Source of the DNA: Xanthomonas sp. NCPPB 1128
GTDB lineage: Bacteria > Pseudomonadota > Gammaproteobacteria > Xanthomonadales > Xanthomonadaceae
Direction: 5' to 3'
Assembly (NCBI RefSeq): GCF_001043115.1
Contig: NZ_LFME01000005.1
Span: 62,001 to 126,000 of the forward strand
DNA: 64,000 bases
Both the position numbers and the translations under genes were made by a program. Shown here piece after piece: positions 1-64,000 of this stretch (position 1 is its first letter; the number at the start of each line of letters is the position of its first letter). Below the pieces are notes generated by a model. The model saw nothing but the letters and a program-made list of their open reading frames with translations, searched no databases and was not told the origin of the DNA.

Positions 1-61
1 TATTCCGTAGCTGTGAGTTGGATGTGAGGTGACTCACGCCCACATGCGTTTGAATGCGAAC

Positions 62-93
62 GAGGCCCCGCTTGCGGGGTCTTGTTTTTTGCG
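62..93 (+). terminator. Rho-independent terminator of a gene left of the window
   Basis: An 8 bp GC stem (GGCCCCGC / GCGGGGTC) with a 4-base loop is followed by a T-rich tail (cttgtttttt) on the plus strand. It must end a transcript entering from the left edge, because no plus-strand gene is visible in bases 1-61. Confidence 0.75.
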
Positions 94-117
94 CATGCGC
101 CGAGCACACACGCGGCT

Positions 118-558
118 TCACCTACCAATAAATCCCGACGGCAGCTCCACCGACGGTCTGCAACGCAAATAATTGCGATCGCGGTCCAGCGCCTGCTCCC
201 AGCCGTTGCCCACTTTGCGGATCACGCGCCCTTCCGAGCAGGAAACGCCGGCGGCCCGCGCTTCGGCAGTGCCCAGTGCAGGAATGTCGAGTTGGATCTG
301 GGACGGCCGCGGACGGCCGAAGTTATGGGCAAAGTTGTCCTGCATGGAGAAGTCCACCTGTTCGCAATAGGCATGCGTCCAGGGACGAGGATCGTTTGCC
401 AGCAGCTTGCGGCAATCCAGGCGTGGAATCGGGGCGACGTTGCGCTGCGGATTCACACGCTCGACGCCCCGTCCGACCGCCGAGCGCGTTTGCGCGAATG
501 CCGTGGTCGAGACGGCGATGAGGAGCAACCCTGCTGCTGCCCGTTGAATGACGTCCAT
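118..558 (-). CDS. Hypothetical secreted protein (146 aa)
   Basis: The product starts with a clear signal peptide: positively charged MDVIQR, then a hydrophobic stretch, then a likely cleavage after AFA at about residue 22. The mature part is about 124 residues with several cysteines (near C49, C65, C106, C133) that could form disulfides. I recognise no domain. The start is supported by a strong GGGGGG Shine-Dalgarno-like tract a few bases upstream of the ATG. It lies just beyond the stop of the ABC exporter gene on the same strand, but 130 bases separate them and no motif links it to the neighbouring regulon. Function unknown; probably periplasmic or exported. Confidence 0.7.
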   Translation of the reverse strand: MDVIQRAAAGLLLIAVSTTAFAQTRSAVGRGVERVNPQRNVAPIPRLDCRKLLANDPRPWTHAYCEQVDFSMQDNFAHNFGRPRPSQIQLDIPALGTAEARAAGVSCSEGRVIRKVGNGWEQALDRDRNYLRCRPSVELPSGFIGR

Positions 559-691
559 GATCCCCCCTGTGCGGAGAGCTTAGCGATGCCTAGTCCATGT
601 CGCTTAGACAAAATTGCGTGCAGCACCTATGGGCATCCAGCGCAGTTGCAGACAATAGCGCCAGGCCCCGGCAGAGTACCGCCGCGTTCGC

Positions 692-2404
692 TCAGGACGC
701 CCGATCAGCCAACAGCAGCGGCGACACGGTCGCGCGTTGCACCATCACGCACTGGTCGGCGATGGCGGTCAGGCCGAGGCGGTGCGAGACCGCGACCAGG
801 GCCGTCTGCGGCAGCCGCCGCCGCAACGTGCTCAGGACCTGCTGTTCGGCGACGGCGTCGAGGGCGCTGGTGGCTTCGTCGAGCAAGGCGACGCGCGGTT
901 GCCGCAGCAGCACCTGGGCGAGCAGCAGCCGCTGCAGTTCGCCGCCGGACAGGCGCGCGCCGGCGCCGTGCGCGGCGGTGTCCAGGCCGGCGCCGCCCTG
1001 CAGGCGCGCGGCCAGGCCGACGTCGCGCAGGGCTTCCCACATCGCGGCCTCTCCCGCGCTCGGTGCTGCCCAGGCCAGGCAGTGCCGCACGCTGTGCTGC
1101 CAGGGCCGCACGCCCTGGGCGACATAGGCCAAGGGCTGCAGCGCCGCGCGGTAGCCGGCGAAGTCGAGCGCACGGCCGTCGCAGTGCGCGGCGAACTGCG
1201 GTGGCGCGACCATGCCGGCCAGCGCGTCCATCAGGCTGCTCTTGCCGACGCCGGATGGGCCGCTGATCAGGGTCAGCGTGCCTGGCGCGAGGACCAGACC
1301 GGTCAAGGCGACCGCGGCCAGCGGCGGTGCCAGGCCGATGCGTGCGATCTGGATCGGCGCCGTCGCTTCTGTCGCTGCACTGGGCTGCGCCGCCACGGTG
1401 CCAAGTGGTGTTGGCAGCGTGCCGAGCGCGACGTAGCGCTGCCACAATTCCAGCGCAGGCGCGGCCGAGCGCAGTTGCTGCACGCTCTGCCGGGTCGAGA
1501 CCAGGTACGGCAGCAGCCGTCCCAGCAGCAGGCCGACGGTAATCAGCGCGCCGCGGTCGATGCCGTGCCACACCCCGGCCAGCAGCATGATCGCGGCGAT
1601 GGCCGCCACCGCCGCCAGTTCCAGCAACAGGCGGCCGGAGGCGACCAGCGCCTGCTGGCGCGCGTAGCCATAGGCGAGCCGACCGGCGATCGCCTCGTAG
1701 GCTTCCTGCTCGCGCGCCTCGCGGGTGAACGAGCGCACGTGGCGCAGGCGCCGCGGGAAATCCTCGCTGAGCCAGAACAGCCGGGTCATGTCGGCGACGT
1801 ACTGGCGGCTGACCCGGGCCTGTTCGTGGCCGGCGATGCGGAACGCGAGCAGGCCCAGCGCCAGCAGCGGCGGCAGTGCCAGCACCAGCATCGGCGAGAC
1901 CAGGAACGCCGCGGCCAGGCTCACCGCCGCGGTGATCGCCGCCACCAGCAGCTGCAGCAGCGCGCTGAAGCCCTGCACCACGATCTCGACGTTGTAGGTG
2001 AGCAGGTTGGCGATTTCCGCCGAGCTGGCGTCGGCCAGGGCCGGCAGCGGCGCCTGCAGCAGCCGCGCATGCACCTGCCGGCGCAGGTCCAGCGCGTGGC
2101 GGCTGGCCAGGTCCGCGGCCAGTCGTGTGCCCCACCAACGCAGCAGGGCGAAGCCGCTGCTGGCGGCGACGAACAGCAGGGTCTGCGCGAGGAAACCGGT
2201 CGGCAACGGCAAGGCGTGGCCGGCCAGGGTCAGCACGTGGCCGGGTTGCACCAGCGGCACCAGCGCGACCGCGGCCAGCGCGCCGGCCAGTGCGCCGAGC
2301 AGCGACAGCAGCACGTACCCAGCAATGCGCAGGCGCTCGCCGCGGCCGAGCACGGCGACGAAGGCGCGCAGCAAGCGCGATGCCGGCTCCGGGCGTGCGC
2401 TCAT
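692..2404 (-). CDS. ABC exporter, fused membrane and ATPase domains (570 aa)
   Basis: A half-size exporter of the peptide/lipid type. The N-terminal half (about 20-310) has several hydrophobic helices; the C-terminal half is the nucleotide-binding domain with Walker A GPSGVGKSS, signature LSGGELQR, Walker B VALLDEATSALD and a switch His in SHR. No N-terminal C39 peptidase domain is present, so it would not cleave a leader itself. I start at MSARPEP (2404) rather than an upstream in-frame Met because the intervening residues are not conserved-looking. It is 99 bases downstream of the HPr-kinase-like gene and is probably co-transcribed. Two-gene pairs of this kind occur in lasso-peptide and other RiPP loci, which suggests export of a modified small product; the substrate is not visible. 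Confidence 0.85.
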   Translation of the reverse strand: MSARPEPASRLLRAFVAVLGRGERLRIAGYVLLSLLGALAGALAAVALVPLVQPGHVLTLAGHALPLPTGFLAQTLLFVAASSGFALLRWWGTRLAADLASRHALDLRRQVHARLLQAPLPALADASSAEIANLLTYNVEIVVQGFSALLQLLVAAITAAVSLAAAFLVSPMLVLALPPLLALGLLAFRIAGHEQARVSRQYVADMTRLFWLSEDFPRRLRHVRSFTREAREQEAYEAIAGRLAYGYARQQALVASGRLLLELAAVAAIAAIMLLAGVWHGIDRGALITVGLLLGRLLPYLVSTRQSVQQLRSAAPALELWQRYVALGTLPTPLGTVAAQPSAATEATAPIQIARIGLAPPLAAVALTGLVLAPGTLTLISGPSGVGKSSLMDALAGMVAPPQFAAHCDGRALDFAGYRAALQPLAYVAQGVRPWQHSVRHCLAWAAPSAGEAAMWEALRDVGLAARLQGGAGLDTAAHGAGARLSGGELQRLLLAQVLLRQPRVALLDEATSALDAVAEQQVLSTLRRRLPQTALVAVSHRLGLTAIADQCVMVQRATVSPLLLADRAS

Positions 2405-2503
2405 CGGTGGGTGTCCATGCGGCGGATCATCGACGCGGTGCGCCGTCCCCACTCCCCTGCGTCGGCGATGCGCGTCGTCGGCATCGTCACGTCCAGCAAG
2501 GGA

Positions 2504-3565
2504 TCAGGCCAACAGTGTCTGCACCGCATCGACCGAGGCCTCCGGATGCGTGCCGCGCTGCAGTTCGTACACGCCCAGCCGCTGCAACTGGCGCGCGAAC
2601 AACGGCCAGTGCGGCTGGCCCGCGGCATAGGGCTGGTCTGCGGCCAGGCGTGCCGCCACGTCCGCGTCGGGCAGCGGCTGCAGCAGCCGCTGCGGATCGG
2701 CGGCCATGGTGGACGAGACGAACACGGCCGCGGCCAGCCGCAACGGCGCCTGTGCCAGGCGCCCCTCGCCCTGGCGGATGTCCACCTCGTGCTTCAGCGC
2801 GCCGCTGCGGCGGCGGATCATCGGCGCCGCGGCGATCCAGGCGCGGGTATGCGCATCAAGCAGGTGCAACAGTTCCGGCCGCAGATGCAGGAAGTTGCCG
2901 ATGCCGGTGGCGAGCAGGTATTGCGGGGCGACGAACAGCGCGTCCTCGGCAAGGAACTCCAGCCCACGCAGCAGGCTGTGCAGCGCCAGGGTCGACTTGC
3001 CGGCGCCGCTGCCGCCAAGCAGCAGCACGCCGCGGCCATCGCGGCCGACGCAGGCGCCGTGCAGCGGCACCAGGCGCATGCCGTGCGCGGCAAGCACGAA
3101 CACGGCGAACTCGATCAGCTCGTAACGCACGTGGTAGGCGTGCGCGAGCATGTCCTCGGACACCACGATCAATGCCCTGCGCTGCTCGGGCACCAGCACG
3201 ACGTAGTTGTGCGCATCGATCACCCCGCTCAGCACACCCGCGCCGGAATGGGTCTGTACCGGCGGCGGCTCCATTGCCAGCGCGTAGGGCGCGTCGCCGC
3301 GGTCCACCAGGGTCAGCTCGATGCGGAATGCGGCGCTCTCCGGCAGGCGATGCGCCGGCACCGCCCCGAATGCCGCTTCCACCAACGCCAGCAGCGCCGG
3401 ACTGTTGCTCTCGAAGTGGAAGCGGCCGCCGAGCAGTTGCTTGCTGAGCGTGTGCGGGCGCCGCAGCCGGGTGTGGAACGGATCGCAGGCACCGCCCGCG
3501 GTGGCGACAGGCGTGGCGTGGTCGCTTGTTTCCACCTCCAGAACACGCACGGTCGATCGCTGCAT
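2504..3565 (-). CDS. HPr-kinase/phosphorylase-like P-loop protein (353 aa)
   Basis: Resembles the C-terminal kinase domain of HPr Ser kinase (HprK-related kinase families found in exosortase-linked and lasso-peptide loci), not a true HprK. Visible are a P-loop GGSGAGKS (about residues 184-191) preceded by PLHGACV and followed by FLAEDALFV, the family's acidic strand. The N-terminal 150 residues are variable. No PTS HPr partner is encoded nearby; in RiPP loci such kinases phosphorylate the precursor peptide, and in EPS loci the role is unknown. The start at 3565 lies 31 bases below an ECF-type promoter motif; the Shine-Dalgarno is weak. Divergent from the radical SAM gene and followed by the ABC exporter. 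Confidence 0.8.
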   Translation of the reverse strand: MQRSTVRVLEVETSDHATPVATAGGACDPFHTRLRRPHTLSKQLLGGRFHFESNSPALLALVEAAFGAVPAHRLPESAAFRIELTLVDRGDAPYALAMEPPPVQTHSGAGVLSGVIDAHNYVVLVPEQRRALIVVSEDMLAHAYHVRYELIEFAVFVLAAHGMRLVPLHGACVGRDGRGVLLLGGSGAGKSTLALHSLLRGLEFLAEDALFVAPQYLLATGIGNFLHLRPELLHLLDAHTRAWIAAAPMIRRRSGALKHEVDIRQGEGRLAQAPLRLAAAVFVSSTMAADPQRLLQPLPDADVAARLAADQPYAAGQPHWPLFARQLQRLGVYELQRGTHPEASVDAVQTLLA

Positions 3566-3595
3566 CGGAGAAGAGTCGCTTGGGTGAATGCAGCG

Positions 3596-3624
3596 TGGGT
3601 GCGCCTGCCACGGCCAAAGGTTGC
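3596..3624 (-). promoter_or_regulatory. Putative ECF-sigma promoter, toward HPr-kinase-like gene
   Basis: Reading leftward: GCAACCTTTG, 10 bases, GCGCACCCA. This is the least perfect of six copies of the GCAACCTTTC-N10-CGGCACnnA motif (two swapped bases in the second block). It ends 31 bases before the start codon. Paired head to head with another copy at 3647. Confidence 0.65.
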
Positions 3625-3646
3625 GCGGGCGATGCCGGTGTTTCGC

Positions 3647-3675
3647 GCAACCAAACGCCGCAGCCACGGCACCTA
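3647..3675 (+). promoter_or_regulatory. Putative ECF-sigma promoter, toward radical SAM gene
   Basis: Reads GCAACCAAAC, 10 bases, CGGCACCTA, ending 75 bases before the radical SAM start codon. Same spacing as the other five copies; the divergent copy at 3596-3624 serves the opposite strand. Confidence 0.7.
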
Positions 3676-3749
3676 CCGCCACGGCCACCTGCGCGCGGCC
3701 ATCGCTGCATGCGCCCCTCCCCCGCGGCGCCGAATGAGACCTTTCGCCG

Positions 3750-5258
3750 ATGCTCAAGATCCAGGTCAGCCACTCCTACTTCCTGCGCTACGACCCCAAG
3801 CAATGGGAACGCGGCAAGCCGTACCCGCCGCTGGCCACGCTGCAGGTGGCTTCGCTGCTGCGCCAGCACGGACACCAGGTGACGCTGTTCGACGCGATGC
3901 TCGCCGAGGGCGTGGAGGACTACGACCATGCCGTCCGCACGCAGCGGCCGGACCTGGTGGTGTTCTACGAGGACAACTTCAACTTCCTCACCAAGATGTG
4001 CCTGAGCCGGATGCGCGAGGCCGCGTGCCGGATGATCGCCGAGGCGCGCGCCGGCGGCAGCCGGGTGATCGTCGCCGGCTCCGATGCATCGGACCATCCG
4101 GAGGCGTTTCTCGCTGCCGGCGCCGACGCGGTATTGATCGGCGAAGGCATCGCGGCCTTGCTGGAACTGGTGGCGCGCCTGCAGGCGGAACCGGACATCG
4201 ACCCGGCGCGCTGGGTGGCCGGCATCGCCGAGGTGGCCAGCGCGGCGATGCCGCAGCTCAAGCGCGCACAGATCGGCGCGCGGCCGCCGGATCCGCGGCT
4301 GTCGGTAACGGCGGCCTGGGACCTGCTGGACATCGCGCGCTACCGCGCGTTCTGGCAGCAGCAACACGGCCATTTCAGCCTGAACATGGCTGCATCGCGC
4401 GGTTGCCCGTTCCGCTGCAACTGGTGCGCCAAGCCGATCTGGGGCAATCACTACAAGCGCCGCGAGGCGCAGGACGTGGCCGCGGAGATGACCCAGCTCA
4501 AGCGCAACTTCGCGCCCGACCATGTGTGGATGGCCGACGATATCTTCGGCTTCCACATCGACTGGGTGGAGGACTTCGCCGACGCGCTGGCCGCCGCCGA
4601 CGGCACGGTGCCCTTCACCATCCAGACCCGCGCCGACCTGTGCAGCGAGCGCATGACCGCGGCCCTGGCGCGGGCCGGCTGCCGCGAAGCCTGGATCGGC
4701 GCGGAGAGCGGCAGCCAGCGCATCCTCGACAAGATGACCAAGGGCACCGACGTGGATGGCGTGATTGCCGCGCGCCAGCGGCTGGGCGCGCAGGGCATCC
4801 GCGTCGGCTTCTTCCTGCAGCTGGGTTACCTGGACGAGCAACTCGACGACATCCTCGCCACGCGCCGGCTGGTGGCGCAGGCGCGCCCGGACGACATCGG
4901 CGTCAGCGTGTCCTATCCCCTGCCCGGCACCGTGTTCTATCAACAGGTCAAGGACCAGCTCGGGCGCAAGACGCACTGGCAGGACAGCGACGACCTGGCG
5001 ATGATGTTCCGCGGTGCCTACGACTCGGCGTTCTATCGCCAGGTGCGCGATCTGCTGCACCGGCAGGTGGACCTGCAATGCCGCGAGGATGCGTGCCCGG
5101 CGCTGGCGCACGCGCAGGACTGGGCAGCGCTGGAAGCCGACTGGGCGGCGCTGATCGCGCGCGAGGCGCAGCACCGGACCGAGGCGCCACCAGTGCCGGC
5201 AGCCGAGGCCGTCGCCGCCGGTAGCGGCCGCCGCATTCCCCTGGTGCAGCGCGCATGA
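3750..5258 (+). CDS. B12-binding-domain radical SAM protein (502 aa)
   Basis: The N-terminal 160 residues have the Rossmann-like cobalamin-binding fold pattern (IQVSHSYF, then VTLFDAML, DLVVFYED, VIVAGSDA, DAVLIGEG). The radical SAM core follows with the 4Fe-4S motif CPFRCNWC (C219, C223, C226), and the C-terminal half continues with the BchE-like pattern YPLPGTVFY. Members methylate, cyclise or rearrange diverse substrates; the substrate cannot be read from sequence. It is translationally coupled to the nucleotidyltransferase gene by an ATGA overlap. A second protein of the same family and length is encoded at 8963-10474. Start ATG at 3750 is the first Met before the conserved strand. Confidence 0.85.
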   Translation: MLKIQVSHSYFLRYDPKQWERGKPYPPLATLQVASLLRQHGHQVTLFDAMLAEGVEDYDHAVRTQRPDLVVFYEDNFNFLTKMCLSRMREAACRMIAEARAGGSRVIVAGSDASDHPEAFLAAGADAVLIGEGIAALLELVARLQAEPDIDPARWVAGIAEVASAAMPQLKRAQIGARPPDPRLSVTAAWDLLDIARYRAFWQQQHGHFSLNMAASRGCPFRCNWCAKPIWGNHYKRREAQDVAAEMTQLKRNFAPDHVWMADDIFGFHIDWVEDFADALAAADGTVPFTIQTRADLCSERMTAALARAGCREAWIGAESGSQRILDKMTKGTDVDGVIAARQRLGAQGIRVGFFLQLGYLDEQLDDILATRRLVAQARPDDIGVSVSYPLPGTVFYQQVKDQLGRKTHWQDSDDLAMMFRGAYDSAFYRQVRDLLHRQVDLQCREDACPALAHAQDWAALEADWAALIAREAQHRTEAPPVPAAEAVAAGSGRRIPLVQRA

Positions 5259-6538
5259 GCGACCTGACGACGCCGCCGAATCCGGCCATGGCGGCCGACC
5301 TGCCGACAGCGGCACCCGCGGCGACGCCGGCGCATCTGCCGCTGCGGCGCATCGGCCGTGGCCTGCGCCTGGTCACCGAAACCCTGGCGCACGAGCTGGC
5401 ACGCCCTGGTGCGGCGATGCCGGACTGGAGCGGTCTGCATTGGCAACTGGCCGCAGCGGCGGCTGTCGCGCACGGCGTAGCGCCATTGCTGAGCCAGCGC
5501 TCGCAGTGGCCGGACCGACCATGGCGCGCGTTCCTGGACGGGCAACGCGAGCACGTGGCGCATCGCTACCAGCGCATCGCCGCGCTGCTGCAGCGGATCG
5601 ACGCCCTGGCGCAGACCGCCGGCCTGGCGATCGTGCCGCTGAAGGGCGCGGCGCTGCATGCGCTAGGCCTCTATCGGCCCGGCGACCGTCCGATGGCCGA
5701 CATCGACCTGCTGGTACGCCCCAAGGACGCCGAGCGCGCCGCCACGCTGCTCGCCGCGCTGGGCTACGTGGCCGAGTTCGTGCAGTGGAAGCACCAGACA
5801 TTCCGCCCGGCGCAGGCGCAGGCCGTGCCGGCACTGGGCGAGCACCGCGACGCCCCGATCAATATCGAACTGCACGTGCGCATCCAGGAGCGCCTGCCGC
5901 TGCGCACCGTCGACCTCGGCGTGCAGATCCTGCCGCACGACGGCAAGCCCGGCCTGAATCCCTACCCGAGCAACGGCGCGCTGATGCGCCACCTGCTGCT
6001 GCACGCGGCCGGCGGGCTGTGCAGCCGCAGCCTGCGGCTGATGCACCTGCACGACCTGGCCCTGCTCGCGCCGCGCATGCGCGCCAGCGACTGGCACGTG
6101 CTGACCGGCGCCGATGCCTGGTGGGCATGGCCGCCGCTGCGGCTGATGCTGCACTACTACCGCGCCGCGATTCCGTCGGCGGTACTGAAGCAACTGCGTG
6201 CGCAATGCCCGCCGCTGCTGCGGCTGCGCGCGCGCGGGCTGGACCTGACCGCGGCGTCGTGCTCGCAATTGTGGCTGCCGGCACTGCCGGGCATCGAGTG
6301 GGCACGCTCTGGTCGCGAGGTGCTGGACTATCTGCGCCAGCGCCTGCAGCCCTCGGCGGAAAGCCGGCAGGAACGCGCCGAGATGATCCGCACCCAGTTG
6401 TGGTTGCAGGGCCAGGACTGGGTGCGCCTGCCGCAGCGTCGCCGTGTGCTGCAGCGGCTGCTGCGGCCGGTGCCGCGGATGGACACGCTGTACGCGGTGC
6501 GGACCGCGCTGCAGGGCTATGCGCCATCTTCTGACTGA
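5255..6538 (+). CDS. Nucleotidyltransferase family protein (NTP_transf_5 type, 427 aa)
   Basis: Contains the hallmark VPLKGAALH (about 128-136) and RPMADIDLLV (about 145-154), whose two Asp residues bind metal in the nucleotidyltransferase fold. The family (PF14907-like) is found in lasso-peptide and exopolysaccharide loci, often beside HPr-kinase-like proteins, as here across the divergent promoter. Its reaction is unproven; transfer of a nucleotide to a peptide, phosphate or sugar is possible. The first 35 residues are low-complexity Ala/Pro. The ATG overlaps the preceding radical SAM stop by 4 bases, so both proteins are made together. Confidence 0.8.
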   Translation: MSDLTTPPNPAMAADLPTAAPAATPAHLPLRRIGRGLRLVTETLAHELARPGAAMPDWSGLHWQLAAAAAVAHGVAPLLSQRSQWPDRPWRAFLDGQREHVAHRYQRIAALLQRIDALAQTAGLAIVPLKGAALHALGLYRPGDRPMADIDLLVRPKDAERAATLLAALGYVAEFVQWKHQTFRPAQAQAVPALGEHRDAPINIELHVRIQERLPLRTVDLGVQILPHDGKPGLNPYPSNGALMRHLLLHAAGGLCSRSLRLMHLHDLALLAPRMRASDWHVLTGADAWWAWPPLRLMLHYYRAAIPSAVLKQLRAQCPPLLRLRARGLDLTAASCSQLWLPALPGIEWARSGREVLDYLRQRLQPSAESRQERAEMIRTQLWLQGQDWVRLPQRRRVLQRLLRPVPRMDTLYAVRTALQGYAPSSD

Positions 6539-6560
6539 CGCACACCCTGATAGAACCGTT

Positions 6561-6626
6561 GTAGGAGCGGCTTCAGCCGCGACAGCCATTGCCGGGAACG
6601 CGTGTCGCGGCTGAAGCCGCTCCTAC
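6561..6626. repeat. Inverted pair of REP-like repeats between convergent operons
   Basis: GTAGGAGCGGCTTCAGCCGC plus GACA at 6561-6584 is repeated in reverse orientation at 6603-6626, separated by 18 bases. This REPIN-like arrangement is common between genes in Xanthomonas and relatives. It sits between two convergent operons (stops at 6538 and 6680) and could fold into a bidirectional terminator. The same repeat recurs near 57.3 and 57.8 kb. Confidence 0.85.
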
Positions 6627-6679
6627 GACAAGACACGATTCCGCCTTAAAGGCGAAGCGCCGAAACGCCGCGCCACACC

Positions 6680-7816
6680 TCAACCATTCTGCGCCGCGCG
6701 CCGCCCATCGGCGTTGCGCGGTGCGCAGAGCCGATGGTAGAGCGCGGTGAAGCTGCGCACGCTGTAGTCGGCGTCTTCCCGCACCGCGCGGCATTGCGCC
6801 GCCCAGGCCAGGCGCAGGCGCAGTTCGTCGTCGCTGAGCACCTGCCGGAGTGCATCGGCCAGCCCGGCCCAGTCGCCGACCGGCACCGCCAGCGCCGCCG
6901 AGGGCGCCCACTCCTGCAGATGCCCGACCGCGGTGCCCACGGTCGGCACCCCGGCCACCGCCGCTTCCAGCAGCACCAGCGGCCCGGCTTCGTGCAGCGA
7001 CGACAGCACCAGCAGATCCGCCGCCTCCACCAGCGGCCGCAGTTCGCGCTGGGTCTTGAAGCCGAGGAAGCGCACCCGCTCGCCCAGGCCCAGCGTGGCG
7101 ACCAGGCGCTGCATCGCGCCGTCGAGGGTGTCCACGCCGACCAGGTCGATACGGAAGTCGACGTCGGTGCGGGCCAGCGCGGCGAGTGCGCGCAACAGGG
7201 TCGTCTGGTCCTTGACCGGGTTGAGGCTGGCCACGTGCAGCAGCCGCGCCGGTCCGTCGCCGCGCGCACGCGGCGGGCGCGGCGGCCAGGCGCGCAGGTC
7301 GACGCCCAGCGGCACGCGTTCGGCGGCGATGCCCAATGCCTGCAGGCTGTCGAGGATCGGCGCGCTGGCGGCGGTCACCGCGCTCGCCAGACGCAACACC
7401 AATGCCTCGCGCAGCCGCCCCTGCCATTTGCGCCGGCCGCCGTAACCGATCGCGTGCAGTGCGACCAGCTCGCCGCCGGCGATGTGCACCAGGCTCGGCC
7501 GCCGCAGCCAGCGCGCCGCCGCCACCGCGATCAGGCTGCAGTGGCCGGAGAACAGCGACTGCACCAGGTCGAACGGCGTGCGGCGGTGCTCGGCGCGGAT
7601 CGCCGCGATGGCGCGCCAGCGCGTGCGCGCCGCGCCGATGTTGTGGATGCGCGCGCCAAGCAGGTCCCATTGCGCCGGCTGCGGTTCCTGGTGCAGCACG
7701 AACACGTGCAGGTCGTGCACGCGCGCCAGGCGTTCGATCAGGCTCAGGAAGGCCGGAATCACCCGGTACTCGCCGCTGCGGTCGACGCCGCCCGGCACCA
7801 CCAGGGCCAGCTTCAT
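6680..7816 (-). CDS. Glycosyltransferase, GT4-like (378 aa)
   Basis: GT-B fold transferase. The N-terminus (MKLALVVPGGVDRSGEYRV) is a typical acceptor-domain start; the C-terminal domain carries LHVASLNPVKDQTTLL and the EX7E-type donor-site segment PLVLLEAAVAGVPTVG. It would add a sugar from a nucleotide donor on the cytoplasmic face, assembling the repeat unit of the glycan made by this operon. It is the last gene of the 15-gene operon, with its ATG overlapping the previous stop by 4 bases. The donor and linkage cannot be assigned. Confidence 0.85.
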   Translation of the reverse strand: MKLALVVPGGVDRSGEYRVIPAFLSLIERLARVHDLHVFVLHQEPQPAQWDLLGARIHNIGAARTRWRAIAAIRAEHRRTPFDLVQSLFSGHCSLIAVAAARWLRRPSLVHIAGGELVALHAIGYGGRRKWQGRLREALVLRLASAVTAASAPILDSLQALGIAAERVPLGVDLRAWPPRPPRARGDGPARLLHVASLNPVKDQTTLLRALAALARTDVDFRIDLVGVDTLDGAMQRLVATLGLGERVRFLGFKTQRELRPLVEAADLLVLSSLHEAGPLVLLEAAVAGVPTVGTAVGHLQEWAPSAALAVPVGDWAGLADALRQVLSDDELRLRLAWAAQCRAVREDADYSVRSFTALYHRLCAPRNADGRRAAQNG

Positions 7817-8961
7817 GCCGTGCTCCGCGACGTGGCGCCAAGCAGTTGCGCATAGGCACGCGCCCAACGCCGCCCGACCGCTGCGAACGACAGTTGCGCA
7901 TCGAAATGCGCACGTACCAACGCCCGCGACGGTCCGTCGCGCGATGTCTGCAGCAGCGCGGCCGCCAGGCGTTCGGCGTCGCCGCAAGGCCATAGCGCGC
8001 CGACCCGGCCGCCATCGCTGAGCGCACGGAACGCCGGGATGTCGGTCAACACCGGCACCGCACCGCAGGCATAGGCCTCCAGCGCGGCGTAGCCGCAGCT
8101 CTCGCCCAGGCTGCCCGACACGAACAGGTCGGCCGCGCGCATCAGGGTCTGGATCTGCGCGTGCTCCACCCGGCCCAGCAAGTGCACGCGGCCGGCCAGG
8201 CGCGGATCGGCCTGGATGCGCTGCTGCACCATCGGCAGCAGCGGCGCATCGCTGAACGCGCAGAACAGCTGCATGCCGGGCAACTGCACGCTGACGCGGG
8301 CCACGCCGTCGAGCACGGTGAGCGGATCCTTGCCCTCGCTCAGATGGCCGACCCACAGCACGCAGGGCGCGCCATGCAATCCGCTGTCGCGCCGCGCCTG
8401 GTCGCGCTCGCCGGGAGTGAAGCGGCAACTGGATTCGGGGATGGCGAACAGGCGCGTGGAGCCGGCGAACAGCCCGGCACCGACGAAGCCGCGCGCCAGG
8501 TCCAGCGAGGTGAAGGCGATGCCGGCGGCGGCCGCGTACCAGCGCCGCCACTGCGGCCGCCGCCACCAGCGCGGCGGACGGTTGGCGTGGTCCTGCAGCA
8601 GGATCGGCCGCGACGGCCGCCAGCGTGCCAGCGTCGCCGCCTCGCGCGCGAACTGCAGGCCGTGCACGTGAACCACGTCGGCCTCGAGCTCGGCCAGCAA
8701 CGCGGCGATGCGGCGCAGATGGCGCCGGCGCCCCGCATCGGTACGCCGCACGAAATGGTAGTTCACGCCGTTGCGCTGCAGCTGCGCATCGACCGCGGCG
8801 GCCTGGATCACCGAGACCCGGGTGCCGGCGCTGGCCACCGCCTCGGCGATGTCGGCCAGCGATGGCCACAGCACGAAGGCCTGCTCCGACGTCACGCCGT
8901 CCGGCAGCGGCACGAAGTTGACTTGCACGGCATGCACGGCGCGGGCAGCGTTGCCGGCCAT
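7813..8961 (-). CDS. Glycosyltransferase, GT4-like (382 aa)
   Basis: A second GT-B transferase. The N-terminal region has VNFVPLPDG and DVVHVHGLQFA; the C-terminal donor domain has LWVGHLSEGKDPLTVL, then FVSGSLGESCGYAALEAYACGAVPVLTD, matching the family's EX7E region. Probably acts in series with the downstream glycosyltransferase on the same lipid-linked intermediate. One base separates it from the upstream radical SAM stop, and it overlaps the downstream gene. Length is normal for the family. Confidence 0.85.
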   Translation of the reverse strand: MAGNAARAVHAVQVNFVPLPDGVTSEQAFVLWPSLADIAEAVASAGTRVSVIQAAAVDAQLQRNGVNYHFVRRTDAGRRRHLRRIAALLAELEADVVHVHGLQFAREAATLARWRPSRPILLQDHANRPPRWWRRPQWRRWYAAAAGIAFTSLDLARGFVGAGLFAGSTRLFAIPESSCRFTPGERDQARRDSGLHGAPCVLWVGHLSEGKDPLTVLDGVARVSVQLPGMQLFCAFSDAPLLPMVQQRIQADPRLAGRVHLLGRVEHAQIQTLMRAADLFVSGSLGESCGYAALEAYACGAVPVLTDIPAFRALSDGGRVGALWPCGDAERLAAALLQTSRDGPSRALVRAHFDAQLSFAAVGRRWARAYAQLLGATSRSTA

Positions 8962-8962
8962 G

Positions 8963-10474
8963 CTAGATCCCGGACACTTGCGGCCGGTGCAGGCGCACCA
9001 GCCGGTTGGCGAGGTTCAGTTCCCATGGCCGGTCGTAGCGCCGGTAGCGGTAGCGCCACGCGGCCAGTGCGCTGAGGCCGCGCTTGGCCCAGCCCGGCGA
9101 GCGCTGGTCCTGGGCGGTGGGATAGCGGCAGCCGAGCACGGTGACGAAATCGCGGATGCGCTGGCGCAGCGCATCGTTGAGCCAGGGCGCATCGGCGTGG
9201 CAGGCATAGTCCACCCACTGCGGCTGCGCCCACTCCTCCGGCGTGCGCGGGAACTGCACCGGCACGCCGTGGCGGTCGAGCAAAGGTATGCTGGGGCGGC
9301 GGCCACGATCCTTCTCGTGGCGGCTGCTCTCCGGCAGCGGCGTGTACACGTAGACGATGATCTCCGACTGTGGGTTGATCCGCTTCAGTTCGCGGATGAA
9401 CTCGAAGGTCTGCTCGGTCTCGCGCTCGCTGTCCTGCGGCGGCGCAACCATGAACGACAGTTCCGGGATCACCCCGTTGCGCCGGCAAAGCTCGGCCACT
9501 TCCAGGGTCTGGTCCGGCCGCGTGCCCTTGCGGATCTCCTTGAGCATCGCCCCGCTCGGCGACTCCGCGCCGATGTAGGCCATGCGCAGGCGGCTCTTGC
9601 GCACCAGCTTCCAGGTGCTCTCGGAGAGGTTGAGCAACGCGTCAGCGCGCGCGTAGCACCACCACGGCAGTTCCAGCTTCGCCATCACCTCCAGCAGCGG
9701 GATCATGTCGGCTTCGCGGTCGAAGAAGTTGTGGTCGAAGAACTGGATCGAGTCGGCGCCCAGACCGTATTTCAGATAGCCCAGCTCGCGCTCCAGGCGT
9801 GCCGCCGTGGGCAAGGCGGTGGCGCCGCCGAACATCGCCGCCACCCCGCAGAAGGTGCAGCGGAAACGGCAGCCCAGCGCAGCCTGGTGCGAGGCGGTGC
9901 GATTGCCGAGGAAGGTGCGGCCGAGGTAGCGGCGCGGCTCGCCGAGCTTTTCGTACGGCAGCGACGGCAGCGCGTCGCCGCGCTGGAAGGCGCGGTTGCG
10001 GTTGTGCACCACGGTGCCGTCGTTCTTCCAGGACAGTCCATCGACCTGCGCCAGCGTCGGCCCCTCGCCGCGCAAGGCGGCCAGCAGTTCCGGCAAGGTG
10101 TCCTCGCCCTGCGCGCGGATCGCGTAGTCCACGTACGGCGCGGCCAACGCGGTGTCCGGGTACAGCGTGGGAAAATAGCCGCCCCAGACGATCGGCAGCG
10201 CCGGGAAGCGCGCGCGGATGGCCTGCGACAGCGCGATCGACGGCGCCAGTTGCGGCCCGCCCATCACGCTGATGCCGACCGCATCGTAGTGCTGTTCCTG
10301 CAGCGCCTGCAGGCTGCGGTCGATGAAGTCGCGGTCGACGTTGCCGTCGATGATGCGGCTGTCGCCGTGGCGGTCCAGCGCCGCCGCCAGGTTCAGCAGC
10401 GACAGCGGAAAGCGGGCGCTGGACGGCTTGGTGATGGTGGGATTGACCAGCAGCGTATTGGGTGTGGAGGACAT
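8963..10474 (-). CDS. B12-binding-domain radical SAM protein (503 aa)
   Basis: N-terminal cobalamin-binding domain with the family pattern VGISVMGGPQ, IVWGGYFPTLYPD and DYAIRAQGEDTLPEL, followed by the radical SAM cluster motif CRFRCTFC (C202, C206, C209). BchE/hpn-like radical SAM enzymes of this build methylate or rearrange unactivated carbons. Start chosen at MSSTPNTLLVNPT, where the core strand begins. It sits between a methyltransferase and two glycosyltransferases, which suggests modification of the glycan or its lipid carrier, but no substrate is evident. Compare the related enzyme at 3750-5258. Confidence 0.85.
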   Translation of the reverse strand: MSSTPNTLLVNPTITKPSSARFPLSLLNLAAALDRHGDSRIIDGNVDRDFIDRSLQALQEQHYDAVGISVMGGPQLAPSIALSQAIRARFPALPIVWGGYFPTLYPDTALAAPYVDYAIRAQGEDTLPELLAALRGEGPTLAQVDGLSWKNDGTVVHNRNRAFQRGDALPSLPYEKLGEPRRYLGRTFLGNRTASHQAALGCRFRCTFCGVAAMFGGATALPTAARLERELGYLKYGLGADSIQFFDHNFFDREADMIPLLEVMAKLELPWWCYARADALLNLSESTWKLVRKSRLRMAYIGAESPSGAMLKEIRKGTRPDQTLEVAELCRRNGVIPELSFMVAPPQDSERETEQTFEFIRELKRINPQSEIIVYVYTPLPESSRHEKDRGRRPSIPLLDRHGVPVQFPRTPEEWAQPQWVDYACHADAPWLNDALRQRIRDFVTVLGCRYPTAQDQRSPGWAKRGLSALAAWRYRYRRYDRPWELNLANRLVRLHRPQVSGI

Positions 10475-10497
10475 ACGGGGCGAACGCAGGACGGGAG

Positions 10498-11193
10498 TCA
10501 CGGCAAACGCCGCAGCCGCAGCACCAGGGCCACCGGCACCTGCAACGCAGCGGGATCGAAATGGGCGCCGGCGGGAATGTCCGCCGGGTCGAGCATCGGT
10601 TCGCTGACCGCGTCGATGGCCAACCCGAGCGCGGCGCAGGCGGCGTGCCAGTGGCTGTACAGGTGCTGGGTGTGGCGCACCGCGTAGCGCTGGCCGCCGG
10701 CCTTGAAGTCGCGGCGCCAGCCCAGCGCCGGGCCGATCGGGTGCACGTCGCTGCACAGTACCCAGCCGCCGGGCCGGGTGACGCGGCGCAGCTCGGCCAG
10801 GGCCGGCGGCAACTGCGGCAGATGCCCCAGCGCCAGCGCGCAGAGGCTCAGGTCGACGCTGGCATCGGCAAGCGGCAAAGCCTCCAGGCTGCCTTCGCGC
10901 AGCGTGTAGCGGCCGGCATCGACGTCGCCAAGTTCCTGCGCGGCGCGTGCCAGCATCTGCGGCGACAGGTCCACGCCGGTGACGTACTCGGCGCCACGCT
11001 GCAGCGCATGCAGCAGGTAGCGTCCGCTGCCGCAGCCGGCATCAAGCACGTGCTGGCCGCGCAACGAGGGTGGCAGCAAGGCCAGCATGGCGCGCTGCTC
11101 GGCCTGCATCACCGGGTTGTGTGCCTGCGCCGGGTAGCTGCCCGCCCACAGCGCGTAGGCGGCGAGCGGATCGAGGGTCGGGACGGCGCTCAT
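10498..11193 (-). CDS. Class I SAM-dependent methyltransferase (231 aa)
   Basis: The SAM-binding motif I VLDAGCGSGRYL (about residue 48), the acidic end of strand 2 VTGVDLS, and motif LSLCALALGHL identify a Methyltransf_11-type enzyme. It would methylate a small molecule or sugar; the acceptor is unknown. The start overlaps the amidohydrolase stop by 4 bases; an alternative Met lies 3 codons upstream. The gene is one of two methyltransferases bracketing the amidohydrolase. Confidence 0.85.
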   Translation of the reverse strand: MSAVPTLDPLAAYALWAGSYPAQAHNPVMQAEQRAMLALLPPSLRGQHVLDAGCGSGRYLLHALQRGAEYVTGVDLSPQMLARAAQELGDVDAGRYTLREGSLEALPLADASVDLSLCALALGHLPQLPPALAELRRVTRPGGWVLCSDVHPIGPALGWRRDFKAGGQRYAVRHTQHLYSHWHAACAALGLAIDAVSEPMLDPADIPAGAHFDPAALQVPVALVLRLRRLP

Positions 11194-12422
11194 GCGTGGC
11201 ATTCCTGCGACAGGTGCGTCAGGCGTGAACGCGGCGGTGCAACCTGGCATTCCAGGCCGGGCTCCAACGCAAGCAGCGCGGGGTCGGCCAGCTCTGCGGC
11301 CAGCAGCTTCGGCACGCCGTCCAGCGTCACCGGCACCGTATCCACGCCGGCGGCGGCGAACCACGGCGCGAAATCGGGATCGGCGATCCGCGGCCGCCCG
11401 TCGCGCACCACTGCGCGCAGTGCGCTGCGCGGCAGCCCGACCAGGCTCTGCGCCGGCGCGCCGCCACGGTCGGCGACGATCAGCAGATCGGCGTGTGCGC
11501 CCGGCGCCAGATGCCCGCGATCCGGCAAGCGCAGGATGTCGGCTGCGGCAGTCGTGACCAGGGCCAGCGCCTGGGTCGCATCCAGCCCATGGGCGGCGGC
11601 CAGGCGCAGGTCCTCGAGCAGGTCGCGGCCGCCGCTGACCCGCGCATCGCTGCCCAGCGCCAGGCGTCCAGCCGCGCTCAGGCGCTGCGGGTCGAGGGTG
11701 CGTCCGAGCAGGGTCAGGTTGCTGCTCGGGCACCACACCACCGCCGCGCCGCAGGCGAGCACGCGCGCGACGTCGTCCGCGCCCAGGCCCACCCCGTGGA
11801 TCAGCACGGTGTTGTCGGCCAGACAGCCGCGCCGGTCCAGCTCGGCGAGTTCGCCGGCGGCCACCGCGTCGGTGCCTTCGGCCAGATGGATCATCCACGG
11901 CCAGCCGGCGACGGACGCCGCGGCGAAGCTCTGCGCCAGCGGCGGCCCGTAGTCGGGACCATGCAAGGTGTAGCTCCAGCCGAAGTCGCGCAGCAGCGCC
12001 ACCGGGAAGTCGGCCGCGTCCAGCGCCGCATGCCAGGGGTCGTGATGGGCCACGCAGGTCACCCCGGCCAGCAGGTTCTTCAACCCGCCATGGCGCAGCC
12101 GCAGCGCCTTGGGCAGGGCCAGTGCGGCGGCTACCGCCGGGGTGCGGAAATGCGCGGCGAAGGCGTCGATCCAGGCGTAGCTGTTGGCGAACGGCGCGGC
12201 TTGCGGCAGCGGCGGCACCGCATTGACGTGCAGATGCTCGTGGGCGTTGATCAAGCCTGGCAGCACCAATTCCCCATGCAGATCGATGCGCAGCGCGGCC
12301 GGCGTGGCCGCCGCGCCGATGCGGCCGGCGCGCAGCGCCAGTGGGGCGTGCACCGCGCCGACGGCATGCGCGACGCGCGCACCCTCCAGGCAGATGTCGA
12401 TGGGGGCGGCAGATGCGGCCAT
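11190..12422 (-). CDS. Metal-dependent amidohydrolase (410 aa)
   Basis: Belongs to the cytosine-deaminase/chlorohydrolase branch of the amidohydrolase superfamily. Visible metal ligands are HEHLH (H61, H63), HLAEG, HGVGL and LGSDARVSG (the catalytic Asp). The N- and C-terminal segments (GRIGAAATPAALRIDLHGELVLPGLINA and HLAPGAHADLLIV) form the usual beta-sandwich. Such enzymes hydrolyse C-N bonds in nucleobases or related rings, so a free amidohydrolase inside a glycan operon is unexpected. It is placed between two methyltransferases with a 2-base gap and a 4-base overlap. Substrate unknown. Confidence 0.85.
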   Translation of the reverse strand: MAASAAPIDICLEGARVAHAVGAVHAPLALRAGRIGAAATPAALRIDLHGELVLPGLINAHEHLHVNAVPPLPQAAPFANSYAWIDAFAAHFRTPAVAAALALPKALRLRHGGLKNLLAGVTCVAHHDPWHAALDAADFPVALLRDFGWSYTLHGPDYGPPLAQSFAAASVAGWPWMIHLAEGTDAVAAGELAELDRRGCLADNTVLIHGVGLGADDVARVLACGAAVVWCPSSNLTLLGRTLDPQRLSAAGRLALGSDARVSGGRDLLEDLRLAAAHGLDATQALALVTTAAADILRLPDRGHLAPGAHADLLIVADRGGAPAQSLVGLPRSALRAVVRDGRPRIADPDFAPWFAAAGVDTVPVTLDGVPKLLAAELADPALLALEPGLECQVAPPRSRLTHLSQECHA

Positions 12423-12424
12423 GC

Positions 12425-13273
12425 TCAGCGTTTGCGCATCACGATCAGGAAGTGATCGCCCATGTCGCGCAGCAGCGGCCAGCCGCCGACGCGGTCGTCG
12501 AGGCGACCCAGCGCCTCGCGCAGGCGCGGGTGGCGCTGGTAGTGGTCGACCAGGTACGGCGGCGGCAGGCACAGGCTGAGCGCGCGGTACGACTCCAACT
12601 CGAAATGCGGCGCGAACGCGCGGTAGAACTCGCGTGGGAAGTAGTACCAGGTCCAGATCGTATGCCCGTTCATGCCCACCGCGGTGGCGCCACGCGCGGC
12701 GCGGACGGCGGCACGGCGCAGCCGCCCGCGCAACAGGTAGTGACCCAGCTCCCACGGGCACAGGCGACCGATCACCGAGAACACCAGGCGACCATCGCGG
12801 CGCAGCAGCCGCGCCCAGTGGCCGGCGACCTCGTCCAGATCCGGCGCGCAGTTGAGCGGGCCGAAGTTGGAGTACATGCCGTCGAACTCGCCGTCGAGCA
12901 GATCCAGTTGCTGGATGCCAACATGCGCCACGCTGAGCCGGCCGTGCAGGCTCGGATCCTGCGCGCGGCCGCGGGTGCGCTCGACCATCTGCGGCGACCA
13001 GTCGGTGGCCAGCACGCGGTAGCCGCGCTGGGCGAAGGCGTGCGGGTCCAGGCCGGTGCCGCAGCCCAGGTCGACCAGGCGCGAACCGACCGGCAACTGG
13101 GTGGCGACCGTGTCCCACAAGGTGGTGCGCATGCGCTGGATCAGCGCGTTGTTGCCGCGCGGGCCATCGTAGTCGGCGGCCACGCTGTCGAAGGCGCGCT
13201 GCGTGTCCAGCAATCGCACCGGATCCAGAGTGGTCGTGTGCGCCGCGGCGCCCGTCTTGCCATTCGCTGTCAC
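12425..13273 (-). CDS. Class I SAM-dependent methyltransferase (282 aa)
   Basis: Motif I LVDLGCGTGLDP, strand-2 ATDWSPQM and post-I FDGMYSNFGPLNC mark a methyltransferase. I choose a GTG start at 13273 because GGAGAGG lies 6-7 bases upstream; an ATG 16 codons earlier lacks this. The Gly-Asn segment NGHTIWTWYYFP in the C-terminal half is typical of small-molecule methyltransferases. It begins the second half of the long operon and has its own ECF-type promoter motif 63 bases upstream. Confidence 0.85.
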   Translation of the reverse strand: MTANGKTGAAAHTTTLDPVRLLDTQRAFDSVAADYDGPRGNNALIQRMRTTLWDTVATQLPVGSRLVDLGCGTGLDPHAFAQRGYRVLATDWSPQMVERTRGRAQDPSLHGRLSVAHVGIQQLDLLDGEFDGMYSNFGPLNCAPDLDEVAGHWARLLRRDGRLVFSVIGRLCPWELGHYLLRGRLRRAAVRAARGATAVGMNGHTIWTWYYFPREFYRAFAPHFELESYRALSLCLPPPYLVDHYQRHPRLREALGRLDDRVGGWPLLRDMGDHFLIVMRKR

Positions 13274-13335
13274 CTGCACCTCTCCACTGCCCTGCCCTTG
13301 TCGGAATCCGCGCATCGAGCGCGCGGGACTGCAGG

Positions 13336-13364
13336 TAGGTGCGGCTGCGGGGGCGTTTGGTTGA
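13336..13364 (-). promoter_or_regulatory. Putative internal ECF-sigma promoter
   Basis: Reading leftward: TCAACCAAAC, 10 bases, CCGCACCTA. It lies in the only sizeable gap (106 bases) of the glycan operon and ends 63 bases before the methyltransferase start. Spacing equals that of the other five copies; one base differs in each block. Confidence 0.6.
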
Positions 13365-13379
13365 ATCGGCGAGACGCCG

Positions 13380-14240
13380 TTATGCGGCGGCGTGCGCTCG
13401 TGCCGGCCGCGCCTGCCGCCGGCGCAGCGCATTGCGCGCCACCGCGGCCAGCACGCCGCCGCCGAGGCCGGCCAGCAGCGCCGCCGCAAGCACCAGCACC
13501 GGGTTGGGGAACGCCGCGCGCGGCGGCACATAGGTCTCCCAGGGCGCCGAGGTGTCGTACGTGTAGCGCGCCCCGAGCCGGCCGAGCAGATCCTCGCGCT
13601 CGGCCTTGAGGCTGCGGATCGTGTTGTTCTTCTCCGACAGCAGCAGGTTGCCGAGCAACTGCTGCTCCGTACTGCCATGGCCCTCGCGCTGCTGTTGCAG
13701 CAGGCGCTCGCGCTCGGCTTGGGTGGCCGCCAGTTCGGCAGCCAGGTCCTCCAGCCGGGCGTGCGCCTGTTGCAGCGGGCCGGCCTGGATGCGCTGGTGC
13801 AGCGCCTGCAGCTGCGCGATGGTGGCCGTGGCCAGCTGCCGTGCCTGTTGCGGCGACTGCGCGCGCAGGGTCAGCTGGATCAGGTTGGCGTACGGGTCCG
13901 GATCCAGCTTGAGACTGTCGCGGTACAGCGCGGCCTGGCGGCTGTCCAGGGCCACGCCGGCACTGCGCAGCGCCTGTTCCTGGAACTGCCGGGTCTTGAT
14001 CCGGTCGATCACCCGCTGGAACGGTTCCAGCTTGGGATCGCGCCCGGCCGGGGTCGGGCCGAATTCGCCGACCTGCACCCAGGCGGTGGCCTGCCACTGG
14101 CGGGTCGCGCCGTGCAGGAACAGCGCCGCCAACGCCAACGCCAGCAGCAGCGCCAGCAGGCACCAGCGCCATTCGCGCCGCAGGATCCGCCACAGGTCGA
14201 TCAGGTAGATTTCGTCTTGGTGCATGGCGGTGTCGGTCAT
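13380..14240 (-). CDS. Wzz-like chain-length determinant protein (286 aa)
   Basis: Shows the polysaccharide co-polymerase layout: an N-terminal membrane helix (about 27-44, LLALLLALALAALF), a long periplasmic part rich in predicted coiled coil (QAHARLEDLAAELAATQAERERLLQQQ), and a C-terminal helix (PVLVLAAALLAGLGGG). There is no tyrosine-kinase domain, so it is the Wzz or KpsE-like type rather than full Wzc. It would set the length of polymer made by the adjacent Wzy. The ATG at 14240 overlaps the Wzy stop; a Met five codons downstream is an alternative start. Confidence 0.8.
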   Translation of the reverse strand: MTDTAMHQDEIYLIDLWRILRREWRWCLLALLLALALAALFLHGATRQWQATAWVQVGEFGPTPAGRDPKLEPFQRVIDRIKTRQFQEQALRSAGVALDSRQAALYRDSLKLDPDPYANLIQLTLRAQSPQQARQLATATIAQLQALHQRIQAGPLQQAHARLEDLAAELAATQAERERLLQQQREGHGSTEQQLLGNLLLSEKNNTIRSLKAEREDLLGRLGARYTYDTSAPWETYVPPRAAFPNPVLVLAAALLAGLGGGVLAAVARNALRRRQARPARAHAAA

Positions 14241-15403
14241 GGCAGCGGGGATCTCGGGGAAACGGAAGGCAGGGCCGCAACTGGTGCGGCATCGCGGCGG
14301 TTCGGCAGCAAGGCGCTGCAGGCGTGCAGCACCAGGCACAGCGCGACGAAGCCGGCATTGGTCCAGGTGAACGCCTGCGGCGCGAACGGCGACATCACAC
14401 AGGCATAGGCGATGCGCAGGAACACCAGCAGGTTGAACAGCGCCACGCCGCGGCCGAGCAGGCGCACGCTCCACAGCAGCGCCGCGTACAGCGCCAGCAT
14501 CGCCGCCAGCGCGGCGCCGGGGCCGCCGGCCAGCAGGAACGGCAGGAACTCGGTGCCGACATTGATGTTCGGTGCATCCAGCGGGATGCCGGTGCCGGCG
14601 GTGGCGATGGAACCGCTCAGCGGCACCAGTTGATTGACCAGGAAACTGGCGTTTTCGTAGCCCTTGCTGAGCAGCGCGCCGAAGTTGTACGGACCAGCGC
14701 CGATGTACAGCAGCAGCCATTTGATGCCCTGCGGCGCAGCCCGGTACAGGTCGCCGAACGGCAGCGCCACCGACTCCAGCGAACCGGAGCGCAGCGTGCC
14801 CAGCAGCGAGAACGCGGCGGCGCCGGCGCACAGCAGCGCCAGTACCCGCTTCCACGGCAGCGGCCGTGCCGGGTCGCGGCGCAGCAAGACCAACAGGCCG
14901 ACACTGAACACCGCCGCGAATAGGCGGTTGCGGTCGATCACCAGTACCGGGAAGGCGAAGCCTGCGAGCAGCAACGCATTGCGCACGCTGCGCTCGCGCA
15001 CGCACAGCAGGCCGATCGGCGGCAGGATCCAGCACATGTTCGACACATGCCGCACGTGCGATTGCAGCGGGCTCAGGTCAGCGTAGGCAGAGGGGTTGTG
15101 CAGTAACGGGATCGGGAACAGCAGCAGGTCGAGCAGGCAGAACAGCCCCACCGCGGCGGCCAGACCCAGCGCGACGAAGGCCTCGCGGGTGCCGGCGTAC
15201 TCGCGCGCACGGAATGCCGCCAGCGGCGGCAGGCGGATGCCGAGCAGCGCATCCAGCCCCAGCGTCGCCAGCGCCACGACGGCCAGCAGTGCGATGCCGG
15301 CGAGATAGCCCGGCGGCAGGTCGAAGGTGAGCAGGGTCAGCGCGCAGCTCAGTAGCAGCGGCAGGCCCAAATACGCCGACGGCAGGCGCAGCAGGCGGCT
15401 CAT
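14237..15403 (-). CDS. Wzy-like polysaccharide polymerase (388 aa)
   Basis: A polytopic membrane protein with about ten hydrophobic segments spread over its length and a large loop (about 210-290) containing RAAPQGIKWLLLYIGAGPYNFGALL, which resembles oligosaccharide repeat-unit polymerases (O-antigen ligase/polymerase type). Wzy proteins have little sequence conservation, so the call rests on topology and on position between Wzz and a GT2 with 4-base overlaps on both sides. Confidence 0.7.
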   Translation of the reverse strand: MSRLLRLPSAYLGLPLLLSCALTLLTFDLPPGYLAGIALLAVVALATLGLDALLGIRLPPLAAFRAREYAGTREAFVALGLAAAVGLFCLLDLLLFPIPLLHNPSAYADLSPLQSHVRHVSNMCWILPPIGLLCVRERSVRNALLLAGFAFPVLVIDRNRLFAAVFSVGLLVLLRRDPARPLPWKRVLALLCAGAAAFSLLGTLRSGSLESVALPFGDLYRAAPQGIKWLLLYIGAGPYNFGALLSKGYENASFLVNQLVPLSGSIATAGTGIPLDAPNINVGTEFLPFLLAGGPGAALAAMLALYAALLWSVRLLGRGVALFNLLVFLRIAYACVMSPFAPQAFTWTNAGFVALCLVLHACSALLPNRRDAAPVAALPSVSPRSPLP

Positions 15404-16341
15404 GTGCGCTCGGCCAGCGCCGGCTGGCCGACCTGGCGCAGTCGCGCCAACAGCGATAGCCACGCATGCGCCAGCAGATGCCCGCCCAGCGCCAGCGGGC
15501 TGCGCCGCAGGAACGCGATCTTGGCGGCGATGTAGTGCGCCTGCGCGTGCAGCAGGGTGCGGCAGGCCGGATCGAACAAGCGCGCGCGGCGCAGCGCCAC
15601 CTGCCGCGACTCGGCCAGGTTGGCCAGGCGGCTGGGCAGATGCCGGGTACGGCTGGCGTTGTGGTCATGCACTCGGTAGGCGCAGACCGTCACGTCCAGG
15701 AAACCCAGCGCGTCGCGGGCGACCAGGCGCAGGAAGAAGTCCCAGTCCTCGATGCGCAGACCTTCGTCCCATTCCGCGCCCGGCTGCAGCGCGCTGCGCC
15801 GGACCAGCGCCACCGCCCCGCTCACCGCCCAATGGCGGATCACCGCGCGGCGGATGCCGGCCTCGCTCAGGTACAGGCGTTTGTCCACGCCGTGCAGGTC
15901 GCGCATGCTGCTCTGGTGCACGGTGCGGCCCTGGGTGTCGACCACGATGGCGTCGCCGATCACCGCGGCCTTGTGCGGATGCGCGCCCAGGTAGGCGACC
16001 TGCACGCCCAATCCGCCGGGCAGCAGATAGTCGTCGCTGGCGCCCAGGCGCAGGAACTCGCCGCGCGCCATCGCCACCAGGTGATTGAGTGTGGCAGCGA
16101 TGCCGAGGTTCTCGCGCGGCCAGAAGCGCACATGCAGCCGCTCGCCGTGCTGCGCGATCCAGGCGGCGATGCACGCGGCGGTGCCGTCGCTGGAGCCGTC
16201 GTCGACGATCACCAGTTCCTTGTTCGGGTACGGATCCTCCAGCACGCTGTCCAGGCAGCGCTGCACGAAGCGCGCGTGGTTGTAGGCCGGGATCAGGATC
16301 GACACCAATGGCAGCGTCGGCGGTGTGCGTGGTGCGTCCAT
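15400..16341 (-). CDS. Family 2 glycosyltransferase (313 aa)
   Basis: GT-A fold: N-terminal PLVSILIPAYNHARF, nucleotide-binding ELVIVDDGSSDGT, then LRLGASDDY (the DxD-like metal site) and the acceptor-site ED motif in RIEDWDFFLRL. It adds a sugar to the lipid-linked intermediate. TGATG overlap with the upstream flippase stop and 4-base overlap with the downstream polymerase show translational coupling. Confidence 0.9.
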   Translation of the reverse strand: MDAPRTPPTLPLVSILIPAYNHARFVQRCLDSVLEDPYPNKELVIVDDGSSDGTAACIAAWIAQHGERLHVRFWPRENLGIAATLNHLVAMARGEFLRLGASDDYLLPGGLGVQVAYLGAHPHKAAVIGDAIVVDTQGRTVHQSSMRDLHGVDKRLYLSEAGIRRAVIRHWAVSGAVALVRRSALQPGAEWDEGLRIEDWDFFLRLVARDALGFLDVTVCAYRVHDHNASRTRHLPSRLANLAESRQVALRRARLFDPACRTLLHAQAHYIAAKIAFLRRSPLALGGHLLAHAWLSLLARLRQVGQPALAERT

Positions 16342-17594
16342 CAGCCAAGTCCTCGCAGGTAGCGGCGCACCACCAGCACGTTGAACGCCAGGTACAGGGC
16401 GTAGTTGCAGGCGAACGCGTAGGCCGCGCCGATCAGCCCCGTGCGCGCGGTGAACAGCACCACCAGGCCCAGGTAGCTGGCGGCGAACAGGCATTCGGAG
16501 AACACGAACAGCCGCGTCATCGCCTTGGCCAGCATCAGGTAGGACAGCACGAAGGAGGCGATCTTGAGCACGTCGCCGAACAGCTGCGGCGCGTACAGCG
16601 GCAACGCGGCGGCGAAATCGGCCGAGAACAGCAGCTGGGTGATCCAGTCGCGGCACAGGTACACCGCCGCCGCGGCCAGGAGTACCGCCGGCAGCACGTA
16701 GCGGTAGGCACCGCGCAGTTCCTGCCACAGCGCCTGGCGCGTGTGCAGCGCCGCCAGCTTCGGCAGGTAGTAGACGTTGATGGCGGTGGTGAAGAACAGC
16801 AGGTAGGCATCGGAGACGCGGCTCACCGCCTGCCAGTAGCCGACCTGCTGCCAGCCGAGCTGGACGGCCAGATGGTCGCGCACGCCGATGTTGACCAGCA
16901 GCGGCAGTAGCGCCGAGGCCAGGGTCATCGCCGAGAACGCGGCCAGCCGCCGCACCATCGCCGGGTCGAAACGGATGCGCAGCATCTCGCGGCGGAAATA
17001 CGGACTGCGCCGCAGCGCCGGTACCCCGGCGCACAGCCAGGCCACCTGCCCCAGCACCAGCCCCAGCAGCGCGCCATACAAGCCAAGCCCATGCGCCAGG
17101 ACGGCCACCATCAGCACGCTCAGTACCGCGCCGGCGACCTGGATGAAGGCCAGCCGGCGCACGTCCATGAAGCCGTTGACCACCGCCAGGATGTAGTTGG
17201 CCAGCGCAATGCCGAGCTGCGCCACCGCCAGCACGCAGATCAGCGGCTGGTACTGCGCGTCGCCGAGCAGGCGCTCGGCGATCAGCCGGCTGCACAGCAG
17301 CGCGGCCACGCCCATCGCGACCGCGGCGACGCAGGCGTAGCCGAGAGCACTGCCGAGCAGCCGGGTCAGCGACTGCGCATCGTCGCGATACTCGGCCACG
17401 TACTTGACCACGCCGGCACCGATGCCGCCGCCGGCCACCACCGCCAGCAACGACATCAGGCTGGTGAACTGGCCGAGCCGGGCAACCCCGGCCGGGCCGG
17501 CGTACACCGCCACCAGCTTCAGCACCAGCAACGCGGACAGCAGCTTGGCCGCGGTGGCCACGCCGCTGTACATGCCGCTGCGCAGCACGTTCAT
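16341..17594 (-). CDS. Wzx-like oligosaccharide flippase (417 aa)
   Basis: A MATE/MOP-superfamily polysaccharide flippase with around a dozen hydrophobic helices. The N-terminal segment [25 protein letters not shown] and [11 protein letters not shown] resemble the WzxE (enterobacterial common antigen) branch. It would move undecaprenyl-diphosphate-linked repeat units to the periplasm. WzxE-type flippases are commonly encoded beside a WecE/FdtB-type aminotransferase, as here. Confidence 0.85.
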
Positions 17595-18721
17595 GCCGCC
17601 GCGTCACCGAAACGCTGGCAGGCGTCGATGACCTGCGCCACCGCCGCAGCGTCCAGGGTCGGGCCGATCGGCAGGCTGAGCACTTCGGCGCCGAGCCGCT
17701 CGCACAGCGGCAGCTGCAGCGTGGCCAGTTCCGGATAGGCCGGCTGGCGGTGCGGCAGCGTCGGGTAATGCACCAGGCAGTGCACGCCCTGGGCCTGCAG
17801 ATGCTGCTGAAGAGCATCGCGCTGCGCACAGCGCACCACGAACAGGTGCCAGGCATGCGCGGCCGGGTCGGCCACCTGCGGCAAGGCGATCCGCGGATGC
17901 GCGATGCCATCGAGGTAGCGCTGGGCGATCGCGCGGCGCGCCGCGATGTCGGCGTCCAGGTGGCGCAGCTTGACCCGCAACAGCGCCGCCTGCAGTTCGT
18001 CCAGGCGCGAGTTCACGCCCTGCAGCAGGTGCCGATACTTGATGTCCGAACCGTAGTTGCGCAGCGACCGCAATTGCGCCGCCAGCGCATCGTCGTCGGT
18101 GGTCACCGCGCCGCCATCGCCGAGCGCGCCCAGGTTCTTGCCAGGAAAGAAGCTGAAGCCGGCGGCATCGCCGAAGCTGCCGGCATGGCGGCCGTCGCGG
18201 CGGGCGCCATGCGCCTGCGCCGCGTCCTCGATCAACAGCAGGCCATGCTGCTCGGCGATGCCACGCAGCGCGGCCATGTCGGCGAGCTGCCCATACAGGT
18301 GCACCGCCAGGATCGCCTTGGTGCGCGGACCGATCGTGCGTTCCACCTGCGCCGGGTCCAGATTGAAGCTGGCCGCCTCCGGCTCCAGAGGCACCGGCCG
18401 CAGCCGGTTCTCGCTGATCGCCAGGAAGCTGGCGATGAAGGTATTGCCCGGAACCAATACCTCGTCGCCTTCGCGCAACCGGCCCAGTGCGCGGTAGCCG
18501 CGCAGGATCAGCGTCAGCGCGTCCATGCCATTGCCGACACCGATGGCGTGGGCGGTGCCGCAGTAGGCGGCGAACTCGCGCTCGAACGCCTCCAGTTCCT
18601 CGCCGAGCACGTACCAGCCGGAATCGATCACCCGCGCAGCAGCGGCCTTGAGCTCGTCGGCATGGCGCGCGTTGCTGGCGCGCAGGTCGAGGAACGGCAC
18701 GCTGGCCGGCGGCAGACTCAT
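17591..18721 (-). CDS. fdtB: Sugar 3-aminotransferase, DegT/DnrJ/EryC1 family (376 aa)
   Basis: PLP-dependent aminotransferase acting on a dTDP-3-keto-6-deoxyhexose. The PLP-binding Lys is in [14 protein letters not shown] (about K185) and the phosphate/ring-binding Asp is in [11 protein letters not shown]. Together with the FdtA-like isomerase and the PglD/FdtC-like acetyltransferase in the same operon it fits dTDP-3-acetamido-3,6-dideoxyhexose (Fuc3NAc or Qui3NAc) synthesis. The start has GGGAG 6-7 bases upstream and overlaps the preceding stop by 4 bases. The exact sugar configuration is not readable. Confidence 0.85.
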
Positions 18722-19653
18722 TGCAACTCCCAATGGTAGAAATCGTGGACCACGGCGCGTGCGCCGAAGCGCTCCTTCTGCTCGACCAGGCCGGCATTGA
18801 GCACCTGGCCCTGCTGCTCGGTGGAAATGCCCAGGCTGAGGAACGCGTGTTGCGCGTAGACCTGCTCGATCAGCTCGGCCAGCAGCAGGCTCAGCGCATC
18901 GGCGCGGCGGCCCGGCTCCGAGCAGGCCAGGTATTGGGTATGGACGACGTGGCCGAAGTCATAGACCAGCGTGCCGGCCAGCAGGTCGGCGCCATCGCGC
19001 ACTTCGTAGGGCACGATCTGCGCCGGGAAGCGCGCGCACAGCAGGCGCAGCTCGTCCAGGCTGTGGGTCGGGCGTGCGTCATGGCGTTGCAGCACCTCGC
19101 CGAGCAGCGCATGCAGTGGCGCCGGATCCTCCACCCGTTGCACGCGCAGCCCGGCGCGGCGCGCCTTGGCCACCGAACGCTTGCGCGCAGCCGCGAAGCG
19201 TGGCGGTTCGCGTAGCGGCACCGCTGAGGACAGGTCGCGGCGCTGCAGGCGCGCACCCAACCGATGCAGCGCGTACAGGTCCTCATCCGCCGGGCTGCGG
19301 TGGAACAGATGCGGCACCGCCTTGTACAGCAGCGTGCGTACGCCGGCGCCGCGGTAGTGCGCCGCGATGCGTTCGAACGCCTCCAGCGTCGCCGTCGCGC
19401 GCAGCGCGTGGGTCGACACCAAGCCGGCATAGCTGAGCCCGGCATGGCTGGTCACCGCGTCGCCATCGCGGTTGGCCGGAAACACCGCCACGGGGGTGCC
19501 AGCGTCCTCGATCAGCAACGAGGCATCGACGAAGCGCGCCGCGTGGTAGTCCATGTAGTCGCGCCGGTGCAGCAGATTGCCGTTGCGCGAGGCCTGCACT
19601 ACGGCATCCCACGCCGGCGCATCGGCCGCGGTGTAGGCCCTAACCGACAGCAT
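18718..19653 (-). CDS. GNAT-family acyltransferase, FemAB-like (311 aa)
   Basis: The layout matches GNAT proteins with a FemAB-like acyl-transferase fold (Acetyltransf_6): N-terminal [35 protein letters not shown], a central KARRAGLRV and C-terminal [24 protein letters not shown]. Such proteins acylate amino sugars or lipid-linked saccharides. It could work on the amino sugar produced by the FdtB-like enzyme or modify the finished repeat. It overlaps the preceding glycosidase-like gene by 14 bases. Confidence 0.75.
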
Positions 19654-20599
19654 CGCCGTCCTCCCACACCATGCCGGCGGGCACGTCCGCCTCGGCCACG
19701 CCGAAACCATCGCGGCCCATGGCGTTGCCGTTGTAGAACAGCAGCAGGCGCTCGCCGTGGCGAATCAGCGCCGGGTAGCACAGCGTGCGTGCGTCCCAGC
19801 CCTCGGCCGACAGCGGCAGGCCCAGCGCCGCGTCGCAGCGCTGCCACTGGCGGCCGTCGTCGCTGACCGCCATGCCGGGCAGATAGGCGCCGGCACGGCT
19901 GCCGTGAGTGAAGAGCATCAGATAGAGGCCATCGTGGCGGTACACCCGCGGGCGGCCGATGCGGTACTCGTCGCCTTGCGGCTGCAGGCAGGCCGTGTCC
20001 TGCCGCGGGATCGCCTGCAGGTCGTCGGTCTCCACGCAGCGGATGTGGTAGCGCGGGTACGGCGTGCCGCCGATCCATTCCCAGTCGTCGCCCACCGCGT
20101 ACCACAGCTGCCAGCGGCCATCGCGATAGCGCGCCGAATGCACCGCGGCGATGGTGCTGCGGCCCGGCGCGCGGTCCAGCAGCGGCGTGTCCTGGCGGCG
20201 CTGGAACGAATCGCCGCCGTCGGTGGACACCGCCAGGCCGGTGAAGGCCAGGAACTTGGCCCGCGCCACCTGCTGGAAGCCGACATAGAACATGTACAGG
20301 CCGTCCGGCCCCTGCACCACGTCGCCGAGGATCATGCCGTTGTCGTCGAAACAGCCGGCGCGGCCGATGTCCAGCACGGGTTCGGCGCTGACGCCCAGCA
20401 CCCGGGTTGGATCCTCGGCGCGCACGTCGACATAGCCGATGCGGCTGACCCCGGCCTCGTCGCGGAAGCCGGCGTAGATGCGCAGCCGCTCGGCATCCAG
20501 CCGCCACGGCGTTGGCGTCAGCGCCGAGTGCTGCATCCAGCCACCGACGCCGTGGCGCGCGGTGTCGAACACCAATCCGCGTTTGTGCCAGGCGAACAT
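19640..20599 (-). CDS. Beta-propeller glycosidase-like protein (319 aa)
   Basis: Repeating blade-like segments (GLVFDTARHGVGGWMQHSA, MILGDVVQGPDGLYMFYVGF, GLAVSTDGGDSF, SRAGAYLPGMAVSDDGRQW, HGERLLLFYNGN) resemble the five-bladed propeller of GH43/GH130-type enzymes. No signal peptide is present, so it acts in the cytoplasm, where it may process or phosphorolyse sugar intermediates, or be a transferase. Similar proteins occur inside O-antigen clusters without known function. Five bases separate it from the acetyltransferase gene upstream. Confidence 0.65.
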   Translation of the reverse strand: MFAWHKRGLVFDTARHGVGGWMQHSALTPTPWRLDAERLRIYAGFRDEAGVSRIGYVDVRAEDPTRVLGVSAEPVLDIGRAGCFDDNGMILGDVVQGPDGLYMFYVGFQQVARAKFLAFTGLAVSTDGGDSFQRRQDTPLLDRAPGRSTIAAVHSARYRDGRWQLWYAVGDDWEWIGGTPYPRYHIRCVETDDLQAIPRQDTACLQPQGDEYRIGRPRVYRHDGLYLMLFTHGSRAGAYLPGMAVSDDGRQWQRCDAALGLPLSAEGWDARTLCYPALIRHGERLLLFYNGNAMGRDGFGVAEADVPAGMVWEDGDAVG

Positions 20600-20604
20600 G
20601 CGCC

Positions 20605-21270
20605 TCACAGTTCCACGTCGAAGCTGGACTTGCCGGCCACCACCCGTGCAGGTGCACCGACATAGATGCGTCCGGGCTCGGTGTCGCGGGTCAGCAGCGC
20701 GCCGGCGCCGATCACGTTGTCGGCGGCCACCTTGACCCGGTCGCTGAGCGTGGCGTTGACCCCGACGAAGCTGGACGCGCCGATCTCGCAATAGCCGGAA
20801 ATCACCGCGTGCGAGGCCACGAACACATGGTCGTGGATCACGGTGCGGTGGCCCACATGGTTGCCGCTCCACAGGATGCAGTTGGCGCCGATGCGGGTGA
20901 ACGGCTGCAGCACGTTGTGCTCGAACACGAAGCAGTGCTCGCCCAGTTCCACGTTGCGCCAGACGAAGGCGTGCGAGCTGACGTAGCTGGCCATGCGGTA
21001 GCCCCGGCGCTTGGCATCCACATAGAAACGCGTGCGCAGCCGGTTGAGGCCGCTGGCGGGAATCGCCACGAACACCTCCACCTGCGACGGCGGATACCGT
21101 TGCTCGAGGTCCTCGTAGGCCACCACCGGCAGGCCGGTTAGGGTCGGCGCGGACAGGTAGTCGCGCTCCACGCTGAAGGCCAGCACCTCGTAGTCGCTGT
21201 CGTGGGTGAAGTACTCGCAGGCGATCTGCGCCAGTTCGCCGGCGCCGACGATGACCAGGGGACGCGCCAT
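20605..21270 (-). CDS. Sugar O/N-acetyltransferase, NeuD/PglD family (221 aa)
   Basis: N-terminal nucleotide-sugar-binding Rossmann segment (LVIVGAGELAQIACEYF) followed by a left-handed beta-helix of hexapeptide repeats (about 95-205: IGANCILWSG, HVFVASHAVISGY, IGASSFVGVNAT, DNVIGAGALL). In the context of FdtA and FdtB it is best placed as the N-acetyltransferase completing a dTDP-3-acetamido-3,6-dideoxyhexose. Its length and build match PglD/NeuD; FdtC itself is usually shorter, so the role is by context. Confidence 0.8.
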   Translation of the reverse strand: MARPLVIVGAGELAQIACEYFTHDSDYEVLAFSVERDYLSAPTLTGLPVVAYEDLEQRYPPSQVEVFVAIPASGLNRLRTRFYVDAKRRGYRMASYVSSHAFVWRNVELGEHCFVFEHNVLQPFTRIGANCILWSGNHVGHRTVIHDHVFVASHAVISGYCEIGASSFVGVNATLSDRVKVAADNVIGAGALLTRDTEPGRIYVGAPARVVAGKSSFDVEL

Positions 21271-21273
21271 GGT

Positions 21274-21690
21274 CTAGGCCTCCTGCCGGCGTAGGCCCGC
21301 CGCTTCGCGCAGGAACTCGTCGTAGTCGAAGATGTAGTCGGTGGGGTCGTAGGCCTGGTCGGCGAGCACCATCAGCACGCAGTCCGCGCTGAAGTCGTAG
21401 AGATCGCGCCAGACCATGCTGCCGAGCAGCAGGCCCTGGCGCGGATCGTCCAGTACCACCTGCATCGGGCCGCTGCCGTCGTCGAGCAGGAACGACACCG
21501 ATCCGTGCAGCGCCACCGCCAACTGGTTGAGATGGCGGTGCGCATGCTGGCCGCGGTGCACGCCGTTGCGGGTGGCGAACAGGTAATAGACGCGGCGGAT
21601 GTCGAAAGGCACGTCGCGCTGTTGCTCCAGCGCCACGAGCTGGCCGCGCGCGTCGCCGTGCGTCCGCAACTGGATTCGTTCGATTGCCAT
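21274..21690 (-). CDS. fdtA: dTDP-4-keto-6-deoxyglucose 3,4-ketoisomerase (138 aa)
   Basis: A small cupin of the WxcM-like/FdtA family. It carries HRGQHAHRHLNQ with the two active-site histidines at positions 49 and 51, as in characterised FdtA, and the C-terminal YDPTDYIFDYDEFL typical of the family. It isomerises the 4-keto to the 3-keto sugar before transamination by the FdtB-like enzyme. Length is that of a complete FdtA. First gene of the long glycan operon, 40 bases below an ECF-type promoter motif. dTDP-glucose synthesis genes (rmlA, rmlB) are not in the window. Confidence 0.9.
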   Translation of the reverse strand: MAIERIQLRTHGDARGQLVALEQQRDVPFDIRRVYYLFATRNGVHRGQHAHRHLNQLAVALHGSVSFLLDDGSGPMQVVLDDPRQGLLLGSMVWRDLYDFSADCVLMVLADQAYDPTDYIFDYDEFLREAAGLRRQEA

Positions 21691-21729
21691 CAGAGTGCCC
21701 GACCGGGCTCCACATCGGAGTGTCCAGGC

Positions 21730-21758
21730 TGAGTGCCGCGGGTCTGCGGAAAGGTTGC
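21730..21758 (-). promoter_or_regulatory. Putative ECF-sigma promoter of the fdtA operon
   Basis: Reading leftward: GCAACCTTTC, 10 bases, CGGCACTCA; ends 40 bases before the fdtA start. The first block is identical to that upstream of the sigma gene. Back to back with the copy at 21781. Confidence 0.75.
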
Positions 21759-21780
21759 GCACACCGACCCGCACCGCGAC

Positions 21781-21809
21781 GCAACCTTTCGCCACAGCGC
21801 CGGCACCCA
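21781..21809 (+). promoter_or_regulatory. Putative ECF-sigma promoter of the cytochrome operon
   Basis: Reads GCAACCTTTC, 10 bases, CGGCACCCA, ending 83 bases before the cytochrome b561 ATG. Only 22 bases separate it from the divergent fdtA promoter motif. Confidence 0.75.
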
Positions 21810-21892
21810 TCGACGACCACCGCTGCAACGATGCCCCGACTGCATCGTGCCGCGGCCCCGCATCGTCGCCTCCCAGGACACCGCGTACCGCC

Positions 21893-22480
21893 ATGACCTC
21901 GCCCACGCCGGCCGCCCCGAAACCGCCTGTCTCCCCACCCGACGCGTCGACGCCATTGCCGCGGCCGATGGTGTGGCTGCACTGGCTCACCGTGCTGTGC
22001 CTGGTGCTGGCGGCGGGGCTGATCCTGCTGCGCGAAGAAGTGGAAGGCCGCATGTGGCGGCAGTGGTTGCTGGAAGGGCATCGCCACTTCGGCCTGTTCG
22101 TGCTCGGCCTGTTCTGCGTGCGCGTGGCGTTGCGCATGCGTCTGGGCAAGCGTCACGACGCGGAGGCCGGTTCGGCGCTGATGCGCTTCATGGCCGGCGC
22201 CACCCACGTGGTGATGTACGCGCTGCTGCTGACCTTGCCGGTGCTGGGTTGGACGCTGAGTCAATCGATGGGCAAGCCGGTGCATCTGTTCGGCGCAACC
22301 CTGCCCGAGCTGGTCGCGCCCGATCCCGATCTCGCCGACACCCTGGGCGCCTGGCATGTGGATGCGGCCTGGCTGCTGCTCGGCCTGATCCTGCTGCACA
22401 TCGGCGCGGCCCTGTGGCACCACCTCGTCCGCCGCGACGCCGTGCTGCATCGCATGGTGCCGTTCCTGCGCCGCCGCTGA
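21893..22480 (+). CDS. Cytochrome b561-family membrane protein (195 aa)
   Basis: A di-haem b-type cytochrome with four hydrophobic helices. Candidate axial histidines lie in VWLHWLTV, GHRHFGLF, GATHVVMY and LLHIGAALWHH, which is the CybB-like pattern. It would transfer electrons between the quinone pool and a periplasmic partner. The neighbours are a porin-cytochrome and a soluble cytochrome c, so it is the likely inner-membrane end of an electron path. The ATG at 21893 opens the protein with a short Pro/Ala-rich lead before the first helix. Confidence 0.85.
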   Translation: MTSPTPAAPKPPVSPPDASTPLPRPMVWLHWLTVLCLVLAAGLILLREEVEGRMWRQWLLEGHRHFGLFVLGLFCVRVALRMRLGKRHDAEAGSALMRFMAGATHVVMYALLLTLPVLGWTLSQSMGKPVHLFGATLPELVAPDPDLADTLGAWHVDAAWLLLGLILLHIGAALWHHLVRRDAVLHRMVPFLRRR

Positions 22481-22547
22481 GTCGCGTCTCCCGTTCCCGC
22501 GTTTCCGTCCGTCGCCGCCCCCACCCGCCTGCCAAAGGACTTTCCGC

Positions 22548-23912
22548 ATGCACCAGTCCCCATCGTCCCCCTCCACCTTCTCCCGCAGCGACAGGACGCG
22601 CGGCGCCGAGCAGGCGCTGCTGTGGTCGGCGCTGGGTTCGCTGCTGCTGGTGCTGAGCCCGCGCGCGGCTGCGGTGCCGGCGTTCGCGCGGCAGACCGGC
22701 TCGTCCTGCGCCGACTGCCACATCGGCGCCTACGGCCCGGCGCTGACCCCGTACGGCATGCGTTTCAAGCTCGGCGGCTACACCGACAGCGACGGCAACG
22801 GCACCAAGATCCCGGCCTCCGCACAGCTCACCGCCAACCGCAGCGTGCCGGCGCGCGGCGAGAGCCGCACCCGTTTCAGTGAGGCCGACCTGTACCTGGC
22901 CGGGCGCATCACCGACAACGTCGGCGGCTACGTCAAGGTCGCCACCACCAACAACGGCAAGAACGACTACACCACGCGCCTGGACAACGTGGACCTGCGC
23001 GCGGTGGTCAAGAGCTTCCAGCTCGGCGGCAAGGACACCCTGCTCGGCGTCAGCGTCAACAACAACCCCGGCAGCCAGGACCCGATCGGCATGCTGCCCA
23101 ACGCCTCCGGCCTGGGTCCGGCCTCGGCCTATTCCAGTTCGACCACGCTGCTCAATCAGTCGTCGCTGTCCAACCGGGTGATCGGCACCAGCGTGTACGG
23201 CCTGTACGATCGCAACTGGTACGGCGAACTCGGCACCTACACCGCCCTGCCGGTGTCGACCCAGGACGACCTGGGCTACGCCGTCGGCGGCGATCCCGGC
23301 AAGCTCAGCGACACCGGCTACCTGCGCCTGAGCTACATGAAGGACCTCAAGCGGCAGTTCTTCTCCGCCGGCGTGGTCGCACTCACCACGCGCAGGCAGC
23401 TGCCGCGCAGCACCGGCCCGCGCGACGACTTCACCGATCTCGGCTACGACCTCAACTACCAGTTCCTGGGCACCCGCGAGCACATCCTCAAGCTCGGCTA
23501 CCTCAACATCTACGAGCGCCGCCGCTACGGCAGCGCGCTGATCGACCCGACCAACCCGGCCCTGGCCGGCCCGCGCCGGGCCAGCGTGCGTGACCAGTCG
23601 ATCAGCCTCAACTACACCTACAAGCAGAGCTACAGCCTGCTGCTGGCGCACTTCATCAACACCGGTTCGGACGATCCGTTCCGCTACCGCCCGTACGGTG
23701 CGCCGGACACCACCAGCAACCTGATCAGCGCCTCGTGGGCGCCGTTCGGCAAGGACGACAGCTACTCGTCGATCTCCAACCTGCGCCTGTCCGCGACCTG
23801 GTTCCGTTTCAGCAAGTTCAACGGCAGCACCGGCAACGTGTTCGGGGCCACCCCGGTCACCCGTCCGCGCGACCTCAACCAGTTCGCGCTGAGCCTGAGC
23901 CTCGCTTTCTGA
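22548..23912 (+). CDS. Outer-membrane fused cytochrome-porin, Cyc2-like (454 aa)
   Basis: After a signal peptide (about residues 1-42) comes AVPAFARQTGSSCADCH with a single c-type haem site CADCH (C54, C57, H58), followed by GPALTPYGMRFKLGGYT. The remaining ~370 residues are alternating beta-strand segments ending in LSLSLAF, with the C-terminal Phe typical of outer-membrane barrels. A single N-terminal haem fused to a barrel, with the FARQTG...C..CH and LTPxGxxFKxxGY pattern, is the architecture of Cyc2, the Fe(II)-oxidising outer-membrane cytochrome. Homologues outside iron oxidisers exist, so the electron donor or acceptor is not established. AAAGGA lies 8 bases before the ATG. Confidence 0.8.
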   Translation: MHQSPSSPSTFSRSDRTRGAEQALLWSALGSLLLVLSPRAAAVPAFARQTGSSCADCHIGAYGPALTPYGMRFKLGGYTDSDGNGTKIPASAQLTANRSVPARGESRTRFSEADLYLAGRITDNVGGYVKVATTNNGKNDYTTRLDNVDLRAVVKSFQLGGKDTLLGVSVNNNPGSQDPIGMLPNASGLGPASAYSSSTTLLNQSSLSNRVIGTSVYGLYDRNWYGELGTYTALPVSTQDDLGYAVGGDPGKLSDTGYLRLSYMKDLKRQFFSAGVVALTTRRQLPRSTGPRDDFTDLGYDLNYQFLGTREHILKLGYLNIYERRRYGSALIDPTNPALAGPRRASVRDQSISLNYTYKQSYSLLLAHFINTGSDDPFRYRPYGAPDTTSNLISASWAPFGKDDSYSSISNLRLSATWFRFSKFNGSTGNVFGATPVTRPRDLNQFALSLSLAF

Positions 23913-23935
23913 TTCCCCCGCACGGAGCTTCCCCC

Positions 23936-24331
23936 ATGAAACGCACCAACCCCTTGTCCCTGTGTACCCTGCTGGCCGGCCTGCTGCCGCTGGCTGCCGC
24001 GGTAGCGCCGTCCGCGCATGCCGCCGGCGGCGCGCCAGGTGCCGGCGTGTTCGCCAGCGAATGCGCCGAATGCCATAGCGCCGCGCCGGCCAAGAACAAG
24101 AAGGGCCCGACCCTGTTCGGCGTGGCCGGGCGCCGCGCCGGCAGCGTGCCGGACTACGCCTATTCCGACGCGATGAAGCAGAGCCAGTGGACCTGGAGCG
24201 ACGACAAGCTGCGCAGCTACCTGTCGCAACCGGCGTCCAAGGCCCTGCCGGGCGGCAAGATGAAGTACGACGGCCTGGACGATGCCAAGCAGTTGCAGGA
24301 CCTGATCGCCTACCTGCACAGCCTGCATTGA
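23936..24331 (+). CDS. Periplasmic class I cytochrome c (131 aa)
   Basis: Signal peptide ending near AHA (residue 29), then one haem site CAECH (C43, C46, H47) and a distal Met in PGGKMKY (about M109). The spacing and the segment GPTLFGVAGRRAGSV match cytochrome c2/c550-type electron carriers. It would shuttle electrons between the outer-membrane cytochrome-porin encoded 23 bases upstream and an inner-membrane acceptor. GGAG precedes the ATG by 8 bases. Confidence 0.92.
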   Translation: MKRTNPLSLCTLLAGLLPLAAAVAPSAHAAGGAPGAGVFASECAECHSAAPAKNKKGPTLFGVAGRRAGSVPDYAYSDAMKQSQWTWSDDKLRSYLSQPASKALPGGKMKYDGLDDAKQLQDLIAYLHSLH

Positions 24332-24502
24332 ACTCGCTGCCCGATCGGGTCATATTCGGCGCCCCACGGGCCGGCCACCGCGCCGCGCCCGTGTCCGATC
24401 CCTGACCTGCGAGCCTCGAGCCACCGTGCGTTTTCTCCCTGCCGTCCGCGGCACCTCGTCGTGGCTTCCCGCCGCACCCCGGCAGCGCGGGGCGGCCAGG
24501 GC

Positions 24503-25261
24503 ATGCTGAACATGCGCGTGGGCCGGCTCGCCGCGACAGCCCGGCCGTCAGCGCGTCCAGGCGCCGGTGCGGCGCTGGCCGTGGGCCTGGCGCTCGCCGC
24601 CCTGCACGCACCGGCGGCGAGGGCCGGCGATGTCGGCGGCGCCGCCGGAATCAGCTCGCAGCTGGTCGACCGCGGTATCGCGCTGACCCGCGACACTCCG
24701 ACCCTACAGGGTGCGCTGTTCTGGCTGCCGGCGCCGGGCTGGTCGCTGAGCGGCTCGGCCAGTGTGGCGCTGGACGCGCCGGGCAAGGTGCTGATGAGCA
24801 GCGTCGGCCTGTCGCGCAGCTGGACCGTGTCCGACAGCTGGCAGCTGCAGGCCGAGGCGCTGCTGTACCGCTACCCCGGCGCGCGCGCCAACCGCCTGTT
24901 CAACCGGGATGAAGTCAGCCTGGGCTGGAGCTACCGCGACCGCCTGAGCCTGTCGGTGGCCGCGTTCCGCCTGCCCGACAGCCGCCTGCGTCAGCGCTGG
25001 TATGGCGCGCTCGACGTCACTGCGCACCAGCCGCTGGCCGGTCCGCTGTCGCTGTCGGCCGGCGTCGGCATCAGCGAAGCCCCGCAGGCCCTGTATGGAC
25101 TGCCGTACGCCACACACCACTATCGCTACGGCCACTCCGGGCTGATCTGGAACGCCGGGCGCTGGAGCGTGGAGGTGGACCGGGTGTTCAGCAACGCCCG
25201 CAGCGGCTATGCCGACCGCGGCCTGTGGCCCTGGGTGGCCAGCGTCTCCCGCAGCTTCTGA
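24503..25261 (+). CDS. Outer-membrane-like secreted protein (252 aa)
   Basis: A long signal sequence (ALAVGLALAALHAPAARA, ending about residue 40) is followed by beta-strand-rich sequence: ISSQLVDRGIALTRDTPTLQGALFW, then paired amphipathic strands ending in ASVSRSF with a terminal Phe. The SSQLVDRG segment recalls the gcw_chp/TIGR02001-type outer-membrane family, though the match is loose. Start at 24503 or three codons later; an earlier in-frame Met would give an unusually long signal peptide. It ends only 8 bases before the sigma promoter motif and is probably part of the cytochrome operon. Function unknown. Confidence 0.7.
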   Translation: MLNMRVGRLAATARPSARPGAGAALAVGLALAALHAPAARAGDVGGAAGISSQLVDRGIALTRDTPTLQGALFWLPAPGWSLSGSASVALDAPGKVLMSSVGLSRSWTVSDSWQLQAEALLYRYPGARANRLFNRDEVSLGWSYRDRLSLSVAAFRLPDSRLRQRWYGALDVTAHQPLAGPLSLSAGVGISEAPQALYGLPYATHHYRYGHSGLIWNAGRWSVEVDRVFSNARSGYADRGLWPWVASVSRSF

Positions 25262-25268
25262 GTCGAGC

Positions 25269-25297
25269 GCAACCTTTCCGTGCCGCCCCGGCACATA
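25269..25297 (+). promoter_or_regulatory. Putative autoregulated ECF-sigma promoter
   Basis: Reads GCAACCTTTC, 10 bases, CGGCACATA and ends 27 bases before the sigma-factor ATG. Location upstream of a sigma gene is the classic place for an autoregulated ECF promoter and is the anchor for interpreting the other five copies. Confidence 0.8.
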
Positions 25298-25324
25298 CCG
25301 GTGCCCGTTGCCACACCTGCCCCC

Positions 25325-25906
25325 ATGAACGACACCGACCTGCTCGGCGATGCCACCGACCGCATGCTGCTCCGGCGCATGGCGGCCAGCGACCGCGAGG
25401 CGCTGACCCGCCTGTACCGCGCCTACCACGGCCGCCTGTGCCGATTCCTGTCGCGGCTGACCCGGCGCCCGGACATCATTGAGGAGGCGATCAACGACTG
25501 CTTCTGGATCGTCTGGCAGAAGGCCGGCGACTTCCGCGGCGACTCGCAGGTCTCGACCTGGATCATGGGCATCGCCTACCGCTGCGGGCTCAAGGCGATC
25601 CGCCACCACAGCGACGACGCCATCGACGACGGCGTGGCCGCCGAGGACCACGCCGCGGCAGCCGACCCGGACGAGGACCGCGAGCTGCGCGACTGGCTGG
25701 GCAAGGGCCTGGAACGGCTGTCGGCCGATCAGCGCCTGGTGGTGGAACTGGTCTACGGCCTCGGCCACAAGCTGGAAGAAGTGGCCGCGATCATGCAGTG
25801 CCCGGTGGGCACCATCAAGGCCCGGCTGTTCCATGCCCGGGTCAAGCTTCGCAACGTGCTGCCGGGATTGGCCGGCGGCGCGTCCACGCTGACGGAGAGC
25901 GCGTGA
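25325..25906 (+). CDS. RNA polymerase ECF sigma factor (193 aa)
   Basis: Two-domain group-4 sigma factor. Region 2 spans about residues 20-90 (LTRLYRAYHGRLCRFL, EEAINDCFWIVWQKAGDFRGDSQVSTWIMGIAYR) and region 4 about 120-175 (LSADQRLVVELVYGLGHKLEEVAAIMQCPVGTIKARLFHAR), with no region 3 between. The next gene is its anti-sigma factor with a TGATG overlap. The neighbouring promoter copies suggest that it controls its own operon, the cytochrome and glycan operons and the two units at 2.5-6.5 kb. The ATG at 25325 is preceded by a short leader below the promoter motif. Confidence 0.93.
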   Translation: MNDTDLLGDATDRMLLRRMAASDREALTRLYRAYHGRLCRFLSRLTRRPDIIEEAINDCFWIVWQKAGDFRGDSQVSTWIMGIAYRCGLKAIRHHSDDAIDDGVAAEDHAAAADPDEDRELRDWLGKGLERLSADQRLVVELVYGLGHKLEEVAAIMQCPVGTIKARLFHARVKLRNVLPGLAGGASTLTESA

Positions 25907-26547
25907 TGAAAACGGGCTTCAACGAGCCGGGCAACGAGTGCGCGCATGCCTGGGAACTGATGCCGTGGGTGCTGCAGGACAGCGCCACGGAAGAAGACAA
26001 CGAGTGGCTGGTGGCGCACCTGGCCAAGTGCCAGCACTGCAGTGCCGAGTTCGCCCAGCAGAGCCGCCTGCGCCTGGCCATGACCCTGCCCAGCGATGTG
26101 CCGGTGGACGCCGAGGCCGGGCTGCAGCGCCTGCTGCAGCGACTGGACGCGCCGGTGCCGCAGGCGCAGCCGCAGCGCAGCCGCACCAGCTGGACCACGC
26201 GGGCCCTGGTCGCTGCCGCGCTGCTGCAGGCGGTGGGCCTGGGCGTGCTAGGCATGCGCCTGTCCGCCGAGCACGAGCGCAGCACCGCCTATCGCACCCT
26301 CAGCGACGCCGCGCAACCGCTGGCCGCCGATGCGATCCGGGTGGTGCCGGATGCGCGCATGACCCTGGCCGACTGGGACGCGCTGTTGCGCAAGCTGCAG
26401 TTGCGGGTGATCGGCGGCCCCAACGCCGCCGGCGCCTACACCGTGGTGCCGACCCAGGCCGGGTCGGCGGCACAGCCGCAGCGCAGCGTGCAGCAGTTGC
26501 GCGCCACCGCCGGCATCCGCCTGGCGGAGCCGATCGCCGCGCCATGA
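25906..26547 (+). CDS. Zinc-finger anti-sigma factor (213 aa)
   Basis: The cytoplasmic N-terminus carries the anti-sigma zinc motif H-x3-C-x2-C (H38, C42, C45) within an ASD-type helical domain. One membrane helix follows (about 103-123, LVAAALLQAVGLGVLG), then a periplasmic C-terminal domain of about 90 residues. This is the standard build of an inner-membrane anti-sigma factor that holds the sigma factor until an envelope signal or proteolysis frees it. Its stop overlaps the protease start, which suggests that the protease is functionally coupled. Confidence 0.88.
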   Translation: MKTGFNEPGNECAHAWELMPWVLQDSATEEDNEWLVAHLAKCQHCSAEFAQQSRLRLAMTLPSDVPVDAEAGLQRLLQRLDAPVPQAQPQRSRTSWTTRALVAAALLQAVGLGVLGMRLSAEHERSTAYRTLSDAAQPLAADAIRVVPDARMTLADWDALLRKLQLRVIGGPNAAGAYTVVPTQAGSAAQPQRSVQQLRATAGIRLAEPIAAP

Positions 26548-27866
26548 AGCTGCATCTCGCCAGCCTGCTCGTCGCCTGCCTGGGCCTGGGTGCCTGCGCC
26601 CACGCCGCGCCGGCGGCCGTCGCCGATCCTGTGGCCGCGGCCAAGGCGCCCAGCCTGGATCCGTCGCCGGCGCTGGACAGCGAGCGCCAGATCGTCCTCG
26701 CCGTGGCCAACCCGATGGCCGCGCCGAGCCGCCACGCCGGCTCCAACCTGCTCGGCTACGCCTCCGCCCGCTACTACGGCGCCGGGACCCAGGCCGTCGC
26801 CACCCTGCAGGCGCTGAACAAGCGCTACGGCCTGCGCCAGGTCGCCGGCTGGCCGATCAAGGCACTGGGGCTGTACTGCGTGGTGCTGGAACCGGCGCCG
26901 GGTAGCGACCGCGCCGCGCTGCTGGCGCAACTGGCCAAGGACGACCGCGTGGCGCTGTCGCAGCCGCTGCAGGACTTCGGCACGTATTCGGCCGACAGCC
27001 AGGCCACGGCCGCGCCGGCACAACCGCTGCGCTACAACGATCCCTACGTGGACATGCAGCGCGGCTTCGCCGCCACCAACGCGGCCACCGCGCAGGCGCT
27101 AAGCCAGGGCCAGGGCGTGGACGTGGCGATCGTCGACACCGGCGTGGATACCGCGCATCCGGACCTGCGCGGGCGCCTGCGCAACACCCGCGACCTGGTC
27201 GCCGCCGATCCGGGCGCGTTCAACCGCGACCACCACGGCACCGAGGTCGCCGGCATCATCGCCGCCGGCAGCAACAACCATCTGGGCATCGTCGGCATCG
27301 CGCCGAAGGCGATGCTCGACGTGTACAAGGCCTGCTGGTATCCGCAGCGCCCCGGCGCCGGTGCCGGCTGCAATTCCTTCACCCTGGCCAAGGCGCTGGC
27401 GGCGATCGGCGACACCCGCACCCGCATCATCAATCTCAGCCTCGGCGGCCCGGCCGATCCGCTGCTGCGCAAGCTGCTGGAACAATTGCTGCGCGATGGC
27501 CGCATCGTGGTCGCGGCGATGCCGCCCAACGGCCGCATGGACGGGTTTCCCGATGGCATTCCCGGGGTGATCGTGGTGCGCAGCAGCGCCGCCACGCCGG
27601 CGCCGGCAGGCGTGCTCAGCGCGCCGGGCGAGGACATCCTCACCACCCAGCCCAACGGCGGCTACGACTTCACCTCCGGTTCGTCGATGGCCACCGCCCA
27701 CGTCAGCGGCGTGGTCGCGCTGCTGCTGGCGCTGGCGCCGCAACTGGATGCGCGCCGCGTGCACGACCTGCTGTTGCGCACCAGCCGCACGCGCGACGGC
27801 CTGCTGCAGGTCGATGCCGCCGCCGCCGTACAGGCGCTGCCGCGCAGCGCTCCCCTCGCCCGCTGA
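26544..27866 (+). CDS. Subtilisin-like (S8) serine protease lipoprotein (440 aa)
   Basis: The signal sequence ends in a lipobox LGAC (C18), so the protein is predicted to be lipid-anchored in the periplasm. The catalytic triad of family S8 is intact: Asp in AIVDTGVD (D188), His in HHGTEVAG (H221) and Ser in TSGSSMATAH (S371), with the oxyanion Asn region replaced by AAMPPNG. About 145 residues of N-terminal prosequence precede the catalytic domain. It overlaps the anti-sigma gene by 4 bases and ends 9 bases before ccmC. I infer a role in signal sensing or in processing the anti-sigma factor or a secreted partner. S8 proteases in such operons have few characterised examples. Confidence 0.88.
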   Translation: MKLHLASLLVACLGLGACAHAAPAAVADPVAAAKAPSLDPSPALDSERQIVLAVANPMAAPSRHAGSNLLGYASARYYGAGTQAVATLQALNKRYGLRQVAGWPIKALGLYCVVLEPAPGSDRAALLAQLAKDDRVALSQPLQDFGTYSADSQATAAPAQPLRYNDPYVDMQRGFAATNAATAQALSQGQGVDVAIVDTGVDTAHPDLRGRLRNTRDLVAADPGAFNRDHHGTEVAGIIAAGSNNHLGIVGIAPKAMLDVYKACWYPQRPGAGAGCNSFTLAKALAAIGDTRTRIINLSLGGPADPLLRKLLEQLLRDGRIVVAAMPPNGRMDGFPDGIPGVIVVRSSAATPAPAGVLSAPGEDILTTQPNGGYDFTSGSSMATAHVSGVVALLLALAPQLDARRVHDLLLRTSRTRDGLLQVDAAAAVQALPRSAPLAR

Positions 27867-27875
27867 AGGCCCCCA

Positions 27876-28682
27876 ATGCGTTCCTGGATCCCGCTCTGGT
27901 TGCACCGGCTCGGTGCGCCGCCGACCTTCTACCGCGTGGCCGGCGCGGTGCGCCCGTGGAGCCTGGCCGCGGCCGTGCTGCTCGGCGCCATGGCGTGTTA
28001 CGGCGGGCTGGTGCTGGCGCCGCCGGATTACCAGCAGCACGACGCCTACCGCATCATCTTCGTGCACGTTCCGTGCGCATGGATGAGCCTGTTCGTCTAT
28101 GCGGCGATGGGCATGGCCGGCCTGGTCGCGCTGGTGTGGAGGATCAAGCTGGCGGAAATCGCCTGCATGGCCTCGGCACCGATCGGCGCGGCCTTCACTT
28201 TCGTCACCCTGTGTACCGGCTCGCTGTGGGGCCGGCCGATGTGGGGCACCTGGTGGACATGGGACGCACGACTGACCTCGGAACTGGTGCTGCTGTTCCT
28301 GTACCTGGGCGTGATCGGTCTGCACCGCGCCATCGACGATCCGCGCCAGGGCGCACGCGCCGCCGCGCTGCTGGCGCTGGTCGGGCTGATCAACCTGCCG
28401 ATCGTGCATTACTCGGTGGTCTGGTGGAACACCCTGCACCAGGGCTCCACCGTGCGCGTGCTGGGCCCGTCGAAGATGCCGCTGTCGATGCTCTGGCCGC
28501 TGCTGACCGGGGTGGTCGCCAGCAAGTGCTACTACGTCGCCAGCCTGTGCGGGCGCATGCGCACCGACCTGCTGGCGCTGGAGCGCGGCAAGGCCTGGGT
28601 GCGTGCGATCGCGATGCAGGCCGCACCCATGCGGGCGTCGCCCACGGACGCGGTGCCGCTGCCCGCGGAACACGCGGCATGA
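27876..28682 (+). CDS. ccmC: Haem exporter subunit CcmC (268 aa)
   Basis: A six-helix membrane protein with the tryptophan-rich WWD motif GTWWTWDARLTSELVLL and flanking histidines that present haem to CcmE in cytochrome c maturation system I. It opens the ccmCDEFGHI series. ccmA and ccmB, normally immediately upstream, are replaced here by the sigma/anti-sigma/protease genes and are not in the window. The C-terminal tail is somewhat longer than usual. Confidence 0.95.
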   Translation: MRSWIPLWLHRLGAPPTFYRVAGAVRPWSLAAAVLLGAMACYGGLVLAPPDYQQHDAYRIIFVHVPCAWMSLFVYAAMGMAGLVALVWRIKLAEIACMASAPIGAAFTFVTLCTGSLWGRPMWGTWWTWDARLTSELVLLFLYLGVIGLHRAIDDPRQGARAAALLALVGLINLPIVHYSVVWWNTLHQGSTVRVLGPSKMPLSMLWPLLTGVVASKCYYVASLCGRMRTDLLALERGKAWVRAIAMQAAPMRASPTDAVPLPAEHAA

Positions 28683-28888
28683 GCGGGTTCTGGGCGATGG
28701 GCGGCTACGCCGTCTACGTGTGGAGCGCGTACGCGCTGGCGTTGGTGGTGCTGATCCTAGACAGCGCGCTGCCGCGCCGCCGCCAGCGCCGCCTGCTCGC
28801 CGGGATCCGTGCGCAAGTGGCGCGCGAACAGGTCCGCCGCGCCCGCGGCACTGCCGCCGCCGGAGTTCGCGATGCATCCCACCCGTAA
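28679..28888 (+). CDS. ccmD: Haem exporter protein CcmD (69 aa)
   Basis: A small single-helix protein: [21 protein letters not shown] is followed by a basic cytoplasmic tail ([15 protein letters not shown]), the typical CcmD layout that stabilises the CcmABC-CcmE complex. Starts on an ATGA overlap with the ccmC stop and overlaps the start of ccmE by 17 bases. Confidence 0.88.
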
Positions 28889-29351
28889 GCGCCGCCTGCT
28901 GCTGGTGCTGCTGTTGCTCGGCGCCGCGGCGCTGGCCACCGGCCTGTTCGTGCTGGCCCTGCAGCACAACATCAGCTATCTGTTCACGCCGAGCCAGGTG
29001 CAGGCCGGCGCGGCCAGGGACTACCGGGTGTTCCGGCTCGGCGGCATGGTCAAGGCCGGTTCGATCGTGCGCGGCGCCGACTCGCTGCAGGTGCGGTTCA
29101 CCGTGATCGACAAGGCCGGCGCCACCGCCGTCACCTACATCGGCATCCTGCCCGACCTGTTCCGCGACAACCAGGCGGTGATCGCCACCGGCTCGATGCA
29201 GGGCGCGCGCTTCGTCGCCACCGAAGTGCTGGCCAAGCACGACGAGACCTACATGCCGCAGGAATTGAAGGACGCGATGGCGCAGGCGCATGCCGATCGC
29301 GCCCACGTCGGCAACACCTCGGCGGGCGCTGCGGCGACGGCACGACCATGA
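28872..29351 (+). CDS. ccmE: Cytochrome c-type biogenesis protein CcmE (159 aa)
   Basis: Periplasmic haem chaperone. One N-terminal helix ([22 protein letters not shown]), then an OB-fold domain with the haem-attaching His in [10 protein letters not shown] (H123, with Y127 nearby). It takes haem from CcmC and hands it to CcmF/H for attachment to CXXCH motifs such as those in the porin-cytochrome and cytochrome c upstream. Confidence 0.95.
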
Positions 29352-29388
29352 GTGCGATCGCGCCCTGCCGCGCCGGAATAGCCGCGCG

Positions 29389-31359
29389 ATGAGCGCCGAA
29401 CTCGGCCAATGCGCGCTGATCCTGGCCTTGCTGCTGGCGCTGGTGCAGGCGGTGATGCCGCTGCTGGGCGCCTGGCGCGGCGAGCGCGCCTGGATGGCGG
29501 TGGCGCGGCCGGCCGCCTACGCCCAGGCCGGTTTCGCCTGGCTGGCCTTCGGCCTGCTCGCCTACGTGTTGCTGCAGCTGGATTTCTCGGTGCGCTACGT
29601 CGCCGCCAACGCCAACCTGGCGCAACCCTGGTACTACCGGCTGGCCGCAGTGTGGGGCGCGCACGAAGGCTCGCTGCTGCTGTGGATCGCCATCCTCAAC
29701 CTGTGGACGGTGGCGCTGGCGCGCAGCGGCCGGCACCTGCCGGAAGCCTTCGCCGCGCGAGTGCTCGGCGTGCTCGGGCTGATCTCCACCGGCTTCCTGG
29801 CCTTCGTCCTGTTCACCTCCAATCCGTTCGCGCGGCTGTCGCCGATGCCGCGCGACGGCAGCGAACTGAACCCGGTGCTGCAGGACCCGGGCATGGTGTT
29901 CCACCCGCCGGTGCTGTACACCGGCTATGTCGGTTTCTCGGTGGCCTTCGCCTTCGCCATCGCCGCCCTGCTCGGCGGCGAACAGCAGCAGGCCTGGGTG
30001 CGCTGGGCACGGCCGTGGACCAACGTGGCCTGGGGCTTCCTCAGTGCCGGCATCGTCGCCGGTAGCTGGTGGGCCTATGCCGAGCTGGGCTGGGGCGGCT
30101 GGTGGTTCTGGGACCCGGTGGAGAACGCCAGCTTCATGCCGTGGCTGGTGGGCGCGGCACTGATCCACACCCAGGCGGTCACCGAGAAGCGCGGCGCGCT
30201 CGGCGCCTGGACCCTGCTGCTGTCGATCCTGGCGTTCTCGCTGTCGTTGCTGGGGACCTTCCTGGTGCGCTCCGGCGTGCTGACCTCCGTGCATGCCTTC
30301 GCCGCCGACCCGCGCCGCGGCCTGTACATCCTCGGCTTCCTGGTGCTGGTGGTCGGCGGCTCGCTGCTGTTGTACGCGCTGCGTGCGCCGCGCCTTGCCG
30401 CGGGCAAGCCGTTCGCCGCGCTGTCGCGGGAGACCGCGATCCTGGTCGGCAACCTGATGCTCAGCGTGGCCGCGGCGATGGTGCTGCTGGGCACGCTGTT
30501 TCCGCTGCTCGGCGATGCGCTGCGGCTGGGCAAGATCTCGGTCGGGCCGCCCTACTTCGGCCTGCTGTTCCCGCTGCTGATGCTGCCGGTGGTGCTGCTG
30601 CTGCCGTTCGGCCCCTACCTGCGCTGGGGCCGCACCGAGCCGGGCACACTGCGCGCGGTGGCCGCGCGCGCCGGGCTGGCCGCGCTGGCCTGCGCGCTGC
30701 TGGCGTGGTTGCTGAGCGCGGGCACGCTGCGCGCGGTGGCCGGCGTCGCCGCTGCGGCCTGGGTCGGCGTCGGTACTGCGCTGTATGCGCTCACCCGCTG
30801 GCGCAGCACCCCACGCGGCCGGCGCTTCCCTGCCGAACTGGCCGGCATGCTGCTCGCGCATGCCGGGGTCGCGGTGTTCGTGGCCGGCGTGCTGCTGTCG
30901 GAAAGCCTGTCGGTGGAGCGCGACGTGCGCCTGGATCCCGGCCAGAGCGCGCAGGTCGGCGCGCACGCGTTCCGCTTCGATGGCGTGCGCCTGGTCGACG
31001 GCCCCAACTGGAAGGCCGAGCAAGGCACGGTGACCGTGCTGCGCGACGGCACCGTGGTGGCGGTGCTGCATCCGCAGAAGCGCCTGTACAGCAGCGAACG
31101 GATCCAGACCGAGGCGGCGATCGACGCCGGCATGCTGCGCGACCTGTATGTCGCACTGGGCGAACCGGTCGACGACCAGCACATCGAATATGGCTGGACC
31201 CTGCGCCTGTACGACAAGCCCTTCATCCGCTGGATCTGGGCCGGCGGCCTGCTGATGATGCTCGGCGGCTTCGTCAGCGCCGGTGCGCGCCGCTTGCGCG
31301 CGCAGCCGGCTGCGGACAACGCGGCCACGCCGGCCGCCCTCGCCGGAGCCGCGCCATGA
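29389..31359 (+). CDS. ccmF: Haem lyase subunit CcmF (656 aa)
   Basis: A large polytopic protein with the WWD domain GWWFWDPVENASFMPWL and multiple conserved His-containing loops, the core of the system I cytochrome c haem lyase. I start at the Met before SAELGQC (29389), 37 bases after ccmE. Full-length compared with the family. It functions with CcmH and the thioredoxin-like CcmG encoded next. Confidence 0.95.
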   Translation: MSAELGQCALILALLLALVQAVMPLLGAWRGERAWMAVARPAAYAQAGFAWLAFGLLAYVLLQLDFSVRYVAANANLAQPWYYRLAAVWGAHEGSLLLWIAILNLWTVALARSGRHLPEAFAARVLGVLGLISTGFLAFVLFTSNPFARLSPMPRDGSELNPVLQDPGMVFHPPVLYTGYVGFSVAFAFAIAALLGGEQQQAWVRWARPWTNVAWGFLSAGIVAGSWWAYAELGWGGWWFWDPVENASFMPWLVGAALIHTQAVTEKRGALGAWTLLLSILAFSLSLLGTFLVRSGVLTSVHAFAADPRRGLYILGFLVLVVGGSLLLYALRAPRLAAGKPFAALSRETAILVGNLMLSVAAAMVLLGTLFPLLGDALRLGKISVGPPYFGLLFPLLMLPVVLLLPFGPYLRWGRTEPGTLRAVAARAGLAALACALLAWLLSAGTLRAVAGVAAAAWVGVGTALYALTRWRSTPRGRRFPAELAGMLLAHAGVAVFVAGVLLSESLSVERDVRLDPGQSAQVGAHAFRFDGVRLVDGPNWKAEQGTVTVLRDGTVVAVLHPQKRLYSSERIQTEAAIDAGMLRDLYVALGEPVDDQHIEYGWTLRLYDKPFIRWIWAGGLLMMLGGFVSAGARRLRAQPAADNAATPAALAGAAP

Positions 31360-31898
31360 GCCGGCTGCTGCCGCTGGGCGCGTTCGTGCTGCTGGCCGTG
31401 CTGTTCGGCTTCGGCCTGTGGTGGAGCCGCAGCCACGATCCGCGCGAGGTGCCCTCGCCATTGCTGGGCAAGCCGGTGCCAGCGTTTGCGTTGCCGCGCC
31501 TGGACCGGCCGGACCTGCGCAGCGGCAGCCAGGCGTTGCGCGGCCGCCCGTATCTGCTCAACGTGTTCGGCAGCTGGTGCATGGCCTGTAGCGAGGAGCA
31601 TCCGCTGCTGATGGCGCAGGGTCGGCAACTGGGCGTGACACTGGTCGGCTATGCCTATCGCGACGACCCGCACGACACCGCCGCCTGGCTGGCACAGCGC
31701 GGCAATCCCTATGCGCTGGTGCTGGTGGACGCCGATGGCCAGCGTGCGATCGACCTGGGCGTGTACGGCGCCCCGGAAACCTTCCTGATCGATGCCGATG
31801 GCGTGGTCCGCTACAAGCACGTCGGCGTGCTGACGCCGCAGGTGCTGGCCGACGAGCTGCGTCCGGCGATCGCGGCGCTCGACGAGGCGCGGCGATGA
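31356..31898 (+). CDS. ccmG: Thiol:disulfide oxidoreductase CcmG/DsbE (180 aa)
   Basis: A membrane-anchored periplasmic thioredoxin. One N-terminal helix, then the active-site motif WCMAC (C75, C78) and the cis-proline loop GVYGAPETF. It reduces the CXXCH cysteines of apocytochromes before haem ligation. Translation is coupled to ccmF by a 4-base overlap. Confidence 0.95.
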   Translation: MSRLLPLGAFVLLAVLFGFGLWWSRSHDPREVPSPLLGKPVPAFALPRLDRPDLRSGSQALRGRPYLLNVFGSWCMACSEEHPLLMAQGRQLGVTLVGYAYRDDPHDTAAWLAQRGNPYALVLVDADGQRAIDLGVYGAPETFLIDADGVVRYKHVGVLTPQVLADELRPAIAALDEARR

Positions 31899-32371
31899 GC
31901 GCGATCGCCGCACGCACGCGCCGGCGCACGCCGTGGTGGCGGTTGCTGGTGCTGCTGTGGCTACTGGGCTGTGCATTGCCGGCCTGCGCCCAGGCGGTCG
32001 ACCCGCTGCCGTTCAAGGACCGCGCACAGGAACAACGCTTTCAGCAGCTGACCGCGCAGCTGCGCTGCCTGGTCTGCCAGAACGAGAACCTGGCCGATTC
32101 CGATGCGACCCTGGCGCGCGACCTGCGCCACCAGGTGTTCGCGCAATTGCAGGCCGGACGCAGCGATGCGCAGATCAAGCAGTACATGGTCGATCGCTAT
32201 TCGGCCTTCGTGCTGTACGACCCGCCGCTGGCGCCGCGCACCTGGCTGTTGTGGTTCGGGCCGGCGCTGTTGCTGCTGGGCGGCGCCGCGATGGTGCTGG
32301 CGACGCTGCGGCAACGCCGCCGCGCCATCGGCGCCGCAACGGCGGAAACGGACGCGGAGGACGCCTGGTGA
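31895..32371 (+). CDS. ccmH: Cytochrome c-type biogenesis protein CcmH (158 aa)
   Basis: Secreted, with signal/anchor then the redox motif LRCLVCQNENL (C58, C61) that handles apocytochrome thiols, followed by a C-terminal membrane helix (WLLWFGPALLLLGGAAMVL). This is the short CcmH form; the TPR part is encoded separately as CcmI. Confidence 0.95.
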   Translation: MSAIAARTRRRTPWWRLLVLLWLLGCALPACAQAVDPLPFKDRAQEQRFQQLTAQLRCLVCQNENLADSDATLARDLRHQVFAQLQAGRSDAQIKQYMVDRYSAFVLYDPPLAPRTWLLWFGPALLLLGGAAMVLATLRQRRRAIGAATAETDAEDAW

Positions 32372-33018
32372 CGCCCGGCTTCCTGCTCGCCGCCGCGGCG
32401 ATGCTGGGCATCGCCCTGTTCGCAGTACTGCGTCCGCTGCTCGTCCAGCGTCCCGGCGCACGTGCGCAGCGCGGTGTCGCGCTGCTGCTGGCGCTGAGCC
32501 TGCCACTGCTCGGCGCCAGCCTGTACTGGCGCATCGGCACGCCCGCGGCCCTGGCCGGCGTCCCGCTGCAACCGCTGCCGCCGGCCGCGCCGGACCAACC
32601 CGCGCAGTTGTTGCAAGGCTGGCTGCAGCAGGCCTGGGACGCGCAACAGGCGCGGCGCCCGCACGACGCGCAGCAGGCCTATGCGCAAGCCATGCGGATC
32701 GCTCCGGACAATGTCGAGGCCCTGCTCGGCTGGGCCGAGACCGACATGGCCCAACGCGCCGATCTCGCCGTCGGCAGCGCCGCACGCGCCATGCTCGACC
32801 GGGTGCTGGCGCAGCAACCGGACAATCAGCGCGCCCTATGGATGCGCGGCATCGCCGCCTTCCAGCAGCAGCGCTACGCCGCTGCGGCCGACGACTGGCG
32901 TCACCTGTTGACCCTGCTGCCAGCGTCGTCGCCACTGCGCGCGGCGGTGACGCAGAAGATCGCTGCCGCCGAAGCGATGACGGCAAAAGCAAACGCAGCG
33001 ACCGCCACACCACACTGA
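32368..33018 (+). CDS. ccmI: Cytochrome c-type biogenesis protein CcmI, TPR (216 aa)
   Basis: Begins at a GTG that overlaps the ccmH stop (GTGA). Two N-terminal membrane helices are followed by TPR-like helical repeats (QARRPHDAQQAYAQAMRIAPDNVEALLGWAE, MLDRVLAQQPDNQRALWMRGIAAFQQQ). CcmI binds the C-termini of apocytochromes. It is short compared with many CcmI proteins, lacking most of the C-terminal extension. Last gene of the operon; converges on the CheY-like gene. Confidence 0.88.
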   Translation: MTPGFLLAAAAMLGIALFAVLRPLLVQRPGARAQRGVALLLALSLPLLGASLYWRIGTPAALAGVPLQPLPPAAPDQPAQLLQGWLQQAWDAQQARRPHDAQQAYAQAMRIAPDNVEALLGWAETDMAQRADLAVGSAARAMLDRVLAQQPDNQRALWMRGIAAFQQQRYAAAADDWRHLLTLLPASSPLRAAVTQKIAAAEAMTAKANAATATPH

Positions 33019-33055
33019 CGCGAACCTCCCGATCGCCACCGCGCTCGGCGCCCAA

Positions 33056-33415
33056 TCAGAGCACGTACGCGATCTTTTCCTTCAGCATGTCCGCATTGAA
33101 CGGCTTGACGATGTAGCCGCTGACGCCTGCTTCGCGGATGTCGATCAGCTTTTCGCTGCGCCCCTCCGTGACCACCATCAGGAACGGTGTGCTTTTCAGC
33201 TTCGCGTCGCGGCGCACCGTCCGCAACAACTCCAGGCCAGTCATCGGTTCCATGTTCGCATCGGAAATGACCAGGCCGATCTTCTCCGCCCGCATCGCGG
33301 CCAGTGCCGCCTCGCCATCGGCCGCCTCGATCACGTCGTTGTAACCGAGCTGGCCCAACAGCATGCGAATCAAACGCCGCATCGTGCGGTAGTCGTCCAC
33401 CACCAGAATCTTCAT
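33056..33415 (-). CDS. CheY-like single-domain response regulator (119 aa)
   Basis: A stand-alone receiver domain: acidic pocket DD (7, 8), phospho-acceptor Asp in LVISDANMEP (D52) and the switch Lys in YIVKPFN (K104). No output domain, so it acts by protein contact, like CheY or a PilG/PilH-type regulator. No histidine kinase or chemotaxis genes are adjacent, so its partner is elsewhere. 37 bases separate its stop from the convergent ccmI stop. Confidence 0.92.
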   Translation of the reverse strand: MKILVVDDYRTMRRLIRMLLGQLGYNDVIEAADGEAALAAMRAEKIGLVISDANMEPMTGLELLRTVRRDAKLKSTPFLMVVTEGRSEKLIDIREAGVSGYIVKPFNADMLKEKIAYVL

Positions 33416-33440
33416 CGCGTGTCCCTGTGCAGTCGAAGAA

Positions 33441-33470
33441 AACCACGCGGCTGCGCGCAGCCGCGTGGTT
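33441..33470 (-). terminator. Perfect 30-base palindrome acting as a minus-strand terminator
   Basis: Two 15-base arms (AACCACGCGGCTGCG and its complement) abut directly and are followed, on the minus strand, by TTTTCTTC. It would end the transcript of the CVNH-like gene (stop at 33575). It lies only 26 bases upstream of the CheY-like start codon, so it could also affect that gene's leader. Confidence 0.75.
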
Positions 33471-33574
33471 CGCTCGATGGTGCGGCACTCTGGCGATCGG
33501 CGCCACTGCCGATGGACACGTCCGGCCCTTCCCCGGCAAATACCGCGCCGCATCGTCAAACGCGCCAGCACGGG

Positions 33575-34360
33575 TTACGGGCAGGTCATGACGACGGTAT
33601 TGCTCCACAAGGTACCGGTTACGTCGCTGCTGGAACTGCGGCCGTCGTTGGCGGAAATCGCCACCGGGCCGGAATAGACGCAGATCGGCCCGGTGTTGAT
33701 ATCGAAGCTGCCCGCCGCGTTGGAGCTGCCCTGGCCGAAGACGTTCTTGAGATTGTTGTCGACATAGCGAAAGTACACCGCGTGGTTCGGCAGGAAGCAG
33801 TTGCCGTGCACGATGAAGCCCTTGTTCGCCGCCACCGCAGAAATGGTCGGCGCGCACGCCGGCGGCGCCGTCGAGCAGGACAACACGCCATCGTTGTTCA
33901 CGGCCGACAGGCACTGCGTCTGCAGGAACAAGGCGTTGGTCCGGTAGCCGCCGCTCTTCTTGCGGCACATCGCGTACAGCACGCCCTTGTCGCGGAACAC
34001 GTCGTCGCAGGTCTTGTTGGCCGACGCGGGCAGGCTCGATGTGTAGATGCCGCGGTTGCACTTCAGCCGGCCGTGGTCGTTGCTCAGATCGCCCGAACAC
34101 AGATCGGTGTGCTGGATGATGGTATGCCGCCAGCCGTTGCCGCCGCCGAACAGCGTGATGGTCCCGGTCTTGCAGTCGGCGCTGAGCATCGTGCCGCTCA
34201 TGCTCGGGTTCTTGCACGATTTCTGCCACGAACCGCCGGGCACCGGCGCGGCGTGGCCATGGAACGACAGCAACAGCAGCGACAGGCACAACAGCGTGGC
34301 GGCAATGCCGTGCTGGGCTCGGGACAGGCGGCGAACCGCGCGACTCAGAAAACCTTCCAT
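33575..34360 (-). CDS. Secreted CVNH-domain (cyanovirin-N-like) protein (261 aa)
   Basis: Signal peptide (hydrophobic AATLLCLSLLLLSF ending AHA near residue 38). The next ~85 residues match the cyanovirin-N homology pattern: SWQKSCKN, GTMLSADCKT, then LCSGDLSNDHGRLKC. CVNH domains bind mannose-rich glycans. A further Cys-rich domain follows (about 130-261, repeated CxxAxx and NCFLPNHAVYFRYVDN), which I do not recognise. AAGGAAG is placed 8 bases before the ATG, supporting this start. It may bind surface glycan of the producer, a host or a competitor. Confidence 0.65.
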   Translation of the reverse strand: MEGFLSRAVRRLSRAQHGIAATLLCLSLLLLSFHGHAAPVPGGSWQKSCKNPSMSGTMLSADCKTGTITLFGGGNGWRHTIIQHTDLCSGDLSNDHGRLKCNRGIYTSSLPASANKTCDDVFRDKGVLYAMCRKKSGGYRTNALFLQTQCLSAVNNDGVLSCSTAPPACAPTISAVAANKGFIVHGNCFLPNHAVYFRYVDNNLKNVFGQGSSNAAGSFDINTGPICVYSGPVAISANDGRSSSSDVTGTLWSNTVVMTCP

Positions 34361-34599
34361 GATGCGACTTCCTTGTGGTCCGGATGCGATAGGATGGGTG
34401 CGCAAACGAGACGCCGTGGAGCGCGCTTGCTTGCGCGTCGGCATCGAGCCCAGTGGCGTGAACCGGCCAAGCCGCACTCGATTCGTGAACTTCATCACGA
34501 TTTTGTCGGCATTGCCCTAGCCAAACCCCGCGTTAGCTTGTCGGGAATCCCCTACCCGTTCGCGTGGCATGCGGCATGCCAGAGAACAACTTCGACAAA

Positions 34600-34626
34600 G
34601 AAAAAACGGACCTTCCAGGCCCGTTC
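34600..34626 (-). terminator. Rho-independent terminator of the small secreted protein gene
   Basis: On the minus strand AACGGGCCT pairs with AGGTCCGTT around a 3-base loop (one G-T pair), followed by TTTTC. It lies 45 bases past the stop at 34671. Confidence 0.8.
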
Positions 34627-34670
34627 TTCTGGTCGTACATCTCTTGCCGCGGCGATCGACTCTCCGCTAT

Positions 34671-35126
34671 TCAAGCACCGTCGGAGCCGCAGGCTTTCTT
34701 CGCGTACTTGTAATCAACCAGCACCCAGCCGCCTCCCTTGGAGCTGGAAACGGACGTGTAGCTCCACGACTGGGAGACGCCGCCAGTGCAGTTCGACACG
34801 GAGTATGTGTCTCCTGGCTGCCCGGGCGGTAGCGGCGTCGGCGGGGCATCCCCCGGCGCCTGCGGACGCACGCGACCGTCTGTGGTACGGGTGTACGTGA
34901 CAGTCACGTCTCGCAGCTTGTCGACCTCCCCGATCAGATGCCCGTTGACAGACTCGGCATGCTGTTGGAGCCAGGTCACCACCGCCTGTTTTTCAGCAGA
35001 TCTGTCCGCATAGGTCGCAGTGGTCGTGATGGTGACTTGCGACGAGGGAGCTGCGCTGGCAAAGAGTGGAGCGGCGAGAAGCTGAGCCGCGCATACGACG
35101 TTCAGCAGGTTTCTTGCGAGGTTCAT
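34671..35126 (-). CDS. Hypothetical secreted protein (151 aa)
   Basis: A signal peptide (MNLARNLLNVVCAAQLLAAPLFASA) precedes a mature part rich in Thr, Ser and Val, with a Pro-Pro-rich stretch and a C-terminal pair of Cys residues (SNCTGG, KKACGS). I recognise no domain. GGGAAG 9 bases upstream of the ATG supports the start. The next gene downstream on the strand is the CVNH-like one; both are small secreted proteins with a terminator between, so they are separate transcripts. Confidence 0.75.
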   Translation of the reverse strand: MNLARNLLNVVCAAQLLAAPLFASAAPSSQVTITTTATYADRSAEKQAVVTWLQQHAESVNGHLIGEVDKLRDVTVTYTRTTDGRVRPQAPGDAPPTPLPPGQPGDTYSVSNCTGGVSQSWSYTSVSSSKGGGWVLVDYKYAKKACGSDGA

Positions 35127-35550
35127 GACCCGATCTTCCCTGGCAGACGGATGCGCATCACCGGACGCTATCCCCATGCACGACCGGCCACAAGACCTGG
35201 TGCCAGTTGTCTACCAGATGACCCCCTTCGGCCGAGTACCGCCGGCCGCCTCGGAAGCCGGCCAGTCGAGACGGGAAGCGGATGCAGCGTCCGCCAAGGG
35301 GATGGCGACGGTCGGCCTCGGCAAAGCATGCCTTGCGACCAGCCCCGCGTTGCCGCTTGATGAGCTTCCTGGCCCTCCAAACCGATCTCTGGGACTTCGC
35401 AGACCAGATGTCCGCCTACGGCCATAGCCGCAACTCGCATTGCGCCCGACAGATAGGAATGCGTATCATTAACTGACCTGCAGTTCCTCGCTGCTGCCGC
35501 TCGCTCCGCCTAGCCCGTCGCCAAGCCGGTGCCCTTTTCGACAGGCCTCC
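35127..35550. other. Intergenic region without a gene
   Basis: About 420 bases between divergent genes. It holds the Fur-box-like site at 35458-35472 and the upstream region of the secreted-protein gene. A 100-codon open frame on the plus strand (35125-35427) has no homology signature, no Shine-Dalgarno and mixed third-position bases, so I do not call it a gene. Confidence 0.6.
35458..35472 (+). promoter_or_regulatory. Fur-box-like iron operator
   Basis: AATGCGTATCATTAA matches a canonical Fur half-site arrangement (AATGAGAATCATTAT) at 12 of 15 positions. It lies 79 bases before the DUF3649 gene of an operon typically repressed by Fur-iron. This supports iron-responsive control. Confidence 0.65.
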
Positions 35551-35889
35551 ATGCACTCAGTTCCGCCAGCGCCGCAGCGCGCCACTGTTCCCGCAGCTAC
35601 CGTCCGCCTCACCCTGCCTCCCTGGCTGGGCGTGCTGGCGCGCACCTTGGCCGCGATCGTCGGCGGTTATGCGCTGGCCGCGGCCACCTCTGTGCTGCTG
35701 CCATTGCTGTGGCCGTCGGTGCGTGCGCAGGCGGTGTTGAGCGGGATGCTGCTGGGTATCCTGGTTTGCGCTTGCACGGCCCTGTGGGCGTTCGCCGCGC
35801 GCAGCGCCGGGCGCGCCTGGCTTGGCATCGTGGCGCTGCTGGCGCCGATGGCGCTGGCGATCGCCTGGCTGCAGCAGCACGCGCCATGA
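35551..35889 (+). CDS. DUF3649 membrane protein (112 aa)
   Basis: A small protein with three hydrophobic helices (AAIVGGYALAAATSVLL, GMLLGILVCACTALWAF and LGIVALLAPMALAIAW). It is the first of a three-gene DUF3649-PepSY-DUF3325 operon that in proteobacteria accompanies siderophore receptors. Function not known. Its stop overlaps the next ATG by 4 bases. Confidence 0.8.
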   Translation: MHSVPPAPQRATVPAATVRLTLPPWLGVLARTLAAIVGGYALAAATSVLLPLLWPSVRAQAVLSGMLLGILVCACTALWAFAARSAGRAWLGIVALLAPMALAIAWLQQHAP

Positions 35890-37502
35890 AGCAGGGATTC
35901 CGCCAATCGATGGCCTGGCTGCACACCTGGAGCGGACTGCTGGTGTCCTGGGTGCTGCTGCTGATCTTCATGGCTGGCACCGCCAGCTATTTTCGCAACG
36001 AGATCAGCCGCTGGATGCGTCCGGAACTGCCGCGCGCAGAACTGGCCACCGACGTGGTCGCCGCACGTGCGGTGGCGCTGCTGCAGCGCGAGGCGCCGCA
36101 GTCGCCGCAATGGTTCGTGTCGCTGGCCAGCCCGCGCGCGCCGTTCACCGACCTGTTCTGGCGCAATCCGCCGCCGGCCGACGGCGCCCGCCAGAGCCGC
36201 AAGGAGATGTTCGGCAGTGCCCTGCTCGACCCGGTCAGCGGCGCGGCCAGCCAGACCCGCGACACCCGCGGCGGCGATTTCTTCTACCGGCTGCACTTCG
36301 ACCTGCACTACATGCCGGCGCTGTGGGCGCGCTACATCGTCGGCTTCTGCGCGATGTTCATGCTGGTGGCGATCATCAGCGGGGTGATCACCCACAAGAA
36401 GATCTTCAAGGACTTCTTCACCTTCCGCCCGGCCAAGGGCCAGCGCTCGTGGCTGGACTTCCACAACGCCAGTGCGGTGCTCGCCCTGCCCTACCACGCG
36501 ATGATCACCTACACCGGGCTGGTCACGTTGATGCTGATGTACCTGCCCTGGGGCATCCAGACCGCCTACCCGGACGCCGAGCAGGCGTTCTATGCCGAGG
36601 CCTTCCAGGAGCCGCAGAACCTGCGCGAGGCCAGTGGCACGCCCGGGCACATGCTGCCGATCGCGCAACTGCTGGACGTGGCCCGCGGCGAATGGGGCGC
36701 GCAGGCGCCGATCGCCGGCTTCACCGTGTACAACGCCGGCGACGCCGCCGCAGCGATCCAGATTCGCCAGGGCGATGGCCAGCGGCTGGGCTACACCACG
36801 CCCTCGCTGCTGCTGGACGCGGCTACCGGCCAAGTACTCGCCCGCAGCGGCGAACTCGGCGCCGCCGCGGAAACCCGCAGCACCCTGTACGGCCTGCACC
36901 TGGCGCACTTCGCCGGTCCCTGGCTGCGCTGGCTGTTCTTCGGCTGCGGCCTGCTCGGCTGCCTGATGGTGGCCAGCGGCGCGATCCTGTGGGCGGTCAA
37001 GGAGCGGCCCAAGCACGCCAAGGCCGGGCGCATCGGCCTGGGCCTGCGCCTGGTCGACGCGCTCAACATCGGCACCGTGGCTGGGCTGCCGATCGCCTTC
37101 GCCGCCTACTTCTGGGGCAACCGGCTGCTGCCGCTGCAGTTGGAATCGCGCCCGGAGCGCGAAGCGGCGGTGTTCTTCCTCGCCTGGGCCGCGGCCCTGA
37201 TCGCCGCACAGGTGTGGCCGAAACGCGCGATGTGGGCCTGGCAACTGTATGCGGGCGCGGCGCTGTTCGGCTTGCTGCCGCTGCTCAACGCCATCACCAC
37301 AGACGCGCACCTGGGCGTAAGCCTGCTGGCCGGCGACTGGGCGCTGGCCGGATTCGATCTGGTCTGCCTGTTCCTCGGGCTGGCCCTGGCGCTGGCCGCG
37401 CGGCGCATGCAGCGCTGGCAACCGCCGCTGTCGGCGGCCGAACGCCGTGCCCGCGAACGCGGCGGATCCGGCAAGCCGGTCCTTGCCACGGAGGGCGCAT
37501 GA
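35886..37502 (+). CDS. PepSY-associated membrane protein, iron-uptake linked (538 aa)
   Basis: Four main membrane spans: an N-terminal helix (LLVSWVLLLIFMAG), one near residue 160 (FCAMFMLVAIISGVITH), and C-terminal helices beginning FFGCGLLGCLMVASGAILW. Motifs LHTWSGL, RLHFDLHYMP and YHAMITYTG are the PepSY_TM family signatures. Members are proposed reductases or helpers of ferric-siderophore uptake, often with a histidine-rich di-haem-like pattern. It is full length. Downstream gene overlaps by 4 bases. Confidence 0.85.
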   Translation: MKQGFRQSMAWLHTWSGLLVSWVLLLIFMAGTASYFRNEISRWMRPELPRAELATDVVAARAVALLQREAPQSPQWFVSLASPRAPFTDLFWRNPPPADGARQSRKEMFGSALLDPVSGAASQTRDTRGGDFFYRLHFDLHYMPALWARYIVGFCAMFMLVAIISGVITHKKIFKDFFTFRPAKGQRSWLDFHNASAVLALPYHAMITYTGLVTLMLMYLPWGIQTAYPDAEQAFYAEAFQEPQNLREASGTPGHMLPIAQLLDVARGEWGAQAPIAGFTVYNAGDAAAAIQIRQGDGQRLGYTTPSLLLDAATGQVLARSGELGAAAETRSTLYGLHLAHFAGPWLRWLFFGCGLLGCLMVASGAILWAVKERPKHAKAGRIGLGLRLVDALNIGTVAGLPIAFAAYFWGNRLLPLQLESRPEREAAVFFLAWAAALIAAQVWPKRAMWAWQLYAGAALFGLLPLLNAITTDAHLGVSLLAGDWALAGFDLVCLFLGLALALAARRMQRWQPPLSAAERRARERGGSGKPVLATEGA

Positions 37503-37831
37503 CCGTCCTCGGCCTGTGCCTGGCCTTCTCCGGCTTCGTCGCGCTGTGCCTGGGCATGGAGAAGCACCAACTCGACCTGTATGGCGCGCACCGCGCGTCC
37601 GTGCCGCGGATGCGACAACTGCAGGCCGCGGGCTGGCTGCTGCTGGGCGCAGCGTTCGCCTGCTGTGTCGCCGCGCGCGGCTGGGGCATCGGTCCGGTGC
37701 TGTGGGTGGGTTCGCTCAGCGCCAGCGCGGCACCGCTGACCCTGGGCCTGCTGCCGTACCGGCCGCGGCTGATCGTGCCGCTGGCGCTGCTGGCGCCGCC
37801 GCTCGGCGTGGGCGCTGTGTTGTTGGGATAA
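37499..37831 (+). CDS. DUF3325 membrane protein (110 aa)
   Basis: Small, with hydrophobic helices at both ends and the family's MEKHQLDLYG motif after the first helix. The last gene of the Fur-box-preceded operon. Role unknown, co-occurring with PepSY proteins in iron acquisition loci. Convergent with crcB, 16 bases between the stops. Confidence 0.8.
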   Translation: MTVLGLCLAFSGFVALCLGMEKHQLDLYGAHRASVPRMRQLQAAGWLLLGAAFACCVAARGWGIGPVLWVGSLSASAAPLTLGLLPYRPRLIVPLALLAPPLGVGAVLLG

Positions 37832-37847
37832 GCGCGCGCCCGGCCGT

Positions 37848-38267
37848 TCAGCGGTCGGCGGTCACCACCGGTGCCCGCAGCTCGGCCGCGGTGCGCGCGC
37901 CGGCGAACACCAGCACCAACCCCGCCGCCAGGGTGATCGCCAGATACAGCGGCACCATGCCGATGCGGCCGTTGCGCACGAACACCATGCTTTCCATCAT
38001 CAGCGAGGAGAACGTGGTCAGCCCGCCGATCAGGCCGACGATCAGCAGCGCCCGCCAGTACGGCGCGCTGGCGCCGCGGCCTTCGATCCACACCAGCAGG
38101 AAACCGCCGACGAAGGCGCCGGCCAGGTTCACCGCCAACGTGCCCCACGGGAAGCCGGCGCCGTAGCGCTGCAGCAACGCGCTGCCGACCGCGAAACGCA
38201 GGCCTGAGCCGACCGCGCCGCCGGCCATCGCCAGCAGCAGTTGCTGCCACCACAGGGTCAGGTTCAT
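37848..38267 (-). CDS. crcB: Fluoride ion exporter CrcB/Fluc (139 aa)
   Basis: Four-helix dimeric fluoride channel with the family motifs [27 protein letters not shown] (the pore Asn) and [16 protein letters not shown] (the Phe box and sodium-site TTFS). It protects cytosolic enzymes from fluoride. A fluoride riboswitch precedes it. Start at 38267, following a T-rich terminator-like hairpin in the leader. Confidence 0.95.
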
Positions 38268-38321
38268 GCGCGCCTCCGCAAGACGAACGCAGGAGCGGCG
38301 GCAGAAAAACGAGAAGAAACG

Positions 38322-38350
38322 GGCATCGGATTCTCCACAAGGACGATGCC
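38322..38350 (-). terminator. Terminator-like expression platform in the crcB leader
   Basis: On the minus strand GGCATCG pairs with CGATGCC across a 15-base loop, then CGTTTCTTCTCGTTTTT follows. It lies between the fluoride aptamer and the crcB start, which fits a transcription-attenuation switch released when fluoride binds. Confidence 0.55.
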
Positions 38351-38383
38351 GGGGCGCGAACCTGCCACCCCGGCGGGGGTTGG

Positions 38384-38441
38384 GCAGGCATCATCAGCGC
38401 GCAGTGCTGCGGGCGGTTCGAGGAGGAATGCCATCTCCTGT
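38384..38441 (-). ncRNA. Fluoride riboswitch (crcB motif)
   Basis: On the minus strand the aptamer core reads GGAGATGGCATTCCTCC, TCGAACCGCC, and GCTGATGATGCCTGC in that order. These match the conserved fluoride-riboswitch blocks (GATGG, AACCGCC and GCTGATGA..CC). It lies directly after the rarA stop (38449), 117 bases upstream of crcB, the expected target. Confidence 0.9.
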
Positions 38442-38448
38442 GCGCCGA

Positions 38449-39822
38449 TTATGAAGGCGATCGCCCGGCCTTGTCAGCCCGCGCCTGCTCGCGCGCGGCG
38501 CGCAGGCGGTCCAGCTTGTCCTTGAGCTTGATCTCCAGGCCGCGCTCCACCGGCCGGTAGTAGACTCGCTCGCCCATCGCATCGGGGAAGCCGGTCTGGT
38601 CCAGCGCGATGCCGCCCTCGGCGTCGTGGTCGTACTGGTAGTCGGCGCCGTAGCCCAGGGTCTTCATCAGCTTGGTCGGCGCGTTGCGCAGGTGCAGCGG
38701 CACCTCCTGGGTGCCGGTCTCGCGCACCTCGGCCTTGGCCTGGTTGAACGCGGCATAGCCGGCGTTGGACTTGGCGGTGCTGGCCAGGTACAGCACCAGT
38801 TGCGCGAAGGCCAGTTCGCCTTCGGGGCTGCCCAGGCGCTCGTAGATGTCCCAGGCTTCCAGCGCCATCGACTGCGCGCGCGGGTCGGCCAGGCCGATGT
38901 CCTCGATCGCCATGCGGGTCAGCCGCCGCGCCAAATAGGACGGGTCGCAGCCGCCGTCGAGCATGCGTGTGAGCCAGTACAGTGCCGCGTCCGGGTTGGA
39001 GCTGCGCACCGACTTGTGCAGCGCCGAGATCTGGTCATAGAACTGCTCGCCGCCCTTGTCGAAGCGGCGGGTGCGGTCGGCCAGGACCTGCTGCAGGGTC
39101 TGCGCGGTGATTTCGCCGCCCTCATCCTGGGCCAGTTCGGCGGCGATCTCCAGCAGGGTCAGCGCACGCCGCACGTCGCCATCGGCAGCGCCGGCGATCT
39201 CCAGCAGCGCCGCATCGGAGACCTGCAGCGATTCGGCGCCGAGGCCGCGTTCGGCATCGTGCAGCGCCCGCTGCAGCGCCTCGGCGATGTCCTGCGGCGA
39301 TACCGCCTCCAGCACGTGCACGCGGCAGCGCGACAGCAGCGCCGAATTCAGTTCGAACGAGGGATTCTCGGTGGTGGCGCCGACGAACAGGATGGTGCCG
39401 CGCTCGATGTGCGGCAGGAACGCATCCTGCTGCGCCTTGTTGAAGCGGTGCACCTCGTCGACGAACAGCACGGTGCGGCGCCCGTCGGCGAAGCGTTGCG
39501 CGGCCTCGGCCAGCACCAGCCGCACCTCCGGCAGGCCGGACAGCACCGCCGAGATCGCCTTGAACTCGGCCTCGGCGTACTGCGCCAGCAGCAGCGCCAG
39601 GGTGGTCTTGCCGCAGCCGGGCGGCCCCCACAGGATCATCGAATGCACCCGGCCGGACGCGACCGCGCGGCGCAGCGCACTGCTCGGCGCCAGCAGGCGC
39701 TTCTGCCCGACCATCTCGTCGAGCGTGCGCGGGCGCATGCGCTCGGCCAGCGGGCGCATGGCCTCGCGGTCGACGCTCAGCAGGTCAGGCGTATCGGAAG
39801 CGAAGGGTCTGCGTTTGGCCAT
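38449..39822 (-). CDS. rarA: Replication-associated recombination protein RarA/MgsA (457 aa)
   Basis: A clamp-loader-like AAA+ ATPase that acts at stalled forks. Walker A WGPPGCGKTT (about 68-77), Walker B LFVDEVHRFNKAQQDAFL, sensor 1 FVGATTENPSFELN and arginine finger LLSRCRVH. The C-terminal MgsA domain carries GCDPSYLARRLTRMAIEDIGLADP. Full length. It belongs to the conserved ftsK-lolA-rarA-crcB order, here split by a CDF gene on the other strand. Confidence 0.97.
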   Translation of the reverse strand: MAKRRPFASDTPDLLSVDREAMRPLAERMRPRTLDEMVGQKRLLAPSSALRRAVASGRVHSMILWGPPGCGKTTLALLLAQYAEAEFKAISAVLSGLPEVRLVLAEAAQRFADGRRTVLFVDEVHRFNKAQQDAFLPHIERGTILFVGATTENPSFELNSALLSRCRVHVLEAVSPQDIAEALQRALHDAERGLGAESLQVSDAALLEIAGAADGDVRRALTLLEIAAELAQDEGGEITAQTLQQVLADRTRRFDKGGEQFYDQISALHKSVRSSNPDAALYWLTRMLDGGCDPSYLARRLTRMAIEDIGLADPRAQSMALEAWDIYERLGSPEGELAFAQLVLYLASTAKSNAGYAAFNQAKAEVRETGTQEVPLHLRNAPTKLMKTLGYGADYQYDHDAEGGIALDQTGFPDAMGERVYYRPVERGLEIKLKDKLDRLRAAREQARADKAGRSPS

Positions 39823-39927
39823 GCGCCCATTCTATCGCCGCGGCCCGTCTACGCCGTGCCGCAAGCCTGCGCGGCATCGACGCCAGCGCTAGAATCGCGG
39901 CGCCTCCCTGCCCGGCCGACCCCCGCC

Positions 39928-41034
39928 ATGAGCCACCACGACACCCTGGACGCGTTCACCCATCAGCACGACTTCCTCGGCACGCGCCACGAGCGCAATG
40001 CGCGCCGCACCTGGGCGGTGGTGGCGCTGACCGCCGCGATGATGGTCGTGGAGATCGTCGCCGGCTGGTGGACCGGCTCGATGGCGCTGCTGGCCGACGG
40101 CCTGCACATGGCCACCCACGCCGGCGCGCTGTCGCTGGCCGGCTTCGCCTACTGGTTCGCGCGCCGGCACCGGCACAACCCCCGCTTCACCTTCGGCACC
40201 GGCAAGGTCGGCGACCTGGCCGGTTTCTCCAGCGCGCTGATCCTGGCACTGATCGCCCTGGGCATCGGCGTGGAGTCGGCGCTGCGCCTGGCGCAGCCGG
40301 TGCACATCGCCTACGACGAGGCGCTGTGGATCGCGGCGCTCGGCCTGCTGGTGAACCTGCTCAGCGCCTGGATGCTGGGCGCCGACCACCATCATGATCA
40401 TGGGCATGGGCACAGCCATCATCACGGGCACGGCCATGCGCATGCCGCTCACCGGCATGACGACCATGCGCACGCGCACCACGCTGGGCATGACCACGAT
40501 CACGCGCATGGTCACGACCATCACCACCCTCACGATCACCACGATCACCGCGGGCCTACGCACGCCCACGCCGCACCCGCGCAGGCGGCCGGCCACGATC
40601 GGCACGCACACGCCGACCACAACCTGCGCTCGGCCTACATGCACGTGCTGGCCGACGCGCTGACCTCGGTGATGGCGATCGTCGCCCTGCTGCTGGCCAA
40701 GTATCTGGGCTGGGCGTGGACCGATGCGCTGATGGGCATCGTCGGCGCCATCGTCATCGCGCGCTGGTCGCTGGCGCTGCTGCGCGACACCGGCGCGGTG
40801 CTGCTCGACGCCTCGGCGCCGGCGGCGCTGCAGGCGCAGATCCGCGAGCGCCTGCAGCAGGACGACGAACGCATTGCCGACCTGCATGTGTGGCGGGTCG
40901 GCCCCGGCCAGCATGCGGCGATCGTGTCGCTCGTGACCCACCGGCCGCGGCCGGCGGCGTGCTACCACGCGCGCCTGTCAGGGGTGGCCACGCTGGGCCA
41001 CGTCAGCATCGAAGTGCAGACCTGCGCCGAGTGA
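39928..41034 (+). CDS. CDF-family divalent cation exporter, DmeF-like (368 aa)
   Basis: Six-helix cation-diffusion-facilitator with metal-site motifs LLADGLHMATH (the D/H pair in helix 2) and LADALTSVMA (helix 5). Between helices 4 and 5 lies a long His/Asp-rich cytoplasmic loop (40385-40620, repeated HGH, HDH, HAH) of about 75 residues. This loop build is typical of the DmeF group for Co/Ni or of zinc exporters; the metal is not certain. Inserted between lolA and rarA on the opposite strand. Confidence 0.9.
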   Translation: MSHHDTLDAFTHQHDFLGTRHERNARRTWAVVALTAAMMVVEIVAGWWTGSMALLADGLHMATHAGALSLAGFAYWFARRHRHNPRFTFGTGKVGDLAGFSSALILALIALGIGVESALRLAQPVHIAYDEALWIAALGLLVNLLSAWMLGADHHHDHGHGHSHHHGHGHAHAAHRHDDHAHAHHAGHDHDHAHGHDHHHPHDHHDHRGPTHAHAAPAQAAGHDRHAHADHNLRSAYMHVLADALTSVMAIVALLLAKYLGWAWTDALMGIVGAIVIARWSLALLRDTGAVLLDASAPAALQAQIRERLQQDDERIADLHVWRVGPGQHAAIVSLVTHRPRPAACYHARLSGVATLGHVSIEVQTCAE

Positions 41035-41082
41035 CCGGCAAGGCCGCCACGCGCCGGTCGGCGGCGCGCGGCGGCAGGTGAT

Positions 41083-41709
41083 TCACTGATCGCCGACCAC
41101 GTCCACGTCCTTGTCTGGGACGTAGCGGAAGGTGCCGCTGGCGAAGGCCGGATTGCGCTTCCAGCCGCTGAAGCTGATGTCGGTGCGCTGGCCGACCGGG
41201 TCGACCACTTCCATGCGCGCCAGGCCGTTGCGGTCGAAGCCCAGCTTGGCCATCTGGAAGCTGGCCTCGGTGTCCACCTTCGGGGTCATGGTCAGCCACT
41301 GCAGCCCGTCGCGGGCCACCGCCTCTTCGCTGACGTCGTACTGGCGATCGAGCCGGCCCGGGTCGATCAGTGCGGTCAGCGGGCTGTTCTGTTCCTCGCT
41401 GCCCTGCGCGCGCACCGTGGCCTGCTTCAGGTCCGGGTCGTAGACCCAGACCTTGCTGCCGTCGGCGACGATCAGCTGGGTATAGGGCTTGCGGTACTCC
41501 CAGCGGAACAGGCGCGGCGCCGACAGCGCGACGCGGCCGCTGGCGCTTTCCTTCAGCGTGCCCTTGCCGTCGTAGACCTTCTGCGCGAACTGGCCGTCCA
41601 GGCCCTTCAGCCCGCGGGTGAAGGCGGTGAGGTCCTCGCGGGCGCCGGCGAAGGCGGAGCCGGCCAGCAGCGCGGTGGCGAGGACGGTGTAGCGGAGTGT
41701 GCGAAGCAT
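41083..41709 (-). CDS. lolA: Outer-membrane lipoprotein carrier protein LolA (208 aa)
   Basis: Periplasmic chaperone with a signal peptide (cleavage about AFA, residue 21) and the LolA pattern GQFAQKVYDGKGTLKESASG and RVALSAPRLFRWEYRKPYTQLIVADG. It carries lipoproteins from LolCDE to LolB. Full length. Downstream of ftsK and the transglutaminase-like gene. Confidence 0.95.
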   Translation of the reverse strand: MLRTLRYTVLATALLAGSAFAGAREDLTAFTRGLKGLDGQFAQKVYDGKGTLKESASGRVALSAPRLFRWEYRKPYTQLIVADGSKVWVYDPDLKQATVRAQGSEEQNSPLTALIDPGRLDRQYDVSEEAVARDGLQWLTMTPKVDTEASFQMAKLGFDRNGLARMEVVDPVGQRTDISFSGWKRNPAFASGTFRYVPDKDVDVVGDQ

Positions 41710-41796
41710 GCGGATGGATTTCCGGATGGAGTGTGGGGAGTGTGACGCGCCGCGCCTGAATAGGCGATCAGAGCGCGTGGGCCGGCCGACCCACGG

Positions 41797-43793
41797 CTAA
41801 GACCCGGTCTGCATCCGGCCGAGGTCGCCGTACAGGATCTGCCCGCGGAAGCCGCGCCGCACCTGCTGGTACAACTCGCGGAAGGCGGCGTAGTCCTGCG
41901 GCTGGCACAGCGCCGCCGGGCCGTGGATCGCGCGCCGGTGCAGCGTGTGCGTGGCGGTCACGGTCTGTCCGTCGCGCACCCAGGTCGCGGCGTACTCGCC
42001 GGCGGCGTTGCGGAAATGGGTGTCGGCCGGGATCGCGATGATCGGCACGCTGTCCGGGAAGGTCAGCCGGTAGGTCTCGCTGCGCGCGTTGTCGTTGCAA
42101 TAGAACGGGGTCAGGTTGCGCTCGGCCGAGGCCGTGCTGTAGACCCCGCGCACCGAGTCGGCGCCGGGCATCAGCGGCAGGCTCATGCCGCCGACCACGC
42201 CGAAGTCGACATAGTCGTGGGCGCGGAAGCGGTAGGCGTAGCCGAACGGCCGGCTCAGGTCCTGCGGCGTGCCCTGCAGCAGCAGCTCGCCGCTCCCGTC
42301 GAAGCCGGAGGCGGCGACGATCGACTCCTCGATGCGGGTGCGGTTCTGCGCGTTGAGCTGCACGAACATCGTGCGCAGGCCGACCTCGCCGACGTCGCCG
42401 CTGTCCAGCCGGGTGATGCCGCTCAGGCTGCCGTCGGCGGCGAAGCGGTAGTCGGTCTCGACCAGGTAGCGGTTGCGCTTGGCGTCGTCCGGCGGCGTGC
42501 GCGCCACGGTGCCGTCGGCCGTGTGCAGCACCGGCGCGCCCAGATCGCCGGCCGGCAACTGGCCGAAGCGCGCGTACGGGCTGGTCGAGTCCACGTACAG
42601 CTTGAACTCGGGCAGATAGGTGATGGCGTGGTTGAAGCGGCCCAGCACCGGGACCTCCGGCAGGGTCGGCCCGCCCTGCGCGCCGATCAGCACCGGCGTG
42701 CTGGCGATGCCCCTGGCCGCCAGCAGCGCTTCCAGCACCACGGTGTGGTCCTTGCAGTCGCCGTAGTGGTTGTCGAGGATGCTGTCGGCGCTGTTCGGCT
42801 GCAGCCCGCCGTTGCCCAGGTACACCGCCACGTAGCGGATGTTGCGCGCCACCCATGCGTACAGCGCGGCGGCCTGCGCGCGGCGATCGCCGATGCCGGC
42901 GGTGATCTGCTCGGCGCGGGCGCGCACCTTCGGCGTGACCTGCGCGGCGGCGGCGCTGCTGTGCTGGTAGGCCTGGGCCATCTGCGCCCAGCGGCGGAAG
43001 CTGCTGGCCATGATGGTCGGGCTGAACTCCCAGGTCGCCGCGGCCCAGTTCTGGCTCTTCATCGGCTCGCGGCGGCTGTAATGCCATTCCCAGCGCGCCT
43101 GCTCGCCGTCGATCCGCGGCGTGTCGCTGCCCTGCACGCCGCGCGTGTACAGGTGCATCTGCAGGCGCCGCGGCGCCACCAGGGTCACCGTGGCGTCGTC
43201 GTACTGGGAGAACACGCTGAAGGTCTCCCACAGGCTGAAGTAGCCGGTGAAGTACGGGACGTTCTGGGTGCGGCGCACCCGGTACACCAGGCGCGCGCCG
43301 GGCATCAGGTTGGGGAACACCACCACCTTGACCTTGCGGTCGGCGTACATCGCCGCCGCCGCGCTCGAATAGCTCTCCTGGGTGTAGATCTTGTCGGCCG
43401 GCACGTCGTGGCGCAGCCCGTCCGGGGTCAGCGTGTAGGCGGCCAGCACCTCCAGCGTTTCCAGCTTCTCGCTGTAGCCCAGCCGCACCTGGCTGAACTG
43501 GTCGACGCCGGCCTTGGTCTTGAGCAGCAACTCATACTCGTCGGTCTCCACGCTGGTGGCGTCCTCGCGCACCTCGTAGTCGGCGCGGTAGCGCACGTAG
43601 CTGTAGTTGTTGCTGACCACCGGTGCGGCTGCCGGGGCCGGTTGGTCGGTGTCACGGCGCGCGGCCGGGGCCGGTTGCGCGGCGGCGACGCCGGCCAGCG
43701 CCAGCAACGCCGCGCCGAACAGCCAGCGTGCGGCGCGCACAGGCGCCAGTGCAGGCAGACGCTGGCCATGGCCGGCGCAGGGCGCGGTGCGCG

Positions 43794-43797
<4 letters not shown>
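41797..43797 (-). CDS. DUF3857/transglutaminase-like secreted protein (666 aa)
   Basis: Signal peptide ([12 protein letters not shown]) then a DUF3857 region (about 60-260) and a transglutaminase-like cysteine-protease domain with catalytic Cys in NHYGDCKDH, His in RFNHAITY and Asp in LYVDSTSP. The C-terminal part carries a beta-rich region ([24 protein letters not shown]). The family is periplasmic; function undefined. The start overlaps the ftsK stop by 4 bases, which couples its translation to that of a division protein. Confidence 0.8.
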
Positions 43798-46151
<2,354 letters not shown>

Positions 46152-46345
46152 GCTATGACCAGACCTTAGAAATGCATCGTTAGTGATTGATAATAAACGA
46201 CCCGCCCTTGCATTTCAGCAGTCGGCACCTGAATCGTCCGGCCTTGCGCCGACCTGCCTCTGCGGCATCCGGTGAAGGCGCACAACAGTGCGCGAGGGAC
46301 GCCGGCGGTGGCGACGGGCCGCAGCGTTTCCGCCACGCGGCTTGA

Positions 46346-47407
<1,062 letters not shown>

Positions 47408-47515
47408 GTCCACGCAAGCCCTGAGCTGCCGGCGTCCGGCCGGCAGCGGCCGTGTGCGCGTGGCGCATGGCACGAGCGGCTACTGCGCCGCCCTCTGCCG
47501 CAAGTCGTCCAGGCG

Positions 47516-48640
47516 ATGAGCCGGATCCGCTGGCTACGTCAGCTCGACACGGTCGCCGCCGCCGACTGGGACGCCCTGCACGACGGCCGCAATCCGTTCG
47601 TCGCCCACGCCTTCCTGGCCGGCCTGGAGCAGCACGGCTGCCTGCGCCCGGACTGGGGCTGGAGTCCGCTGCATCTCACCGTATGGGACGGCGAGGCGCT
47701 GGTCGCCGCGGCGCCCGGATACGTCAAAAGCAACTCGCACGGCGAATTCGTGTTCGACCATGCCTGGGCGCATGCCTATGCGCGCTACGGCCAGGACTAC
47801 TTCCCCAAGTGGCTGTGCGCGGTGCCCTACTCGCCGGTGACCGGGCCGCGCCTGCTGGCGCGCGATCAGGCGGCGCAACAGGCACTGCTCGCGGCCATGC
47901 AGGCGCTGACCGAGCGCACCGGCCTGTCCTCGGCCCACGTCAATTTCCACCGCGCCGACGAGGACGCCGCGTTCGGCGCCGACTGGCTGGAACGCAACGA
48001 CGTGCAGTACCAGTGGCACAACGATGCCGGCTGGACCGGATTCGACGATTACCTGGGCGCGATGGACCACAAGCACCGCAAGAACATCCGTCAGGAGCGG
48101 ACCAAGGTGCAGCGCGCCGGCATCGATTTCCGCGTGCTGCACGGCGACGAGGCCAGCGCCGCCGACCTGCAGGCGATGTACGGGTTCTACCTGCGCACGT
48201 TCGACGACTACGGTAATTCGCCGGCGCTGACGTTGGAGTTCTTCTCACATCTTGCGCGAACGATGCCGCGCAACCTGCTGATCTTTCTCGCCATGCACCA
48301 GGGAGCCCCAGTGGCCGGCGCGTTCTGCCTGCGCGGCGGCGATACCTTGTACGGCCGCTACTGGGGTGGCGAGCCCCTGCCCGGCCTGCACTTCGAGACC
48401 TGCTACTACCAGGGCATCGACTACTGCCTGCGCGAGGGCCTGACCCGCTTCGAGCCGGGCGCGCAGGGCCAGCACAAGATCGCCCGCGGCTTCCTGCCGC
48501 GGCTAGTGCGCAGCCGCCACTGGATCGCCGACCCCGGCTTCCGCGTGCCGCTGGCCGCGTGGTGCGCGCAGGAACGCGCCGAGGTGCGCCAGCACGCGGC
48601 GGCGCTGCAGCGCCACTCGCCGTTCCGCCACGACGCCTGA
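47516..48640 (+). CDS. GNAT-family protein, COG3146-like (374 aa)
   Basis: Matches the acyltransferase family annotated as peptidoglycan-biosynthesis-like or DUF482: NPFVAHAFLAGLEQHGC, FVFDHAWAHAYARYGQDYFPKW, MDHKHRKNIRQERTKV, and GGDTLYGRYWGGEPLPGLHFETCYYQGIDYC. The fold is a tandem GNAT. Its substrate is unknown. It ends 22 bases before aat, which also uses an aminoacyl donor to modify proteins, so the two may be co-transcribed. Confidence 0.85.
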   Translation: MSRIRWLRQLDTVAAADWDALHDGRNPFVAHAFLAGLEQHGCLRPDWGWSPLHLTVWDGEALVAAAPGYVKSNSHGEFVFDHAWAHAYARYGQDYFPKWLCAVPYSPVTGPRLLARDQAAQQALLAAMQALTERTGLSSAHVNFHRADEDAAFGADWLERNDVQYQWHNDAGWTGFDDYLGAMDHKHRKNIRQERTKVQRAGIDFRVLHGDEASAADLQAMYGFYLRTFDDYGNSPALTLEFFSHLARTMPRNLLIFLAMHQGAPVAGAFCLRGGDTLYGRYWGGEPLPGLHFETCYYQGIDYCLREGLTRFEPGAQGQHKIARGFLPRLVRSRHWIADPGFRVPLAAWCAQERAEVRQHAAALQRHSPFRHDA

Positions 48641-48662
48641 GGCATCGGCTACGCTGCCGGCA

Positions 48663-49400
48663 ATGCGTCGTCTCCCTGCACTGCTCGCGGCCGATCCCGC
48701 CGCGCCGTTCCCGCCGCCGTCCAGCGCCCTGCGCGAGCCGGATGGGCTGCTCGCGGTCGGTGGCGACCTGTCGCCGACGCGCCTGCTCGCGGCCTATGCG
48801 CAGGGCATCTTCCCCTGGTACTCCGACGGCGAACCGATCCTGTGGTGGAGCCCGGACCCGCGCACCGTGTTCCGCAGCGATGGCGTGCGCCTGTCCTCGC
48901 GCTTCCGCCGCAGCCTGCGCCACTCCCCGTGGACGGTGCGCGCCGACACCGCCTTCGCCCAGGTCATCGACGCCTGCGCACAGATCCCGCGTCCTGGCCA
49001 GGACGGCACCTGGATCACCGCGCCGATGCGCGACGCCTATCTGACCCTGCACCGGGCCGGCCACGCGCATTCGGTGGAAGTGTTCGACGGCAGCACCCTG
49101 GTCGGCGGCATCTACGGGGTGGCGCGCGGGCGCATGTTCTTCGGCGAAAGCATGTTCAGCGCCCGCAGCGGCGGCTCCAAGGTGGCGCTGGCGGCGCTGG
49201 CGCGGCGCCTGCACGGCTGGGGCTGGCCGCTGATCGACGCGCAGGTGGAGAACGACCACCTGCTCAGCCTGGGCGCCGAGCGCTGGCCGCGTGCGCGCTT
49301 CCTTGACACCATCGCGCCGCTGGTGGCGGTGCCGGCCGAGCCCGCGCCGTGGACGCTGCGGTTCGGCACCCTGGCGGCCGCGGAACTGGCCCAGGCCTGA
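48663..49400 (+). CDS. aat: Leucyl/phenylalanyl-tRNA-protein transferase (245 aa)
   Basis: N-end-rule enzyme that adds Leu or Phe to proteins with N-terminal Arg or Lys, marking them for ClpS/ClpAP. Family signatures: GLLAVGGDLSPTRLLAAYAQGIFPWYS and WWSPDPRTVF, then VEVFDGSTLVGGIYGVARGRMFFGESMFS. Full length. Its place near clpS and clpA fits the shared pathway. Confidence 0.97.
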   Translation: MRRLPALLAADPAAPFPPPSSALREPDGLLAVGGDLSPTRLLAAYAQGIFPWYSDGEPILWWSPDPRTVFRSDGVRLSSRFRRSLRHSPWTVRADTAFAQVIDACAQIPRPGQDGTWITAPMRDAYLTLHRAGHAHSVEVFDGSTLVGGIYGVARGRMFFGESMFSARSGGSKVALAALARRLHGWGWPLIDAQVENDHLLSLGAERWPRARFLDTIAPLVAVPAEPAPWTLRFGTLAAAELAQA

Positions 49401-49418
49401 GCGGGATTAACGCAAACT

Positions 49419-49447
49419 TTGCATGGCGCGGCCCAGGCGAGTAAAAT
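49419..49447 (+). promoter_or_regulatory. Sigma-70 promoter of infA
   Basis: TTGCAT, 17 bases, TAAAAT: near-consensus -35 and -10 with ideal spacing, 45 bases upstream of the infA start. Infers a strong vegetative promoter, as expected for infA. Confidence 0.8.
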
Positions 49448-49492
49448 CCTCGCTCTTCAGGCCTTTGGCCGTTCCGAATCGCACAGGATTAC

Positions 49493-49711
49493 ATGTCGAA
49501 AGACGACTCCATCGAATTCGAAGGCACCGTCAGCGAGACGTTGCCCAATACCACGTTCCGGGTCAAGCTGGAAAACGGGCACGAAATCATCGCCCACATC
49601 TCCGGCCGCATGCGCAAGAACTACATCCGCATCCTGACCGGCGACCGGGTGAAGGTCGAAATGACCCCGTACGACCTGACCAAGGGTCGCATCACCTACC
49701 GTATGAAGTAA
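49493..49711 (+). CDS. infA: Translation initiation factor IF-1 (72 aa)
   Basis: OB-fold protein beginning [19 protein letters not shown] with [33 protein letters not shown], the near-universal IF-1 sequence. It occludes the ribosomal A site during initiation. AGGA precedes the ATG by 5 bases; a strong promoter lies upstream and a hairpin downstream. Confidence 0.98.
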
Positions 49712-49734
49712 TCCGCCACGGGCGGACATGAAGA

Positions 49735-49756
49735 AGGCGGCCACTGGCCGCCTTTC
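49735..49756. terminator. Rho-independent terminator of infA
   Basis: AGGCGGCC and GGCCGCCT form an 8 bp stem with a 3-base loop, followed by TTC on the plus strand and TTCTTC on the minus strand, so it can serve both convergent genes. A second hairpin follows at 49791. Confidence 0.75.
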
Positions 49757-49790
49757 GCGTCTGCAACGGTGGAACGACGGTGACCTCGCC

Positions 49791-49820
49791 AGGCGGCTGC
49801 AGCCTCTGCAGCCGCCTTTC
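49791..49820 (+). terminator. Second hairpin between infA and clpA
   Basis: A 12 bp perfect stem (AGGCGGCTGCAG / CTGCAGCCGCCT) with a 3-base loop ends in TTTC on the plus strand, a likely backup terminator. No U-tract is present on the minus strand. Confidence 0.55.
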
Positions 49821-49836
49821 GTCGTGCCTGTCGGCC

Positions 49837-52119
<2,283 letters not shown>

Positions 52120-52242
52120 GGTCTACTCCGACGTCTGTTGCCGACAATATGTGGCTTGAGTTGCGAATTTCCACAACCCTATCGGATCAGTGTGTTCACA
52201 CCGCGTTAGTCCGGGCAAACCGGTGACCGACGCCTCCCACTA

Positions 52243-52563
52243 TCAGGCTTTTTCCATCGTGCACAACAGGGGATGCTGGTTCATCCGCGAGAACTCGTTC
52301 ACCTGAGCCACCTTGGATTCAGCCACCTCGCGGGTATAGACCCCGCAGACGCCGCGGCCGCGGGTATGCACATGCAGCATCACCTGGGTGGCGCGCTCCA
52401 GGTCCAGGGAGAAGAACTGCTGCAACACGGTCACCACGAAATCCATCGGGGTGTAGTCGTCGTTCAGCAGCAGCACCTGATACATCGGCGGGCGGGCGAT
52501 TTCCGGCTTGCCGGTCTCCACCATGACGCCATGATCGTGCTCGGGGGAATTCTTGCGGGGCAT
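52243..52563 (-). CDS. clpS: ClpA adaptor protein ClpS (106 aa)
   Basis: N-degron adaptor: [28 protein letters not shown] (binding pocket with the [10 protein letters not shown] signature) and [19 protein letters not shown]. Length standard. A TATAAT hexamer on the minus strand lies only 6 bases before the ATG, so the message may be leaderless; the GGGCGG next to the ATG is too close to be a normal Shine-Dalgarno. A longer upstream reading is possible but carries no conserved residues. Confidence 0.95.
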
Positions 52564-52639
52564 CCGCCCATTATATACGGGGGCTGCCGGCGCGGATTGG
52601 ACGATCGCCGGTCCTGCCCGCACAATTCCCTTCCTTTCG

Positions 52640-53143
52640 ATGGCGCTGCGCATGCATTCGACGATGTTCCCCAAGGTTCCGCTGCTCGCCGCGTTGCTCG
52701 TCGCGGCCATGCCGGCCGCCGCCGAGCCGCCGGACGCGGCGCTGGGCAAGCGCCTGCAGGCGCTGGGCTACGACGTGCAGGCCGACGAGGACGGCGATTA
52801 CCAGGTGCTGTTCGGCCTGCGCGACCAGGGCCGCGAGCGCAAGCAGCTCACCTATGTGCGCTCGCCGGTGGAGACCTTCGGCAGTTACCGCATCCGCGAG
52901 GTGTGGTCGCCGGCCTACCAGGCGCAGGGCGACAGCCTGCCCGCCAAGGTCGCCAACCGGCTGCTGGAAGACGCGCAGTCGGACATCCTCGGCGGCTGGG
53001 TGCGCCAGGGCGGCACCGCGGTGTTCGTGGTCAAGATCCCCGCCGATGCCGACGATGCGGCGTTGCGCGAGGCGCTGGAGGCGGCCGCACGCGGCGCCGA
53101 CGCGATGGACGCCGAACTCAACGGCGGCAAGGACCTGTTCTGA
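52640..53143 (+). CDS. Hypothetical secreted protein (about 167 aa)
   Basis: A signal peptide ([16 protein letters not shown]) and a mature domain with [51 protein letters not shown] recognise the pattern as a conserved Xanthomonadaceae protein but not a named domain. The start is uncertain among Met codons at 52640, 52652 and 52664, all without a clear Shine-Dalgarno. The stop overlaps the Nudix gene start (TGATG), which makes it the first gene of a nudJ-mnmA-hflD unit. Confidence 0.75.
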
Positions 53144-53601
53144 TGACGGCGGCCGCAGAACCCTGGCAGCCGGATGTGACCGTGGCCACGGTGGTGGTGC
53201 GCGACGGGCGTCTGCTGCAGGTCGAGGAAGCCATCGCTGGCGCGCTGGTGTTGAACCAGCCGGCCGGCCACCTGGAGCCGGACGAACGCCTGATCGAGGC
53301 CGCGGTGCGCGAGACGCTGGAGGAAACCGGCTGGCAGGTGCAGCCGACCGCCTTCATCGGCGCCTACCAGTGGAAGGCCGACACCGGTCGCCACTACCTG
53401 CGCTTCGCCTTCGCCGCCGACCCGGTCGCACACGACCCGCAGCGGCCGCTGGACACCGGCATCGTGCGCGCGCTGTGGATGACCCCGGCCGAACTGGAGG
53501 CCGCCGCGCCGCGCTGGCGCAGCCCGCTGGTGTGGCAGGTGGTGGCCGATTTCCTGGCCGGGCGCCGCTACCCGCTGGACATGCTGCGGCAGGTGGCATG
53601 A
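53143..53601 (+). CDS. nudJ: Nudix hydrolase, NudJ-like phosphatase (152 aa)
   Basis: Complete Nudix box: [23 protein letters not shown] (G-x5-E-x7-RE-xx-EE-x-G). NudJ hydrolyses hydroxymethylpyrimidine diphosphate and other nucleoside di- or triphosphates and is commonly encoded directly before mnmA. The stop overlaps the mnmA start by 4 bases. Confidence 0.88.
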
Positions 53602-54740
53602 GCGGCGCAGCGGTCATGGTCGGGGTCTCCGGTGGCGTGGATTCGTCGGTGGCGGCCTGGCAACTGGTCCAGCAGGGCGCAGCGGTGTCCGGCCTGTTCA
53701 TGCAGAACTGGGCCGACGACGGCAGCGGCGAGTGCCGCGCCGATGACGACCGCCGCGACGCGGTGGCGGTGTGCGGGCGGCTGGGCATCCCGTTCCATTT
53801 CCGCGATTTCTCGCAGGCGTACTGGCAAGGCGTGTTCGCGCACTTCCTGGCCGAGTACGCCGCCGGGCGCACGCCCAACCCGGACGTGCTGTGCAACCGC
53901 GAGGTCAAGTTCAAGCATTTCCTGGACGCGGCGCGCGAACTCGGCGCCGAGCGCATCGCCACCGGCCACTATGCGCGGGTGGACAGCGTCGGCGGCCGCT
54001 GGCGGCTGCTGCGCGGGCTGGACCGCAACAAGGACCAGAGCTACTTCCTGCACCAGTTGGGTCAGGCGCAACTGGCCGCGACCCTGTTCCCGGTCGGCGA
54101 ACTGCCCAAGGAGCAGGTGCGCCGCATTGCCCGCGAGGCCGGCCTGCCGACCCACGCCAAGAAGGATTCCACCGGCATCTGCTTCATCGGCGAACGCGAT
54201 TTCCGCGAATTCCTGGGCCGTTACCTGCCGGCAAAACGCGGCGAGATCCGCGACCCGCACGAGCAGGTCGTGGCCGAGCACCCGGGGGTGTTCTACTTCA
54301 CCCTGGGCCAGCGCGAAGGCCTGAACATCGGCGGGGTGCGCGGACGCGCCGCGGCACCGTGGTACGTGGTCGGCAAGGACGTCGCCCGCAACGTGCTGTA
54401 CGTCGACCAGGATCGCGACAGCCCCTACCTGATGGCCAACTGGCTGCAGTCCGAGACTGCCCACTGGATCGCCGGCGCGCCGCCGGCACGGCGTTTCGAC
54501 TGCACCGCGCAGACCCGCTATCGCCAGGCCGACGAGCCGTGCACGGTCGCGGTCGGCGACGACGGCACCCTCTCGGTGCGCTTCGCGCGTCCGCAGCGCG
54601 CCGTCACCCCCGGGCAGTCGCTGGTGCTGTACCAGGGCGAGGAATGCCTGGGCGGCGCCGTGATCGCCACCACCGATGCCCCGCTGGAGCGCCGCCTGGC
54701 GCAGCACGCACCCGTCGCACACGAGGACACCATTCGATGA
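53598..54740 (+). CDS. mnmA: tRNA-specific 2-thiouridylase MnmA (380 aa)
   Basis: N-type ATP pyrophosphatase with PP-loop [12 protein letters not shown]; catalytic cysteines in [10 protein letters not shown] and in [11 protein letters not shown]. It thiolates U34 of Lys, Glu and Gln tRNAs. Central and C-terminal beta-barrel domains are complete ([15 protein letters not shown]). Start overlaps nudJ, stop overlaps hflD. Confidence 0.97.
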
Positions 54741-55351
54741 CCGATTCCATGGACGCACGCATGCTGGCGCTGGCGGGCCTTGCCCAGGCCCTGCAGCAGG
54801 TGCGGCGCATCGCCGAGACCGGCCAGTCGGAGGCGTCGCTGGTGCGCACCCTGCTCGACAGCGTGTTCCGCATCGACGCGCCCAGTCCCGAGGCGGTCTA
54901 TGGCCGCCGTGCCGACCTGGCGCCGGGTCTGCGCCTGCTGCACAACTATTTCCGCAACCAGGGCCAGGACGAGGTGCTGCCGCGGCTGGCGCTGGCGGTG
55001 ATCCAGCTGGAACGGCGCTTCGCCGGCGATGCGGACACGGATGCCAAGGTCGACGCCGGCCTGGCCCGGATCGCGCCGGTGCTGGAGCGTCACGGCGACA
55101 GCACCCACCCGGAGGTGATCGCCGCGCTGGGCCAGCTCTACGCCGACACCATCAGCCACCTGCGCCCGCGGGTGATGGTGCAAGGCAATCCGCACTACCT
55201 GGGCCAGGCCGGGGTGGTGGCGGAGATCCGCGCGCTGCTGCTGGCGGCGGTGCGCGCGGCGGTGCTGTGGCGGCAGATGGGCGGCAGCCTGTGGGATTTC
55301 CTGCTGGCCAAGCGGCGCATGCGCGAGACCGTGGACCGCGCGCTGCGCTGA
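54737..55351 (+). CDS. hflD: HflD-family protein (204 aa)
   Basis: An all-helical protein with the family motifs [19 protein letters not shown] at the start, [10 protein letters not shown] and [24 protein letters not shown]. HflD modulates lambda CII and is co-encoded with mnmA and purB in gammaproteobacteria; its bacterial role is poorly known. The purB gene does not follow here, being replaced by a chemotaxis-receptor-like gene. Confidence 0.92.
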
Positions 55352-55489
55352 GCCCGTGGGGGCCGACGCGGGTCGGCAGAGCGCCGCCCGCGGCCGTTCT
55401 GCGACGCAGATCGTACGAATGTCGGCAGGTTTCGATGATCCGCTCACCGCGTTGCTAAAGACCCGGGGGGGACGGCCGATACAGCAATC

Positions 55490-56701
55490 GTGAATCTGCC
55501 GAGAACGTCCATGTACTCACGCCTCCTGATCCGTCTGGCCGCCCCGCTCGCCCTGACGCTGCTGTTCCCCATCGCCGCCGGCTTCGACTGGCCGGCCCCG
55601 GTCCGTTGGGCCATCCTCACCACGATGACGCTGAGCTGGCTCGGCTTCGCCGGCTGGACCGCGTACAGCCAGACCCGGCGCTCGCCGGAGCAGGCCAAGG
55701 TCATGCGCGAGCAGGACCACCTGCTGAACGAGCTGCGCAGCTTCGTCGGCAACGAGATCGAGGGCTCCCGCTCCGAGATCGAACGTGCCCGCGAACTGAT
55801 CCGCCAAGCCGTCAGCGGCCTGGGCGGCAGCTTCGAGGCGATGAACCGCAAGTCGCGGCAGCAGAGCGTGGCGCTGGCCCGCATCGTCGACCGCGCCGGC
55901 GAAGACGGCGGCGCCGGGGTGGACGTGGCCCGCTTCGCCCAGCATGCCAGCCAGCGCATGGAGCAGCTGGTCGAGGCGCTGGAGCAGGTCAGCGGCCAGA
56001 GCAGCACCACGGTGCACTACATCGACGACATGTCCCAGCACCTGGACGGCATCTTCGCCCTGCTGGAGGACGTCAAGTCGATCGCCGACCAGACCAACCT
56101 GCTGGCGCTGAACGCGGCGATCGAAGCGGCGCGTGCCGGCGAGGCGGGCCGCGGCTTCGCGGTGGTGGCCGACGAGGTGCGCAACCTGTCCGAGCGCTCG
56201 ACCACCTTCAACGAGCAGATCCGCAAGCTGGCGCACAGCTCCAAGGACGCCATCGCCAAGGTCCGCGAGACGGTCTCGAACATGGCCTCGCGCGACATGG
56301 ACCGCTCCCGCGAGGCGCGGGCCGAGGCCGAGGCGATGCTGGACAACGTGGCCGCGATCAACCACTCGCTGGGCGACGGCATGCGCGAGATCTCCGAGTG
56401 CGGCCGCGCCATCGACAGCAGCGTCGCCGAAGCGGTGCGCGCCCTGCAGTTCGAGGACATCGCGACCCAGGCCCTGGGCGGCGTGCATACCCACCTGGAC
56501 CGTCTGACCGCGATCAACCGCGAGGCCGTGGCGCTGCAGGAACTGCTGCACCGCAATGGCGGCGTGTTCGACCACGAACTGATCGACGCCCTGCAGCGGG
56601 TCGGCAACCGCCTGCGCGACATGCGCACCGAGTGGGAGCGCCCGCCGCACAAGCCGGTGGCGCAGCAGAGCATGGGCGCCGGCACGGTCGAGCTGTTCTA
56701 A
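55490..56701 (+). CDS. Methyl-accepting chemotaxis-like signalling protein (403 aa)
   Basis: Two N-terminal membrane helices separated by only a few residues ([14 protein letters not shown] and [17 protein letters not shown]), leaving almost no periplasmic sensing domain. A long coiled-coil signalling domain follows, with the hairpin [38 protein letters not shown], the near-invariant MCP core. No HAMP is seen. It would bind CheA/CheW or a related kinase and sense a cytoplasmic or membrane signal. I take GTG at 55490; ATG at 55511 is an alternative start. Unlinked to other chemotaxis genes. Confidence 0.88.
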
Positions 56702-56740
56702 AGCCCGCCTTGTCGTCCTCCTTGCCATGAACCGACGAGT

Positions 56741-56762
56741 CCCCGGCCCCTGCCGGGGCTTG
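56741..56762 (+). terminator. Terminator-like hairpin after the chemotaxis-like gene
   Basis: CCCCGGC and GCCGGGG form a 7 bp stem with a 4-base loop, followed by a modest CTTGTCGTCT tail. It separates the receptor-like gene from the next small gene. The weak T-tract keeps confidence moderate. Confidence 0.5.
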
Positions 56763-56793
56763 TCGTCTCTGCCCTTCCCGTCCGGCCCCGTCG

Positions 56794-57132
56794 ATGTCGA
56801 TGCCTCTCCAGTCCTTGTCCCGAGTTGCGGCCATGTCCTGCGATGAAAGCAGCAGCACGCACGCGCCCTCGTCCGAGCCGGTGGCCGATGCCGGCTTGCG
56901 GCCTGTGACCGCGCCGCGCCAGCCCGGCCACGCGCTGCGGCGGCTGGAGACGCTGGCACAGGACGAACTGCGGCAGTTGCTGGTCGTGCGCGCGCCGGCA
57001 CAGCAGGACGCGCGTATCGACGACCCGGTCTGGGCCGGCCTGGCCTGGGACATGGGCCTGAACGGCAGCGCGGTCGCTGCCGCCGGCACGCCGGCGCCGC
57101 TGGTGCACTTCCCGCTTTACGACGGCGACTGA
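56794..57132 (+). CDS. Hypothetical protein (112 aa)
   Basis: An open frame with strong third-position G/C, typical of genes here, and the segment ALRRLETLAQDELRQLLVVRAPAQQ followed by WAGLAWDMGLNGSAVAAA. I recognise no domain. Start uncertain: ATG at 56794, or internal Met near 56833. It follows the receptor-like gene by 93 bases and has a hairpin between, so it may be separate. Confidence 0.5.
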   Translation: MSMPLQSLSRVAAMSCDESSSTHAPSSEPVADAGLRPVTAPRQPGHALRRLETLAQDELRQLLVVRAPAQQDARIDDPVWAGLAWDMGLNGSAVAAAGTPAPLVHFPLYDGD

Positions 57133-57280
57133 GTCGAGCGCCGCTGCCGCGATTGCGGGCGGCGAGCGGAGCCTGGCGCGGGGCCGCGTTCAGGGCACTG
57201 CAAAAATTTCCCCCCTCGCCTCGCCACCTTCGATTTCGCTTGATGCATAAGGCCGAGCCGAACATTCGCGCGCCGCATCC

Positions 57281-57347
57281 GTAGGAGCGGCTTCAGCCGC
57301 GACAGGCGGTCTCGGTCATGCTTCGTCGCGGCTGAAGCCGCTCCTAC
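57281..57347. repeat. Inverted REP-like pair
   Basis: GTAGGAGCGGCTTCAGCCGC plus GACA at 57281-57304 and its inverted copy at 57325-57347, spaced by 20 bases; same family as 6561-6626. Confidence 0.85.
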
Positions 57348-57447
57348 AAGGCGACGCCTGGGCTCGCTGGACCACTGCGAAGGCAGCGGTGCGGGATGCC
57401 GTTCGGTCGCGACGAACGAGCGACGCATGCCTGGCCGGCCGTCTGCA

Positions 57448-57698
57448 GTCGGGACTGAAGTCCCTCCCACAACTGCCGCGATCACCTCGCGATGTCTGCG
57501 ATGTAAGGGCGGATTCGGCGGCGAGATGCGGCACATCGACCGACATTCGCATCCAGGCGCACGCCGGAAGCCGCTTCCGCAATGTCGGGCGTCGGGTCGC
57601 GGCGAAGCGCCACGGTGGGAGCAAACTTCAGTCGCGACGCACGACGCCATCCGGCGCGTTGATGCTCCTGCAGTCGGGACTGAAGCCCCTCCCACAAC
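57448..57698. repeat. Second REP-like family, two direct copies
   Basis: GTCGGGACTGAAGTCCCTCC with CACAAC (57448-57473) and a near copy with GAAGCCCCTCCC (57673-57698). The core forms a short hairpin GGGACT/AGTCCC, a variant theme of the GCGGCT/AGCCGC family. Confidence 0.7.
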
Positions 57699-57809
57699 CG
57701 GCCTCGCGCGTGGGGACTGCCCGCTTTAACGTCGTGCCATCCGTCGCAGCCCAGACCACCGTGGATGCCGGATCGCGACTGACGTCGCCCCGGCAATATT
57801 CGGCGTCGG

Positions 57810-57832
57810 GTCGCGGCTGAAGCCGCTCCTAC
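57810..57832 (-). repeat. Single REP-like half-site
   Basis: GTCGCGGCTGAAGCCGCTCC plus TAC, the inverse form of the same repeat, 26 bases downstream of the ABC ATPase stop. It may add mRNA 3'-end stability for that operon. Confidence 0.75.
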
Positions 57833-57857
57833 GCACAGCCTGCAATGCTTCCCCCGG

Positions 57858-59177
57858 CTAGCTCGGATTCTCCAGCGAGAACAGGTCCGCTTGCTTGTCG
57901 TAGGCGAAGTATTCGGCGTAGCGCGCCCAGCTGGTGACCGCCTGCACCGTCTCCGCCGCATAGGCCTCGGACATGTGGTCTTCCAATTCGTCGCGGAAGC
58001 GGCGTGCCGGGGCGTGATGCGCCGGGCGCTCGTCGAGCACGCGGCGGATGTGCGCGGCCAGCGGCACGTAGGTGGCCAGGTGCTGGGCGAACAGTTGCTT
58101 GCGCGCGTCGGTGCCCAGCTCGGCGAAGCGCTGACCGGCCGGGGTCAGCTGCAGGTCGCCCTGTTCGAACACGGCAAAGCGCAGCAGTTGCAGGGTCTCG
58201 GCGATCGGGAACAGTTCGTCCACTTCCAGCTGCAGGCCGGCGGCCAGCGGCGGCAGGTCGGCGCGGCCGTGGTAGGGCTCGGCCGCCACCGCTTCGATCA
58301 GGCCGGCCAGCAGGTTGCTCGACACGCGCGGCAACACCATGGCGATGCCGCTGCCCGGGAACACGCCCTCGCGGGTCTGCGGCCGCTGCGGGCTGGCGGT
58401 CATGCGCGCGTAGATGTCGTCGACCAGGGCGCGGAACGCCGGCGCCAGGCGGTTGCGCGGCTGCGGCAGGGTCACCTCGATCTCGCCGATCACCCGCCCA
58501 GGATTGGCGCCGAAGATCACGATGCGGTCGCACATCAACACCGCTTCTTCGATGTTGTGGGTGACCATCAGGATCGATTCGATCGGCATGCGCCCTTCCG
58601 ACCACAGGTCCAGCAGGTCGGTACGCAGGGTCTCGGCGGTCAGCACGTCCAGCGCCGAAAACGGCTCGTCCATCAGCAGCAGCTTCGGCCGTACCACCAG
58701 TGCCCGCGCCAGGCCCACGCGCTGGCGCATGCCGCCGGACAGTTCCTTCGGGTAAGCGCCCTCGTAGCCGTCCAGGCCGATCAGGTCGATCGCCGCCAGG
58801 GCGCGCCGGCGGCGCTCGTCGGCCGCCACGCCGCGCGCCTCCAGGCCCACTTCCACGTTCTGCAGCACGGTCAGCCACGGGAACAGGGCGAAGCTCTGGA
58901 ACACCATGGCGATGTCGTCGGCCACCTGGCCCGGCGCGGCATCGCGGAAGGCGATGCTACCGGCGCTGGGCTGCAGCAGCCCGGCGATGGCGCGCAGCAG
59001 GGTCGACTTGCCCGAGCCGGAACGGCCGAGCAGGCCCACGATCTGCCCCGAATGCAGGGTCAGGTCGACGTCCTCCAGCACCACCAGCGGCGTTGCCCCG
59101 CCCTTGTCGTAGCTCTTGCGCACGCCCTGCACGCGGACCAGCGGGGCGCGCTCGGGCACGCTTGCGGAATAGCTCAT
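57858..59177 (-). CDS. NitT/TauT-type ABC transporter ATPase with C-terminal extension (439 aa)
   Basis: ABC ATPase with Walker A GRSGSGKST, signature LSGGMRQRVGLARAL and Walker B LLLMDEPFSALD, in the sulfonate/nitrate/bicarbonate importer class. About 170 extra C-terminal residues (from about 270) form an AAA-associated helical domain seen in NitT/TauT proteins of this kind, possibly regulatory. Its stop is followed by REP repeats; it is downstream of the permease gene with a 16-base gap. No substrate-binding protein is nearby. Confidence 0.9.
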   Translation of the reverse strand: MSYSASVPERAPLVRVQGVRKSYDKGGATPLVVLEDVDLTLHSGQIVGLLGRSGSGKSTLLRAIAGLLQPSAGSIAFRDAAPGQVADDIAMVFQSFALFPWLTVLQNVEVGLEARGVAADERRRRALAAIDLIGLDGYEGAYPKELSGGMRQRVGLARALVVRPKLLLMDEPFSALDVLTAETLRTDLLDLWSEGRMPIESILMVTHNIEEAVLMCDRIVIFGANPGRVIGEIEVTLPQPRNRLAPAFRALVDDIYARMTASPQRPQTREGVFPGSGIAMVLPRVSSNLLAGLIEAVAAEPYHGRADLPPLAAGLQLEVDELFPIAETLQLLRFAVFEQGDLQLTPAGQRFAELGTDARKQLFAQHLATYVPLAAHIRRVLDERPAHHAPARRFRDELEDHMSEAYAAETVQAVTSWARYAEYFAYDKQADLFSLENPS

Positions 59178-59193
59178 GGTCGGTCTCCAGGAA

Positions 59194-60951
59194 TCAGTCG
59201 AAACGCAGGCGGCGTTCGGCGAACACGTACAGGCGTCGCCAGACCGCGCGGTTGAAGAGGGTCACGAACAGCGACATCACCGCCACCCCGAGCAGCACCC
59301 GCGGGCCGTCGCCGGCGGCGGTGGCGCGGGCGATGTAGGCACCGAGGCCGTAGGCCTGCACCTGGGTGTGGCCCCAGCTGGCCAGCTCGGCCACGATGCT
59401 GGCGTTCCAGGAGCCGCCCGACGCGGTCAGCGCACCGGTGATGTAGTACGGGAAGATGCCGGGCAGGATCACCCGCCGCCACCAGGTCCACGAGCGCAGG
59501 TGGTAGATGGTCGCCGCCTCGCGCAGATCGGTGGGAAACGCGCTGGCGCCGGCGATCACGTTGAACAGGATGTACCACTGGGTGCCGAGGATCATCAGCG
59601 GCGACAGCCAGATGTTGGGATCGGCACCGGTACTGACGATGGCCAGCACCGCGAACGGGAACAGCACGTTGGCCGGGAACGCGGCCAGGAACTGCGCCAG
59701 CGGCTGCACCCGCTGCGCCACCTTCGGCCGCAACCCGATCCACACCCCGATCGGCACCCACACCACGCTGGCCAGGGCGATCAGCACCACCACCCGCAGC
59801 AGCGTGGCCAGGCCGCCACCGAAGGCCTCGGCCAGATCGTGCAGGCCCAGATGGCGGCGGCCGTAGTCGTAGGCGAACCAGGCCGCGGCCGCGCCGGCCA
59901 CGGCCAGCGCCGCGCTCCACAGCCGATCGCCCCACACCCCGCTGCGGCCGGATGCGCGCGGCGTCGCCACGGGCTGCGGCTGGTGCCGCGGCACCCAGCG
60001 CACCAGCATGGCGCGCTGCCACACCCAGGCCAGCGGCGCGACCAGGCGCTTGGCCAGGCGCGTGCGCCGCAGCAGGTCGTACAGCCACGACTGCGGCTTG
60101 TCCTGCGAGGCGGTGAGTTCGGCGCGGAACTTGTCCGACCAGGCCACGATCGGACGGAACAGCAACTGGTCGTACAGTGCGATCAGCACCGCCATTGCGA
60201 CGACTGCCCAGCCGACCGCGGCGAAGTTGCGCTGCGCGATCGCCAGCGCCAGGTACGAGCCGATGCCGGGCAGTTCCAGGGTGTGGTCGCCGACGCTGAT
60301 CGCCTCGGAGGCGACCACGAAGAACCAGCCGCCGGACATGGACATCATCATGTTCCAGATCAGCGAGGGCGTGGCGTACGGCGCCTCCAGCCGCCAGAAG
60401 CGCTGCCAGGCGCTGAGCCCGAAGCCGCGCGACACCTCGTCCAGGTCGCGCGGCACGTTGCGCAGCGACTGGTAGAACGAGAACGCCATGTTCCAGGCCT
60501 GGCTGGTGAAGATGGCGAAGATCGAGGCCAGCTCGGCGCCGATCTGGCGGCCTGGGAACAGGCCCAGGAAGAAGGTCACGGTGAAGGTGAGGAAGCCCAG
60601 CACCGGCACCGACTGCAGGATGTCCAGCGCCGGCACGATCACCCGCTCGGCGCGCCGGCTCTTGGCGGCCAGGGTCGCCACCACGAAGGTGAACACCAGC
60701 GAGGCGGCCATCGCCGCGAACATGCGCAAGGTGGTGCGCAGGCCGTACTCGGGCAACTGCCACAGATCCAGCGACACCGCGGCGGTGCCGGCCGGCGGCA
60801 GCGGCGCGCGCATGTCGGACGCACCGTGCAGTAGCAGCGCGCCCAGGCCCAGCAGCAGCGCGAACACCGCCAGATCGTGCAAATTGGGCAGCACGCCGGG
60901 ACGTGCGGCGAGCTGTCCGGGCGCGGAGCGGTCGCGGGCGAATGGCAGCAT
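59194..60951 (-). CDS. Duplicated ABC transporter permease (585 aa)
   Basis: Two BPD_transp_1 permease domains in one chain: first around 90-270 with AAKSRRAERVIVPALDILQSVPVLGFL and a second around 370-560 with LASVVWVPIGVWIGLRP, LREAATIYHLRSWTWWRRVILPG. Each carries the EAA-type loop that contacts the ATPase. The start at 60951 (MLPFARD) is chosen because upstream in-frame sequence looks non-coding, although its Shine-Dalgarno is poor. Single-polypeptide duplication of a permease of this class is found in NitT/TauT-like systems. Confidence 0.85.
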   Translation of the reverse strand: MLPFARDRSAPGQLAARPGVLPNLHDLAVFALLLGLGALLLHGASDMRAPLPPAGTAAVSLDLWQLPEYGLRTTLRMFAAMAASLVFTFVVATLAAKSRRAERVIVPALDILQSVPVLGFLTFTVTFFLGLFPGRQIGAELASIFAIFTSQAWNMAFSFYQSLRNVPRDLDEVSRGFGLSAWQRFWRLEAPYATPSLIWNMMMSMSGGWFFVVASEAISVGDHTLELPGIGSYLALAIAQRNFAAVGWAVVAMAVLIALYDQLLFRPIVAWSDKFRAELTASQDKPQSWLYDLLRRTRLAKRLVAPLAWVWQRAMLVRWVPRHQPQPVATPRASGRSGVWGDRLWSAALAVAGAAAAWFAYDYGRRHLGLHDLAEAFGGGLATLLRVVVLIALASVVWVPIGVWIGLRPKVAQRVQPLAQFLAAFPANVLFPFAVLAIVSTGADPNIWLSPLMILGTQWYILFNVIAGASAFPTDLREAATIYHLRSWTWWRRVILPGIFPYYITGALTASGGSWNASIVAELASWGHTQVQAYGLGAYIARATAAGDGPRVLLGVAVMSLFVTLFNRAVWRRLYVFAERRLRFD

Positions 60952-61472
60952 GAGGAAATCCGGCAGGAGCGGCAGCGTGCGCCGCAGGAGAAGGACGCTG
61001 GCGCGGGTCGCGAAGCGGACCGCCCAGTGTGACCGGGGAAGATGTACGCCGTGCGTCAGCCGCTGCCGGCCGCGCCGGCATGTACCGGCTGCATGGCGCA
61101 CGCACGCCGTCGCCGCGCCACGCAATCGCGCAGCGAGCGATGAATCAAGGACGATGGCGATGGCAGGCGCATGGGCGGCTCCGACGATGGGCAACGCCAG
61201 GGGCTACGCTCGGAGTCCTCGCGGATCGGGCTTGCGCATTCTCGGAATCAAGGCCAGCGCCGCGAAGGGCTGGCGAACGATCCCGTCCTGAGCGGACGGG
61301 ACCCATCTGGGACGACCCAGACCGTGGCGGTCCTGTCAGCTCTGTCGCTGCAGCGTCGGTCTAGGATGACTGTCCAAGGAAGGTGGCCTCTGGCCGGAAA
61401 ACGATGGGCGCGCGCAGTATAGCCAGCTGCTGCGCCGCCGCAAGTCCGCGCGGCGTGCGCCGCGCCGCGCAT
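60952..61472. other. Intergenic region without a recognised gene
   Basis: About 520 bases between the permease start and the stop of the PAS-GGDEF-EAL gene, which points the same way. I see no gene, no consensus promoter and no clear terminator. It contains a few short inverted repeats only. Confidence 0.5.
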
Positions 61473-64000
61473 TCACTGCGCAGCCAGCACCAGCCGCGGA
61501 TGGGTCGCCGGCGCCACCTGCTGGCGCGCGCGCAACCAGGCGGCCAGCTCGCGCGGCGGCAGCGGCCGCGAGTGCAGATAGCCCTGGATCTCGTCGCAGC
61601 CCTGCTCGCGCAGCAGCGCCTCTTCCTGCACCGTCTCCACGCCCTCGGCCACCACCTGCATGCCCAGCGCGTGGCCGAGCTGCACGATCGCCTGGGTGAC
61701 CTTGGCGGTGCCGCTGTCGTGCAGCATGTCCTGCACGAAGCTGCGGTCGATCTTCAGGCGCTGCACCGGGAAGCGGTTGAGGTAATGCAGGTTGGAGAAA
61801 CCGGTACCGAAATCGTCCACCGCCAGCAGTACGCCTTCCTGCTCGAACAATTCGAAGCAGCGGCGCAGCGACTCGCTGTCGCGGATCAGCGCCGACTCGG
61901 TCAACTCCAGCTCCAGCCGCTTCGGCGACCAGCCGTTGCGCTGGCACAGGTCGATCACCCGCTCGGCGAAGCCGCGGTCGCGCAACTGCATCGCCGAGAC
62001 GTTCACCGAGACACGATCGAAGCTCAGCCCCGCCGCATCCCAGGCTGCGGCCTGGCGGCAGGCCTCGCCGATCACCCAGTCGCCCAGGCGCACGATCTCG
62101 CCGCATTCCTCGGCGATCGGAATGAATTCGGCCGGGTTGCAGTGGCCGTGGCCGGGACGGTGCCAGCGCAACAGCGCTTCCACCGCCGGCGCCCGTTCGC
62201 CCGCCGCATGCACCAGCGGCTGGTACACCAACGAGAACTCCTCGCGGTCCAGCGCGCCGTGCAGCGCGTGTTCGATCTCCAGGCGCCGCTGCGCGCGCAG
62301 CAACACGTCCTGGCTGTAGTAATGGCAGGTGTTGCGCCCGGATTCCTTGGCCGCGTACATCGCCGCATCCGCTGCGCGCAGCAGGCCATCGAAGTCCTGG
62401 CGCCCCTCCTCCATCAGCGCGATGCCGATGCTGGCGCCGATCTTGATCACGTTCTCGCCGCTGTGCAGCGGCTCGGCCAGCGCCGCGATCAGCTTGCGCG
62501 CCACGTGACCGGCGTCGCCGGGCTCGGCCAGGTCGCGCAGCACCACGACGAACTCGTCGCCGCTGAAGCGGCCGAACAGGTCGCTGGTGCGCAGTTGCTG
62601 GTGCATGCGGGTGGCCGCCAGCTTCAGCAACGCGTCGCCGGTGGCGTGGCCGAAGGAATCGTTGATGCTCTTGAAGCCGTCCAGGTCGACGAACAGCATC
62701 GCCAGCGTGGTGCCGCGCTCCACCGCCTCGTTCATCGCCTTCTCGGCCTGCTCGCGCAGCAGCTGCCGGTTCGGCAGGCCGGTCAGCAGGTCGTAGTGGG
62801 CCAGCAGCTCGATGCGCTCGCTGGCCTCGCGCTCGCGGGTGATGTCGCGGAACAGCACCACGAAGCGCGGCGGCAGGCCGTCGCGTTCGTCAAGCTCGAT
62901 CAGCACCTGCACCCAGATGCGCTGCCCGGACGGGCGGTGGAAGCACAGGTCCAACTGCTCCGGCAGGCCGCCCTCGGTGATGCGCACCAGCGCCGACTCG
63001 AACGCATCGCGCGAGTCCTGGGTATACAACGCCAGCGCGTGGTCCAGATCGATGGCCTCCTTGCGCAGGCCATGGATGCGGTAGCACTCCTCGGTCCACT
63101 GCATGCGCCGGGTGCCGACCTCGATCTCGCAGCCGCCGATCTTGCCCAGCGCCGAGACCCGGTTGAGCAACTCGGTGCGCCAGCGGATCAGCGCGTCGGT
63201 CTGGCGCTGCTCGGTGATGTTCTGCACCTGGCCGAGCACGCGCTGGATGCGGCCGTCGGCCTCCACCTGCGGCTGCGCCCACACCCGCAGGTGCAGCGGT
63301 GACTCGCTGCCACGCACCAGCTCGACCTCGAAATTGGCCGGCTTGGCCTCGCGCGCCATGCGCCGCCAGATCGAGATCAGCTGCGCCATCGAATCGCGGC
63401 TGAGCAGGCGCAGCCAGCCGCGGCTGCTCGGCGCCTGCTGCTCGTCCAGGCCGGTGACGCGCAGGAACTCGCGCGAGCACCACACCCGGTCGCGCAACGG
63501 GTCCCAGGACCAGCTGCCCATGCGGGTCATGCGCTGCGCCTCGCGCAGCAGGGTCTGCTGGTCGCGCAGGCGCTGCTCGAGCAGCTTCTGCTCGTGGATG
63601 TCGGTATGCGTGCCGATCATGCGCAGCGGGCTGCCGTCGGCAGTGCGCGCGACGATGCGGCCGCGGTCCAGGATCCAGTGCCACTGCCCGTCCTGCCGGC
63701 GCAGGCGGAACTCGCACATGTAGGTTTCGGTGCGGCCCTCGAAATGCGCGCGGATCGCCTGGCGCAGGCGTTCCTGATCGTCGCCGTGGACCAGCGGCAG
63801 CAACGCGTTCAGGCCGTCGGCCGGGGCATCGCCGGCGTAGCCGAGCATGCGCTTCCAGCGCTCGGAGCGGAAAATGGTGTCGCTGGGGATGTCCCAGTCC
63901 CACAGACCGTGCTCGGCGCTGTCCAGGGCGATCTCCCAGCGGGTCGCGCCGTCGCTGCCGACCGGTTCGGGCACGCTGAGGGTGTAGGCCAGCAGGCCGC
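61473..64000 (-). CDS. PAS-GGDEF-EAL signalling protein, N-terminus cut by window edge
   Basis: A cyclic-di-GMP turnover protein. Two to three PAS/PAC sensor units (about 10-390, for example LDSAEHGLWDWDIPSDTIFRSERW and the PAC box MCEFRLRRQDGQWHWI), a GGDEF domain with SGDEF replacing GGDEF (GRFSGDEFVVVL), and an intact EAL domain (VEALLRWHRPGHG, then TELTESALI, DDFGTGFSNLHYLNRFP). The phosphodiesterase half looks competent. The GTG at 63974 is the first in-frame start, but the frame continues to the window edge with coding-like residues, so the true start lies beyond it. Confidence 0.9.
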   Translation of the reverse strand, partial: GLLAYTLSVPEPVGSDGATRWEIALDSAEHGLWDWDIPSDTIFRSERWKRMLGYAGDAPADGLNALLPLVHGDDQERLRQAIRAHFEGRTETYMCEFRLRRQDGQWHWILDRGRIVARTADGSPLRMIGTHTDIHEQKLLEQRLRDQQTLLREAQRMTRMGSWSWDPLRDRVWCSREFLRVTGLDEQQAPSSRGWLRLLSRDSMAQLISIWRRMAREAKPANFEVELVRGSESPLHLRVWAQPQVEADGRIQRVLGQVQNITEQRQTDALIRWRTELLNRVSALGKIGGCEIEVGTRRMQWTEECYRIHGLRKEAIDLDHALALYTQDSRDAFESALVRITEGGLPEQLDLCFHRPSGQRIWVQVLIELDERDGLPPRFVVLFRDITREREASERIELLAHYDLLTGLPNRQLLREQAEKAMNEAVERGTTLAMLFVDLDGFKSINDSFGHATGDALLKLAATRMHQQLRTSDLFGRFSGDEFVVVLRDLAEPGDAGHVARKLIAALAEPLHSGENVIKIGASIGIALMEEGRQDFDGLLRAADAAMYAAKESGRNTCHYYSQDVLLRAQRRLEIEHALHGALDREEFSLVYQPLVHAAGERAPAVEALLRWHRPGHGHCNPAEFIPIAEECGEIVRLGDWVIGEACRQAAAWDAAGLSFDRVSVNVSAMQLRDRGFAERVIDLCQRNGWSPKRLELELTESALIRDSESLRRCFELFEQEGVLLAVDDFGTGFSNLHYLNRFPVQRLKIDRSFVQDMLHDSGTAKVTQAIVQLGHALGMQVVAEGVETVQEEALLREQGCDEIQGYLHSRPLPPRELAAWLRARQQVAPATHPRLVLAAQ

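What the first reader, a model, noticed from the sequence alone, without database searches (positions are those of the whole stretch)
3596..25297. Six identically spaced promoter-like motifs tie the ECF sigma gene to five neighbouring units
Motif GCAACCTTTC-N10-CGGCACnnA occurs at 25269 (+, sigma gene), 21781 (+, cytochrome b561), 21730 (-, fdtA operon), 13336 (-, methyltransferase), 3647 (+, radical SAM) and 3596 (-, HPr-kinase-like). Each points at a start codon 27-83 bases away and each has exactly 10 bases between its blocks; variation is one to three bases. I saw none in the other intergenic regions of the window. Seen in sequence: motif, spacing, orientation. Inference: these are targets of the sigma factor at 25325, making a local regulon of about 30 genes.
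Basis: partly seen in the sequence, partly recalled or inferred. Interest (0 to 1): 0.93.

Follow-up and report, generated by a model that had tools for sequence, protein, structure and literature searches.

The report
One sigma factor's closed six-promoter regulon
A bacterium of the Xanthomonas group carries a switch gene (an alternative sigma factor) whose private promoter code occurs six times in its genome, all beside the switch, so that it is predicted from sequence comparison to control about 30 genes for a surface sugar polymer and an outer-membrane electron-carrying protein.

Summary
All six sites are where stated, share one spacing, and their core, CAACCWWW-N13-GCACNYA, occurs nowhere else in the 4.95-Mb genome. 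In 395 family genomes, 52 of 56 with the sigma gene have two or more core sites, against 0 of 339 without. The sites persist in front of the same genes in Xanthomonas, Dyella, Luteibacter and Rhodanobacter loci.

By gene order the sigma factor is RpoE4/XAC1682; my searches found no published regulon for it. Predicted cargo: a Wzx/Wzy-type glycan cluster; cytochrome b561, a Cyc2-like haem-porin and cytochrome c; a second set of cytochrome c maturation genes; HprK-like and radical SAM genes; anti-sigma factor and subtilase. The three genus relatives without the sigma gene also lack the sites, Cyc2, rSAM1 and the linked ccmC. New here: the promoter code, its near-exclusivity, and a Cyc2-like conduit tied to a glycan.

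The parts
3596..3624 (-). promoter 1 (TTT class), faces HprK-like gene
   Evidence: a site at this position in 15 of 16 other sigma-carrying genomes of the genus set; in Xanthomonas s.s. too
3647..3675 (+). promoter 2 (AAA class), faces B12-binding radical SAM gene
   Evidence: same 15 of 16 genomes; 27 of 27 distinct sites AAA
13336..13364 (-). promoter 3 (AAA class), faces methyltransferase gene
   Evidence: 16 of 18 distinct sites AAA, 2 AAT
21730..21758 (-). promoter 4 (TTT class), faces fdtA glycan operon
   Evidence: 0 mismatches; matrix site in 28 of 28 Xanthomonas s.s. and 29 of 32 Rhodanobacteraceae-type loci with fdtA
21781..21809 (+). promoter 5 (TTT class), faces cytochrome b561/Cyc2-like operon
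   Evidence: 0 mismatches; 28 of 28 and 27 of 28 loci
25269..25297 (+). promoter 6 (TTT class), faces the sigma gene: predicted autoregulation
   Evidence: 0 mismatches; 28 of 28, 39 of 39 and 5 of 8 loci
692..2452 (-). ABC transporter (membrane + ATPase)
   Evidence: Pfam ABC_tran, ABC_membrane
2504..3565 (-). HprK-like P-loop protein
   Evidence: Pfam Hpr_kinase_C, below cut-off; NCBIfam HprK_rel_A/B, far below cut-off
3750..5258 (+). B12-binding radical SAM enzyme (rSAM1)
   Evidence: Pfam; in 53 of 395 family genomes, all among the 56 sigma carriers
5255..6538 (+). NTP_transf_5 nucleotidyltransferase-like
   Evidence: Pfam
6680..8961 (-). two group-1/4-type glycosyltransferases (6680-7810 and 7813-8961)
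   Evidence: Pfam
8963..10480 (-). second B12-binding radical SAM enzyme (rSAM2)
   Evidence: Pfam
10498..13315 (-). methyltransferase MT1, amidohydrolase, methyltransferase MT2
   Evidence: Pfam
13380..15463 (-). Wzz-like chain-length protein and Wzy-like membrane protein
   Evidence: Pfam Wzz for 13380-14240; 14237-15463 has no Pfam hit, the name Wzy is inferred from context
15400..17594 (-). GT2 glycosyltransferase and Wzx-like flippase
   Evidence: Pfam Glycos_transf_2, Polysacc_synt
17591..21270 (-). DegT aminotransferase, GNAT protein, unassigned protein 19640-20605, hexapeptide acyltransferase
   Evidence: Pfam; no family for 19640-20605
21274..21690 (-). FdtA-like sugar-nucleotide isomerase
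   Evidence: Pfam FdtA
21893..22480 (+). cytochrome b561
   Evidence: Pfam Ni_hydr_CYTB
22548..23912 (+). Cyc2-like fused monohaem cytochrome-porin
   Evidence: AVPAFARQT..CADCH signature; beta-barrel model of modest confidence matching solved porins
23936..24331 (+). cytochrome c
   Evidence: Pfam Cytochrom_C
24503..25261 (+). TorF-like putative porin
   Evidence: NCBIfam TIGR02001, below cut-off; found beside sigma in 78 of 80 named loci
25325..25906 (+). ECF sigma factor (RpoE4/XAC1682 type)
   Evidence: Pfam; sigma-E structures in PDB; gene order
25903..26547 (+). membrane anti-sigma factor with zinc motif HxxxCxxC
   Evidence: zf-HC2 just below cut-off; motif in 80 of 80 named loci
26544..27866 (+). 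S8 subtilase with lipobox and D/H/S triad
   Evidence: Pfam Peptidase_S8; sequence
27876..32371 (+). locus-linked cytochrome c maturation genes ccmC, E, F, G, H
   Evidence: Pfam (G is named from its Redoxin hit and place); a second ccmC (55% identical) lies elsewhere in the genome

Best explanation
The six sites are promoters read by RNA polymerase carrying the ECF sigma factor at 25325-25906 (by gene order the RpoE4/XAC1682 ortholog). The -35 element is CAACC plus TTT or AAA, the -10 element is GCACNYA, 13 bases apart. A zinc-motif membrane anti-sigma factor holds the sigma factor; when it is released (perhaps through the co-encoded subtilase lipoprotein: inference) the sigma factor reads its own operon and five neighbouring units, about 30 genes, and, as far as the code tells, nothing else in this genome. 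The output is an envelope programme: (a) an electron route of cytochrome b561, cytochrome c and a Cyc2-like haem-porin, with locus-linked cytochrome c maturation genes; (b) a Wzx/Wzy-type surface glycan with an Fdt-type amino sugar, with two B12-radical SAM enzymes, HprK-like, NTP_transf_5 and ABC-transporter functions. Shown here: site, spacing, exclusivity, conservation, tie to the sigma gene, gene content. Inferred: sigma binding, operon limits, signal, direction of electron flow, glycan structure.
For: Core pattern: 6 hits in own genome, all local, reversed control 0. 395 genomes: two or more sites in 52 of 56 sigma carriers, 0 of 339 others; 279 sites against 15; strict pattern with up to 1 mismatch in 50 of 56 against 3 of 339. 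The three genomes of the genus set without the sigma gene have no core site, no Cyc2 and no rSAM1. A matrix trained on genus sites finds 194 sites scoring 17 or more in 76 other loci, reversed control 0 (200 against 4 at 15 or more), in front of the same genes. The gap is 13 in 143 of 147 hits. Anti-sigma with zinc motif next door in 80 of 80. Cyc2 signature and porin-like fold. A second ccmC elsewhere in the own genome; the four sigma-less genomes tested have a single ccmC match each, at 52-56%.
Against: No expression or binding data. Three sigma carriers have no core site (G181, G270, G347) and one has a single one (G323); G270 and G347 also lack rSAM1 and have a shortened ccmC match, and G181's rSAM1 match has a stop inside, which may mean decay. 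Three of 8 Burkholderiales/Nevskia loci have no sigma-gene site at the threshold. The core pattern's reversed control over the 395 genomes has 39 hits in 36 genomes, two at once in 3 of 395 (my count by eye of the table), so single hits mean little. Some Xanthomonas s.s. genomes have a distant core hit. The association is not corrected for relatedness. The -10 element lacks the CGT common in ECF promoters. The matrix was trained on sites of the own genus, the window's among them, so only the other genera are an independent test.
Confidence: 0.86

Rival explanations
1. The sites are promoters, but of another ECF sigma factor of the cell, or are shared between several.
For: AAC in the -35 element is common to many ECF promoters (PMC8103513 passages); X. 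campestris 8004 has ten group IV sigma factors (PMC6085468 section 20).
Against: No other place in the own genome has the core; presence follows this sigma gene in 395 genomes; the sigma gene's own upstream site is found in 72 of 75 loci outside the training genus.
Confidence: 0.06
2. The sites are operators of a local DNA-binding activator or repressor rather than sigma-type promoter elements.
For: They were found by sequence only. A response-regulator-like gene lies at 33056-33571, outside the units.
Against: The two halves are not a palindrome or direct repeat (sequence), the fixed gap fits -35/-10 spacing, and orientation follows the downstream gene; among the families found inside the units I saw no other DNA-binding regulator.
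Confidence: 0.05
3. The regulon is real but the non-cytochrome half makes a peptide- or lipid-type product, not a Wzy-type surface polysaccharide.
For: HprK-like, NTP_transf_5, ABC-transporter and B12-radical SAM genes are recalled as frequent in peptide and lipid modification loci (recall, no call).
Against: Wzx, Wzz, three glycosyltransferases, FdtA and DegT are in the same units; I did not look for a precursor peptide gene.
Confidence: 0.2
4. The sites are relics of duplicated or recently spread DNA without function.
For: Six similar copies lie within 22 kb. In X. albilineans L127 the fdtA-type site still scores well but faces an IS-like stretch, so a relic can occur.
Against: Spacer and flanks are unalike while the blocks stay fixed across genera; the sites keep their places in front of the same genes.
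Confidence: 0.03

Closest known systems
ECF sigma factor with zinc-motif (class I) anti-sigma factor, such as E. coli sigma-E as a sigma factor
   Same: sigma2 + sigma4 only, adjacent membrane anti-sigma factor, AAC in the -35 element, predicted autoregulation; aligns with sigma-E structures 1or7 and 6jbq
   Different: -10 element GCACNYA without CGT; six promoters, all local; the -35 helix differs from sigma-E (IKARLFHAR against VRSRIFRAR); a subtilase lipoprotein next door; ECF group not determined
Xanthomonas RpoE4 (XC_2566, XCC1665, XCV1718, XAC1682)
   Same: very probably the ortholog: in all Xanthomonas listed and in none of the Pseudomonas, Ralstonia and Erwinia strains listed (PMC6085468 section 20); CcmC is XAC1679 (PMC2653504 passage), three numbers from XAC1682, as the order sigma, anti-sigma, subtilase, ccmC here predicts
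   Different: identity rests on gene order and distribution, not on a sequence comparison; in that study single mutants other than rpoE1 showed no virulence change and no rpoE4 regulon is given in the sections and passages I read (20, 21, 23, 27)
Cyc2 fused cytochrome-porin of Fe(II) oxidisers
   Same: N-terminal single CXXCH with AXPXFAR[QK][TY] in front and PXL after it, porin-like barrel, over 365 residues (PMC8406198 section 12). Cyc2 homologues in Xanthomonas are already in print: that paper removed several Xanthomonas sequences as over-sampled (passage), and PMC10654088 links Cyc2 to a cluster with Rhodanobacteraceae homologues (passage)
   Different: beside b561 and under a predicted ECF promoter; Dyella-type members read AXPXYAR; cluster membership and iron oxidation unknown; FeGenie treats cluster 3 Cyc2 as probable oxidation, possible reduction (PMC7005843 passage)
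EcfK/PknS of X. citri
   Same: an ECF sigma factor of Xanthomonas with a neighbouring regulator
   Different: EcfK is activated by a Ser/Thr kinase and serves a type VI secretion system (PMC13147305, start of abstract and passages)

Membership tests
ECF sigma factor | only sigma2 and sigma4 domains | tested here: met
   Pfam matches to sigma-70 region 2, region 4 and ECF models only; 193 residues
ECF sigma factor | cognate anti-sigma gene next to it | tested here: met
   zinc motif HxxxCxxC in the next gene in 80 of 80 named loci; co-transcription itself not testable
ECF sigma factor | AAC in -35 element of its targets | tested here: met
   CAACC at all six sites; that they are its targets is inferred
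ECF sigma factor | CGT in -10 element (hallmark of the early groups, no longer a defining feature: PMC8103513 passages) | tested here: not met
   GCACNYA instead
ECF sigma factor | positive autoregulation | tested here: inconclusive
   site in front of the sigma gene in 72 of 75 loci outside the training genus with upstream DNA held (28 of 28, 39 of 39, 5 of 8; 38 of 39 for the second group with a 330-base limit); activity not tested
Cyc2 cytochrome-porin | AXPXFAR[QK][TY] before CXXCH | tested here: met
   met by the window protein. Strict regex in relatives: 30 of 59 examined (59 of the 62 named loci with a Cyc2 match; 3 not read). Of the 29 misses I printed 12: 10 have Y for F, 2 have A for P
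Cyc2 cytochrome-porin | porin barrel after the haem domain, over 365 residues | tested here: met
Cyc2 cytochrome-porin | best match to a FeGenie Cyc2 cluster HMM | not testable with these tools
   those HMMs are not held
Cyc2 cytochrome-porin | oxidises Fe(II) | not tested
   needs an experiment
RpoE4/XAC1682 | sequence identity to XAC1682 | not tested
   no Xanthomonas record with locus tags was found here; gene order fits

The most novel reading that the evidence does not exclude
In heterotrophic plant and soil bacteria, one sigma factor with a promoter code that the own genome uses nowhere else switches on, as one inherited unit, a Cyc2-like outer-membrane electron conduit with locus-linked cytochrome c maturation genes and a dedicated surface glycan, so that electrons are exchanged with a donor or acceptor held in the cell's own polymer coat. 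Support for an electron-conduit core: in two Burkholderiales loci the same sigma/anti-sigma/subtilase set has a site in front of a different haem-barrel fusion.
Probability: 0.3. Interest if true: 0.82.

Novelty: new variant of a known kind. Interest (0 to 1): 0.62.

Why it matters
It hands over a complete, testable regulon (six promoters, about 30 genes) for a sigma factor present in 17 of 20 genomes of the own genus set and 56 of 395 of the family, for which my searches found no published targets. It ties Cyc2-like proteins, a proposed marker of iron oxidation, to a predicted inducible envelope programme in bacteria that I know (recall) as heterotrophs, so that marker may need care. The near-exclusivity of the code makes it a clean case of a regulon that is kept and lost with its regulator.

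Tried and rejected
Strict motif at 3 mismatches in the genome gives only background beyond the local sites; the looser core separated them. A core cut to GCAACC...GCACNNA with 2 mismatches is useless: 38 hits in the window, 35 expected. The equal 22-base gap between the two back-to-back pairs in the window looked striking but varies in relatives. My first filter missed the methyltransferase site in part of the genus; one search found it. Homology of the Burkholderiales haem-barrel protein with Cyc2 is not shown beyond the haem segment (33 columns, probability 33%, E 0.00045). The Cyc2-like profile finds no solved relative by sequence at a useful level (best E 0.21). In one search three queries (fdtA, MT1, amidohydrolase) were sliced out of frame; one search repeated the counts in frame with the same outcome apart from one sigma site (38 of 39, 39 of 39, because I had widened the limit from 330 to 340 bases). 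The per-gene site tallies used the earlier queries, for placing only. The scan required CAA at columns 2-4 and a matrix score of 13, so part of the conservation it shows is built in; the near-random spacer is not. The first PDB fold search by Foldseek alone gave TM-scores of 0.2-0.42, so the fold match rests more. Papers: 10 of 10 searches used (one search returned none); 7 papers opened, in named sections (PMC6085468, PMC8406198) or passages only (PMC13147305, PMC2653504, PMC10654088, PMC7005843, PMC8103513); none was read whole.
Full report
Observation. The strict motif with up to three mismatches occurs five times in the window against 0.22 expected; the sixth site, 13336-, is real but has five mismatches. 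All six have the two blocks at one spacing. In the 4.95-Mb genome in which the window lies (G000, contig C5) the strict motif has 18 matches: three perfect, none with one or two mismatches, 15 with three, of which two are local; the reversed control has 14. With other gaps (7-20 bases tested) the window has no hit.

Which organism. So the window is from a Xanthomonas of that group.

Comparison inside the genus set. It holds 20 genomes with the own one; the sigma gene is in 17. With the core pattern, 14 of the 17, the own genome included, have exactly six sites, all in the locus; G010 and G013 have five and G001 two; the three without the sigma gene have none; the reversed control has one hit in all 20. 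G010's HprK site reads TTC and escapes the pattern. Two of G013's five hits are far from the locus, the only distant core hits in the set; several of its local sites deviate. The Cyc2-like gene is in the same 17 of 20. The HprK and rSAM1 sites are in 15 of the 16 other sigma carriers, all but G001.

Comparison in the family. Of 395 genomes, 56 carry a close sigma homologue (66% identity or more); 10 more match at 38-47% and were counted as without. Core pattern: 52 of 56 have two or more sites, one has one, three have none; of the other 339, 15 have one site each and none has two; 279 sites against 15. The reversed control has 39 hits in 36 of the 395 genomes, two at once in three of them (my count by eye of the table). 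Strict pattern at one mismatch: 50 of 56 against 3 of 339, reversed control 8 hits in 8 genomes (my count by eye). Fisher values are tiny (9e-61 and 8e-53) but ignore relatedness. rSAM1 is in 53 of 395, all in the 56; carriers without it are G001, G270 and G347. The site list was cut; in the part shown, G239, G260, G330, G335, G359 and G384 (Xanthomonas s.s.) have one or two core hits far from the locus, so exclusivity is near-complete there, not absolute, and the 279 includes these.

Named relatives. One scan gave 80 named loci (138 stretches encoded a relative, the best 80 were kept): Xanthomonas, Dyella, Luteibacter, Rhodanobacter, Frateuria, Pinirhizobacter, some metagenome bins, and nine from Burkholderiales or Nevskia. 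A matrix trained on 15 sites of the own genus set finds, in the 76 loci outside it (1.41 Mb), 194 sites scoring 17 or more with none in the reversed control, and 200 against 4 at 15 or more. Counted in frame at 15 or more: sigma gene 28 of 28 Xanthomonas s.s., 39 of 39 Rhodanobacteraceae-type (38 of 39 with a slightly shorter limit), 5 of 8 Burkholderiales/Nevskia; fdtA 28 of 28 and 29 of 32; b561 28 of 28 and 27 of 28; methyltransferase 2 of 2 and 6 of 8 (loci with the gene and upstream DNA held). TorF-like, sigma, anti-sigma and subtilase form the constant core (78, 80, 80 and 79 of 80); the cytochrome and glycan halves can be missing separately within the DNA held.

Element anatomy. Over 264 distinct sites the columns of CAACC, GCAC and the final A carry most information and the 13-base spacer little (columns 2-4 were forced and the sites were chosen by matrix score, so part of this is built in). 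The three bases after CAACC split by gene: AAA at rSAM1 (27 of 27) and methyltransferase (16 of 18, the rest AAT), never AAA among 218 distinct sites of the sigma, HprK, b561 and fdtA genes. Outside that set the rule bends: the site in front of the sigma gene is AAA in G196 and AAT in G323. Whether the classes differ in strength is unknown.

The regulator. The sigma factor has sigma2 and sigma4 only and aligns with E. coli sigma-E. The next gene is a membrane protein with the zinc motif HxxxCxxC (80 of 80), the next a subtilase with lipobox and catalytic triad. By gene order it is XAC1682/RpoE4: PMC2653504 names CcmC XAC1679 (passage), and here sigma, anti-sigma, subtilase and ccmC follow each other. 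PMC6085468 (sections 20, 21, 23, 27 read) lists RpoE4 in all Xanthomonas compared and reports no virulence change for single mutants other than rpoE1. A search for its locus tags and two neighbours found two papers, neither of which gives its regulon in the parts I saw.

The cargo. Cytochrome unit: b561, a 454-residue protein with the Cyc2 signature and a porin-like barrel, cytochrome c, a TorF-like porin (below cut-off). That Xanthomonas has Cyc2 homologues is in print (PMC8406198 passage); its promoter and partners are what is added here. Right behind the subtilase come ccmC, E, F, G and H in closely spaced frames. A second ccmC (55%) lies elsewhere in the own genome; the four sigma-less genomes tested (G015, G016, G019, G297) have a single ccmC match each, at 52-56%, and G270 and G347 keep besides that one only a shortened match at 66-69%. 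No Rhodanobacteraceae-type locus has ccmC within the DNA held (0 of 39). Glycan units: FdtA, acyltransferase, DegT, GNAT, flippase, glycosyltransferases, Wzz-like, two methyltransferases, amidohydrolase, rSAM2, and divergently HprK-like with an ABC transporter, and rSAM1 with NTP_transf_5. Adding the units gives about 30 genes; operon limits are inferred from direction and spacing.

Where the halves part. In X. albilineans L127 no glycan gene of the set was found in the DNA held and the stretch beyond the fdtA-type site reads like an insertion-sequence transposase; that reading is mine from the DNA. L174 and L175 (Rhodanobacter, Frateuria) and the bins L187, L188, L189, L190 and L193 have no Cyc2 match but keep genes of the glycan units. 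In two Burkholderiales loci (L196, L198) a well-scoring site (28.2 and 22.8) precedes a CXXCH lipoprotein and a CXXCH-barrel protein unlike Cyc2 beyond the haem segment; L202 has the same gene pair but no site was found. This suggests that an outer-membrane haem-barrel is the older partner of the sigma factor; it rests on two loci.

How it most likely works. Signal at the envelope (unknown), release of the sigma factor from the zinc anti-sigma factor, possibly by the subtilase (inference), transcription of its own operon and five units. The electron path would run between the quinone pool, b561, cytochrome c and the Cyc2-like protein at the surface; the direction is not known. The glycan would be made at the same time. 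The regulon part I hold at 0.86; the joint electron-and-glycan function at about 0.3.

Verdict. ECF regulons are a known kind; this one is a new variant for its closed target set, its unusual -10 element and its cargo.

Noticed in passing
promoters at 3647 and 13336 against 3596, 21730, 21781, 25269: Two promoter subclasses, CAACC-AAA and CAACC-TTT, kept by downstream gene across genera, with exceptions in G196 and G323.
   Followed up: partly
window 27876-32371: A second set of cytochrome c maturation genes linked to the sigma operon; another ccmC lies on contig C1 of the same genome.
   Followed up: partly
L127 4300-6460: In X. albilineans an IS-like stretch sits where the glycan operon would start, leaving the promoter facing it.
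   Followed up: partly
L196 7419-9017 and L198 2121-3718: Burkholderiales CXXCH lipoprotein and haem-barrel fusion protein behind a sigma-type site; not detectably Cyc2 beyond the haem segment.
   Followed up: partly
G330:C1:1729777, G260:C5:119342, G384:C1:4617288: A similar distant core hit in three Xanthomonas s.s. genomes, perhaps a further target in that group.
   Followed up: no
window 19640-20605: Conserved 321-residue protein of the fdtA unit without a Pfam match.
   Followed up: no
window 33575-34498: Protein with a weak CVNH-domain match, below cut-off.
   Followed up: no
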